From Owenia fusiformis (Eukaryota > Annelida > Polychaeta > Sabellida > Oweniidae), in contig CAIIXF020000001.1 in assembly GCA_903813345.2 (NCBI GenBank), forward strand, positions 44,843,885-44,907,884: 64,000 nt of DNA, read 5' to 3'. Both the position numbers and the translations under genes were made by a program. Shown here in pieces: positions 1-64,000 of this stretch. Within the stretch, counting starts at the first letter, position 1; the number at the start of each line of letters is the position of its first letter. A model generated the notes under the pieces. The model ran no database searches. It was given only the letters and a program-made list of their open reading frames with translations, and was not told where the DNA came from.

Positions 1-555
1 ATTGAATATTGTTTTTGAAATTCTTTTTATATTACCTTTCTTTACCAGGAAAAAAAGAAATTAAAGTTGAAAAATGATTTTCTTTGTTTTTGTTAACTTG
101 CTTAAGCTTGATGACATCACAATATTATATTATATCCTACCTCTAGTTATTTTTGAGACTATTGTTGCTTGGTTTAAATGAGTCAACACAAACCACTGTT
201 CATCTTTCTTGTTTTGTGTTGTGGTGTCCAAAACATTGAATTGCTCTTCTGGCTAAAATAACAGAAAAATCAACATATCTGTTTGAAAGGGTTTTGACCA
301 CTGGGTTATACTTTGACAATTATAGTAATGATACTTTTAAGTGCATTCTCACAAATTATCATTATACATATTATGTTATATTATTACAAAATAGCTACAT
401 GTTATACACAATGACACCATGAGGCATATATCAGGATTTACAAGAGCAAAATCCAATCAGACTATAAACTTAATGAAATATTGAGGAATCTGTTCAATCA
501 AATGAAATCCAGTATTAGAACAATTTACATAGATACTAGAAATTTCTTCTTTTAG
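1..555 (+). other. intron or upstream sequence of the gene ending at 732
   Basis: This stretch precedes the terminal exon at 556-732 and ends in a good pyrimidine-rich acceptor at 554-555. An acceptor-like TTTCTTTACCAG near 38-49 is followed by a short lysine-rich open stretch, but no convincing donor closes it, so I did not call an exon there. Otherwise I see only AT-rich sequence. Confidence 0.4.
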
Positions 556-732
556 GTTATGCCTGGAACTAGTAACAATAATTATTTGAACATTAATATC
601 AAACCTGATGACGATTCTAGTCTTGGGGAAAGCTTGGGTGGATGGAGGCAAGCTAACACTTTCACACAGCCTTTTACTATTTCAGCATCATTTGGATCGG
701 ACTTTGTACAGCACTTTGATGGCGAGTTGTAA
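556..732 (+). CDS. C-terminal exon of an unrecognised host gene (partial)
   Basis: A pyrimidine tract and AG at 554-555 open a 59-codon frame that starts in phase 0 and stops with TAA at 730-732. The peptide begins VMPGTSNNNYLNINIKPDDD and ends FGSDFVQHFDGEL. It is polar and acidic (a run of aspartates, then Ser/Gly/Thr-rich), with no membrane segment or recognisable domain, as expected of a disordered C-terminal tail. The rest of the gene must lie upstream of the window. An open frame on the opposite strand (457-651) overlaps it but has no splice support and looks like a shadow. I do not recognise the family. That this is a real exon rests on the strong acceptor, the coherent composition and the proper stop. 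Confidence 0.5.
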   Translation, partial: VMPGTSNNNYLNINIKPDDDSSLGESLGGWRQANTFTQPFTISASFGSDFVQHFDGEL

Positions 733-1186
733 TGCTGAAAGTGAACATTGAATGATAAGGATACACAAATACTGAATTATTAAAAAAAATGATGACTTAG
801 AGAATGTAGATCTTATCAAGGCACTCATGAATGGACAATCTTGACTTGGAAGTGGTCGTATCTTGGTAGCAAAATGATATATAACAATATTTGAGCTTTA
901 AAGCACTCTCATAACTGAGATGTTGAGATCGCAGGTGACACACATGTGTATAACGTTGAACTACCCTTTGCATTCGTTTGACCTCACTTCTGAAAAGAAA
1001 GCTTCATCTTCACTCTTTCATTTTACAATAAATCTCACCGAGCCAATCAGAGTTCATCGTCGAAATACGGAAGACTTTCTATATGGTCATTTCCTCTGAC
1101 ATCCCCGCACAGTTAATGAGCACGTATTTTGCGTATGTTCCTTCCACTTTGCTGATTGGTTGAGAAAGGATCAGCATGGTAGATTT
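733..1186. other. intergenic, nothing recognised
   Basis: The region holds the presumed 3' UTR and flank of the gene ending at 732. No coding frame or repeat ends were found. An open minus-strand frame at 1079-1450 runs across the border of the inserted element at 1196 and so is unlikely to be a gene. Confidence 0.4.
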
Positions 1187-1195
1187 GAAATTATT

Positions 1196-2030
1196 GGGTT
1201 TACGAAAAAGACTGACCCCACCGACCACCCACCGGTCGATGTTTTCCACTGGTAGCCTCAAAACAGGGTTTGAAGAAAATGTGTAAAAGACCGACCATAT
1301 CATGTAAAAGACCGAACATATTTGTAGCCTTAAAATATTAATAATTTGATTTTGAATGTCAATCGTTGGGACTAGGCAACGGTTTTTACCGATTTTGTAC
1401 CTTGCAACGAATGGCAAGCAAACAAATTGGGCATGACCGTCTCCTCTCAATTAATTGTCCTGCCTTAGGTCCTAACCTATCATTAACCAACCTATCGTTT
1501 CTACGGGAATCTATCCTAATTTTTTACTGAAATTTAACAATTTCGAAACAAAAATGATTTGTTATCGTCATAGCCTACTGAATACTGAACACGATATTAC
1601 ATGCGTTCTCTTATCGGGATTAAAAGTGACTTGCCATTTCAGTACACCATTAGAAAGCTTTTTTTGTCATATCAAATGTAGTTTTTACCAGTTGACGTTT
1701 GACAACTGAGAAATCAAACATAACGTTACGACGTCAACATCGACGATGTTTGTGTGTTTTTGTTATTGCGTTTCATATGAATGAATTTAATGCAATGTTA
1801 CGTGCGTTTTTTTCCAAAGTGACTAAACAGGATGAAATTGGTCTTCTAACTAATCACGACCTAGTAAAGGTACTATAGTCATTGGATTCCCAGTTTTAGT
1901 TTTACTTCTAAATGTAATTTTGCATTTTTTCATCTTTATGAAAAAGACCGTCAGCCGACCACCGACCACATGTACCCAACTGTGGAGAGTGACCGGTCGG
2001 TGGTCGGCGGTCGGTGTTTTTCGTAAACCC
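1196..2030. mobile_element. non-autonomous TIR element with 9-bp target duplication (MULE-like)
   Basis: The left end starts GGGTTTACGAAAAA and the right end is the inverted copy (TTTTTCGTAAACCC), each followed inward by related (A)CCGACC-rich sequence. The 9 bp GAAATTATT occur immediately outside both ends (1187-1195 and 2031-2039), a perfect target-site duplication. Nine-base duplications are typical of Mutator-like elements, so this is probably a MULE-derived MITE of 835 bp. No transposase frame is present. The subterminal zones are tiled with GACC/CGGT motifs in both orientations. Confidence 0.8.
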
Positions 2031-2117
2031 GAAATTATTTATTACCCGGGCTGTCACAGGCACCAATCTTCGGGGCGGGGTTGCTAAACTGAAGTATACA
2101 TGTAGTCTATACTAGCT

Positions 2118-2179
2118 GAGACTAACATTTATGTTAGTCTCGGATACTAGGCAGAGTGTAGTTTATAACTACACTCTGC
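2118..2179. repeat. two adjacent perfect hairpins
   Basis: Hairpin one has an 11-bp stem (GAGACTAACAT at 2118-2128 paired with 2131-2141) around a 2-base loop. Hairpin two has a 13-bp stem (GCAGAGTGTAGTT at 2151-2163 paired with 2167-2179) around a 3-base loop. Both are perfect and lie 9 bases apart. No gene adjoins them. They may be part of an eroded foldback element or structured RNA, but the sequence alone does not say which. Confidence 0.7.
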
Positions 2180-3204
2180 GCGCAGGGTAACGGAGACACA
2201 CTCAAATGCGATTGTATGGGGTAACGTTGAACTGACTTGACAGCAGGATCTCTGACTTACATGTACACTGGCTGCCTAGTCTATATCCAATATCAGACTA
2301 GAGGATACAGTATTAGTCTAACTGACCAGGAACTGATATCTGGCTTTTGATAGAGAAAATCTGTAGGATAGGGTCCTGGGTCATCTTTGACAAGACAGTT
2401 GAATCTTTAGACTTGTTGTAAACATCTCATATAAATGATATAACAATGAACACATACAACAACTTTTGGTTTTGTTATTACAAAGACCAGTGTTGGAAAT
2501 GCTGATAAAAAGTTGAGAAATTTTTATTTTCCGAAAGCAACATGGCGTCAGAAAAAAATCTCGAAAAAAATACTTTTTTCTCTCTAAAATGTCACAAAAC
2601 TACTTTTATTCTTACCTCATCAAGTAAAGTACAACTCCATTCATACTCTAGTACTATTATTTCATTTGACTTATATCAAAGTCTAATCAACCAATATCCA
2701 AGCCCCACGCCGCCACCTGAAAAGGGACACCTGGAAAGGGGCACCTAGGTGTGGGACACCTAGGTGGTATTTAGTAACACCCCATCGAAGTCAATTACCG
2801 CGAGATTTCAAACGAGATGTAAAAAATCAACAGAAAAGTTTTTGACTAAAAAGTACTATTTTATCAATTTATTGCTCTTCCAGAAGAGTTATAAACGGTT
2901 TCACCTTCAAAGTAAGTAGTAAAGAAGTATATGTTTATAACTGCATACATGTTAGTACTTACAAATGTAAACATTCCAGCATATTGTCACAATGAGCTAA
3001 ATTCATGTCTCAGTTTCATGTCTCAAACCAAGGACGTCTACTCTGAGGTTGACGTCCTTGCTCAAACTAAGATTTTCGACATCTAAAAAGTCACTAATTA
3101 GTGGAAGCATCACATGTTGATCTCTACAGGAGGTTAATCCAATTTGCTATGGTAATCCATTAAAATTCTAATTTGCCAATTATCACGTTATTACCTGTTT
3201 TCAT
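2180..3204. other. intergenic, only short repeats seen
   Basis: No coding evidence. Near 2700-2765 there is a short stretch of repeated GGGACACCTAGGTG-like words, and near 3020-3055 an imperfect hairpin built on AAGGACGTC/GACGTCCTT. The open frame 2542-2748 has low-complexity composition and no splice context. Confidence 0.4.
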
Positions 3205-5798
3205 CATAGGAGACAGGTTACCTGAAAAGGAAGATAGATATCATTATCAAGGACTGAAACTGAGGCAAGTCTACCCTGGCTGAAATCAGCTCTGAAATAA
3301 CAATTACTGCATGTCAAGCCATCATTCAATGCTGATTTTGTAGAAAACAGATCTGTCCATCCTTCTACATGTGAGTTTTTCCCATAAAGATGCTTGATTA
3401 AGGCGACGCTATATTAAATAAAAAGTACAAAAAATGACTGCCATATTTTTTTGATAAAGACACATGTTTTTAAAATCTGTTTACCTTGTATATGAATTGT
3501 GTATCTTGACTAATGAAACATGTCAAAGTTAACATCACACAAAAAATGCATTTTTCCAAACTATGAATTGGAGGTGCATGGATCCCCAAAGCTAGCATGA
3601 AGAGTGTGAAGTGAGGCTAATTTTTGAAAGTTTCAAGGGGTAGCCTTGCAACAGTCACACATTTGCAAGAGTCTAAAATTTCCACAAATCATCTTACCTT
3701 TCCCAGGAACAACGAAGGAGCATGAAAATGTGCACTTCTTGCATTGTTAGAGTATAATAAAGCTCAAACCATTGTAAATTCTAAATATTTCATGTCCACA
3801 TTTTGTTTGCCGGAACTACTTCTAGACTTCCTGATTAATCCTCATGCAAGTTTTGTGACTACACCAAGTGGCATGGATTATCACTTGTATGTTTTATCTA
3901 TTACAGTGTAATTATCATGATAGATACATGATAGAGGCTTTATGAATGATAAACAATGGAAACATGAATGAAGATAACTCTGGACTAAAAAATAGTTCCA
4001 GGAAACAAAATGGTGGACATGAAATATTTAGAATTCACAATGGTTTGAGCTTTATTATACTCTAACAATGCAAGAAGTACACATTTTCGTGCTCCTTCGT
4101 TGTTCCTTGGTAAGGTAAGACTATATCTAGAAATTTTGAATTCTTGCAAATGTGTGTCTGTTGCAAGGCTACTCCTTGAAACTTTCAAAAAATAGCCTCA
4201 CTTCGCACTCTTCATGCTAGCTTTTGGGAGCCATACTCCTCCAATTCATAGTTATGAAAAATGCGTTTAAATGTGAGGTTTTCTTTTATGTGTCTCTTTA
4301 GTCAGGAAATGCATTCACATACAAGGAAAACAGTATACAAAATCTTCTGACTTTATCAAAAAAATATGGCTCCCATGTTTTTGTACTTTTGATTAAATTA
4401 AATGTCACCTTAAGTAGAAATTCATCAAATTATACCCCTAGAATATCAAAGTTCAACTGTACATCAATCGCGTGAGGAAAAAAAACAAATCCATTCTTCA
4501 CCTTCTGTTCACAAACCCTTCTTCTTCTTCTTGGAAAAGTTGTCCCTCATTTGACTAACAGCAAATGTGTATGTTTATGCAGCAATATATGTTAGTTTAG
4601 AAAATGATTAATTACAATCTTACCTGTAGTTCACAGAAACATCCTAAGTATGAAAATATTTCACTAAAAATACATGCTTCCATTTTGTCACATGTTCATA
4701 ATAATTTACATATTGACCATGTGATGTTGACAGGGAGTGTAAACGCACCTAGCGTACAGGAAATATGTTATGATATTTATTAAGAAATTAGGTATGGTAA
4801 TCATTATTACTTATTGTATTAAGCCCCCAACCCACTTCACAAAGTTCATGAAGTACCAAGGAAAGACCAAATATTAAATAAATTAGAAAAATTTGAATTT
4901 CCAAAAAAATCAAGTGGGCGATAATAGAGCCTCTGAAACATGGCAAAAGTGACATATTTTGTAATTTTCAATGCACTCCCGATAATTATCTATCATTGTG
5001 TGCTTTCCACACCATATCAAACTAATATTATCTAAAAATAATGTATGTAATAAGTTAATGAAGGAAAAATTTAATGTTTCAGAGACTCTATTATCGCCCA
5101 CTTGATTTTTTGGGAAATTCAAATTTTTCTAATTTATTTAGTATTTGGTCTTTCCTTGGTACTTCATGAACTTTGTGAAGTGGGTTGGGGGCTTAATACA
5201 ATAAGTAATAATGATTACCATACCTAATTTCTTAATAAATATCATAACATATTTCCTGTACGCTAGGTGCGTTTACACTCCCTGTCAACATCACATGGTC
5301 AATATGTAAATTATTATGAACATGTGACAAAATGGAAGCATGTATTTTTAGTGAAATATTTTCATACTTAGGATGTTTCTGTGAACTACAGGTAAGATTG
5401 TAATTAATCATTTTCTAAACTAACATATATTGCTGCATAAACATACACATTTGCTGTTAGTCAAATGAGGGACAACTTTTCCAAGAAGAAGAAGAAGGGT
5501 TTGTGAACAGAAGGTGAAGAATGGATTTGTTTTTTTTCCTCACGCGATTGATGTACAGTTGAACTTTGATATTCTAGGGGTATAATTTGATGAATTTCTA
5601 CTTAATTAAGCATCTTTATGGGAAAAACTCACATGTAGAAGGATGGACAGATCTGTTTTCTACAAAATCAGCATTGAATGACGGCTTGACATGCAGTAAT
5701 TGTTATTTCAGAGCTGATTTCAGCCAGGGTAGACTTGCCTCAGTTTCAGTCCTTGATAATGATATCTATCTTCCTTTTCAGGTAACCTGTCTCCTATG
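3205..5798. repeat. very long near-perfect palindrome (foldback), interrupted by a TTAA element
   Basis: Sequence from 3205 to 3401 and then 4410 to 4940 reads almost identically, reversed and complemented, as 5798 back to 5075, leaving a loop of about 134 bases (4941-5074). The only large difference is the 1 kb element at 3402-4409, which sits in the left arm; the matching place in the right arm is empty. Before that insertion the palindrome was about 1.6 kb with arms of about 720 bp. The arms differ at only a few positions that I noticed, so the inversion is young or kept alike by gene conversion. No transposase frame and no clear target duplication were seen. Confidence 0.8.
3402..4409. 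mobile_element. TTAA-flanked foldback MITE (piggyBac-like target)
   Basis: The element starts GGCGACGCTATATT and ends in the inverted AATGTCACC, with TTAA directly outside both ends (3398-3401 and 4410-4413). The empty site is visible in the other arm of the surrounding palindrome, where one TTAA stands at the equivalent point, so the borders are well fixed. Arms of about 400 bp (roughly 3402-3815 and 3985-4409) are inverted copies at perhaps 85 percent identity, with a central spacer. TTAA duplication is the signature of piggyBac transposition. No transposase is encoded, so this is a non-autonomous derivative. Confidence 0.8.
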
Positions 5799-5842
5799 GT
5801 TTTCATACCCAGATATCACTGTAGGAGATTGATTCTGTTTAA

Positions 5843-6256
5843 GGACAGGGTGCATGTTGGGAAATTTTCTGCATTCCTCAATTGAGTCACATGTTATTTT
5901 TCAAACAAGAATAACTCCTTCCCCACATTGTCTACATCTTCCAAGTTTGCACAAAGAGTGCACTTATGTGCCTAGAAAAGCCTTGTGAGAAGGTTTGTTT
6001 TGTAAAATGTAGAAAAAATGAGAAAATTCAGTGAAAAAAAATTCTGAAAATTTTCTGATTTTTTTCACTGAATTTTCTTGTTTTTTATACACTTTATCAA
6101 AACATTCTTCTCACAAGTCTTTTCTAGGCACATAAGTGCACTCTTTGTGCAAAACTGGAAGATGTAGACAATGTGGGGAAGGAGTGATTCTTGTTTGAAA
6201 AATAACATGTGACTCAATTGAGGAATGCAGAAAATTTCCCATCATGCACCCTGACC
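5843..6256. mobile_element. second TTAA-flanked palindromic MITE
   Basis: The 414 bp element starts GGACAGGGTGCATG and ends in the inverse CATGCACCCTGACC. TTAA stands directly outside both ends (5839-5842 and 6257-6260). The whole element is a near-perfect palindrome with arms of about 200 bp that meet near 6050. It uses the same target as the element at 3402-4409 but its tip sequence differs, so it belongs to a different family of the same target type. Non-coding. Confidence 0.8.
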
Positions 6257-6260
6257 TTAA

Positions 6261-6770
6261 ATAGTCTAAATATCAATATTGAAATTTATGGAAAATTGAC
6301 TGTTCCACTTAGTAGGTTAATCTTTCAATATGGGGTGTTCACTGTTCAAGTTCGGAGGTGTTCCACTTACAGAGGTTCAATTAACATTAAGTCAATCTCA
6401 TCTGTCTAGTTTGTCCTCCGAATCATCCTCCATCCATCTTCCGAACACAGGCTTCCAGAACTCTTGTTCGGATGATGAGTTTGTGTTTAATTGTGTTACT
6501 TATATCATATCACAGTATTTAGTTAAATAGCATTCAAAAAGTAGGTAAGTGATGACCTTCATAAGACCGTAGACCCGTCATGATATATTTCTTTGATGCT
6601 AGTAAAATAGCCTATTCTATGCTTACCTTGTGATTTTTTTTAAATCATTTTATTTAGCCTAGGGTTTACAGTTTACACTATTATATCCCCCAGGGGTCTA
6701 CATATAAAATTTTGTAATTTGCTTGAGTAAAACATTACAACATACCAGTTCTCATTTTAGATAGTGGAGA
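6261..6770 (+). other. probable 5' UTR and promoter side of the 6771-23213 gene
   Basis: A strong splice donor (GTAG|GTAAGT, exon end 6544) lies upstream of the acceptor at 6759-6760, whose exon carries the start codon ten bases in. An in-frame TAG at 6762-6764 fixes ATG 6771 as the first usable start in that exon. The presumed 5' UTR exon contains a 66-codon open frame from ATG 6330 (starting MGCSLFKFGG, serine-rich) that could be an upstream ORF. Its end has no donor in a usable phase, so I do not join it to the main gene. The transcription start is not visible. Confidence 0.35.
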
Positions 6771-9700
6771 ATGCCTGCAGCTCCTCCAAAGACTCCTTGC
6801 AGGCATGAGGTGAGGACACCATCAGAGGGGGTGACTCTACAGAAGACTGTATTCATAGGCTACACTGATGTCTTGGCTGCAGGAAGGCTAGTACAAATAA
6901 CAACAATCAATTAGTAGCTGGGACAAAACAAGTCATCCCTTTCTTTTTTTCTGATAATTTTTTCAATTCTCAATAATTTTTATCGAATAGTTATTTCGCG
7001 AAAACATGATATAATGGAAATAAAGACAATACTTATTCTAGAAACAACAAATAAAAAACAAATATAAGGTAAAGTTGTTGAATCCTCCAAAAATATTGTG
7101 AGCTTGGACAGTAATTATATTCAGGTCTACAAGGCCTTTACAATAAAGTAACATGTTTAGTTGTATACTTTTTTTGTGAGCCTATCAAGTATCAATGCCT
7201 ATTTTTCTACAGCCGGGCCTTGTTAGGCATTGACACAAAGCAAATGAAAATTGAATATGATGAGCTGAATATCCCAGATCTGAACAATTTACAACCTGCT
7301 GTTACAAGAGGCATAGAACCTGACCCTACAGAGAAAGATTTCCTCCACTTACAGATATTGAACCACAAGTATGAGCAGGTCGGATATTATCCTAAGCTAG
7401 AGTGACTGACTGTTTAACACTCTTTACTAACTGATAAATGTCTTAACTCGTTGAGCCATTCAGAATCTGCTGGTTATCAAAGATTGTAATTTCTTAAAGT
7501 ATTACTTACTGTGACTCTTAACTTTAAGGGCTCTCAGAAAGGTTGATATCTTAACTGTTATATTATTGCTCTTAGTCACATGCTTAAGTGTATACAGAGA
7601 GTCAGCATACATGCACATGCAACGAACTATCACATTATGAGTGTCCAGATGTTATAAATTATTTAAAACATAGGAGATGGAGTACATGTATTAACTATGC
7701 ACATTTTATAACTGAAATGTCTTTAGTCTTGTGCATGATTTGCTTCTTCCAGTGCTCCCTTGTTATTGTCAACACAGTTGTGCCAGCTGACAAGTGCCAT
7801 GTAGTCGCCAACAAAATCATGGATATGTGTTCTAGAGGGTAATGTAACATCTTTTTGTCCAGTGTCATAGGACCTACTTCCGGCACTTGATAAACTAAAC
7901 TTCATATAAAAAACAATTAAGACAAGGCTGAATTGATAAAAATGTCGTTGCATACTCAACCACTGGGGTTTAGTCATTGTTACCTCTTTAAGATGAATGA
8001 AACAGACAACTGCAACATTTTATAGAACTTTAAATAATAATGCAATCCAGGACTGTATCTTTATGCAGCAAATGTTGTTGTGTGAAAAAGTTCAGTTGGG
8101 GCATACATACCAAATAAGATGATTGTAAGGGTTTCATTTACTCCCAATTCTTTAAAAACATTCAATAACTTTTAAAATAAAGTTTTAACCATAGCCTTAC
8201 CCGGGAGCTTAACATCCATCATTGAAATGTTGACACTTGCAAGCTGTGCATTGGAAAATATCAATCTTGAATTTTTTTTAACCATAGTTAGAAAGAATCT
8301 ATATGTATCATGAAAAAGGTAACCTGATTTGGTTACAGTATTGCTGTGTATTTCAGGGGTACAGAGAGAATATTTCTGCTTAGTGCTGTTCCAGTCAATC
8401 TGCCCAAGTCACTTTCATCCCGTGCATCAAACCCTTTGTTTGAGAACTGCAGGTTCTGTGAACCAGGTAACACTAGGTTAAGTTTATTTCATAAAAGGTA
8501 ATACTTTTCATAACTGCATGTTACAATTAGTGTAATCACTAATGCCTTAAGTTAATGTCAATCTGAGAGGTTAGTGGAATTTTTCAATTTTCCAATTCAT
8601 AGAAATAAGTAACTAACATGATTGATAATTTTGGGCCTAACTTCTTTTCTGTAATTATTGAAAATGAAAAAACACTAGGTATTATATCTCTGTAACGTTG
8701 TACTGTTGTATTTTGCAGCCACAATGTATGAATCTCTCCCCATTACTACACTAATCCACGACCATTTCCTCAACACAATGCTACAGCTGATCAATGTAGA
8801 GGGAATCCCAACATCTGTTCTCATTATCCCTGCCACTAGAGGGCGTGGTGGTAGAGCGTCAAAAGAGGATGGGTCAGCTCAGGTACGGTCACAATCAATT
8901 AATTATTCTACTCATGCTTTGTTTCATATATCTTTTGATATTAGATGAATCTGTCGTCAAAAGAAGCATGGTGTAATATAATCCCACCAAATGGATCTGG
9001 AAGGATATAGAGAATCCCTTTATCCATCTAGTTTAAATGTAGCTTTGTTTAGCTGCACCTAAATGCCATTTTGGGTGTCCAAAAACTATGATGTGTCTTT
9101 TTTATGTGTCTTAGGCATGTAATAAAATATGCACAGGTGCACTTTCATATAACAGAATAACAGGACAAGCAATTAACTGATAATATGATAAAATCAAATG
9201 CCATTTTGAATAACAGCTGTTATTTCAAATCAACAGCAAATGAGCAGAAGATCAAAATAATCTATAAAGCAACATATGATTGCTGGTGAAGTTAGGTTAT
9301 CGCAAACAATTTCAAACGATTCTAACTTGAATTATGAATATTTTCTGATCATGAACATGGGTGTATCTTTTAGATCCATTCATTATCTTCAAGAAAAGTA
9401 TGTATAATGATAATTTAGTTAATCAGACCTAAGTGATATTGAAGGGGCAATGGACCAATCAACATACTTTTTCAAAAATGTTGACCTAATTTTCACCAAA
9501 AATGCAACCTTTTATTAAATTGTTGAATGCATAATTAGAATGTGCCTTGAGACATGTTCGATTTCCTTAAAGGAAAAGTTGATTGCTCCAGGGACTTAAA
9601 AGATATTGAATTTGGATGACCAAAATGAACTGAAACCAATGGATAGCATGAGGTTTTTCAATGAAGAAATAACATGGGGAACACTTATCTTAAAGCAATT

Positions 9701-12700
9701 AAGTTTTTCTTTTATGAACTATTTGATTCATTAAAATAAAGAATAGTAATGCATTAAACATTGTAACAAATGATTGCATTTCTGGTGAAAATGGGGTCAA
9801 CATCTTTGAAAAAGTGTGTTGATGGGTTGATTGCTAGTTAAATATCTCTGAGTTTGTTTGACTTTATTATCACTGTACAGTAAAACCTGCGTATAGTGAA
9901 CAGTTTTTTGCCAAGAAAAAATGTTCACTGTTGGTAGGTGTTCACTACACCAAGGATTTGATTTCGCGGCATTTTGCCGTATTATATAAAGAGACCAGCT
10001 ATTAAAAGAGAGGAGGGAATAATCAATTTAATTTGTATTTTCTACCCATATTAACCCATGGCACTCTAGCGTTAAGTATTTGATTTGTTGTCATGTTATA
10101 TACAAACTGACTTATTTTAGACTCACTGTCATCTGAATGGTTCTTCCTTTTATTGTCAAATTTTAATCTCTTTATAATTCTTTTTATCTCATCAAGATGG
10201 TCCTTTAAACAGTGGAATCTTTGAGACATTTGAGTCACTTAAAGGACTTTATTGAATTAGTTAAAGGAAATGATAGATGCAGTTAATAGTGAAATGATCA
10301 TGATTTATAATTTTAATCCAATCTTCTTTTTTTTTAAATTGACGGGATGAGAAAAAGATTTAGTTGGGATTTAGCAGATAGAGGTAATAATAGTTAACCA
10401 GATTATCTCCAAGCAATCAATCCCAGACGCATATCCTGTTTTACAAAAACAAAGCTTATTAAGAATTATAATTAGTCACACCTGTTTCAATAGAAGAAGA
10501 GATCAAGATCTCAAATTGACCTTTTAATTATTTTTGGCAGGTAATATAAACATAAACTGCTTAACTCTGATAAGGCAGTTGCAGAAAATCCGCGAGAAAT
10601 CTTATATCTGATTCAATGTTCACTAGAGACAGGATAATTCAACTGATTTTGCCAAGATTTAGTGTTCACTGTTCACAATAGGTAGGTGTCCACTATAGGA
10701 TTGTACTTAAACATGGGAGTCAATGGGAGAAAAAGATTTTGCCGAATAAAAATGTTCACTGTTGATAGGTGTTCACTAGAGAGATGTGTTCACTAACTTA
10801 GGTTTTACTGTATATAATTTTCTTTGAGATAATGAATTGATCTAAAAGATAAACCTGTCTTCATTGTCAGAAAATAGTCATAATCCAAGATTTAACCTTC
10901 TGAAATTGTTTGCGATAACCTACGTGCTCCTCTATACTTTAAGTACTCCTTTTTTTTTTATTAATCATCAAATATTTATTTATTCCAAGAGTCAATTGTA
11001 TTGTAATTCAATTGTATTGTTAACGGAATAATTGCTTTTGTTTACATCATTGGCGGCAATTTTCAAAATAATAAAGATGGAATACTCTGAAAAAATTACT
11101 CCGACATGAGCCATATAGATTATGAGTTATAATTTATAACCCTTGAGTCAGTTTATTTGAAAAACGGGCCCTCCTGTTAATGGTTGTGAACCTTACTAGA
11201 TTATAAAACAATTAATTTACCAGCTGTTCCAGACATTTAATTTTCCTGTTTTATACATTTGGGTTACATAAATTTTGGTTTGCCCATTAAAAGGTGAATA
11301 TATCAAGGGTTAAAGCAGTTAATGACTTGACCTAAAATAAGTGTAGCTCAATGTTTATGAAATGAACTTTAACCAGAGATGTAATGGATTTGCTAATCAG
11401 CTATGTGACATGTGATAATCCTAACTACATGTAGAACCAGAACAACGGCAACGCCAAAGCGTAGCGAATCCCATCGAACAGAAATGGCTGGCATTTTTAG
11501 AAACGAATAGCAAATATCATAAAACAACACACCAGAAAGGCCACCATTTTCAAAATGGTTGCTCACTAGCCAAGTTGTCATCAGAAGAAACACATAAAAA
11601 TGGTGGCCATTTTTCAAAATGGCCGACGAGTCCCCAAAGTTTTATTAGACAATGTGCCATGCTTAAAGTATTCACATATCAAATATGAACAAAATCGCTC
11701 CACTACTTTTCGAGTTATAGTAAAATACGTTAAAATGGCAGCCATTTTTCACTTTTTTTTCAAAATGGCCGCCTTCTACCAAAAGTGTCATAGGACAGTG
11801 TGCTATGCTTATAGTATTCACATACCAAATATGAACAAAATCGCTCCACTACTTTTCGAGTTATAGTAAAATACGTTAAAATGGCGGCCATTTTTCAAAA
11901 TTGCGGCCATTTTTCAAAATGGCCGCCTTCTACCAAAAGTGTCTTTAAACAATGTCCAATGCTTATAGTATTCACATACCAAATATGAACAAAATCGCTC
12001 AACTATTTTTTGAGTTACAGCAAAAATCGTAAAATGACGAGTAAAGGCCGTCATTTTTCAAGATGGCTGCCATGTGCTTCTTTAATATCTACATTTGTAG
12101 CATTATTAATGCCCTTTATAATATTTTTACATTTAAAACATATTGCTATTACAGTTTTACATATTGCACCTAAATTACTGTAAAATCGGCACTAAAATGG
12201 CCGCCATTTTGAAATGAGCGGCCATTTTGAAAATCGGCTTTCGAGCAGAACTTCTACCCCCATAGGGTATATGTGTACAAAATATGAATAAAATCGGGCC
12301 AACGGTATTTGAGTTATTGCCCGGACGGACGGACGGACGGACGGACGTACGTACGGACAGACGGACGTACGTACGGACGGACGGACGGACGTACGTACGG
12401 ACGGACGGACGGACGGACAGAGGCGTTCCCTTTATCCCTCCGAACTTCGTTCGATGGGATAATAATGGATGACACACAATGGGATAAATAAATACAATAT
12501 CATTAATCTCCAATGCTCCAATACGCGATAACGTTTAGTTTAGTTCAGTTTAGTTTAGTTACCTCCCGTTTGGAGAGCTCTCATGTATGGTACAACTTTG
12601 TCTACATTCGGGTTCTTTCCCATTGGATTACACAGGGGTGCTATTTTCAATGCCGCACTGCGACTCTATTAAACATTTATGTAGAGTTGCATTTGCACAA

Positions 12701-15700
12701 ATGAGAGGTATGTATGTAATTATATGTAAAAAGGCTTTTTGAACTATAATCCCCAAATCCGAAGAAATCTGTAGTTGAAAATGCCTCCAATTCCAGTGAC
12801 GTCTCTGATTCCCCAGATATTGCTCAGACGTCATCGAAGATAGAAAAGATATAAAAAATGTTACTTTGAATCTCCGATTATCCTTCTGATTATTGAATAG
12901 ATTGGATGATGGAAGATCAGAAGCTGAGAATCGTTCAGAGTATTCGACTCGTTTGGCGGGCCAATGAAAATTTGTCCCTTCCAAAGCGATGCATCATGGG
13001 AGATCTTTATGTAAATTACCACCTATTGAACTCTTTTCGGGAATAGGAGTATTAGTAATGAGCATGACATGTAGTATTAAATCTTTCACATTCTATCAGA
13101 ATTTATATTGGAGTCCAAGATTTTAATTCATTTAGCCCCAATATTTAACAAATTTTGTCTGATCACACTAATTCCAGAAAGCCTCATAAAGTTGTTGAAT
13201 GGTGATCCAGGCTTATCAGATGTACGTAAATGGTAAACGTGACAAAATCAAATTTCCTTGAACTCTTTGTATTGAATTGTACACAATGGCAGTTCTGTGT
13301 ATGTGTCAGTTTTTGACATGTTCACTGACAGATAATCAAAGTTCAATTTTTTCTTGTTTACTTTTCAATTACAGTTCAGTTGTACTAAACCAACTCCAAC
13401 CATAGGCCCAAAGCCAGGATCTGCCAAGGGGCTCCACATTTTATGTCCCCACCACATAGTGTGTTAAAAAGTTCCAGGGGGGTTCACTTTTGACAATGTT
13501 GGTCCAAAAATGGACAAAATCACTTCAAAAGTGCACAGAATGGTGAAAAACTGCATGATTTTGAAAGAATTTTTGGCTACGGGCCTGAACCATAATACAT
13601 GTATGCTTTACAAATGTTTAGGAAAAAACAGTGTATATGCACAGAGATGTTTAATAATATGATAAAAAATGATGAGCTAAAACAAGTACATTTTAAGATT
13701 TGAATTCAAAGCTTACAGCTCAGTAATTAAAAATTTTCAAATATTGTAGAGAAGGGTCATTAATGGATCGGGTCCAGGTTTTGGTTCATGTCCCTTTGTA
13801 AACCCCAAGTCAGTAAATGTTTAAGTGTAAAAAGCATCTTGTAACTGCATCTCACGTTAATCATTAGTGTCACAAGTGCAAACTCAAAGGATTGGTATCG
13901 ATATGGAGAACTGAATTCAACAATGTTTCATTCCTAAACCAATCATTAAATTGAAAACATTCTGTAAATAAAAACATGGTATTTTATGTAATGTTGACTG
14001 ATTGACAACAATTTAATGCGAAAATTATTTAGAAATATTTATATAACTGTTTTTGTTAACATTTTTTTGTTTTTTTAGTGCAATTGTTTTTGCTCCTTTC
14101 TACCAATTCTTGAGAATGAAATAAAATGTCTTTCCAAACCTTGTTGGAACAAAATAGCATATACAGGGTGATCAATAAATAAGGTAAAAGTATCTGGCTT
14201 TTCTTCAGATTTTACCCAATCCTCATAAATTTTGCACAGAATAATGTTCAAACATTATTGAATTGAAATAATAAGTTACAGATCAAAGTGATGTAATTGG
14301 TTGAAGTTATGGTTGCCATAGCAACAGAAAGCATGAAGACCCGGGGCAACTATCAAAAAACTAAACTTTCAATCGAAACACTTTTGATGATATATTGCAA
14401 ATCACAATTAAAATGGCATATCATATTCTTATTTCATACTTCATAACTGCTACTTAATGTCCTTTGTTTTTAACATATGCATAGTTCATGTCTTTATTAC
14501 TCCAGTCTTTGAACTCTTTTTAAACCCATTTTCCCATAGACTGCAAAAGACGGCTGACTTCAAGTTATCCCATGAGAAACTCTCTCAACTCCCTCTTCAG
14601 CTCACGGCCGGCATGACGGTAAAATCATAACGATAAGGGGATAAGTCAGGAGAGTATAGTACATGACCTAACATTGGGAAACCCAGTGCTTCAATGGTTT
14701 GTACCATGAGAATCGCATTGTGAGATGGATAATTATCCCAGTGCAATATGAACGTTTTTGGGAGCCTCTTAGCTTCTTCCTCTTTGCTCTCATCAAACCT
14801 CTTCTCTGGGTATTGTTTTTCATCATTGACCTGTGTCATAGACTTTATATGACCACATCAGTTTTCATTATATATTTATCTTTTCCGTGACATCAAAAAT
14901 CAAATTTGCAAGAAAATATGTAACAATGGAAACAAAGCATTAAAACAATAAATGCTGGCACCCACATTTATTTATTTTCAGTTTGAAAAAGATGTGCTTT
15001 TTACCATTTTTTATTCAAATTGGACGCAATGAAATTGCCCCGGGTACCCCCGACTCCAGTTGCCATAGTAACTATAATATTAACCTATCAGATGTCAGAA
15101 GTTATATATTTATATGTTTTAATTTAGAAATGTACAAGGTATATTCTGACCAAATTTCAGGATATTTGGACCAATATTTACAAAATGCCAGATACTTTTA
15201 CCTTATTTATTGATCACCCTGTACAACATGTTTTTAGACCTCTCAATATTATAGTTATACAAAGGAATTTTTGGTTGATTTTAAAAAAGTATTCAAAAAA
15301 TTAAAACAAAATCCCCCAAAATAGATAAAAATCAAGATAAACCTTTTATTTCATTTACAAGATACTTTTTTAAAATCAACCAAAATTTCCTTTGTACAAT
15401 TACAATATTGAGAGACCTAAACATGTTGTGTTTATGTCGTTTTGTTCCAATGAGGTTCGGAAAGATGTTTCATTTCACTCTGGAAACATGATACCAAGAA
15501 CAAAACAAAAGTGTTTGATGTGTTTTCTAAAACAATATAGATGAAAGTATATATATATTTTTCAAATTGTATTGTTACCATTCAAAAGATGACCATTAAA
15601 TTGATGATGTGTTAAATTTTTAGATTTTTTTTATGACTGGTTTAAGAGAAACGTTTGTTCAAAAAGTTCTCCATATCGATACCACTCCTTTACCTTGGAG

Positions 15701-18700
15701 GAAAATTGTTGTGAAAATTTAAATTGAATTTACTGCAAAAAATTATATTGCATCAGTTAGTAGATTTAATTTTTTCAAAAATATGGCTTTGATTTGAAAT
15801 ATGGAAATGAGCTTGGATGCACTAATCTTGTTCAGCTGGTTTTCACCAGATTGAGAACAGGTTTCACGTAATCGATCTGTCGCTGAAATTGAAATATAAG
15901 AAATGCACATTTATGTGACGCAGTATGATAAAAAAATTGATGTACAGCAGATTCATTTTTTAAATTTGGAAAGCCAATGTAATTAGCAAGCCATTATGAA
16001 TTATGGGTTGACCTTACCTCTTATTAACCTTTCATTGTAGCTATCATTTAAATGTAACTAAACCTTTTAATGACCCCAATAACATCAGGTAGCATCGAGT
16101 CTCAATTGCAATTTATTGAGCTTAATACATTAGGGCAAATTTAGATTTTGACCAGCATCATCTAATAAGAAATGGGAAAACAGTTTTTTTGACTGCAAGT
16201 GTGGAAATAGTATATCGAAGATTGTATTTCATGGCCCCTCACAAAAACTCAGCAGGGTAAAGATATACACACAAAAAGCCCAGTCTGTATGTAGGTTTTT
16301 GTATAACAATTCAACTAGCAATTGGTTGCTACAACGTCATTGATACCAAAAACCAATGTGCCCAAACCATAATTCACTTATCACATGGAGCCCAGCTAAT
16401 GTGGAAACTAACAAGGCGACCCAAATTTGAAGTCTGAAAAAAATGTTTCCATGGAAAAAATGTTGGGGCACTAAAACCCAAAATTGGGCCCAAAGTTTGA
16501 AAATTTAAGGCCCATTCATAAAAAATTTGGCCAAAAATTAAAGAAAAAAAGGGCCAAGTAATGCCCAAAAAGGCCCACTAATCTGCCAGTGTGACTGATA
16601 TGAGTCAGTGCATTTCATTCTGTAACATTGATCATTTATGATTATGTGCATATTCCTCAATGCCTTTGGCATTTTACTTAGAAAAAAGCAGCGTCTGACA
16701 AGAATTTTCTTTTTAATTTGAAATTACTTTAACATGTCGGAAGAAAAAAGTGTTTGAATCCGCAAGAAAAATAGTTTTAAGTTTTGTTGTTAAATAAACG
16801 TTTAATGTGTACATGCTTACAAAACCGTAGTATGATTTACAAGGTAGTTTGACCTGCATTATCAAGACCAATCTAGCTTTGATCAAATTAACAATTCAGC
16901 ACCCGATCGTTATCTTTTACATGTATTGTTCATTTTGCATTATTGGTGATAATTGCATGTTAAATTGTTGTTGTCTGATTTCACACCTTTACTTTTAATT
17001 ATAGATGACCTGAATGTGACTTGTACATTTGTTGTCTAATTACACTTGGTTGCTGTGTCATCTTCTACCCATGGGTCTTCTACACAAATTTTGAAATATT
17101 TCATTGGTTTAAACATATGAAAAGGCTGTGGGTGTGAATCACCCGATCGTTGGCCCATATGTCAAAATTTTTTAAATGCAAACTGCCTATTGTCTGATAG
17201 CCTATGAACTAATGCTTGTATCCCTTAGATATATAGATAAACATAGATAATATAGATAAACAAAAAATAAGAATATTGAAAAAATCTGTGATTGATAAGA
17301 CCCCTTTTCCTATGGCCTGGCTCAAATATTGAATTAACATTTCAAAACTACCGTATACAAATACGGTAAAACCTGCGGACAAGGAGCGGTAGGCAAAATT
17401 GTTTCTTGTCGACAGATATTTGCCACAGAGAGTCTACATGTTTTAGGCCAGCCCCAAACACTATTGATGTGTCCTAAGACGATGCTTGATATTCAAGTTT
17501 CTTCCTATTTGCGCCATTTTTGAATTCAACAGATGGCTGATGGATTAACATACTAATTTATGTCCAACTCACTCAAATATGCATGGAATATTGGCTAAAT
17601 AAAGTCCTCTGTTAGATTCTTGCTTTATTTAAGCGATCTTTACCGTATTCTCTCCAATAAGGATACATATCATTATTGTAAAAATATGCTGTCACTTTCG
17701 TTGAAAATAAGGGATTTTTGGCCAGAAAAGTCCCATACATGAAATTCCCATGGATTTTTGACTTCTCTCTTATATGGGCGCTCTTTGTAATGTGTTACAG
17801 TGTGAATTTCAATTTCAAAGGCGCCCTGGGCGCTTAAAACGGCGAATACGGTATATGCCATTTGCACTTTTCCAACATTTTAAAGGCCATGTGTGAAGTT
17901 TGAAAATATTGTTTAATTATCAAATTAATATTATTTTTTCATGACTTAGAATTGTCTTGAGGCATTTTTCGAAAAAGGATTAATGATCTCAAATTTAAAA
18001 TATTTAAATCCCCTTTTAGGAAGCAAAGTTTAGATTTTTAGATCATGGAATGTAACATTTTACATTGTAAAACACATTATTTTCTCTACTTCATTTGGTA
18101 GATTAATCTACCATAATTATATTTTTTGTCTAAATCTCTCATCATAAAAATACATTGGCATGATATTGGATACTGTACATGTGACAAAGAAAACCTTATT
18201 ATTAGTAAATTCACATTTCTATAGAATTGGTAACATTTCGATAATTAGCCTAAGTGTTTTCAAGTGTATTCCGTCAGAGAGGTGTTACTGTATATAGAAA
18301 CAATAGAGGAAAAGTATATGTGTCTTAATTTAAAACGATTTTTTATTTTCTTATTATTAAATACATTTTTAACATATTATTAAATAATATTTGTGATATA
18401 TGATATTATTATTATATGATACATTCTTATGTTATATTCTACACTGCACAATCATTTTACATAAACCATATTCAACCACGTACTGCATTGATTATTAAAT
18501 ATTTTCAAAAAATATATATTTTATTTAAGTCATTGAAAATCTCTCATAGAGGGATGTGTTCTTTATCATCTCAAATATATAATATCTCAAAAAGATGACA
18601 TGCTGTTTTCTTTATGTACATACTTTAATTAAATGAGGAACATATAAATGTTGAAATTTATATATTTTCACTAGATTTCTTAAAAATAGGAACAAAAAAT

Positions 18701-21700
18701 CTGAAATTGAAACAATTTCTGAAACAGTTGCTCTATCTCCTATTCTATCTTTCCATGTACATGTCATTGACCGGAAAATCTGTATGAACTCAGGTAACAA
18801 ACAACTATTTAACAATGAATATTGATTTATCATTACTGCTGTGTGGGAGGTCAGATTTTAACATTTAGCAAATAAATTGGCCACATATGTTTATAGTCTT
18901 CTTTCATCATAGTTTTGTGATAAAGTACTCACAGGATGTCAAAATTAAATTTTTGTGAGTTGCTGGAGCATGCCCTTTTACTTTGAATTATCAAGAATTT
19001 TACCAAAATTTACCTTACCAAAATTATAAAGACATTGATCTCTTATTGTAGTCTGTAAATGCATCAATTACTGGATATGCTATGTTCAATTCGCTTTTTA
19101 GCTACATATATTTTCACTGTAGAAGGACAAACTTGTTTCATATTATGCAAATTGATGTTTTACTTAAACATAGTAAAACTAGAGAGAGAACCACTTGTCA
19201 TTTAAATAATGGATGATTTCGTCAACCATATAGCATTCTATTCTATTTTAAAAAAACTATTGATTTTTGATCATTGATTACATGAACTTTTAAAACTTAC
19301 CGCTTGATACAGGGCGACCCAAAAATTTTAATTCATATTATTAGAACTAAATGCAACTACTTGTACATACACCAGATATACAGTATATCATTAATTGTGC
19401 TCTAGATATGCCAGCAGTCTATGGACAAAAGTATTTGTATCTCTAGTATGCTACTCTGTGTTAAATTACTCTCTTTAAAACCTGATGTTATAATGATTAT
19501 ATCATTATTTGTTCCCTGTACCCTGTAGTCATGAATGGCAAACTGCTCTTTGTCTCTTCAAGGGTGGGCTATATATTTCTCATAGGTTATGGGAACTTCA
19601 CGAACACCTTTGACACTTGGTGTTTCATTTCTGTGGTAAGTAGAACACGTCATTTACATTTCTATTGACTGAGGTGTTCCACGAACAGAAGTGTACCACA
19701 GGTTTCACCTTATTTTGAATATCGATTTATGAAATTCAGTCTTCAGTAGGTGTGCTATCAGAATGTCAAGATCATGAGAGACAGTCATGATTTTAATTCA
19801 GAAGAGAATTTAGGAACTTTGTTTCATCAAGTGTCTGATTCTGATTTCTTTCTGTTTGTTGCTAACTGTCCATTTGAGAAATAATTGTTGACTCTCTTAC
19901 ATTGCAAGTCCAACATGTTTGAAATAACATTGTTATTGTTTTCATGAAAGTGAACATGAGAATTGTCTGTCCCAAGATTTTCAATATCAGCACAGGATTT
20001 ACTATGGTTTAGTCTGATCCGGCTCTTCTGTTGTAGTTCCATATAGTGTGTGTATGTGTATAAGATAGCTCCTCCAACCACAAGCATGTTACTCAGCCAC
20101 CAGAGGATCGCCTTCTGTTCACGATAATAGGAGACTGCGATCAGGGTCTGAACGATACCCTTGGTACTAGCGCTGATGTGGTGTGTCACGGGAGAAGTGA
20201 TGTGAATCTGGAATGCACTGATCCAAGCCATCATTGCCCCCAGAATACCAGCTCCACTCAATAACAACCAGAACCATACATCACCAAAGCGATCACTTGC
20301 GATGACAGTGTAGCCCTGCTTGCTAACTATAACAATCGGCAAGAAGAGAAGACTGGTGTTTAAATTCATATAGAGAGTCAACTGGAGGCTATCATTACTG
20401 ACCATCTCCAGATTCTTCTTAGTGTAGATCCCAACAAGAGCGACGAATATACTGGAGAAAAGTCCATATAGTACCCCACTTAGCGATAACGCCCCAACTA
20501 AGTTCTCCTGGTCAATGCCCAGTACAAAGCCACATGCGATCATTAAACAACACAGCCAGGCTCGACAAGTCAAATGCTTCTTAAGCAACACCATCGAGAA
20601 TAAACACGTGAAAATCAAAGTAAATGATTTAGCAACTTGGAAAAATGCCACGCCCACATGTTTCAAGCAGAGATTGTTGAATATGGTTGCTCCAACGAAA
20701 TACACTGATGCAATCAGCATTCCCTTTGATAAAATAATGTCTTTGCATATCAAAGACTTCTGTGGATTTTTTGTGCAAGAGTGTCTTCCTAGTGTGACAA
20801 TACTCACGATAGCTGCGCACACACATGCTTGGAACCAGGATACAAATATTGAGATATCTTGGTCTGTATTTTTTGTTCCCACTAAATGTTTGTTAGCAAA
20901 GATTAGAGTTATGCTTGTCATCCAGAATGCTAGTACAACAAGTCCAACCTTCATGCACTTAGACATGGTTGTTTTATCCAATGCTAAAGATCCAAGCAAA
21001 AATGATCCATCCAAAATGTATTTATCGTAATCTCTCTTCCAAGTTTAGTGAACTGAGTGATGCAGTTCTTGCCGGCTCTTTCTGGGCATTCACCAACTAC
21101 TGTTTCAAATGTAATTTAAAAATGTTTATTTCAAGCTGGTCTGATCAATGAAATCACTATCAATATTTGAAATCAATGTCTCACACAGCTGTTCAATAAC
21201 AGAATTGCACAAACATGTGTCTGTATGTACTAGATATTATAGTACATGTTGTCTCTGAAAATGTTACTTTTTCTCATTTATCCTTTTTCAAAAGTATATT
21301 AAATTGTAAACCAGTGTTATAAAATTGAACTTTTTTTGACAACTAAGTTCAAAGATTAAATTATTTGCTTGTTTATTGATTTCATTTACGTCATTCTCCC
21401 ACGTAGTTACTAACACTAATTGAAAGAAGAATTGGCAATTATATTGATCATTTGTTATTGATGAGTTTCATCAAGTGAAAAACAAGTGGTGCTTTAATTT
21501 AAGGAGAAAGTATTAGTTTTCATGGATTGGAAATGCTGTTTAATAGTATGGGCTGTGAAGGTGTATTTGAAGGTTCAATATGCAAAATTTTACAAATTCT
21601 AATCCTTCCCTCTTCCTTAAATGATCACATTCACAGAATTGGCAACATAGCTTTTAAAAATTACAAAAGAGTACTTCGTTATACCCTAATTAATGAGTTT

Positions 21701-23213
21701 ATTCAGCTGAACTTGAACCGTCCTGAATTTAGGTAGATAACCTTCAGTGATATAAATGAAATGTACAATTTATTTCGTCATTCAAAGGTTGCCTAGCTTT
21801 CAATCATTCTACTTGATCGATTTGAGGCATGTACCTGATGCATGATCATTTACCAGCCAAATGGAAAATTACATGTATGTGTAGTAACAAATAAACATGT
21901 AGTAATTGGGGAATTTGGGTGATATTAAATAAATTAGGTGATCACTGCATTTGATTATGATGTATTTTGAAGCGAAGACTTTCGAATATCCCCTTGAACC
22001 TGTTGCACTACTTGTAGGGTCAAAATTGGGAAGCCTTTTCTTTTTTTCTTTCGGAAACATTTAAACGATGTGTCAAACAGGACTGTTCATTTGTTGAAAT
22101 GTTTTGATAAAAAATGTGTCTCTATTCTCTTCATATGGATGTAAGTCTTATATGTAGGTTCACCAATGTTTATTTTTGATGAGTATTTTGATTTGATGAC
22201 TACTGTTCTTTCTACATGTTCTGATGAATGGCTAGTGGCTACATCAAAGAACTATCTCCAATATATTGAGGTAGTTCTTCTTTGGGAAATCCCTTTTAAA
22301 TGGGAAATCCTTTTAATGGGAACTCATATCAGTGAAAATGCCAATTGTCTGATGTTTGTACTAATTGTTTGCTTGACTGATATTGTACATTGTTTTTATT
22401 GTACATTGTTTTTATTGTACTTGTAGGCTATAGCACTTTTCCATGATACAATGCACAGATTGATGAGGTTCTCATTCAGCTTAGACATCAGTTTGTCTCT
22501 GGTATGTAAAAGAAATATGTTTGGACTGTTGGGATGTAAAAAAGTAACTTCATAAAATAGTTCTATTGTGATCTATCTTTAAAAACGAACACTGGATTAT
22601 TGTACTGTGCATCCAACATAAAAAAGATCACCATATAGATTTCACAATGAGATGAGAAATATGTACAGCATTAACATGACAAAATACTGTTACTTAACAT
22701 TATTTAATGGAAATGTTAATGAAATTGTGAAGGATTTTTATAACTGATGGGATCACCAGATTTGTCCACTGATCACGCTTTTCTAAGTCACTGTTCAGTA
22801 TAGTGGCCGTAACCTTCTCAGAATTTATTTTCTAATTCAGATGTTTCATTATATCAAAAATAACTTGCTCCAAGCAATGTGCACAGATGCATATTATATG
22901 CGTGCAATCTTTAATTCTGTTAAAATCGAATAATTCGATCTAGTCCAACTAGCTGGCCCACATTTTATTAAAACTAAAGACAAAGTTATTACATTTCTCT
23001 GCTTGAATATCTTCCTTTAAAATAATGTTCTCAGAACCATTTTGAAGTCATTGTTGTATGTCTGTTTTTCTCACATGTGTTCCCAGTATTATAATCCTGT
23101 TTAAATTCATACCATTTCTGTCAGCGTAAAATTTCTTTTTTTGTTATCTATTCTAGGTTTACAACCAGTTAGATAGCAACACAAAGGAGAACAGAGCTAT
23201 GATATATGCATAA
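6771..23213 (+). CDS. seven-exon gene, possible proteasome assembly chaperone 1 (PSMG1)-like protein, 257 aa
   Basis: Coding exons are 6771-6886, 7213-7378, 7753-7838, 8357-8466, 8719-8882, 22427-22501 and 23157-23213; all phases agree and TAA is at 23211-23213. The first intron appears to start with GC (AAG|GCTAGT), because the only GT donors nearby break the frame. The protein opens MPAAPPKTPC, has a hydrophobic strand around KTVFIGYTDVL, alternating strands and helices (SLVIVNTVV, RIFLLSAVPV), then TLIHDHFLNTM, IPTSVLIIPATRG and a C-terminus ending MIYA. Length, the HD...IP...L pattern and the IY-x end resemble PSMG1/PAC1, which pairs with PSMG2 in building the 20S alpha ring. That name is from remembered pattern only. 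Intron 5 is 13.5 kb and encloses the antisense transporter gene at 19827-20966. The gene model is much surer than its name. Confidence 0.6.
9447..9834. mobile_element. palindromic MITE nested in the 9293-10922 element
   Basis: The left arm (CCAATCAACATACTTTTTCA at about 9456, then GTTGACC, TTTTCACCA, AATGCA) recurs inverted at about 9772-9834. Each arm is about 60 bp, at roughly 85 percent identity, with an AT-rich middle. Non-coding. Exact tips and target duplication are not resolved. Confidence 0.55.
9878..10810. mobile_element. TA-flanked MITE with CAGTAAAACC ends (Tc1/mariner or pogo type)
   Basis: The tips are CAGTAAAACCT at the left and AGGTTTTACTG at the right, each flanked by TA (9876-9877 and 10811-10812). 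Subterminal sequence repeats the word GTTCACTA many times (tgttcactgttggtaggtgttcacta), in mirrored orientation on the two sides. CAGTA tips with TA duplication recall pogo/Tigger elements. No transposase is encoded. A related fragment full of GTTCACTA words lies at 35548-35660. Confidence 0.65.
11442..12464. repeat. dispersed repeat with GGAC microsatellite, copy 1 (contains a tandem triplication)
   Basis: One of four copies in this window (others at 43678, 49468 and 58437). The left end carries GTAGCGAATCCCATCGAAC and the right end CGAACTTCGTTCGATGGGAT. A (GGAC/GTAC)n microsatellite precedes the right end. This copy has about three tandem units of 140-160 bp between 11,598 and 12,040, each beginning with an AATGGCGGCCATTTTTC-like block and containing CAAATATGAACAAAATCGCTC. 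Apparent TDGRTDGR proteins in this region are translations of the microsatellite. The architecture (fixed ends, internal unit, microsatellite) recalls repeats described in bivalves; the class is unresolved. Confidence 0.65.
12318..12420. repeat. GGAC/GTAC microsatellite
   Basis: About 100 bases of GGAC tetranucleotides with scattered GTAC variants, inside the repeat copy at 11442-12464. The other copies of the family have much shorter runs at the equivalent place. Confidence 0.9.
13404..13592. repeat. dispersed repeat ending in GGCTACGGGCCTG
   Basis: The segment has AGGCCCAAAGCCAGGATCTG near the left and TTTTTGGCTACGGGCCTGAA at the right, which are imperfect inverted matches of each other. 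Related sequence ends at about 50,094, and a decayed relative lies near 59,500-59,600 sharing TTGAAAAACTGCATGATTTT. The family is unnamed here and non-coding. Confidence 0.5.
14164..15221 (-). mobile_element. internally deleted mariner-like element
   Basis: Tips CAGGGTGATCAATAAATAAG and its inverse (ending at 15221) are both flanked by TA (14162-14163, 15222-15223); the terminal match extends at least 35 bp. The minus strand at about 14597-14839 still encodes a piece of DD34D-type transposase: a HWDNYPSHNA catalytic-aspartate block followed by VLYSPDLSPY, which corresponds to the family's PYSPDLAP motif. The element is 1058 bp against about 1.3 kb for whole mariners, and no full-length frame is present, so it is a defective copy. 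Confidence 0.75.
15226..15427. mobile_element. hairpin MITE next to the mariner remnant
   Basis: ACATGTTTTTAGACCTCTCA at the left is mirrored by TGAGAGACCTAAACATGT at the right, with arms of about 65 bp that continue through GGTTGATTTTAAAAAAGTAT. The AT-rich middle is about 70 bp. It starts four bases after the mariner element ends. Non-coding. Confidence 0.65.
19827..20966 (-). CDS. SLC35C1: SLC35C1-type GDP-fucose transporter, intronless, nested in an intron
   Basis: Predicted role: a Golgi nucleotide-sugar transporter that brings GDP-fucose into the lumen in exchange for GMP. The single 379-codon frame starts at MSKCMKVGLV. The frame runs further upstream but without an ATG before a stop, so this is the first methionine unless a 5' exon exists. 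About ten hydrophobic segments are visible. Family blocks are FNNLCLKHVGVAF (residues about 96-108), GIYTKKNLE (179-187), ITSPVTHHISASTKGIVQT (256-274) and WWLSNMLVVGGAILYTYTHY (289-308), matching the SLC35C1 order. Where vertebrate SLC35C1 reads SGTAKACAQT, this copy has SASTKGIVQT, so it is a diverged paralogue or lineage form. A polar tail of about 70 residues follows. It lies antisense inside intron 5 of the PSMG1-like gene. The lack of introns hints at a retrocopy, but it is intact. Confidence 0.85.
   Translation of the reverse strand: MSKCMKVGLVVLAFWMTSITLIFANKHLVGTKNTDQDISIFVSWFQACVCAAIVSIVTLGRHSCTKNPQKSLICKDIILSKGMLIASVYFVGATIFNNLCLKHVGVAFFQVAKSFTLIFTCLFSMVLLKKHLTCRAWLCCLMIACGFVLGIDQENLVGALSLSGVLYGLFSSIFVALVGIYTKKNLEMVSNDSLQLTLYMNLNTSLLFLPIVIVSKQGYTVIASDRFGDVWFWLLLSGAGILGAMMAWISAFQIHITSPVTHHISASTKGIVQTLIAVSYYREQKAILWWLSNMLVVGGAILYTYTHYMELQQKSRIRLNHSKSCADIENLGTDNSHVHFHENNNNVISNMLDLQCKRVNNYFSNGQLATNRKKSESDT
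21015..22426. other. rest of intron 5; promoter side of the nested transporter gene
   Basis: This lies between the transporter start and exon 6 of the enclosing gene. No repeat ends or exons were recognised. The immediate upstream sequence of the transporter (20967-21100) should contain its promoter; no convincing core element stands out. Confidence 0.35.
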
Positions 23214-23576
23214 ACGTAGGAGCATGCAGGATTTGAACTGTTTAGGCCTCTTTCTGGAGACTTAATGATCCTGTATGCATATATGTGGTGCTTTTCTTTG
23301 AAGACATCAACTGCTGCAATAATATTGAATTGAATAAGTGATCAAAAGTCAAGGGAGGAATGATACGTACTGTAGAAATATGGATGTATCAGTGAAGGAG
23401 AAAACTTGTCCTTACATATATCTTTTCTGTGATATTTACTACTGCCATCTTTAAATGGCTATCTTTTGTAAAAATGAAATCATGTAATATATCATCAGAC
23501 ATAGTACAGTTTATCCCATACATGTACTTTGTGGATTTAGGGAAAATAACATTTTAGAGGGATGTATTATGGAATA

Positions 23577-23766
23577 AATAGGTTATTTCTGGTCGGGATG
23601 GAATATTGTTTTTATTCCTCGGAAATTATGATATTGACCTTTGGCAATATCATATTGACACTCAGTCGCTTTGCTCCCTCGGTCAATATCATATTACCAT
23701 TCGGTCAATATCATATTGCCCCTTGGAATAAAACCCATATTCAATCCCTCCCAGTAAATAACCCAT
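23577..23766. mobile_element. short inverted-repeat MITE
   Basis: The left part reads GGTTATTTCTGGTCGGGATG and the right part is its imperfect inverse (CATATTCAATCCCTCCCAGT followed by AAATAACC). GGAATAAAA closes both arms. The middle has four copies of CAATATCATATT in both orientations. Non-coding, about 190 bp. Confidence 0.6.
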
Positions 23767-24580
23767 ATATATCTAAATCTGGATATATTCTCTAAGCCTG
23801 TAGGCAGACATATACATCTGCCCACTTTTAGGAACTAAAGTTTCAATTGTAGTTGTGTAGTACTGTTGCATTGTTAGATTCTTAAACATGAAAAAAATTG
23901 TTCGTAAATTATTGATGGAATCACAAACGTTTGCCATAAAGATGATGTCGAAAATGATGTTAGCAGCTAAACACCTACGATTGGAAAATCACATCATAGT
24001 TAAGAGTTACATATATTTGAGACGTTTCAAGTGTGAGGTATACCAGTCTGTTAATATCCAGTGCCTTTGATATGTATATTTTTATTAACATATTTTACAT
24101 TATATTTTATGATCAGCTTATTTGTAATAATCAAACAATACATATTTTCACATATCCATCCACACAGAGTAAGTCATCAATCCATCCAATATACATATTT
24201 TTTTTGTAATGTTTAACAATTGTATATACACAGGTTTTTGTGAGAGCATTTATTTTGTAACTAACAGAAAAGATTATTTATTTACATTCTATGTGATATG
24301 ACTATCATAATCATAATATGATATATTATTGTTAGGACATGGTTTGTCATACATGCTAAATAAATGTAGTATAGTATAAAAATGATATTCTCATGACTAC
24401 TTTACACACATATTAACAATTGTACATTACTGTTTTTTAAGAGTCCGTCCTACAGTTGTTGCTTGAAATATGTATAGTTTAAGCGTAGTAGTGTACCTGA
24501 TGATAGCTGTGTATTTTTATCGATGAGCTCTTGCTGTCACCAATGTTTGTGATCTTGTTTATGCATCCTCCTAAGCAGGT

Positions 24581-24785
24581 ATCCAGAATCTGTACCCCCT
24601 CCTCCCCCTGCTATAACCAATTTGGAAGCGCCCGATTAAACTGAATCACGTGATCTTATTATGCGCAATGACTTATACATGATTTCTGTCGCAGTGTTGC
24701 GACAGCCAATCAGATTGCGAGTTCTTAATCGGGGAAAGGCTAACTGCTTATCGCAGGGGGTAAAAAGAAAGAATATATTCTGGAT
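24581..24785. mobile_element. short inverted-repeat MITE with CCAGAAT ends
   Basis: ATCCAGAAT at the left is mirrored by ATTCTGGAT at the right. The next inner words (TACCCCCT, CCCCCTGCTATAA, CCCGATTAA) recur inverted as TTAATCGGGG, TTATCGCAGGGGG and AGGGGGTA. The centre contains GTCGCAGTGTTGCGAC, a small hairpin. Non-coding. Confidence 0.6.
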
Positions 24786-25297
24786 TTTGAAGCCCTGTGA
24801 TCGGAGGATGGTTTTATGTCATTTCAAAATATAATTTAACGCCATGATTTTGTCAATAATTTCATGTTTTAAGGAAAACAGATATTGTAATGGCTTATAC
24901 TGATATGGTCTGAATATGTTAACATTTACTATTCTTAAGAAGAAATTGTCACTACTGTACTAATTAATGTATGTTTTCAGATCAATGATGACAGTAAAAT
25001 CTGTAATAGTGAGCTACATGTAGAGATGCCTTTTGTATTTTGAATTTTGAACATTTCATATGAATGTGTTCAACTTTTTTAGTTTTGCCATATAGTGTAC
25101 ACACAGTGGCTGTATATTTTTCTGGAATGTTTTTATTTGAGCATATTTTTATTGTTCTTGTCTACATTTTAAACATTGTAATTCTCAACAATGAAAGTAC
25201 ATGTACATGTAATAAATTCTCAATTATTAGCATATTATATTGTGTGGTTTTTATGTCACTAGAAGTTGTGACATATTCTAATTATACAATGTAGTTT

Positions 25298-25386
25298 CAA
25301 ACTTTTTTTGTGGACGGTGTTCAGTGGTTGGTATCTGTAACAAATGGTAGGTAGTGAGATTTTGTATATGTTAATGCCTTGTTTTA
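25298..25386 (+). repeat. decayed, internally deleted copy of the GTCACCACC repeat
   Basis: It has TTGTGGACGGTGTTCAGTGG, then GGTATCTGTAACAAAT, then a right end TATGTTAATGCCTTGTT, in the order seen in the fuller copy at 40627-41153. The middle is missing. It shows that the family also occurs outside the 26 kb element. Confidence 0.55.
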
Positions 25387-27200
25387 ATATTAATTGTTGA
25401 AACAACCAATGTGTCCCAGGTTTCCAACTCGTTATTCTTCAACATGGAGTCATGTCGTGATTACATAATTCAAAATCAAACAGCCGCCATTTTTTTACTT
25501 TAGAATTTGAATCGCAAATAATGGTCTTACTTCCGAACAAAAAATTCAAAACACAAAAAGTGATCAATATATTAGTTCAAATCTTTTAGATCACTGATGA
25601 TGAACTTATAGTCAGTTTTAATGTTAGAAAATAACAAAATTTCCAAAATTGTCGTCGATTAAGGTCAAGGTCAATATCGAGTTGAAACCCTGAGAGCCAA
25701 TCCTCCTTGGTATTTGGAGGTCCTGGAATGTCAATGTGATGTGCTTAGATTAAGGTATTCTGATTAAGGTCATCTTGTACAAAAATTCTTAATTTGAGAC
25801 TAAGAGTTTCTTGAAACTATAATAATGCCATGATTAGTAAATGTCATGCTTCAAGGTCAAAATAAAAAGAAAAGTCAAATGTCAAGGTTTGGGAAGGTAT
25901 ACATAATGCATTATATAATGAAGTGATGGAAGGGGAGGTCACCAAAGCGGATACCTTGGGATAAGGAATACCAAAGTCAATTGCATATTCTGTGTTTTCT
26001 GCCACCCTGACAGGTTGCTGATTGCAAGATATAAATATATGAGTTAGCAGGTTTTAGTTCTTTCTGACCAATTGCATGTTTCTAAAATGGAAAATAGAAT
26101 TAGGATGCATTTTGAAAAGATGCCAGTGTTACACTCTCTTTGATGTATCCTTTCTATTCCTTCAATTTCAATTGTCTAAAATGGGCAGTGACTATATATT
26201 GTCATGAAGCTGAGCTAAGTTTGAAATATTGGCCATTTTTTTTTTATCGAAATCAGGAACCATAAAATTTTTGTTTTTAATTTCTGTGGTATACGAGTGT
26301 TATACGATACAGCAAATATGAATTAAACATTAACATCATTTTATTACTATAGTACCCATGAAATTCTTTGACAAAATAGTCCAACAAAGTGCTACTAATT
26401 CTATTTTTGATGTTACACAGTTTATGATTAAAATTGCTCATTTAATTTGATATTGGAGACTTAATAATGTTTTGTAAGACAATCTTTACCAGAAATGTGT
26501 TTAAGCTGAGAAAATGAATGATAGATTTGATCATTTTTGAACAAATAATGCTTTTAAATGGCCGTAGAGAATGACCAGATCAGCCTGACCTTGAAGTTTT
26601 AACACAGTGCATGCATTTCACCCAAATATGGAAAGTGCAAAAATAGACATGTCAATCAAATCTCGAACTGTTTAAAGAAATTGAAATTCAGTTTGATTTG
26701 AGGTTCTGCTTTATTCTATCTATTAAGATAGTCAAACTGTCTTATATAGTGCATTATGAACTTTACAAAATAATACAATTTGATGATTATGATATAGATC
26801 ATCATGCATGATCATGCATGATCATGACCTATTTTACAGTAATTGAATTTTAATTCTATTTATAGCTCAAAAGTTTCAATAATAAGGAAAAACAAAAGGG
26901 ACTTTTGATTCATTTTAAGATAAATATACCATTCTAGTAGTTTCTCTCAAAAACATTGAAAACTGATACCTCTAAGGTATAATTGTTGGGAGTGGCTCCA
27001 GGACCGACAATTGTCGGTACTGGAGACTGTCCAGGGGTATTTGCTGGGGTACCGACAATTGTCGGCACTCTATCGTCACCTAGTAGTGCCAGATAGAGAA
27101 TCGACAATTGTCGGTACGCAAGTGGCTGCTACTTGTTTTTGCTAGAGAGCCGACAATTTCATAAATAAATCCACTACTTTTACTCTTAGAGATAACCTCA

Positions 27201-27272
27201 TCACTGGTAGTCTAGTGGTTAGCGAGCACGACTCGAACACGCTCGGTCCCGAGTTAGAATCCCGGCAGGAAC
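27201..27272 (+). other. tRNA-like sequence (pseudogene or SINE head)
   Basis: TGGTAGTCTAGTGGTTAGCG matches a tRNA D-arm/A-box, and CGAGTTAGAATCCCGGCAGG is a degraded B-box, at the right spacing. A run of T follows (27274-27279) as a Pol III stop would. The acceptor stem does not pair and the B-box departs from GGTTCGAATCC, so a working tRNA is unlikely. A tRNA-derived SINE head or a tRNA pseudogene is more likely. Confidence 0.45.
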
Positions 27273-28034
27273 TATTTTTTCTTTTGAGGGGGGAGGCATA
27301 GTGCTCCTTTTGCAGTATGGAATCGTACAGGCATTAACTTGTAGTGAGCCATAATTTATTTCGACAAAAATTGATTCAACTTCCATCAAAATTGTCCTAC
27401 AAGCTTCAATTAAAAAACATTTTAAAGCTCTTTTCTTGTTCTATCTAATGGGTCGATATATACAGTTAGGGGAGGGGATTGCCCCCGTCGACCTCTACCC
27501 TTACTACGCCATGGCACAGGAGAAATATCTCATTTGGAATATATCACTGTTAACATTGCGTTTGGTAGCTCTCTCATTCGAGATGGAATCGTGGCCATTA
27601 ACTAAGTGAGCCAAATGCAACTTCCATCAAAAATTGTGCTATAAGGTATGAGTACCGTAATCCAACACCAAATTCGAAAATTCATAACAATACTTTGCAC
27701 ATATGGCGTTCATGACCAACTATGAAACGCTTACCCCCCATAGTGTTATATATCAAAATGCACCTGTCCATATAGGGGTTCGATTGACCTACATCAAATT
27801 ATAGGGAGTCAGGTTACTTTTTGAGATATCACTTCCTCAATTCTGATATGACGGGCAAACGCGTAGTAAACATGCTCACGTTCGGAACTATTTTGACCTA
27901 CATCGCTATTTTCGTAATTCAAATGAAAGTTGAACTCCTCTTTATTTTGATACCAAATAGTGGCATACTAGGTACCCTAGAAGCCAACTATGGGTTATTT
28001 AGAACGATACCACAGGTTTTTAAATGGACTATAT

Positions 28035-28865
28035 CACAGGCTGGTATCGAAAGATTTGTCCGCTGTGACGGAGCATGCTATTTTTCGTAAAAACACTAAG
28101 AATGCTTCACACTTTATTTTTTTACTCATATGTTTCGTTACATCAAGGAAAATTACTTGCTCCATGCAATGGATATATCATTTGCGGGTAACCTTCACTT
28201 CTGTTTTAAGTCCAATAACGCCAGGAGTAAAAGCTATTGAAAACGGCGCAAGAGTATCAAACTCTAAAATGTACCATTTCTTTTTAAACTTTTTAATGGC
28301 ATGATATAGTGACACGATAATATTAAAATATGTTTTCAGCATAAATGCAAAGGTATTAATGAGATATTAACGCATTACGTCTTTTTAATTTTTTTTATAA
28401 AAAATAATACGAATATTTTTTGTCCGCTGTGACGGAGCATTCTCACAGTTTACATTTGCAACTGCTCCGTCACAGCGGACAAAAAAATAAACATTATGTT
28501 TTATAAAAGAATTAAAAAGACCAAATACATCAACATCTCATTTATACCTTTATAGTAATGCTGAAACCATGTGTAAATAATATTGTGTCGCTATATCGTG
28601 CCATTAGAAAGTTAAACAAGAAATGGTACATTTTGAAGTATGATACCTCGGCGCCATTTTCAATAGCTTTTCATCCCAGCGTAATTGGACTTCAAACAGA
28701 AGTGAAAGTTACCAGCAAATGATATATACATTGCATAGAGTAAGTAATTTCCTTTGGTATAATGAAACATATAAGTTAAAAAATAAATCGTGAAGTATTC
28801 TTAGTGTTTTTATGAGAAATAGCATGCTCCGTCACAGCGGACAAATATTTCGATGCCAGCCTGTG
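28035..28865. repeat. 830-bp palindrome with four copies of a 19-bp box
   Basis: The arms 28035 to about 28439 and about 28463 to 28865 are inverted copies at roughly 80-85 percent identity. The box TGTCCGCTGTGACGGAGCA occurs at 28057-28075 and 28421-28439, and its inverse at 28463-28481 and 28825-28843, so each arm is bracketed by the same box. The boxes are identical while the sequence between them has drifted, which suggests conserved protein-binding or end sites. Open frames here are accidental. Confidence 0.75.
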
Positions 28866-29385
28866 TATATATACCTTTTGGCGGATGGATATGGAACCTC
28901 ATACCATACGATAAGCTTCAAATAAAAAACATTTTAGCTATTTTCTTCTATCTAATGGGTAGCAAACGCCCCTTTCTACGCCTGATCGGCTCAGGAGAAA
29001 TATCCTGTCTGTTTAGAATATATATAGCCGTTTACTCTGCATTAATAGCTCTCTAACGTCTTACATTCTTACTTGTTCATGTTTTTTATTGGGTTTTCAA
29101 CGTTTACCACCATTCCCTGTTCCCGGGCTACCATTTTTTGACTGGGTTTGGTAATCCCCGGGGCTAATGCCCTCCCCGGATTTTGCACCTGTTCCCAAAA
29201 TACCCGTATGATAACTGAAATATCCCCCCGCGCATTGCGCATGCGCCAGAATATTCGAAAATCAATATTTGTCGGTCCTCTAGCGTGTAAACACAGCATA
29301 TCTCCCGTACCGACAATTTATTTGTCGGTCCTCTAGCGTGCCACCACATCAGAGTCTAGAGTACCGACAATTGTCGGTACTCTAG

Positions 29386-30235
29386 TATGGCATTATTTTT
29401 GCTTCTTTATTCATTAAATTCAAATATATTCGATATATGAAACATTCATATTCGCTAAATCATTTTCCATTCGGTAAAAACGTTTATATGTTTATTACAG
29501 CAAATTAAGTTTTCAAAATAGCCAATCACTTAATACTATGTGCATTAAATTACATATTTCATTCGTTAAATGATATTTTTTGCGTAAATTGTTATGGTAT
29601 TCCTTAAGAGTAACACATTATATGCACAATATTGAATTTCTATTTGAACCCTACCGAAATAAGTTTGCCTATATTTACCAAATGGTTTATTTTTCTATGA
29701 CATAGTTAATGCATTTTACCGAAAGCTAATTTGCTATTTACCGAAAGCTAATTTGCTATTTACCGAATGCAATAAAGTAATATTCGATAACTTGCGTTGT
29801 TGTTCGATATTTTGTCACGTGACTTCGAGATTTGCAAAATGGCCGCGCAGCTATTCTACATCGTACAAATATATCACGTGACTGAAAGTCTCGTAAATTA
29901 TCGAAAAATAACGAAATTTATCGAATGTGGCATTCGGTATTTACCGAATATAAATAATTTAAATACCGAATGTACAAATAATTAATTTAATTATACGTGG
30001 GTTAAGGAAAACAAATTGATTCACTGCATCACACAAATACATGTATACATATCAAATGTGAATGTCAATACAAAGAACAAGTGAAACTATTTAGCGAATA
30101 TAAATTGTATAGATTATTACATTTGATAAAATAAAAAAATATTCGATAGATTGGGTAAAGGTTTGGTAAATTGTTTCTTTTATTTGGTATTTATGGAATA
30201 TTAATGTACCGAATAAAGAAGCAGTTTAAACACCA
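29386..30235. mobile_element. non-autonomous TIR element with 8-bp duplication (hAT-like)
   Basis: The 8 bp TACTCTAG stand on both sides (29378-29385 and 30236-30243). The subterminal TGCTTCTTTATTC on the left is mirrored by GAATAAAGAAGCA on the right, while the outermost 10 or so bases match less well. An 8-base duplication suits hAT elements. The interior is AT-rich and full of ATTTACCGAAT and ATTCGATAA words, including a 22-bp tandem near 29714-29770. No transposase frame. Confidence 0.55.
29714..29770. repeat. 22-bp tandem repeat with TTTACCGAA words
   Basis: Two and a half copies of a 22-bp unit (TTTACCGAAAGCTAATTTGC plus TA) inside the hAT-like element. The same TACCGAAT word is scattered through the rest of that element. 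Confidence 0.8.
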
Positions 30236-30243
30236 TACTCTAG

Positions 30244-31467
30244 CCTTTACGATAATTGTTTCCTTGGAGACGGTCCCCATGACACACCTTAGTTGCAATT
30301 CTGTGAATCCTGGATAATAGGACCTTGCTCTCAGTTGCTTGAGTGCAAATGGCTATATTCATCACTCAAAAAAACAATTAATTGGTCATTCTGATAATGG
30401 TCTATTTTATGAAAGTGCATTTTCCACTTTGTACAAAATGATATAGAATTCATTAGTCCAATTGTTTGATGTTTATTTTGTACCATAATGGACCGAACAA
30501 CAAATCAATTAACGAGCCCACATACTAAATCTACAAGGACAACTTCAAGGACTAATGCCATGCATTGAAATAGCATCCTCAATAGATCATAGCCTGGTAT
30601 TAAAATGACACAATTAGAAGTAGAATCGCTCTAGAGGAAGCCCTGTCATGACCGACAATCAGGCTAAATAAAAGTTCGATTGAAATTGTAATGCAGATAC
30701 GGAATCCTCAAAAGCAAGGTTACACAATTCGCATGTGCCTAAGAAAATACTTGAACATTCTTGATTTATCATTTTACTTAATTTCTTAAAAGTACATATC
30801 ATCACATATACGTTTTAATAAGCTTTAGCGAAAATTATGAAACGGATGAAAAGTAGCCGACATTTATTTTCAAATTGTGAATTAACCATTGAAATTTCGA
30901 AAGACATTATATCAGCTTCGAGATTATTCAGAGCCATTTTAAATTGGAAAAGGTTAGGATTGATTCATATCTTTGAGTATAACAAACATTTCAGTTTGAT
31001 GAACCCAACTTGAACCAGAGGGACCATGGTTTAAAATTACTTAACGTATATCAACTTTTAGTAGCATTTCCACATTAATAAAATTAATGAAGTGCTTCAA
31101 AACAATTCCCTTCACACAACAACAAAACAATGCAAGCAATAAAAAAGGCAACAATAAGTGAGGGAATAGATAGTTCAATACAAATCGTCCCTAGGGAGTC
31201 CTACTCTGTCAAATTATCAATTAATACACACGCAATAAGTGCGCGAAAATATCCTCATAATACCAGAATATTCTTTGTGAATGTCATTTTGTGGCTAATT
31301 CATGAAAGGTGGACGCTTATTGCAGGCTCTCAACTCAACAATGTTGGTGGCCATAAAATACAATCAAAACATGAAATATTTACTGAAAATAATGAAATAA
31401 AATATATGTAACAAAAACGCATCCAGTAAACGCTGTTTAGTATCTAGGCCTCGATGGAATCGAAGGA
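30244..31467. other. intergenic, nothing recognised
   Basis: AT-rich sequence with no repeat ends, splice-supported frames or RNA genes that I can see. It includes the promoter side of the gene that starts at 31468. The frame 31130-31411 has no supporting signal. Confidence 0.4.
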
Positions 31468-34400
31468 ATGAGTAGAGAAAATAATATATTTGGTTTTGAT
31501 GATTTGGCCCCGCACTCAGTCTCAAAAAAGATGCAGAACAATGCTTTCGGTTTCGGTGATGACTACGTTACGAGATTCGAACCCCGAGTCACTAATACGA
31601 CTGTTGCTGATTCCAAGGAACAAAATGGAAAAGTATTCAAGTCAAATAATCCGATAGGTGAGTATGTCCAATTAAGCGTGAAATAATGTTTCTAGTTTTA
31701 AAGATAATTTCACGTTTGTTGCTTTTTTCAGAATTTATAGATCAGTCATTCAAAATAAAAAGTGCCCCCAGATCATTCATAACCATTATGACATATATAA
31801 GGGTTATTCACTGGGAGGTTTTGGATACAGGGTTTAATCCAAGGGAATATGTACACAGAGGGACCGCAGGAACCAAGGGAGGTACACATATTTGCCGACG
31901 GAAAAATCCTGTTTCCAAAACCGACCGTACACAACAGACGTATTCCATTCCTGCACTAGGTACACAAAACGCATTTTCTTATTTATAAAGAAGATTTTAA
32001 TTAGTTTGTGAAATTTTCACACTCATATATTGCTGGAGCAGATCAATGAATTGATATTGAAATTTAAGATGTATAGCATACGTTTGAATTAATATAGTAT
32101 TTATTTTGCAAATTGAGCAACACATAAATTGAGTTCACTTTTCAGGCACGTTTCAGGAGAGATTCACTCTAGATAATTTGGGTAGGTATGTGTAGCATGG
32201 TCAATTTTTGCAAAAATATAGTATTCTACGGAATGTTTTCTTTGTAAAAATATATATGCGTAACTTATTTCCACAAATGTTAGAGAGCTTGATACAATGA
32301 CTGATTTACCTTAGTTCCTTTACTTTCTAACCAAGGTGCTCATTTGTTTCTTGCCTTTTACGTTCTCTGAATAAACAAAGACGTGATTGGATTCTCGACA
32401 CTTATGTAGCTACTGCTTTACTATCAACTAACCTCTTTTTTATTCATCGATACGGCGAGGTACGACGTGCGTAGATCAGCCATCATGAAATAGATAACGA
32501 ACACACATCTAACTCAGAAAAAAGGTGAATTTGGAAGTGTTTGAAAATGTCAGGTTGAAATTGGTGCAGCTCTCACATTGTGTTGGATAAGAGCTGTTTT
32601 TAATTAGATGTCATTTAGATTTTTTTCATTTCTCAGTGAAATATGATATTTACGCAGAGATCTCCCATATTTTCCAAGAATAAACTCATTTGCAATCGCG
32701 AACACTGAGTGAGTCAGCTTTTCATATCGCCATGATAATAATATTGGTAAAGAATATTTACTTTTGTACTTTGCTCGAAAATATGTTTCTTTCAAATTTT
32801 ACCTAAATGGGGGAATAGAAACTTTCAGTTTGAATTGAAAAACCGTTATTTTGCTTTAAAATCTGACGAAGTGGTTGCCCTGCTTGTACCATGTTCGACT
32901 TCCCTCGTGATTTTTCAACTTTTAATAACTTGATATATTTTATAACTATAAGTATCATGTGCTATTTTTTACGGTCATCAACTTTACTATGACTTATCGG
33001 AATATCATTTTATCTAATCTTTGAACTTGACAAAAATAATTGTAGTAAAATTATCCGCGAATATAGGTATTGAATAATCTCCTGAATACGATTCATAGGA
33101 GGGATTTTTATTGTTATCGGCTGTATTTCATGAAATTATTCACCGGGATGAAAAGTATCATGGGAAAATAAATTACATACTAGTAAATCAGGAGAATATA
33201 TGCTCTTTCAATTCTCTATAAGTTGAATCAACCTATGCTGGCACCGGAACAATCTCAATGGGCTCATTAAGCCAGATTAATTGGTTCAACATCAATTGCA
33301 ATATGATTTATAAATATGATTACTGTTGCAATGGCATTTTGATCATCAATGAGGATTCTTCAGCACATAACCAGCATTTTGTTTTTTTGGATAGGCGTTA
33401 TGCTGGTTACAACTGATGTTCTTTGTCCGCATGTCCAACTTATCTCTATGCAGTTCTAAGAATGCTTTTAACCATCTAATAAAATAGATGTGTTGATTTA
33501 AGCTAATTACCCTATCATCAACGTGTTTATATCAATTTTATGTGTTATTACGTTTCATGTATATGAGGCCAGAAAAATGCAATTTGATAGGGTAATTACT
33601 TTCAGAATAATTGTCTTATCTTTAGGTGGGAATAAAGAGGCCTTTTTAGTCTGTTTACTTTATTTGGAAAACTATCTCTACTTATCATTTCTTGTTGGTA
33701 CCCTCCCCTCCATAAGTTTGGCAACCTTTTTCCCCCCATTGAACTACGTGTTAAAGCCTCTTTACCTTTGAATTTTTATTTACTTAACCTGCGATGAAAA
33801 TACTTATACTATTGATGGAAACGTAATTTGACTTTAATTCCAATACCTCCAAATTTTCTCAATTTTTTTCCTCAATTACAGTAGGTCGAAAATTGATGAT
33901 GAATTAAATGAATTTTTAAAAATCGACATTCCCATGTTAACCAATGGGAAATGGTAGGTTTGCAGCAAGTCATATGACAGAATATCCATCCATCCGAGTC
34001 CTTGCAAAAAATACGAGTTAGGCAGGTAATTGAATTTGCTAACTTTATTTAACAAAAAATTGATATGTTTCTTCAGGTTCAACAAAGTTATAGGGCTTTA
34101 AAGTCAAAATTGTTTTTCAAAAAACCTCTCCCATTGACATAACACAGGAGGCGAAAAATTATTTTCAAAAATGACTTTGAACCGCTGTAACTTTAATATT
34201 CATCAAATAAACTAAACACTTAGTGTTCAAAAAAGTTAGACAATTCAATTTTCTATATAAAAATATTTTTTGCTGAATCTTTTACGGAAAAGATATCCTG
34301 ATTTCTGATTTGCCCCGAACCCTCCATTTCCCATTGGATTACATGGGAATGACGATTTTCAAAAATTCATCAAATTTATCATCAATTTTCGACCTATTGT

Positions 34401-34949
34401 AATTGAGGAAAAAAATTGAGAAAATTTAGAGGTATTGGAAATAAAGTCAAGTTACGTTTCCATCAATATTATAAGTTATTTCATCGCCGGTTAAGTAAAT
34501 AAAAATGTAAACGTAAAGAGGCTTTAACACGTAGTTCAATGGAGAAAAAAGGTTGCCAAACTTATGGAGGGGAGTGTAGTTCTTAAATTTATTTTTTGCA
34601 TTGTGTCGCTGTGCTTTTCCCTCCTCTAAATCTTACACTCCTCACAAATCATTGAGCAACAGAAAGTCCCGTTTTGTAAAGCAGAGTGGAAAAGTATGTA
34701 TTACTTTGGCGATTTCAACTTTACAAGTCCTAAATTATAGGTTTTCGTAACTTTATTTGAAGCAACGGTCTTACCAACGACCACACACTTAACAAAACAT
34801 CGGTCATAGTACGCATTTCATAGATATTTCTAATCACTTTATTTGTTCCAGGAATTAGAACTGCTCAATATACCGAGTATTTGGATCACAGCTCACTGTA
34901 TAAAAAACAATGTTTACCTTTCCGTTTCGCTGGTTTGTGGGCTCATTAA
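31468..34949 (+). CDS. four-exon gene encoding an unrecognised 183-aa protein
   Basis: Exons are 31468-31657, 31732-31959, 32146-32181 and 34852-34949. All three introns are phase 1 with GT-AG borders (GTGAGT, GTACAC, GTAGGT donors; pyrimidine-rich acceptors), and the joined frame ends with TAA at 34947-34949. Such agreement over four exons is unlikely by chance. The protein begins MSRENNIFGFDDLAP, repeats a similar NNAFGFGDD element about 20 residues later, is basic in the middle and ends YKKQCLPFRFAGLWAH. There is no signal peptide, membrane segment or domain I know. It is short, soluble and rich in Tyr/Arg/Phe, which would suit a small structural protein (for example in cilia), but that is speculation. 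Intron 3 contains the palindrome at 33703-34574. An upstream exon is possible. Confidence 0.55.
33703..34574. repeat. 870-bp foldback element in intron 3 of the four-exon gene
   Basis: CTCCCCTCCATAAGTTTGGC at the left is mirrored by GCCAAACTTATGGAGGGGAG at the right. The arms continue inward for about 400 bp at moderate to high identity (ACGTAGTTCAAT, TTACTTAACC, TCAATTTTCGACCTA, CCCATTTCC/GGAAATGG words all mirrored), meeting near 34,137. Non-coding; target duplication not evident. Confidence 0.7.
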
Positions 34950-35778
34950 GGTTATCAGATAGTTGCATTACCTTGATTACCTCGTGTAATGTTCTATGGA
35001 ACTTTGAACAATTTTCATTGTACTCTCGATCAGCTAAGATCCCAAGGGAGAGGAGAGAGAGAGGTGAGGTACAGTACAGGGTAACACGGGGGAGTAGTTG
35101 ACCATTGTTTCTTCACTATCAGATTTACATCTTCATCCGCAATTTTCTATTTTCTCATTATTTTGATTATTTTACCAAATATGGATATTCCAAGTAATCA
35201 CGCAATTCTCACGTGGGCTGTCCAATGTCCACATCATGATTACATGCAATGATTTTCAATTAATTTAAGCAAATGATGGAACGCTGGGGTTTTAATCTTA
35301 TACTTTTACTTTAGGAATTAATATTTTTGTATGATAATTGAAAAATAAATTGCTGAAGTCATAAATTATTATCAATGGTTTGTCATCACCCGTTTTTGAC
35401 AGTTTGGCCTAAAAAGGACAAAAAGGCCAAGTTATGCCCAAGAAGGTCCAATTTTGAAGCCTTAGAAGCTTCATACGTCAGTTTGGGTTCCACAGTCACA
35501 TCTTACAAAGAACGCAAACTTTACATTTTTACGCTCATTGTACCGTTAGGTGTTCACTAATTTAGGGTGATTTATCCTGACTCCAGTAGAGTATGCGGAT
35601 GAAGGGTGTCCACTAGAGACAAGCGTTCACTAGAGAGAGGTGTTCACTAAAAAAACAATCGAATAAAATGTTTCATAAGTAACCAATGGATTGATTGTCA
35701 AATAGGACAGTCAGGGGTAGGGCAGTCAGGGGGATATACACTTCGAAACGATTCTTAGAAATTTTCAGTAATTTTGTA

Positions 35779-35824
35779 TTCAATATTATGTCATCGAGAA
35801 TTTCAATATTATGTCATCGAGAAT
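35779..35824. repeat. 23-bp exact tandem duplication
   Basis: A 23-bp unit beginning TTCAATATTATGTCATCGAG occurs twice back to back. It is an isolated recent duplication with no gene context. Confidence 0.8.
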
Positions 35825-36711
35825 CTGCAAATGCGTCAATAATTAAAAACTGAAATAAAATTCTAAAATCCCGTGATCATTATGAATTCTTAAAAATGGT
35901 AATTATACAAATTAGATGTCAAAAATATTTTAACACTGAGCCTTATTGCGAGAACCTCATGTAATATTCATCAAAACAGAAAAATACATCAAAAATTGTT
36001 TCCCCGATATTTATTTGAGGTAAATACCCATGTGAACTGGTAACAGTTTGTTTCTTTACTTACGCAACTTAACCGGAAATAAGTGTCCAACATATTTTCA
36101 AGAAGGCCTACATTCTAATTGATTTCAACTAAATGACTCAACGCGTTCACAATTTACAAAATGTCTTCATCCATTTAGATCAGCTATAATTTACTTACTC
36201 TGTGATCAATTGCAGAATAATCACCCTTTTGTACGACATTAAAGTAATTAAATCATAAAAAAGTAATCATTTTCGACCGACGAGATAATTGAGGTGACTT
36301 AAGTTTAAGTTAGAAAACATATCATGGAACTAGTTGGAAAAAGTCTGTTACAAGCACCTGCCGGTCAAATCAGGTTGGTCCGCAGAGTATACGGAAGCAG
36401 CAAGCTCTAGATAGATAACCATACGATGTGATTTTGATGGTTATGGTGTCTAATTATGCATGCAATTGAAGCAATAGAATCTGCTTTGAATTCTTATCTA
36501 TCGAACAGTTTAGAAGGCACTCATTGTGACATCCATAGATATAGAACCTGACTTGTAACAGTCCCTGTTATGTAAGCAAATGAGGAAACGTAGAAACAAC
36601 TTTTACTAACCGTAAGTGAAGTGTTTGATAAAGTGAGACACTTGTGGGGAAAGTGGAAGATGACAGAAATGCGGATTTTGGGTGATAATAGCTGGAGAGG
36701 TTCACACTCAC

Positions 36712-36799
36712 CCAGGATTTTGGGTCTGAGGCGAACAAACTCAACCAGCTCTTCGAAACAGCGACCGCTTGTTGTGCAGGAATGACAATTACCGAACGG
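36712..36799 (-). CDS. weak candidate exon on the minus strand
   Basis: A 134-codon open frame spans 36521-36925 on the minus strand. Within it a cysteine-containing segment (NCHSCTTSGRCFEELVEFVR, then LRPKILG) is followed by a strong donor (CTGG|GTGAGTG, exon end 36712), and a modest acceptor lies before 36799. The segment reads like protein, but no partner exon was found on either side and I do not recognise it. It could be an exon of a host gene that the 26 kb element landed beside. Confidence 0.22.
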
Positions 36800-37044
36800 C
36801 TTTAGAGCGATGGACGAAAAGTATATGTTTTCGGGTAAGTTGAAGTAACTTTGAACCAACAAATTAAAGTACTCGTGCAAAGTTTGATATATTCTTTCAA
36901 TATTAAAATATTTCTTGCGTCTCAAACCATTGTTTTAGACAATTTCGAAGAGATGAATTAAAAATTTGTTGAAATCTAACAATCGCTTATATTTGAACCT
37001 ATGTTGTCACTTTTTAAAGTAAACGATTTTCAATTTATGTGATA

Positions 37045-37089
37045 ACCCTTATAAAAAATTCAACCTTGAAAGTCCGAATTTAAACCGTT
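37045..37089 (+). repeat. left terminal inverted repeat of the 26 kb element
   Basis: 45 bp beginning ACCCTTATAAAAAATTCAAC and ending TTTAAACCGTT. Every base matches the inverse of 63303-63347. Sequence outside the tips shows no similarity, which fixes the ends. Confidence 0.9.
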
Positions 37090-37270
37090 GCACAATCATT
37101 GTACAATCATTGATCCGATCATTTATGCAACCATGCCAACCGTTACGATGCAACCATTACAATTTTGGTTGTAAACTCATTGAAATGTTTCAATCATATG
37201 TAACCATTGTAAACGCTTGACAATTTTGGTTGCATTTCTTGCAACTGTTTCAATCGAATGCAACCCTTTA
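37090..37270. promoter_or_regulatory. left subterminal cluster of TGCAACCATT motifs
   Basis: Within 180 bases of the left tip, TGCAACCAT/TGCAACCATT occurs at about 37126 and 37149, TGTAACCATT at about 37199, and related TTGCA/CAATCATTG words fill the gaps. The right end carries the same words in inverse orientation. In other DNA transposons such mirrored subterminal clusters bind the transposase; that role here is inferred. Confidence 0.5.
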
Positions 37271-38212
37271 AAACTATGGCAATTTTATCTCAATACAACA
37301 TAAAATAATTATCTTGCTCTTTAAAAAATATATTTCAAATGTGTGTATTTCATGCATACTGTACATGTCAGAATTTAAATGGTTTGATCAAAAAGATATT
37401 TAAAGTATTGAAATAGTTAAGTAAACTTGTCTTGTGAATGAAAATATATTGAATCAATTTTCATCTAACTTTGAAGGATGGTGATTGTCTAACTCACATG
37501 TATATTATCTAGATAACAGCAATGCTTAGGCATAGCAAATCCCCCTCGCTGAAGGAAGATGTGTCTGGAAGGAAGAAATCCTTCAATGGGAAAATAATCT
37601 GTTTTGATTTGATATTTTTGATTTGATAGAGAAAATGCAATCAGACATTACAGGATGTGTTTTAAATAATTAAGTCGATAAGCATAACTTAAAAAACTCT
37701 GATTACTACGAAGCTTTAAAAGGGACATATTTTTCAAATTAAAAAAAAATCAATTTTAATTTTTCAAATCTCAAAAAAACTTATAAAAATTCACAAAGTA
37801 CTTATATAAAATCTAAAAACTTTAATAAAACACAATTTTAGTTTTGTAATATATCAAAATATTAAATGAAAAATCGATTTTTCTGTTTTAAATCTAAAAA
37901 ACTTATAAAAATTCACAAAATACTTATCTAAAATCTAAAAACTTGAATGAAACAGGATTTGATTTTTGTAATTTCGAAATTCATTTTTCAATTTCAAAAT
38001 ATTTATGGAAAAATACCTAGATTACTTTAAAGAAATCAAATTAGTTTACAGATTTTAAAAATAGTTTTATAAAATACGATGGGACTTTTGCAATTCAAAA
38101 TATTATTTTCAAAATAATTTTCCAAAAGTATAGAATTATAAAAATAATTTTGCAAAATAAAAAATAATTTTACAAAACTAATATTGAAAATGCATAAGTA
38201 TTTTAATTTTAC

Positions 38213-38282
38213 AAAAGTCTTCTGTAAAGGAGATTTTGTAGAATCTAGATGCGGCGTGTCATGACTTATAATCGAAGAAGAA
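38213..38282 (+). promoter_or_regulatory. mirrored promoter-side block upstream of the transposase start
   Basis: AAAAGTCTTCTGTAAAGGA (38213-38231) and GGCGTGTCA (38253-38261) lie just before the transposase ATG at 38283. The same two blocks occur inverted at 59803-59842, just upstream of the HECT gene's probable 5' exon. Conservation of this pair while the arms between have drifted suggests a shared promoter or 5' UTR element. No classical TATA box stands out. Confidence 0.45.
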
Positions 38283-40150
38283 ATGGAGTCAGATCGAGAT
38301 GAATGTATAGCCACATACTTTGAAGACGGTTTTACGTACAAGGAGATCGGCATGTTGTTAAAGTTCCGTCATGGAATTACACTTTCGGAGAGACAGATCA
38401 AGAGGGATTTAAAGAAGATGGGGCTCTCAAGAAAATTCGATAAAACTGCCATTGGCACAGTTGCTGACGCTATCATTCAAGAGATAGATCATGGCAGTGG
38501 GTCAGCAATGGGATACCGGAGTATGCATGGCAAAATCACAAAAGTCCATGGGTAAGTCAATTGATTGATCAATCTCCACAATTTTACCATCGGGGAAGTA
38601 TCAATGTCCTGATTCCGGAATCGAGAATAGTATCTGGTACCCCGAATCCCGATTGTAAAATTGTGGAGATTGGATTTGAAAAATCAGCCCCACATTTATG
38701 AGGTACATGTATGGGAAGGCATAGGCTGGAATGTGATTCCGCCAATCAGATCACTTTAAGGCCAGCAACTATTCTGCCGTCAACTGAATACTTTTCTTGA
38801 AAATACCTACTGTATGCTGCCCATCAAGTCAGTTCAACATACACCAGTACTCAATACATGTTACCTAGGTCATCTCAGTACCTGTACCTGTCGCTTAGTT
38901 TTCATTGAAGGCAAACTCAATTATTAAAAAGATGTCATCATGACGTTTGAAACCGTTGCCACTTGTGGCATAAGTTAAAAAAGTTGTGTCGTATCTTAAT
39001 CTCAGTACATGTATTTTCCCCTTTTTGGTCCTCGTCATCTCATTTTCTGGTATATGTCACCTCAGAGTGCTGTTGTTTCATTTTCTGTTACCCATCAATT
39101 CAGTTGTTCCCGTCAACTCAGTTTTGTACCTGTCATCCCGCCCAATAAGATACTCATAAAGTTCTTTACCATTATACTGTATTTCACTATTTTATCTCCC
39201 CTTTTTCTGGCATAAAATAAAGTATGACAGCTTTTGTGAATTGCAGGCTGAAAACAGATCATGAAACAATTCGCCGTTTGCTCTCAGTTCTTGACCCAGA
39301 AGGTGTACACAAACGATCAACGAGACGCTTACAAAGGCGACAATATACATCTGAAGGGAGCAACTATATATGGCATATTGATGGCTGGGATAAACTAACT
39401 CCATATGGTTTAACTGTCCATGGATGCTTGGATGGATTCAGTAGAAGAATATTGTGGCTCAAAGCAGGATCTTCAAATAAAAACTCTATGTTAATTTGCA
39501 AATACTTTTGCGATTGTGTTAAAAATGTAAATGGTATTCCAAAGATTGTTCGCGCAGATCGGGGGACTGAGAATGTCAAGGTTGAACTGCTTCAAACTGT
39601 TCTACGCTCTGTAAATGATGACTGTTCATGTAAAGTTGCATTTCTGTATGGAAAATCAACTGCAAACCAGAGAATAGAAAGTTTCTGGAGTAAATTTCCA
39701 ATATATGGAGCAGCAATGTGGATATCTCACTGCCGCCAGCTGTTAGATGTTGGCATTATTGACAATTCAAACATACTAGACATTGAGTGTATGAGATATT
39801 GTTACATGGATCTACTGCAAAGAGAACTTGACACAACGCAAAGAATGTGGAATACACACCATATTCAAAAATCAAAATCTGTCAGTTCAGTTAATGGGAA
39901 ACCAGATATTCTGTACTTTGCCCCTGAAGAATTTGGACATAAGGATGTGTTGCAAAAGATTGACCAAGAAATATTTGCTCAGTTAGAATCTGACAATACT
40001 TGTGTTGTAGAAACTAACAAGGAACACTTCAAAGAATTATTCCAAATGCTTATGGAGGAAAGTGGAAAATCAACCCCTAACACATTAGAGGAGGCAAGAG
40101 AGTTGCTGGTTTTTCTGTTAGATAAAATTAATCATGAACTGCAACAATAA
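38283..40150 (+). CDS. DDE integrase-type transposase of the 26 kb element, two exons, 390 aa
   Basis: Predicted to cut and join the element's ends. Exons 38283-38551 and 39247-40150 join in phase 2 (donor GG|GTAAGT, acceptor TTGCAG). Residues about 18-50 form a helix-turn-helix-like region (YKEIGMLLKF...LSERQIKRDLKKMGL), followed by GYRSMHGKI and an LDPEGVHKRSTRRLQRRQY basic linker. The RNase H-fold core has catalytic residues D135 (WHIDGWDKL), D194 (VRADRGTEN) and E234 (NQRIESFW), giving D-x58-D-x39-E. A C-terminal WNTHHI and KPDILYF block follows, as in relatives that I recall as uncharacterised integrase-core proteins of cnidarians, fish and basidiomycetes. All three acidic residues and the full frame are intact. 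The intron (38552-39246) is ordinary. Family placement (IS3EU/IS481/Ginger-like) is uncertain. Confidence 0.88.
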
Positions 40151-40626
40151 TCCATTGAATAAGCTTATTCACATCAGTAGGCTTTCAGATTTTTTGAATC
40201 AAGCCTGAAGTGTTGATGTTTTACAATTCTGTATAATTTGGTCGTAAAGCTGTTAATTGTAATGATTTTTCAAGTGGTTGGAAGTTTTCAGGTAGTTTGT
40301 CGGTGCAAGGGTTTTTTCAAAATATCACCAAATGGCTAACTCCTACTTTGAATTGCAATTCTTTCATTTCTATGTCAGTGCATCCATCTGTTTTTTTGTT
40401 GAAAATACAAGAGGTGAGTGAGTGAACAGCCAATTTGAAATTGTTAAATGGATGTTATAAAAAATGACTTTGGGTGCATTAGACTAGTATTATGCAATGC
40501 AATTATATGAAATACTGTGTAATTAGCTGGAATTGGACACCTTTCCTTGCATAACATGAGCTCCTCTTTCGGTGGGATAATAATCGTATTGAATATATTG
40601 ATAATGTTCATTCATTTCCAGTTTTT

Positions 40627-41153
40627 ATGTCACCACCAAAAGTGGTGACATATTGTTATGGTCTCGTGGTCTGTTTTTTGTTACGGCGGTTGGTGTCTGG
40701 TATCTGGTCTGTAACAAATTCTTACAACTTTCAATAACTTTACAAATACTGTTTAGACTGACTTCAATTTTTTTCTGAAGCATCTACAAGGTCTTAGAAG
40801 TGCATATCTGACTTAAAATATGAGATTTGACCTTCAATGACCTTCTCAAGATCAACAAAAAAAGGTCAAAAAGGTCTTTTTTCAACTTGCTTCAAATTGA
40901 CAAAATTTTTTTCCAAATCATCTACAAGTTCTCAGGAATTCAAATCTGACTTTAGATTTACGATTTGACCTTTAATGACCTTCTCAAGGTCAAAACGGTC
41001 TTTTTTACTCTGCTTCAAATTGCACAATTTTTTTTTCAAAATCATCTACAAGTTTTCTGAAGTTCAAATCAGACTTTAGATTTAAGGTTTGACGTGCTTT
41101 AAATTGACCAAATTGTTTTAGGTGGTGACATTTTGTCATGTTAATGCCTTGTT
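40627..41153 (+). repeat. GTCACCACC repeat, fullest copy
   Basis: It starts with a small hairpin (ATGTCACCACC...GGTGGTGACATA-like), then ATTGTTATGGTCTC and a GGTTGGTGTCTGGTATCTG block. About three diverged internal units of about 110 bp follow, each with CATCTACAAG, TTTGACCTT and AAGGTCA words. It ends GGTGGTGACATTTTGTCATG plus TTAATGCCTTGTT. Other copies are at 25298, 45012, 47787, 51497 and 53748. No reading frame is kept among copies. It behaves like a non-autonomous element of unknown class. Confidence 0.65.
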
Positions 41154-41217
41154 CTTATTCCAGTCTATTGGGATGCACTGGAGTTTTACTTTTCCACTGT
41201 GGCCACCCTGTACAATA

Positions 41218-41710
41218 CTGTAAAACGGGTATTGTTAGCGAGGGGTAATTGTTAGCGATTGTTAGCGATCGCTATAGTTTCGCTAAAAATTCAATTCGCT
41301 AAAGTAAACCGGGGTTAAAATAAAACGGGCGCTAAAATTTGCAAATTCCCGGGAAACTACATGAATACTAGTATTTAAGGAGCTTTTCGTTCAGTGCTCG
41401 ACTTCCGGTTTGTAATTTGAAAAAGGTAAATATTTTTAAATCGTATGTTTCTTTCAATATCTGAAGGATAAATAGCCATCCATCAGTGAAATAGTATTAT
41501 AACATGTGCAATAGAAGTCTTACATTTTGATAATTCCTCTGTCATGTCCGTTATTCATTCTTCTGCCATGAATGATAAAATTTCTAATGCATTTCGCTAA
41601 TTTGATTTTTTAAAGATTAATCTTCATTTCGCTAAAATTTCCCACGCTAAAACCCCCTAAAATTGAAAAATCGCTAAAATTTCCCGGTGTCAAAATTACC
41701 CGTTTTACAG
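41218..41710. mobile_element. TA-flanked MITE with CTGTAAAACGGG ends
   Basis: The tips CTGTAAAACGGGTA and TACCCGTTTTACAG are flanked by TA on both sides (41216-41217, 41711-41712). The interior is dotted with CGCTAAAATTT and its inverse, in mirrored orientation. 493 bp, non-coding, probably a Tc1/mariner-type MITE. Confidence 0.75.
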
Positions 41711-42711
41711 TATGCCATTATACTTGTGGGACAAATAAAATGAAATAAAAACACTTAGCATTTTAGTATCTCATTATATTTCTCATAACTAATATTACAC
41801 AGAATAAGGTATTTCTGAATTATACACACCAAGATGCACTAGGACTCAGTATTCCTTAAAAAGTAACATCATTATTTAATTCTTTGCAACTGCAAATATT
41901 GTTCTTCTTCGTTCTTTGGGATAATGAATGCATCTTAAGAAATTTAACTTATAAACTAAAAAGTACTTGTTATTTTGATACAAGTGTCAGATACTCTAGT
42001 TTACAATTATAAATCAGAGATTTAAAGAAAATTTGCTTCATTCTTTCTAAATATGGTATAAAAATGACATGGTATAATGATGTTTGGCATGTTCAAAATA
42101 TTGGCAATATTTTACATGCTTCGAAGAGTAATTCTTAACATGATGTAACAGCAATCAATTTACAACAGATAAACTTCAGCTTAAATTATGCACAAATCAA
42201 GTACTGAACCGATTTCTTAATTGGCAATACAACTTACAGAAATCTCCACATTCTATCCACAATTCACACTTACATGTAAATTCACATTTTCAGCATCTAG
42301 TAGTATTACATCACACAATCCATAGCAACAATAATCAACATCTTAAATTATTCAGGAATGTATATGATATACCTAATAACAGCTCTCACACAGTCATCAA
42401 AATTTAGTAATCAAAGTTTGTATAGAATCGTCTAATTGTTAATACTAAGTACTGTACAGGAACACTTAAAAATATCTTAAAACAAACTTTCTCAAGTACC
42501 TTTTTCATAGGCAAGCTAATGCTATAGGTATATTGATCATGACTAAATAAATATTTTTAAAAAGCTTTCAGAATCAGACTACAAGTGGTCCCACAATGTG
42601 TTGGACATGCATCCATTTTAGCTATAAAAATAGCAATCACATTTGAGTATTCATAGTCAATAACATATGTCACAATTTTGATTGCATTTCTCTTCTTAGG
42701 AATGATAAATA

Positions 42712-43317
42712 CAGGGCGACTCAAAAAAAATGACACCCACCTTTCGTTGCATAACTTGTTGGTCTATGGTCATACAGACTTGTCATTTAGCACATTTAAA
42801 GAAGACATAATGTGTAAAGACCTCAAGACATTTCAGATGTGTAGCTCAAATGGATCAAATTTTATGAGCGTTACAAGATTTGTTCCATATGACATATATG
42901 ACGTACATTCCTTTGTAGGCGAACATGAATTCTACAGGCAAAGTTGTTGATTACCCTTACACATTGAGATATGGCCCTGATCTTCCTTGTAATTTCTCTC
43001 TTTAAGTCAGCTGTTTTGGGGATGTTTTGTCTCATACATATGGTCCTTTAAATACCCCGAGGTAAAAATTTGGTGGGTTAATATCAGGGGAATGGGGTGC
43101 CCACTCAATCTCAGATCTGCGGCTAATGAGAAAGTCTCCAAAGTGAGAATTTATTGTAATGCTCATAAAATTTAAACCACTTGAGCTACATATCTGAAAT
43201 TTCTCGAGGTGCTTACGCATTATGTCTACTTCAAATGTGCTAAAGGACAAGTCTATATGGTAATGGACAAATAAATTATGCAGCATAAGGTGGGTGTCAT
43301 TTTTTGCGTCACCCTTG
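42712..43317 (-). mobile_element. internally deleted mariner-like element, second family
   Basis: The ends CAGGGCGACTCAAAAAAAAT and its imperfect inverse (ending at 43317) are flanked by TA (42710-42711, 43318-43319). Inverted similarity extends well over 100 bp. The minus strand near 43035-43135 retains the C-terminal transposase words EIEWAPHSPDINPPNFYLG, close to the family's WPPHSPDLNPLDFFLWG. The element is 606 bp and cannot encode a whole transposase. Its tips differ from those at 14164-15221. Confidence 0.75.
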
Positions 43318-43677
43318 TACATGATGAACGTCATCCAAATATATCCTATTTTAAGAAAATACACAAATAAACAATGTTTGGTCATCAACTGTTTCAATTT
43401 TGCTGGAGTTCTAATGAGATTGTGTGAGACTGGACCCAAAGCTATCCTATTTACACTGTAGAACTACTCCATAGTCAACTTTATTAGACCACAAGAATAA
43501 TATTACGTCATAGTCAGTGCTCTCTCATGTTAAATCTTTTTGACACTATGCCTGACACATATTCACTGTACCCTCCACTGTCCACTATTCACAAAACAGC
43601 CCCATTTTAATCCACTATGTTATAGAAGCGTCTGCAGTCTCCTTTGCCTTCAAACTAATCATCAAACTAGACAACAC

Positions 43678-44339
43678 TGAGCAACGCCGAAGCGTAGCAA
43701 ATCCCATCGAACAGCCATTTTACAAAATCCTTCTTCTTTTTCAGTTATAGCAAAAATTCATCATTTTAAAAATGGTCGCTCACTAGCCAAGAGTAATATA
43801 TGTTTCTAAGTAGGCACATATACAATTTCAGCAAAATCACACACACAAACATGTAAATGGTGGCCATTTTTCAAAATGGCTGCCTACTACCTAAAGTGTC
43901 ATAAAACAGTGTGCCATGCTTATGAGTATTCACATATCAAATATGAACAAAATCGCTCCACTACTTTTGAAGTTACAGCAAAAATTGTAAAGTAGCGTGT
44001 AAAAGCCGCCATTTTTCAAGATGGCTGCCATGTGTTTCTTAAATATCTACATTTCTTGCTTTATCAATGTCCTATATAATTTTTTTACATTTTAAACACA
44101 TTGCTATTACAGTTTTATATATTGTACCTAAATTACTGTAAAATCGGCACTAAAATGACCGCCATTTTGAAACGAGTGGCCATTTTGAAAATCGGCTTTC
44201 GAGCAGAACTTCTACTCTCAAAACAAAATCGGGCAAACGGTATTTGAGTTATCCCCCGGACAGACGGATGTACGGAAGGAAGGACGTACGGACGGAGGCG
44301 TTCCCTATATCCCTCCGAACTTCGTTCGATGGGATAATT
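43678..44339. repeat. GGAC-type dispersed repeat, copy 2
   Basis: The left end has GCAACGCCGAAGCGTAGCAA and ATCCCATCGAAC; the right end has CTCCGAACTTCGTTCGATGG and GATAATT. It carries one internal unit with GGCCATTTTTCAAAATGGC and a short, impure GGAC tract (about 44258-44296). It lies just downstream of the HECT gene's stop. Confidence 0.65.
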
Positions 44340-44472
44340 AGAGAAATGAATTCTCAGATGATAGCTTTAAAATGCTAATGCTAAAGAAATCTTAAGCTTC
44401 AGGCAATGTCCACTAAAAAATGTAAATCCTGACAGTGCGCCAGGAAACATGTACAGTATGTAGACAAGACCT

Positions 44473-47400
44473 TTAATGTTTGCCAAAGTACTTATTACTA
44501 AATGCATAATCAAATTTTGCAAATACACTATCTTGTTTGATCCCATCATAATATGGAAGGCGGAAAGTATTTGTGCATGTAGAAGATGTTGGGATATCAT
44601 CATTGTTGTCATAGAATTCAATGGTTAATCCCGGGTCGAACCCTGTTATGGGTTCCGTTTCAGAGCCTGTTATGAATTTAAGTATCATTGGGATATCAAC
44701 TGGCCTGTTGCCATCTGAAAATACAAAATATGAAAAGTGAAACACATGTTTATTTTCATTCCAAAAGAGACTTACTTGTAATTCATAAGTTACTATACTA
44801 GTAGTAGCAATATTATGTGAAAAGCAAATAAAGTAAATAATTGAGTGAGTACAGTTAACCTGTATTGATAAATAGAGGACACTTTGATAATTTTGTTTAA
44901 ACGAGACCTCTTTAAAGCACTTATATTTATTCCATATACTGTAATCAGAAGATGTAAGTCAGACTTAGTGTTTTATACTTCTAATTAGCATTACTTGCGC
45001 TTGCATGTACAACAAGGCATTAACATGCAAAATGTCACCACCTGCCATTCAGCTATTTGTGATAGACACAAACTGCCGAACACTGAACACCAACCACCGA
45101 ACACCATCCACAAAAAAGTTGGAGACCATAACAATATGTCATCACTTTGGGTGCTGACATAAAAATGAAAAATAGAAGATAATTATCAAAAATTGTTATT
45201 TACGCTGTACTTCTATTAAGTATTTGTTGAACATTCGAAATATTTTCTCTTCTTTTATTTTACTGTTGGTTCCCGCTTCGGAAAACACAGGTTTTACGAG
45301 ACTCTTCAACTTGCGCATTGTCATGACTGCCTGGGTTCCTGGGCGAAGCAGATACCGCATAACGGGCTTCTTCCTTACAAGCTAAAACAAAATGATTGAA
45401 GTACAGTTAGAGGTTTCAATGAATGCAAGTGGCAAATTAATATAACATTTGGATTTGTAAGAAAAGTTTTTATCTTATGCTACAAGTGCATGCAACCATA
45501 TTGTAATATATCCTTACGATTCTCAGAAAACCCATCTGACATTGTAATCAAAGTCTAGCTACAGATGCTGCCGTTTTAACATTTTTGAGAACAAGTTCCT
45601 GAATTATTGCACAAACACACAAATACATGTAGATGAAAAAATAGATGGATTGATGGGTACTCAAATAAATGGATTGATGGGTACTCTCTCTGAACTTTGT
45701 TGGGTTTAAATATATATTTACCTCAAGCACACCATACATGTTCATTCCTCTTGAAAACTCTCGCTCTCCTCCATTTAGTTCTAAGCTTTCCTTATTTAAG
45801 AGTCTATCCATCTGCCCCTCTGCCAGGAAGTTGACAGGTGGTCCCTCAAAAAGCAATGCCATAGCTTAAATTAAAAAAAATATTTCATTTATTTTCTTCA
45901 AAGAAAACATTTATGACCCCTACATATTTTTAGCTTTCATTTGAATCTAATGGAAAGTACAAAGGCTACTTCATATCAAAGATCAGAGTGACGAAATGAC
46001 GAAAACTATTCAACTTATTTTGAAGCGGAAGTCAATACTCTAAAACGTTTTTAGAAAAGTTTTTCCATTTAAAATGTCTTTGGAAATTTGAAAATGCCTG
46101 GTGAAAAAAATTATGTCCAGCCAAAATGTCTGACAACGGATTAGTCCTTAAGGCAAGCACTGGATGGGATAATTAACTTTAGAAGCAAAAATTAAAGAGC
46201 CCATAGGCCTAATATTAGTTTAGACAGCTACTCACCAACAGCAACACCAGCAGCAAAATATCCTATGTGTTCTCTTTCACTAGTACTGATCCAGCACTCA
46301 TTGTTGATCACATTTAGGAATGGTGAATCATCGCCTTTGATGTACCTGCAATAATTTATCTTCGTGAATCTTCAATAAGTTTAAATAATGCATTATGTAC
46401 CATTCAAATGTTTGCATGAGACACCCCACAAAAGGGTAGAAAATTATCACAGTAGCATCCAAGGAGGTGGGATACTGCCATCATACTGTTTCCTGGGAGT
46501 AGGAACTTCTGAAATGTGAATTCCTCCTGGGTATTTCATGTATTTCAACTATATTTGACCAGCTATTATTGTTACCAGGATGGGGAATTTAACTCACTTG
46601 ATTGCTACATAGATGGGGAATTTGGCAGCCCATTTTCTATTTTGTTGAAATCAAGTCTCAGTAAAACCTTTAAATATTACATTATCTAATTCTATATTAC
46701 AGTATGCTCAATCCACTGTTGTTTTTCAGAAAACCCAAAACAAACAAAATAGTCTGGGAACATAACTTGTACTGGTCTCACCTCCCATATACATCTTAAT
46801 CCAAGATTTTCTTGGAGGAACATTCATACATACAGCTTTTTGTTTGACCAATTTTATATCTGCATTGAAACTGAATGAAAATCAGATATCATAAAAAATA
46901 TTATACAGTAGCAAAAAGAAACAAGACACTAGGAAAACAATACTGCACTCTTGAATAGAATAGACAGTTGTTGGAATGAAAAGTCCAAAATGGCTATATT
47001 AACATTTACTCAGAATGACCAAAAACTAATCATTACTAGACTTTCAATAAATAATTGAGCTAAAAAATTTAGGTCAAATGGTTTGGCTTGAAACATACAG
47101 ACAAGACTTTTCAGACGAGATTTTAAGAATGAAAATCCAACCCCTTATGAAAAATCTTGCAAAGGTTACAATATTAATTCCTTCATAATATTTTCACTTG
47201 CTCCAAGTTACACATACATTATATCTATTGAGAGAATATTACCTTATTAAATCTGTAAGAAGTTCTCGACGTGGCCCACCAAGATCTTTGGCATTTTCAC
47301 CATCGTACATCACCTCTATTCTCTGCCTAAAGTGTGTAGGAGGCCATGTTCGCACTTGCTCATCAAAATCATCAAAAATGATTTTCCCATCATCTCCAGT

Positions 47401-50400
47401 CAATCTAGTCACACATATTAGAGCATCTGTCTCTTTGCCTCTATCGAATCCATTGTCATCCATATTGTTCATTTCATCTCCCTTGAGAATCATGATACGG
47501 TACGATTTCAACACAATCACTGGATTTATTTCATTTTTCCTGAAATAAAGCATTATTGAATGTTATTAAAGAGATTTTGCAACTCACTTATAGCATGTTT
47601 ATTATTCCCAAATAACGTATAACTTTTGATGCGTTTTATTATGTCATCATTTATTGGGCAGCTCTATACGTCCATAAGTGTGATATTCTTACATAGACAA
47701 CGATTTATAAGAATACCACACTATGTACTTACAGACCTGCGCAATTCATGTAAATGATGACGTAATCAAACGCTTCATAAGTTATACACAAGGCATTAAC
47801 ATGACAAAATGTGACCACCTAAAAAAAGTTGGTAAATTTAAAACAAGTTGGAAGGCCTTTTTGCCCTTGAGAAGGTCAATGAAGGTCAGATCTAAAATCT
47901 TAAATCAGATTTGAGCTTCTGAGATCTTGTAGATGATTTTGAAAACAAAATTTAGTCAAATGCTGATTTTGAAAACAAAATTTAGTCAATTTGAAGCAAG
48001 TTGAAAAAAGACCTTTTTGACCTTTTTTGACCTAGAGAAGGTCATTGAAGGTCAAATCTAAAATCAGATATGAACTTCTGAGAACTTGTAGATGATTCAG
48101 AAAAAATTGAAGTCAGTCTAAACAGTACCGGAGTTTCTTGCGAATAGGCCCATGGGCGTTTATTTGAAAGAGGGGTGAATGAAAAAGTTTTTTTCCCTCT
48201 TTATAAAGGCCCATGGGCGTTTATTAAAAATGATTTCAAATAAACGCCCAGTGGGCGAATTATTCGAGAAAAGGAATGAAATTGCGAACAGTACATATGT
48301 AAGGTAATAGGTGATTACTGTCATTCTAGTACAAATAATTAATAAAAATATGACAAGAGGTTACATATTGGTCAACGTTCTTGCCCGCGTTCATGATACT
48401 AGTGCATGAGTATGAAGGACATGTGTCATATTTGCGATCTATAATATCCCTCGACATAAACGCCCACTGGCTTGGGAGAGCTATTTTCCCTCTAAATAAA
48501 CGCCCACCCCCCTTGGAAAAATGTTTTTTCCCTCTTAATAAAGGCCCATGTGCGTTTATTAAAAATTCTTTCAAATAAACGCCCAGTGCAAAATAAACGC
48601 CCGTGGGCCTATTCGCGAGAAACTCCGGTATTTGTTAAGTTATTGGAAGTTGTAAGAATCTGTTACAGACTCCAACCACCAACCGCCATCACAAAAAAAC
48701 GGAGACCATAACAATATGTCACCCCTTTTTGGTGGTGACATAATTAGACGGGAATAATATAAGTGAGTTATAAGTGAGTTGCGAAATCTCTATTATCATG
48801 GCAGTTCCATTATAGATATTATAAGAGGCAGTGAAAATGTCTTTCATCAATCATTTTATTTAAAAAATCAACAATGTTGATAGAATGACTGACCAATCAA
48901 TGTATAGTCAATCCCATGGGCTTGTTTTGTCAGCCAAAAGTGATATAATGGTCTTCTCGAAATGCTGCCTAAATATGGGTTATTGGATTTTAATCTCACC
49001 TTGACTGAAAGCACATTCACTTAACTCCTATAGATGTAAATGATGGGAACTACTGCCATTTTTATGCCCTATACTGTCAACCTGATAAACACTAACCTCA
49101 TTGTGAAACCATGGCCATAGCCACTACTAGCCAGGCATAAGGCAGGTGAGGCAACTGCCTCGCCAAAATTTAATAGAAAAATATCAATTCAGACATTTGT
49201 TTTGAATTGAAGTTGTGAAAATGAACTCTTTTTATCTTTATAGTGTTATTTCGCTAGTGCCTCAAATTTGCCTCGCCAAATAAAATTTGCCTCGTCAAAT
49301 TTAAGATCCTGGCTATGCCTCTGAAAAGCTCCAATATGTTCATCTTTTTATGTTTAAATGAGCATCATGGTTTTGTGATCATACTGTATATTAAATATAC
49401 AAAACACAAAATCCATGGTCATTCTTGCTCTGTGGGGCTTTATTTCCTCAAATATACAAACTAGAAAACAGCAACTTCACCGAGTAGCAAATCCCACCAA
49501 ACAAAACATGTCTCGATAAATAGCAGCCCTCTTGAACAGAGCTCCCTTATCCCCATGCATCAACCAGTATTTGAGTTATCTCCTGGACAAACAGATGGAC
49601 GGACGGACAGACGGCTTTCCTATATCCCCTCGAACTTTGTTCGGTGGGATAATTACCAAATATATTTCTGTCTTTAAAGGAAGTCTGCTCTACTTACATG
49701 TTGAATATAAAATCCTCCATCTCTTCTTTTGAAAGGCAATAGTCCATCCTACAAGGTAAAAAGTTATAAATGTTACTGATTGTATTGTATAGTATTCTTA
49801 TAAGACTCTAACTGTCTAATATAAGACAGTTACAATACAATGTTGTTCGAAATGCTTGTATAATGTTGTATCTTTCAAATTGTTTTCAGTACCAAGCCTA
49901 TAAGGGGACCTTTTTTGGTTAAGTCTAGGTTTGCTAAATCCATACTGAAATTACATTTTTGGTTCACCATTCTGAGCACTTTTCAAGTGATTTTGGGCAT
50001 TTTTGGGCCAAAGTTGTCAAAAGTGAACCCCCCTTGAATTTTTAAAAAGCAACCCCCCCCTTTGGCAAATCCTGGCTACGGGCCTGTACATGTATGTATA
50101 TGTGGGTTAATCTAAGGTAATGCTCATCATAAACCTACTGCCACTCATCAGAATACATGTATTTGTGGATTTGTTTTAAGTGAAGATTCATATGAGGGTC
50201 CTGTTGAGAGGTTCACTCCTAAATAATACTTTCTAATGACACTGAATGAACTTACTGTATATCACTGGCACCTTCAACTGCCTTTCTGATGGTATCCTCA
50301 TTCCTGAAAATTCAACAAATGCTTCATTAAATAACAGCTTTTCTACAACTGTTTCATTTTTTAAAAATCTTTCTAATCAAGAGATGTACACATTATGGCT

Positions 50401-53400
50401 GGATAACTGAGAGAGTCGAAGATGTGCTTGGCAAATCCAGTAAACCCAGCTTCAGGAAACCAGGTTTACTGTTTGTTTCTGTTGACACCTGTGCAAAACT
50501 GCATTCGTAATCCATACCACAATGAACAGGAGGTTAACAGTCAAACCCAGGTTTGCTAGTCCCTTATTAGATTTTCGTATCACAGACCAGGGTTCGAGGC
50601 TATTCCAGGCCATAAAATATAAAAGAATCGCTTAATCAGAAAATTGTTTGTGTTATCTACCAAGACATTAAACAAATATGAAATAGTACTTATTATGAGT
50701 GGTCTAAAATAGGCAGAGTTAGAAGACCCCTTATACTCATTCTGTCTCTATTTCTACATTAGATAATGGAAGAGGAGTCCCCTTTGCATTTGTTCGACTT
50801 CGCCTCTTAAAAGAGAGCTTTGTCTTTGGAATTTATAACAAGACTCTGCACGCAGGGGAGAAGTCGAAAAATCCCAGAATTCAAGATTGGACCCTGTTTT
50901 CATATAAAGATGACATGGTTTTTTGCAAAGGTAAATTTGGAGAGCAGCAAACCTGGTTTTGAGGGTGCAATCTATGCCAATGAGTGCTTCTGGGATAAAT
51001 GGACAAAAATTGGATGGATCAAATACTGTACGATTGAATGGACCGATTACTTTTAAAATCTTATTCAAATCTTTGCTCCTAACTATTTCTGTTAGATAAC
51101 AATGCTTTCTAATGAACTTACTGTATTTCACTGGCAGCTTCAACTGTCTTTCTGATGGTATCCCCTTTCCTGAAAATTCAAACAAATGCTTAAATATTTT
51201 CTGCCACGTTTTGTTAACATATCTACAGGTAAACTAAAATTAATTAATACTTTTTACCAATGGTTCTGGGTTTATTATTCTAGACCTGATTACTTTTGGG
51301 CATGCTTTGTAAACTGTAAGATGACTGGCTAAATGTGGAAATTTGCATTGGATTACAGATTTTTCTAGTTGATCTTACTCCATCCCATAATAATAAAGTG
51401 GCTCAGCCTGTAACACAATATACACCTGAACTGAAAACACCAAAATTAACTGAAACTTTTCACAATATTCTCTCAAAATTGCACCATCAAGTTCTAACAA
51501 GGCATTAACATGACAAAATGTCACCACCTTGTTGCTCACAATATTATGTGTTCAAGTCTTTTTGGCGGTGACTAAAAACATTCTTTTCTGTAAATGTCTG
51601 AAAAATTGGTATAACAATAAAAGAAAAAGGCAAATATGTATTCAGGCAGTTAGAGCATTTAGACATATGGAGTTCTAAGTATGGATTATTACTTTTGATA
51701 CTGCATGCGCATATAGTGCATGTATGTACTTACGATGTCGTAATGTCTGCACTCGAACCATTGAGATCCTCTTCATCAGTCATTGCTGAGCTAAAATGAA
51801 AATTTAAAGAGGTGTCATTTTTATACCAATTCTCATATTCTTTGATGTTAGGGTACTATTCTTTGTTTTATACCATTCTAAGTGTCTTCTTTGCACCTCA
51901 ATTTAATTTTCAAAAATTGGGAAAATCTAATTTAGCACTAAAATTGTCAAATTCAAGATCCACCCCTGCAAATCACTCTGTTATGTCTCTTTTGAGACTT
52001 AATATTAATGAAGAGTCTCATCTGAATTCCCCATGGAAAAAATGACTATTTTAGAGGGAATCTGCATTGGCATTAATTTTATCCATGTAGTTTTGATCAG
52101 GGAGGTGGTACTCTTTAAATTCTGAAGGATATGGAGTGAAGCATTCCACGTTTAAAATGCCTCATTCCTCATTTCTTGGATTGCTCCCATGACATATTTC
52201 CTTCATCAGAAGTTTGAAAACTGATTCCACTGAGCTTTTGGTTATGAGGATGGCCTTATGTCCTAGGGCATTTTCCCAGTGAAGGCTGTAAGAATCATCT
52301 ATCCCAGTCATGTAATTGCTACTGTGGTGCTTTCTCAGAAAATAAAATAATTGACTAAATATTGTCTGAGATTATATATGATCCTACATTGAATCACTGA
52401 CATTAGATTCCCATGGTAAAATGAAATAAATAGATAATTATATTGAATTATCAAGTCCAGAACCAATCAAATAGTAGAAGCTTTAATCTTGAGGTATTAA
52501 CTAAATAATGTTTGGGGAACATCTGTGCCAAGTTTCAAGAAGATTGGTCTAGTAGTGACATTACTTCTGGATCACCTTGTATGTTGTTATTTATAGAATA
52601 TTAATTACCTGAATGGGTAGCGAGTCTTCATCACTTCAATATCACTATTGCTGTCACTGTCACTTTCTTCATCATTCACTGGAATACACTTGCAAAAAAG
52701 TCTTATCTGTCCTGGTATTAATTTAGCATCCAGATATTTTCGTAATGAAAAAACACCATCCACTGCATCCTCTACACTTCGCCCAGTAATGTCTGTCAGT
52801 GTTAGATTATAACAGTTTACATTTCCAATCATTATATTTAGACCCTTGGGAAATAATGCAGCTTTCACCTGTTGAAGAATATCATGGTAAGAGTCTTGTG
52901 TTCCACAAGTTAGCTGAATAAAGTTTTTATCTCCTAATGGAGACTTCACTAATGTAAGCTTTGACTTTTCTGATGCGGAGGCTACATAAAGACCAAACTG
53001 TACCACTCTCGAACTTTTCAACGGTCTTCCCATTTTTTCAGTTTTGGATTGTGTGCTGCTCATCATCATCTTCAGCAACTTTTGTCGCCTATCATCTGGA
53101 AAGTAGGATACATACTTTTACCACAAAGAATAACTTATTTTAGCTTTATTAAAGGTCATTTATTCTTTACTAGTTATGAATACTATGGGGACGGTTAGGG
53201 GACAATGACCCATGAATTAAACATTAATTTACATGATCAGTTCACTTTCACAAGTAATGGTGATTTAAAGTACTGACCCTCAGAACCCTAAATACTCCAA
53301 ACTTATTGGTGCAAAATAATTCAAGTATAAAACATTAATGTTCATGACCAGTTCACTTTTGGATGCTTGTAACCTAATTCAAGTGCAGCATAATGTTTTA

Positions 53401-56400
53401 CTTATTCTCTTTATTTGATTGATATTAAGTAAATAGCAGGAGCACTTGGCCATGTAAATAGTGTTGTTGGGTTAGGTCAATATTTCACTGTTCGTCAAAA
53501 AACGTAATTGATTTAGCAAGGTTTTAACCCCCCTCCCCCTTCTCACAAAAGTCAAAATGTTGTTTCGTGTACAGTGTTAAAGAATCAAAATGTTGATTTG
53601 CATGCAGTGTACAAGTACAACCCCAGCACACAATATCTGCTTCTGCTATAAACACATATCAAATTCTCTATCATATCTGTTGTATATTAAATGATCATAC
53701 CATTGCAGAAGATGAAACTCTGAAATCAATGTCTGTCACCTAATTAAACAAGGCATTAACATGGCAAAATGTCACCACCTAAAAAATTGGTTAATTTAAA
53801 GCAAGTTGAAAAAAGACCGTTTTGACCTTGGGAAGGTCATTGAAGGTCAAATCTGAAATCTTAAGTCAGATTTGAGCTTCTGAGGTCTTGTAGATGACTT
53901 TGAAATTTTGAAGCAAGTTAAAAAAAGACCTTTTTGACATTAAGAACTTTATTGAAGGTCAAATCTCAAATCTAAAGTCAGATTTGAACTTCTGAGAACT
54001 TGTATATGATTTAGAAAACAATTTAAGTCAGTCTAAACAGTATTTGTTAAGTTATTGGAAGTTGTAAGAATCTGTTACAGACTCCAACCACCAACCGCCA
54101 TCACAAAAAAACGGAGACCATAACAATATGTCAACACTTTTTGGTGGTGTCATAACAGGGATTTACACCCTCCCCCCTTACATAATTAATTACGTTTTTT
54201 GACGCACACTGAAACATTGACCTGACCTCTTAAGCAATTTAAAGTACTCGCAACCTTGAATACTCCAAACTGGTGCAAAATACTTCTTGTATTTAAAACA
54301 TACATGATCAGTTCACTTTGGTATGCATAACAATTTTTAAATCATAGGGTTGAAGGATTGTATCAGATTAGCCATTGGTATATTCGCTAGAAAATCAACT
54401 AGTATTGATGTAATATTGTAAACATATACATGTTGGTAATAGCACAATCAGTTCAAGTTATTACCTGATTACAGCAGTAATATATTTTAAAGATCTCAAA
54501 TGAAATGATTTAAAGTAAACACTCAGAAACCTAAATACTCCATACTGGTGCAAAATAGATCACATATTTTAACATTTGTTTACATGATCAGTTCACTTTT
54601 GGAAGCATGTAATCTAATTTCAGAGCAGTTTAATGTGTTACCAATGATCATTAGTCTTATGATGGTAACAGATATCTATCATATCTGGAGCGTGTGGCAA
54701 TGTACAGAGTATCTAAGTGATGGTGAATTGAAGTACTCACAACCCTCAAGTTCCGAACTGGTGCAAAATATTTCACATCAATTTACATGATCAGTTTCCC
54801 TTTCAATATGTAACACTAGATCTGATTATATCTCTTAAACATCTCAAACATACTCAGAACCCTAAATACTCCATACTGGTGCAAAATAATTCAAATATTT
54901 AACATTAATTTACATGACCAGTTCACTTTTGGAAGCATGTAACCCAATTTCAGAGCAGCTGTTGCAGCATGTTGATAAATAGATAGCTGGAGCACATTTC
55001 TTGAATTTAACATGTAATATAAATAAGTAAGAAAATCTATTGCAAGGGCGGAATTGCTTGATTGCTATGTTATTTCAAGGATACACGTTTTTAAAAAGGG
55101 CTAACTATGCTACAGAAGCCAAATAGCTGGCAGTTGAGCCCAAGTTTTTATAGAATGAACATCAAAGTTATGAATTGATGCTATGGTATTTTATGAAATT
55201 ATAACTCAGATAGAATTTAGTTCTTTTCAAAGGATATGATATAGATTCAGTCAATGTGCACATTTAAATATAGGTCATAAGTTAGTTAGGATAAGTTAAA
55301 AAGCATTACAAAAGTCCAAACAAAGATAGAAGAATTCAAAACACAGACAAAGGAATTTACCTTGTCCCAGTTCTACTACAAGGAGACAACATAGATGGTA
55401 CAGGTAATATTACATATATGTAACACCACTTTACATGTTGATCAGTAGGTGTAATGTGATATATTTTAAACATCTCAAACACACAGATTTAAAGTACATA
55501 CTCAAAATCCTAAATACTCCATACTGGTGCAAAATATGTAATAGTCATGTAATTCAGTATTTGTTAATATGACTAGTCCACTTTCGGAAGCATGTAACCT
55601 ATTAGCCTACATGCAAGTAGAAATAATCTTGATTTACATCATTAAATATTCAAAATTCAGTCGATGTGATACCATATTGAAATCTACATGTGGTAACAAA
55701 AACAGTTAATCAACTTTCAAAATTTAATTTTCTTTGAAAATGTGACTTCTAGGTCGGGGAGATTCCCCATAGAGCCCATGTTATAAAATCACAAAAAGTG
55801 AATGATGTCTTTTCATTTAGTGGACAGATAGTGGACAGATAATATTTTGCTTTACTTGACATTTTTTTCATTTGTATAACTATCAGATACATAAGGGTTA
55901 TATGAAAATTATTCGACCAGAACAGATGGATATTTAAGTTTAAGGGCACTTTCTGCTATACCTGCCATGCTATTTACGCCGAATTAGCCACCTGGTGGTG
56001 AAACTGGTTACTAGTTATTACTACCTACTTGCATCTGGGTAATTCCAGTGCAGCATAATGTGAAACTAATACTCCATTAGTTTAATTATGGTAAATAATT
56101 ACACAGAGTACACAGCCATTTAAAAAGTACTTGAGCAAAGATGGTTCAAAGTACCCAAACCCCCAATTACTCCAAACTGGTGAATGGTGCAAAATAATAC
56201 ACTCATTTGACATTGATTATAAACAAATACTTCTATACAAATTATAAAAGTGCTACTGTTAAAAGTGTACAGTGTACCTGTATATCCAAATAAATAATAA
56301 ATACCTGAAGACACACTACCACTACTAGTGCCTGGACTGGTATTTGGTGTTGGTTGGCATTTTACACCACAGTGACAGCAAAAGTTTCCCACAGCTGGTT

Positions 56401-56422
56401 TCCCACAGCCAGTGCAAAACAT
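44473..56422 (-). CDS. HECT-type E3 ubiquitin ligase with N-terminal zinc ribbon, 11 coding exons, 592 aa
   Basis: Coding exons, in transcript order: 56422-56305, 53095-52609, 51790-51734, 51169-51122, 50303-50256, 49748-49698, 47539-47243, 46345-46236, 45864-45722, 45381-45204 and 44714-44473. Every junction has GT-AG borders and agreeing phase, and the frame ends in TAA. Residues 3-21 form a zinc ribbon (CTGC...CCHCGVKC), followed by a Ser/Thr linker, an alpha/beta region with no clear match, an acidic Ser/Asp patch, then a HECT domain from about 270. The N-lobe has IEVMYDGENAKDLGGPRREL; the C-lobe has LTIEFYD and PTSSTCTNTFRLPYY, with C559 the predicted thioester cysteine. It would pass ubiquitin from an E2 to a target. 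The C-lobe is typical in length, though the extreme C-terminus lacks a plain acidic-hydrophobic tail. Exons 4 and 5 are a tandem duplication. It is the second gene of the 26 kb transposon. Confidence 0.85.
45012..45161 (-). repeat. GTCACCACC repeat, internally deleted copy in a HECT intron
   Basis: CAAGGCATTAACATGCAAAA and GTCACCACC form the left edge, and CATAACAATATGTCATCAC and GACATAAAA the right edge, in inverse orientation to the copy at 40627. The middle units are missing. It lies in the last intron of the HECT gene. Confidence 0.6.
47787..48732 (-). repeat. GTCACCACC repeat, interrupted copy in a HECT intron
   Basis: An inverse copy starting CAAGGCATTAACATGACAAA and ending TTTTTGGTGGTGACATAA, in the intron between HECT exons 6 and 7. 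A 501-bp TA-flanked element (48128-48628) splits it. Without that insert it is about 445 bp. Confidence 0.7.
48128..48628. mobile_element. TA-flanked MITE nested in a repeat, with AATAAACGCCC motifs
   Basis: The tips CCGGAGTTTCTTGCGAATAG and CTATTCGCGAGAAACTCCGG are inverted matches with one mismatch, flanked by TA (48126-48127, 48629-48630). The sister repeat at 53748-54155 shows the empty site (AACAGTATTTGTTAAG), so the TA duplication and both borders are certain. AATAAACGCCC or its inverse recurs about ten times along the element in both orientations. Non-coding, 501 bp. Confidence 0.85.
49468..49654. repeat. GGAC-type dispersed repeat, copy 3 (short)
   Basis: The left end GAGTAGCAAATCCCACCAAA and right end CGAACTTTGTTCGGTGGGAT enclose only about 190 bases, with GGACGGACAGACGG as the tetranucleotide tract. 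It lies directly beside HECT exon 6. Confidence 0.65.
49878..50094. repeat. dispersed repeat ending in GGCTACGGGCCTG, second copy
   Basis: The right end CCTGGCTACGGGCCTG matches that at about 13,590. The left part is more decayed. It contains C- and T-rich runs and lies in the HECT intron between exons 5 and 6. Confidence 0.45.
50256..51169 (-). repeat. tandem exon duplication in the HECT gene
   Basis: The 48-bp exons at 51122-51169 and 50256-50303 encode near-identical peptides (GDTIRKTVEAASEIQ and EDTIRKAVEGASDIQ). Both begin after TTTTCAG and end before GTAAGTTCATT, and the intron sequence beyond the donors (TTAGAAAG in transcript sense) is also shared. The two are in the same phase, so either can be skipped or included without breaking the frame. 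Duplication of an exon with its flanks is the simplest explanation. Confidence 0.8.
51497..51572 (-). repeat. GTCACCACC repeat, very short copy
   Basis: CAAGGCATTAACATGACAAA and TGTCACCACC, then after about 30 bases TCTTTTTGGCGGTGACT. Only the two ends remain. It lies in the intron between HECT exons 3 and 4. Confidence 0.55.
53276..56210. repeat. array of at least seven decayed copies of a ~100-bp unit in HECT intron 1
   Basis: The unit contains ACCCTAAATACTCCATACTG, GTGCAAAATA, TTTACATGATCAGTTCACTT and GGAAGCATGTAA. Copies start near 53276, 54243, 54508, 54723, 54848, 55490 and 56140, all in the same orientation and 110-700 bases apart. The best pair (54508 and 54848) are close to identical over about 110 bp. 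The spacers are also partly alike. The array spans the whole intron between the zinc-ribbon exon and the next exon. It has no reading frame. Confidence 0.7.
53748..54155 (-). repeat. GTCACCACC repeat, intact-length inverse copy
   Basis: It starts CAAGGCATTAACATGGCAAA and TGTCACCACC and ends TTTTTGGTGGTGTCATAA, without the insertion found in the 47787 copy, and so supplies that copy's empty site. It interrupts the array of unit repeats in HECT intron 1. Confidence 0.7.
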
Positions 56423-56459
56423 GTCTGTAAAACAAAAATTTCATTAATCTGAGAATAGT

Positions 56460-57384
56460 GGTAGTTTAGAAAATACATCACCAATAAAATGCATGATGGG
56501 GCTCCCGTAGGATAATTGCAGCATGCACAATTTACCTATTTCTAATCACATTTCCACATATATGCGAATATGCTCACTATTTCTTTGCATTATTTAGGAC
56601 CATAGACGAGAAAACCCTGTTTCGAAATCTGAGGGGGCCCCCGATTGAAATCGTGAAAAACTTTGCAAATTTAATCACTTATTCTGGACGTTTTAATTCA
56701 AACGGTTTAATATCTTAAAATAAAATAATGTCAGCAGATGTGGTTGTCACAAATCGAGCTAATTTAAAGTTTAAATGTCATTGGAGATAAAGTTTCTTAT
56801 TTGTGTCATGGAAAATCCTGAACTTCCAGATTGGGATTTACCAAATTAAATAAACGGCTTTATTAGATTCTAGCCACATTTACAATTTTACCGGCAATCA
56901 TCTAAATGATTGATTTAACTTCTGGTATCAGTAAAACCCTAAATCATTCGAAATTCAAATGTAATTGGTCGTAATTGGCATCCATGGTATTGCCAAAACA
57001 AGATGGCTGCAGGTCCAGATAGAATTCAAAATGGAGGGAGTTTGTATTAATTCACGGTATTTGTTTGTGAATTAAAGCTAATGATGGTCTGTGTAAAATT
57101 TAATTAATGTGTATACAGTATGCACAAAAGTTGAACAAAGGGTCGATCAGACTCAATCTTACTTGAGTGTGATAATTGGTTACGTAACAAAGCTTTACTG
57201 CATGGTCATGGTGTATTCTACTCTATTTTTATGCATGCTTCCAGGCCTATGCTGCTTATACTGCATGTTTACTAGTATTTTAGAAAATGTGAATAAAAAT
57301 TGGTAATTTAAAATTGTATATGTTGTATTTACCCTTCAGGAACCCCAAAATGCATTTTATTAGTGATGTATTTTCTAAACTACC
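56460..57384. mobile_element. TIR element with 9-bp duplication (MULE-like) next to the HECT start exon
   Basis: The ends GGTAGTTTAGAAAATACATC (left) and its inverse (right) agree over about 35 bp with one or two mismatches. The flanks GAGAATAGT (56451-56459) and GAGAATGGT (57385-57393) form a 9-bp duplication with one difference. 925 bp, no transposase. It lies 36 bases upstream of the exon that holds the HECT start codon, within the 5' UTR intron. Its tips differ from the 9-bp-duplication element at 1196-2030. Confidence 0.75.
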
Positions 57385-57930
57385 GAGAATGGTACATCCT
57401 TCCAAGCATGTATTAGTACCATAAATTAAAGTATAAATGTCATTGGTCATTTCAAAATATATGGTACATTGTCATCATAGCCAGTCAATTATACTTTACA
57501 TGGCAAATGTAAATTTTGCCTAATCACCGGTAAATTATATCAATTCATTCAACTCACTTAATCATCAATTCACACATAGCTAGGCAAAGTGTGTCAGATT
57601 CCAGCCAATCCGAACAGAGTATTTTTACATGACAGCAGTGCATGAAATAATCAACAATAACGCATTTGTTGTGTATAGGTCACCAGTATGATATTCACCC
57701 GGTCCTGGGGTAACACCTACTGGTGCACTGATATGCTGCATGGTGAAATGTGTCTATAGGCAAAGGCAACGCAAGACAAAATATTTTGGAAAATATTCAA
57801 TCAGACATTCTTTTTTCAGACCCAATGTCATATTTGGATAAGATTTACAATTCCTGTGATCGTGCCACATATAACGCCACGCGATTACGTGTTGATTTTA
57901 AACTGAATTTGCAATGAAAACGATCGGGGA

Positions 57931-57968
<38 letters not shown>

Positions 57969-58436
57969 CGAAGATCTGGTACTTTCATTTCTCACATGTT
58001 TGATAGCGGGTCATTAACTCTTAGCCTATTATCCATGTCTTATTTTTCACAAAAAAAACTCAGAGGAACCCCGCAGAATTCCAGCAGAATTGGCTTTTTT
58101 CTTTGCAGAATTCACTAATTTCACTTGCAGAATTCAGTATTTTAACTCACGGAAAACTGGGGGGAGTGCCCTAGGCCCGGGAGGTTCACTGTATACAAAA
58201 TTCAGCGGGTTCCTAGGCTGAACCCTCAAATATGATCAATATGTTCCCATACCAATCTGTTAAATTTCAATGTGTTCCCATACTGACAAAAATAATGCCC
58301 CAAAGCACACCAAATGTCCAAATATAAGACCATTGCCATACCACATGTCCAGATGTAAGACTAAGGCCATTTAAAATGTCTAAAGCCCCGAGAAGAAGGC
58401 AGATCTTTGAGGAAAACGATCCAAAACAACCTCAAA
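57385..58436. other. part of the HECT 5' UTR intron, including a poly-T run
   Basis: A run of about 36 T lies at 57933-57968, between GATC and CGAAGATC. It may be the A-tail of a minus-strand retroposed sequence, but no SINE or LINE body was recognised beside it. A block near 58,170-58,210 (GGGAGGTTCACTGTATAC) is mirrored near 59,395-59,425 and resembles 62,285-62,345, suggesting that the GGAC-type repeat copy 4 landed in another old element. Confidence 0.45.
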
Positions 58437-59174
58437 CTAGAAAACTGCAACTCCGCGAAGTAGCAAATCCCAACGAACAATATATCAATTACCAAATTAA
58501 TTCCAATCAGTCATAGAATTGAAAAATTTAGATTTTATGATTGCGAATTCCTGAAAGGCAGCCATTTTGAATTTTCTGAGGTACAAATCTGAAAAATAAT
58601 ACCATAATTGTGATCTACTCTAAAATTCCTTCAATTTGAGTATAATATAGGCATACTTTGAAGGGATCGCAAAATTATTGCGAAATCCAACATTAGGCGG
58701 CCATTTTGAATTTCACGAGGTCTGAATCTGAAAAAAGATACAATCAACTCTAAATTGCCTTTCATTTGAGTATAATAAAGCTATACTTCAGAAATACCTC
58801 AAAATTAACGAATATTTCTGTTTTCCTGACCCCCCATACACGGCCCCAGGGGGTCAGCATGAAAAACAAGGAATATATGTGAAATAAATAGATGTTGTGA
58901 ATATACTACCAAAATTTCAAACAAAAATATTTATTACTTTGGTTTCGAATGAAAAATTCATGATTTTTACGAAAAAGTCTAGTCATTTTTAAAGCGGCGG
59001 CCATCATGGAAAATTTTTTTTTGGGTAAAACTATTCACCAATATACATCGTTCCACCAAATATGAAGAAAATCCGTCAACTGGTATTTGAGTTATCTTCC
59101 GGACGGACGGACGGACGGACTGACAGACGGAGGGCTTCACTATATCCCTACAGAACTTCGTTCGTTGGGATAAT
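58437..59174. repeat. GGAC-type dispersed repeat, copy 4
   Basis: The left end AACTAGAAAACTGCAACTCC leads to GCGAAGTAGCAAATCCCA; the right end is AGAACTTCGTTCGTTGGGAT. A short (GGAC)n tract lies at about 59100-59120. Its interior (58,560-58,990) differs from copies 1 and 2, so the family has interchangeable interiors. Confidence 0.65.
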
Positions 59175-59754
59175 TAAGGATATGTGTAACTACTAGACCA
59201 ATGCCATACACAAGTGAGAGGCAATGTATTTTCCATGACCATTCTCATACCAGGAGTGGAAAAATCTGACCATTGCCATACCTCAAATCATAATTTAGGG
59301 GGCATTCTCATTCCAGATCCTAAAAATTGGGTCCATTGCCATACCAAATGTCAAAAAAGGGACCCCACATGAGCCGAGGATCCCCCCCGTCAAGGTTTAT
59401 ATACAGTGAACACCCCAGGCTAGGAGCCCTGGCCCTGTGTCTAGTATTCAGTCAGTGAAACCCCTGCTCTAGCTAACCATCCCATTAAAAAAAATCAGGG
59501 TGATCAACTTTGGCCAAAAATCACTTGAACTGAGTTCTAAATTGTTGAAAAACTGCATGATTTTGAATGAATTTTTGTCCAGGCCGGTCTGAGGGGGGGT
59601 GATGCACACGTGGTTCACGTCATGTCTGGCTTTTGAATGGTTTATCTGTAAAGTGCAACATCTACGTTATTTTGAACAAACAGATTGCCTTACAAAGGTA
59701 AAATATATAAAAGATAGTCCACTAGTATAGACAACTAGGCCTACATATACTCAC

Positions 59755-59842
59755 TTTTCTGCTTGACAATTCCCGCTTCCTTCACTTCCGTTAATTTCAA
59801 CCGTGACACGCCACATAAAGTTTTCCTTTACAGAAGACTTTT
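59755..59842 (-). promoter_or_regulatory. probable promoter block and 5' UTR exon of the HECT gene
   Basis: On the minus strand, the mirrored block (AAAAGTCTTCTGTAAAGGA, then GGCGTGTCAC) at 59842-59803 is followed by GC-richer sequence and a strong donor, AAAA|GTGAGT, with exon end 59755. A matching acceptor (TTTTACAG) lies at 56425-56426, two bases before the HECT ATG at 56422. This gives a non-coding first exon and a 3.3 kb UTR intron. The same block precedes the transposase at the other end, so both genes may be switched on together. The transcription start is not defined. Confidence 0.45.
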
Positions 59843-60530
59843 AAAAAATTTCAGACTTATCTAAAAATCTGAACTGACTTATGAATTTCCAAAATCAGTT
59901 TTGCAAAAAAAAATTGCAAAAATATTTCTAAAAAATTATTATAATTTCTATAAATCATTTTACATTTACATATTTGATTTTTGAAATCCTAAAATAGAGT
60001 CTAAAGTTTTAAGGATTTTCTAAAAGTGTTTTTTTATATATATTTTGAAATTAAAAAATTAAATTTTCAAATTACAAAAGTTACTTCAATTTTTATTAAA
60101 GTTTTTGAATTTTAAATAAGTGTTTTGCGAGTTTTCAAAAGTTATTTATGATTTTAAAAAACTATTTACATTTTTATTTAAGTTTTTAAATTTTCAATAA
60201 GTATTATGTGAGTTTTTATAAGTTAATTATGATTTTAAAAAACTATTTTTATTTTTATTAAAGTTTTTAAATTTTCAATAAGTATTTTGTGAGTTTTTAA
60301 AAGTTAATTATGATTTTCAAAAATAGAAATGAAAAAATGTCCCTTTTAAAGCTTCGTAGATTACAGTTAGACTCAGTCTATCTAGTTTGATTAGAGTCTG
60401 CTTTGAAGGATGTGTCTAAAGAAACTTTATTAATCCATTAATCCATAAACAAAACAAAAATAATTTGGCAAGGCAAAACAAACCTTATTATATCAGTTTG
60501 ATTAGAGTCTGCTATAAAGGAAGCATCCTA

Positions 60531-61444
60531 CACGGGATACTAGAGTATCCGCGTATATTGAGTATGACCGGTTCTAAGCTTACGAGTGTGACCGTATTTC
60601 TGTTCCTATAAACAGACGAGGTGAGTACTTGCTTTTTATGAACACTTTCGAACGTTTTCTTTTTATCCTACTTGTTCAATGAATGATACTTGGTATACTT
60701 ATAATGCCAGGCATATCACAAGGGGCCTTAATCAAGAGAAAACGTATTAATATTAGATTGAAGCCGTAAAATCCTAGTTTCCAGCATCTTTGATCAGTTT
60801 TTGTGTAACACAACGCAACTCCGAAGAGGATGACACATCTTATGTATAATATATAGCTAGATCTACGAATTAGTCATGAATATTTTAAATAATTTAGCCT
60901 GCTCTGTCCAAATATGATACATCTTTGAATTTTTGAGAATACGAATGTCACTGGTGCTCCATTATTGGAGAATACGATTGTGAAACAATCAGTGGGCCGT
61001 GTTACACTCGTTTCCATGACATTTCACAAGCGTATCCTCTGGGAAAAGATAAATCCTTCTCTTGCTCACTCTACGGGGATCATATAAACTGAGATTTGGA
61101 GATCTTGTTCAGGTTAGCCATAAAAAGGTTTGGGATTTGTTTTTTTCTACTGTGATATTAATGATTTGGCTCTAAGGCGAGAATTTTGTACTTTCTTATT
61201 GATATTCCATTATGAACAGTTACATTGCTAAAATAGCTCATGTTTAACATTTTTTTGTTACATGACTATTAAATACAGCATAAACTATATTCAACAAACA
61301 CAATTTCAAAAAGGATAATATAGAAGTTAACCTTTATTTTCCATTTTTAAGCAGCTGTGCCTCTCATGACTTTCCAAAACAGGTCATATTCGTAGCCTAA
61401 GAACCGGTCATACTCAATATACGCGGATACTCTAGTTACCCGTG
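60531..61444. mobile_element. TIR element with 6-bp duplication and CACGGG tips, in the right arm
   Basis: The tips CACGGGATACTAGAGTATCC and GGATACTCTAGTTACCCGTG are inverted matches over about 50 bp with few differences; the TATCCGCGTATATTGAGTAT stretch just inside is exact. ATCCTA stands on both sides (60525-60530 and 61445-61450). 914 bp, no transposase frame. A 6-bp duplication is unusual; I cannot assign the superfamily. Confidence 0.7.
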
Positions 61445-63045
61445 ATCCTATGTAATTTAAATTATTCCATACACAGAACTTGATAAATAATTTGCCAAAG
61501 AAAATCTCCCATATTTTCCTCCAGATTTTTCCAAGTTTAGAGTTTTGAAAAATAAGCCCTGTTTTTGGTTTTTATTTTTTAATCATCAAAACATATCATT
61601 TAAACTGAAAACACTTTTCAGTACAAATGCTCTGCCCTAGTGAATAAAGTAAAACCATGGACTTTCAATCTATTGAATACCTTTGGTAAAACAAACTAAA
61701 TAAAAATGAAATAAAAAATTCTGAAAATATTATTTGCAGTTTCAAATACTTGCTATTTGGGATTTCTCAGCACTTATTGAAGTAATTGAATAAAGAAATA
61801 AACCCTCAAAAATCTGAAAACACTTTTTAAATTTTAACTCCCCCCCCTCTGCATGAAATAGATAATTAAAATAAATATATAGTATAACACAAGATGACAA
61901 TAGATATAACAGAAACTAGGACTATGAACCCTTTTTCTGGTCAAGCATTTTAATTAGCCGTTCAACCGTTTTAATTAGCTGTTCAACCGTTTTAATTAGC
62001 TGTTCAACCGTTTTAATTGGCTGTTCAAGCATTTTGATTTTCTTAAACCCATGAGAATATCAATATGTAGTAGGTATTGTTGTGTTGAGCATTGTTATAA
62101 AAAATATTTGCCAAGAAAGAACATGGTAATTAAATCTGTTGTGAATAATGTGTTTCACACATAATATACAGTCAATATCAAAATAGTCCTCTTGTTTGTA
62201 TTTTTTAAATTTTAGTGAGTCATACTCTTGATATTTGGTGTTAACTACACATGGATACATTTGAAGACCCATTTTGCTGGGGGGCGGGCTGACTACTGGC
62301 CTGTTCATTGTATATAAATTTGCGGGGGTCCTGAGCTAAACCCTCCGATATCAATATGTTCCCAAACCAATCTATTTGTATATCATGGGAATAGCAATAA
62401 TCCATCTACTTTGAGAAATTTTTACTGAAATTATTAATTCAGATGTTTTCCATTGAAACTGTGAAAATTAACTCTTTGGTGCCTGAATGCATTATTACTA
62501 TAAAAACATTTTCACTAAATAAAGCAATCAACTTGTGATAACATGTTTGTATTATTTTGTACATCATACCCTGCTTCTTTTGATCATACATGTATATCAG
62601 TCTAATCATGAACAAAAACAATGGTGTCTCATCTTGTGATTTTGTTAAGTTTAAAGGAAATCTTAAGATTTTCTTAACCAAATTGGAATTTTGCTCAATT
62701 CTTTTCATAATTAACATTAAAAATACATTATTTTGGCAATATCAGATAACGGGAAATAAACACTAGATATGGTACTTTTAATTGTGTAAATAATGTAAAT
62801 GACAGAGAACATAAATTATCATATGCCATTGAGTGGAAAACTAGTCTGGTATCGCATTCCTAAATCCGTACTGGAGAAAGAAACATATGAACATGAATTT
62901 AGTAATTTACTATAATAAACATGCATGTATGCTTGCAGAAAAAATATCCTAATATACTGTTGTTGAATAGAGGTAGATTCAAATCCTTACTTAAAGATAA
63001 TTTTAATTCAAGTAAAATGATAACTATTTTGGAACGATACCAATT
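61445..63045. other. right-arm sequence of the 26 kb element without a left counterpart
   Basis: Between the CACGGG element and the right subterminal motif cluster lies about 1.6 kb with no match that I could see in the left arm. It contains a 21-bp tandem (61948-62037) and a relic near 62,285-62,345 similar to 58,180-58,260. The open minus-strand frames 62060-62308 and 62439-62717 show no motif or splice support. Confidence 0.4.
61948..62037. repeat. 21-bp minisatellite
   Basis: About four copies of TTTTAATTAGCTGTTCAACC plus G, with small variants (GCCG, TTGG, AAGC). It lies in the right arm of the 26 kb element. Confidence 0.85.
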
Positions 63046-63302
63046 CAGGATGGTTGCAGGGCTTGAACTATGTAATCATTGAACAAAACATATTGCAACC
63101 ATTTACATTTCACTGTGAAATGGTTGCAGTTTACAATGGTTGCAGATTACAATGATTGTATAGAAATGGTTGCGCAGTCATTGAAAAAGAGTTGACTTTG
63201 TTTGGTTGAACGCAATGGTTGCACAATGATTGCTTATCACCGTACAATGGTTTTTCCTTTGATCTTAGTAGTTGAAACAATCAGTATTCAATGATTGATG
63301 GA
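63046..63302. promoter_or_regulatory. right subterminal cluster of AATGGTTGCA motifs
   Basis: AATGGTTGCA or a one-base variant occurs at about 63051, 63119, 63135, 63165 and 63214, with an inverse TGCAACCATT near 63094. CAATGATTG-type words lie between. The cluster ends directly at the right TIR and mirrors the left cluster at 37090-37270. These are likely recognition sites for the element's own transposase (inferred). Confidence 0.55.
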
Positions 63303-63347
63303 AACGGTTTAAATTCGGACTTTCAAGGTTGAATTTTTTATAAGGGT
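63303..63347 (-). repeat. right terminal inverted repeat of the 26 kb element
   Basis: 45 bp ending GAATTTTTTATAAGGGT, the exact inverse of 37045-37089. The identity of the two tips over 26 kb argues that the element was inserted or converted recently. Confidence 0.9.
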
Positions 63348-64000
63348 ACATTAGTTAAGACTACAATAGCATGGATTACAGTAAACTTTACACGGGGCCT
63401 TTAATAGGGCAAGCAGATTGATAAATGAAGAAGCAAATCAATCTTTTCGAATGTACATATATCATCCATAATCTCAAAAAGCTGGTTTTATGTGCGAGCA
63501 TGTTGTAAAAACTAAGCGGTAATTGATATGAGTTACGGGTGTTAGTTTATTATGAAAACTGGCACATTTATGAAAACCAAAACAAATTACAGGTCGCAAA
63601 ACAAATCGTTTCTTTTTAGCAAGTTGCAGACAAGTTCAGTATCTTCACAGCCTCTTGAAGATATTATTATGATATCAGATAAAAATATTGTAGGTCATCA
63701 AGTCAACCATAGAGGTATTTCAGCTATATATGCAATTGTTTTTGTGTATGAGCCCTACGATGAGGCCAAACAGCTTGAAGTCGTATAGACGATGATGCTT
63801 TCTTTTTAAGAATCGAAATCAAACTAGATGGGCATGATGGGCCAACAAAAATACATCATTCTTTGTCAAAACAGATCGTGTAGTGTTAGAGGTAATAATG
63901 TTTTACAGTTGAGGTAATAATCTACCAAAATGCATCTTATATCCATCAAAAACTGCTATATATATGCACTTTCAGGACTTGGTCATTTCAAAATTATTGT
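63348..64000. other. right flank of the 26 kb element, nothing recognised
   Basis: Host sequence beyond the right tip. A 78-codon frame (63552-63788, ending EPYDEAKQLEVV) has an acceptor-like ATTACAG within it but no recognisable domain and no partner exon in the window, so I do not call it. Confidence 0.35.

Follow-up and report, generated by a model that had tools for sequence, protein, structure and literature searches.

A candidate DNA transposon encoding an rva_4-type DDE integrase and a convergent HECT-type ubiquitin ligase

The 26.3 kb element described here is probably a DNA transposon of an animal or another intron-rich eukaryote, which carries between its terminal inverted repeats (TIRs) the gene of an rva_4-type DDE integrase, similar to those of IS3EU and GingerRoot, and a convergent gene for a HECT-type ligase that is predicted to help the element spread. 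The element lies in the window, the whole 64,000-nucleotide stretch of DNA that was analysed, and the positions of its features are given in Table 1.

Table 1. Features of the element, with positions in the window and the basis of each assignment.
Feature	Position	Strand	Basis
Left terminal inverted repeat, 45 bp	37045..37089	+	sequence match to right end
Left subterminal zone, CAAYCATT x3, 3/3 on + strand	37090..37345	.	motif count
AT-rich array, left, inverted match (70%) to 60026-60359; tandem repeats	37706..38016	+	
Integrase exon 1, N-terminal helix-turn-helix/Clr5-like region	38283..38551	+	splice model, Pfam
Integrase exon 2, rva_4 catalytic core D135 D194 E234, C-terminal tail, stop	39247..40150	+	Pfam
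HECT gene exon 7, C-lobe, catalytic C491 (STCTNTFRLP), stop	44473..44714	-	Pfam
HECT gene exon 6	45204..45381	-	splice model
HECT gene exon 5	45722..45864	-	splice model
HECT gene exon 4	46236..46345	-	splice model
HECT gene exon 3, start of HECT N-lobe (GGPRRE)	47243..47539	-	splice model, PDB matches
HECT gene exon 2, N-terminal domain without Pfam match	52609..53095	-	splice model, Pfam
HECT gene exon 1, ATG and four-cysteine zinc-ribbon-like start	56305..56422	-	splice model
AT-rich array, right, inverted match to 37706-38016; tandem repeats	60026..60359	-	
Right subterminal zone, CAAYCATT x8, 7/8 on - strand	63047..63302	.	motif count
Right terminal inverted repeat, 45 bp, identical to left	63303..63347	-	sequence match

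The initial annotation had described perfect 45-bp inverted ends 26.3 kb apart, and comparison of the two TIRs gave an identity of 45 of 45 bases. A chance origin of the TIRs was rejected, the expected number being approximately 1e-16. The similarity of the two ends continued to 70 bp at 88.6% when measured using BLAST. A query with the initial 25 bases of the tip matched the window at the two ends only, with up to three mismatches allowed and none expected from 100 shuffles, and no further copy of the tip was detected in the viral collection using a 31-base query. The motif CAAYCATT occurs 21 times in the window and 11 of these copies are contained within the two 256-bp zones just inside the TIRs (binomial p ~3e-18), with 10 of the 11 subterminal copies arranged in mirror orientation. 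The two AT-rich arrays are inverted relative to one another and match at 70% over 337 aligned bases. The mirrored motif and the inverted arrays at both sides make the two ends look as though they belong to a single kind of element.

The integrase gene consists of two exons that are joined in frame by GT/AG splice sites and encode a protein of 390 amino acids. A Pfam search identified the rva_4 domain (PF24764) with an E-value of 1.4e-32 and a score of 113.5 bits, compared to a curated cut-off of 26. The N-terminal part of the protein matched Clr5 above its cut-off and HTH_21 below its own, and there was no zinc-binding integrase family among the Pfam matches of the integrase up to an E-value of 0.5. 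The three residues of the catalytic triad are separated by 58 and 39 residues, and the corresponding D, D and E columns are invariant in an alignment of the window integrase with two relatives from sponge samples (alignment A1). AlphaFold models of the integrase exon were poor, giving a mean pLDDT of 35.9 for the exon alone and 41.3 when A1 was supplied. The intact, spliced 390-residue integrase of the initial annotation is confirmed by the in-frame exons, the triad and the rva_4 match.

The HECT gene was modelled as seven phase-compatible exons running from 56422 to 44473 on the minus strand, with a predicted product of 524 amino acids. The Pfam HECT domain covers residues 402–501 in the C-terminal part of this protein (E-value 1.5e-10, 41.7 bits compared to a cut-off of 23.9). 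HECT chains from the PDB matched residues 254–345 and 442–505 with weak E-values, the best being 0.0023, and the region between was unmatched. The phase-compatible exons and the Pfam match above cut-off agree with the earlier description of an intact, spliced ligase gene convergent to the integrase. A HECT catalytic cysteine is also present as had been claimed, but it is predicted to be C491 in the present model rather than C559. The higher number would need approximately 68 more residues upstream, corresponding to an extra exon, and the exon map is therefore provisional.

A cut-and-paste movement, a role for the CAAYCATT repeats, and an activity and a target for the ligase may be inferred as follows. 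Using its N-terminal helix-turn-helix region, the integrase would bind the 45-bp TIRs together with the mirrored CAAYCATT repeats, cut the ends and insert the element elsewhere. The ligase, encoded on the opposite strand, would tag a protein and thereby improve the survival or spread of the element. Its most likely target would be a host protein involved in silencing or blocking transposition, and the integrase would be the second candidate. If the ligase of this same element acted instead to limit the level of its own integrase, the rate of transposition would be kept tolerable. This alternative is considered somewhat unlikely; the deubiquitinases of Helitrons (PMC9741609) show that ubiquitin matters for transposition proteins and TRIM33 degrades HIV-1 integrase (PMC6389893), whereas the convergent layout of the two genes favours neither target.

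The boundaries of the element were examined for a target-site duplication. No duplication of 2–12 bp was detected at the ends, and when the boundaries were shifted by up to 6 bases there was no exact duplication of at least 5 bp and no duplication of at least 6 bp with one mismatch. Elsewhere in the window, a fold-back element (3205–5798) has arms that are 99% identical and a perfect 8-bp duplication, GTTTTCAT, indicating that the missing duplication is not a problem of detectability. The right end of the element reads ...GGGTA and the left end AACCC, so that only one of the two ends shows a TA. Either this group of elements inserts differently, or the two ends stem from different insertions. 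In the second case the tips of two insertions of one family would have been joined by a deletion or an inversion, and the genes between them would still be transposon genes. The combination of perfect TIRs with no target-site duplication, together with the one-sided TA terminus, points towards such a chimera. The mirrored motif and the inverted AT-rich arrays shared by both ends argue against it, however, as does the content of the element, in which tblastn detected exactly one intact copy each of the integrase and the HECT gene between the tips. A chimeric origin is therefore judged unlikely.

Coding sequence accounts for 2,748 of the 26,303 bases of the element, and the integrase and HECT genes are separated by a gap of 4,322 bp. 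Stretches that are repeated within the window cover 5,549 non-coding bases of the element, and the nested repeats sit in introns. The size of the element, for which the initial annotation used the term giant, is thus mostly due to introns and nested repeats. A total of 132 stop-to-stop open reading frames of at least 50 amino acids overlap the element, and 7 of the larger ones outside the exons were submitted to Pfam, where none reached a cut-off. The earlier statement that no other genes could be found is consistent with these 7 of the 132 frames, and a short or divergent third gene may lie between the tips.

The collections searched for related loci were viral, prokaryotic and plasmid, so that relatives could be obtained only from eukaryotic DNA that had been binned by mistake. 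A second integrase/HECT pair (locus L026) was identified on an intron-bearing contig of 8,233 bp (C78) that had been binned in a bacterial genome (G249). The HECT protein of this contig is encoded on the plus strand, with an exon at 2123–3235 and a HECT match of 1.5e-6 that is above the cut-off, and the rva_4 integrase is encoded on the minus strand at 4248–3427 with a match of 1.4e-75. The two genes are arranged tail to tail with 185 bp separating their stop codons. The codon for the first catalytic Asp of this integrase is split by an intron, with G preceding and AT following the intervening GTGAAT...TTTTTTCAG, and the contig is on this evidence eukaryotic. The HECT gene is the sole HECT match in the bin and in the 311 genomes of that bacterial order. 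The HECT proteins of the window and of L026 were barely alignable (25% in the alignment, BLASTP 0.19). Both retain the catalytic TC motif as well as the N-lobe GG motif, and as far as can be judged from sequence selection seems to keep the ligase active. The L026 HECT protein gave two weak further matches, to contigs L028 (0.042) and L030 (0.069), which were taken as chance because they fall in parts of these contigs that encode the integrase.

This second convergent pair suggests that the partnership of integrase and ligase is real. The initial annotation had proposed a search for further loci holding both genes, and L026 is such a locus; no TIR was identified on this contig, whose sequence breaks off on the HECT side. 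The pairing of a ligase with a transposon, as put forward in the annotation, is likewise upheld by the convergent genes within one TIR pair and by the second locus, whereas for mobility there is neither a target-site duplication nor a further copy of the tip in the window or the viral collection.

A motif scan of prokaryote genomes returned four loci, three of which (L008, L009 and L010) are rva_4 relatives located on three contigs of a Cycloclasticus bin (G001) from a poecilosclerid sponge, a member of a demosponge order. The fourth locus, L011, was not a relative and was dropped. Strong rva_4 matches (E <1e-20) were detected in 2 of the 311 genomes of the order of the Cycloclasticus bin, these being G001 and G249. 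At an E-value of 0.001 matches were obtained in 72 of the 311 genomes, 59 of them passing the cut-off, and those outside G001 and G249 were weak, with a best value of 6.7e-10. Four of these weak matches were examined and resemble bacterial transposases, which are taken to be of the IS3 type. In wider bacterial samples, which may overlap, rva_4 matches at 1e-15 were found in 1 of 369 and 1 of 398 genomes, G249 in both cases, and another bacterial sample of 395 genomes that may overlap the others gave none at 1e-12. Among the other contigs, L028 from the sponge bin contains pieces that are closer to the window integrase, being 46% identical over the best stretch, and L029 gave a BLAST match of 2.9e-10.

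The integrases were compared using a small tree that contained no IS3EU sequence, in which the window integrase was placed with the eukaryotic rva_4 proteins and apart from four bacterial transposases (support 1.0), and outside the group formed by L009, L010 and L026 (0.91). The HECT partner is consequently found on two integrase branches, so that the pairing is either old or arose twice. No HECT gene was found on five other rva_4 contigs of 3.4–4.2 kb (C118, C139, C127 and C133 of G001, and C103 of G249). Most of these contigs are too short to tell, and C118 has approximately 1 kb past the 3' end of the integrase. Searches of viral contigs with the integrase gave 2 stretches that matched a pattern, with the 71-residue HECT end 15 stretches, and with alignment A1 29 stretches, and none of these were confirmed; the motif scan of viral contigs gave 7 loci and no relatives. 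The integrase search of prokaryote genome contigs gave 8 stretches with none confirmed, and there was no match to the integrase in phages.

The spacing of 4,322 bp between the genes of the window is not a tight packing, and this and the five rva_4 contigs lacking a HECT gene are what would be seen if the HECT gene were a captured or host bystander between the tips, with only the integrase serving the element. Such a bystander is distinctly improbable, however, as the same convergent pair on L026 is separated by 185 bp and includes the sole HECT match of its bin, and the two HECT genes retain their catalytic TC and GG motifs. The recurrence of the pair makes it unlikely that the ligase is a chance passenger. 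Domesticated genes that have lost their mobility, with the tips remaining as relics, would agree with the lack of a second copy and with the nested repeats in the introns, but are very improbable given 45 identical tip bases out of 45, which neutral decay would not keep.

The reading of the element as a transposon with its own ligase can tentatively be extended. It is conceivable, and close to an even matter, that the rva_4 integrase and the HECT ligase form a standing two-gene module of an old animal DDE lineage, with the ligase predicted to neutralise a restriction or silencing factor of the host, and that the HECT genes which are repeated in animal genomes and resemble G2E3, a HECT-type ligase, are partly transposon genes. 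Should the pairing prove to be such a module, the protein targeted by the ligase would lead to a host factor holding DNA transposons in check in animals, and HECT gene families now annotated could be reinterpreted as mobile genes. These two consequences are directly testable in public genomes.

Ginger1 transposons have an HHCC domain, and Ginger1 and Ginger2 generate duplications of 4–5 bp. The element shares an integrase-type DDE transposase with Ginger1 and Ginger2, and identity with Ginger1 was rejected as the integrase gave no HHCC-type match. Ginger1 and Ginger2 have been placed apart from IS3EU and GingerRoot (PMC10045372). The latter two are the closest superfamilies on record as judged from the features accessible to analysis, which were compared with their description. 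The features shared with IS3EU and GingerRoot are an integrase-type DDE domain without HHCC, long TIRs, a first Asp positioned 100–300 residues from the N-terminus (here D135) and a helix-turn-helix preceding it. IS3EU elements have TA..TA termini and usually 6-bp duplications (PMC10045372), whereas the element described here has TA at one end only and no 6-bp duplication. As both of these features failed, the element was not filed under IS3EU or GingerRoot.

The TET-carrying fungal IS3EU families are all reported to have an alpha-kinase gene opposite the transposase (PMC12730594). They resemble the element in having a protein-modifying enzyme opposite the transposase and TIRs of more than 30 bp, and differ in that they are fungal, have 6-bp duplications and carry a kinase and a TET dioxygenase rather than a ubiquitin ligase. 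In Cottus fish, unclassified repeat candidates gave BLASTX matches to proteins including the ubiquitin ligase G2E3 (PMC5638112); the passage concerned does not describe them as an integrase transposon and gives no structure. Within openly licensed PubMed Central papers, no description of a transposon with a HECT ligase and no paper dealing with IS3EU together with HECT were found. The initial annotation had named no class with a HECT ligase, and this agrees with this body of literature, in which a ligase-bearing transposon would be new relative to the deubiquitinase cargo of Helitrons and to the DNA-demethylating enzymes that transposons carry (PMC12730594). Helitrons are the described case of a transposon-borne enzyme of the ubiquitin system, carrying VTD or OTU deubiquitinases which are proposed to shield transposition proteins from degradation (PMC9741609). 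The Helitron enzymes remove ubiquitin and are carried by rolling-circle elements, whereas the ligase of the present element is predicted to attach it.

The two repeat families of the 26.3-kb candidate transposon gave no match elsewhere in the 64-kb window, outside the element, and a relative of the 146-bp tandem array, of approximately 84% identity, lies within the element at 43849-44338. Inverted pieces at 42657-42950 and 43032-43463, which share 83% identity across 164 bp, are probably a relic nested in the element. One reading frame there ends in a motif that we take to be reminiscent of those of mariner transposases, and a Pfam search returned no match for this frame. Outside the element, a fold-back element (3205-5798) is bordered on both flanks by a perfect 8-bp duplication, GTTTTCAT, and its left arm is split by approximately 1 kb (3403-4409). 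The transporter frame, presumably GDP-fucose transporter-like, is apparently a host gene without introns.

Repeats and other features of the window
Feature	Position	Remarks
146-bp tandem array	11592-12463	Outside the element
Fold-back outer arm pair	3205-3402 with 5601-5798	99.0% identity
Fold-back inner arm pair	4410-4941 with 5074-5605	99.4% identity
Two repeat families, multiple copies	40598-41153, 47779-48743, 53745-54155; 53261-55601	Introns and gaps of the element
405-aa open frame, uninterrupted	19827-21044	Minus strand; triose-phosphate transporter family (Pfam TPT, 7e-17)

The family search with rva_4, the Pfam family of the element's integrase, passed the cut-off in 59 of the 311 genomes of one bacterial order, with strong matches (E below 1e-20) in two of these 59. 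Annotation on rva_4 alone lumps two groups, since bacterial transposases also exceed its Pfam cut-off, if weakly. The bacterial bins G001, a Cycloclasticus bin from a poecilosclerid sponge, and G249 contain eukaryotic transposon contigs (L008-L010 and L026-L030), some from sponge samples; such eukaryotic contamination of bacterial bins is a usable supply of animal transposons.
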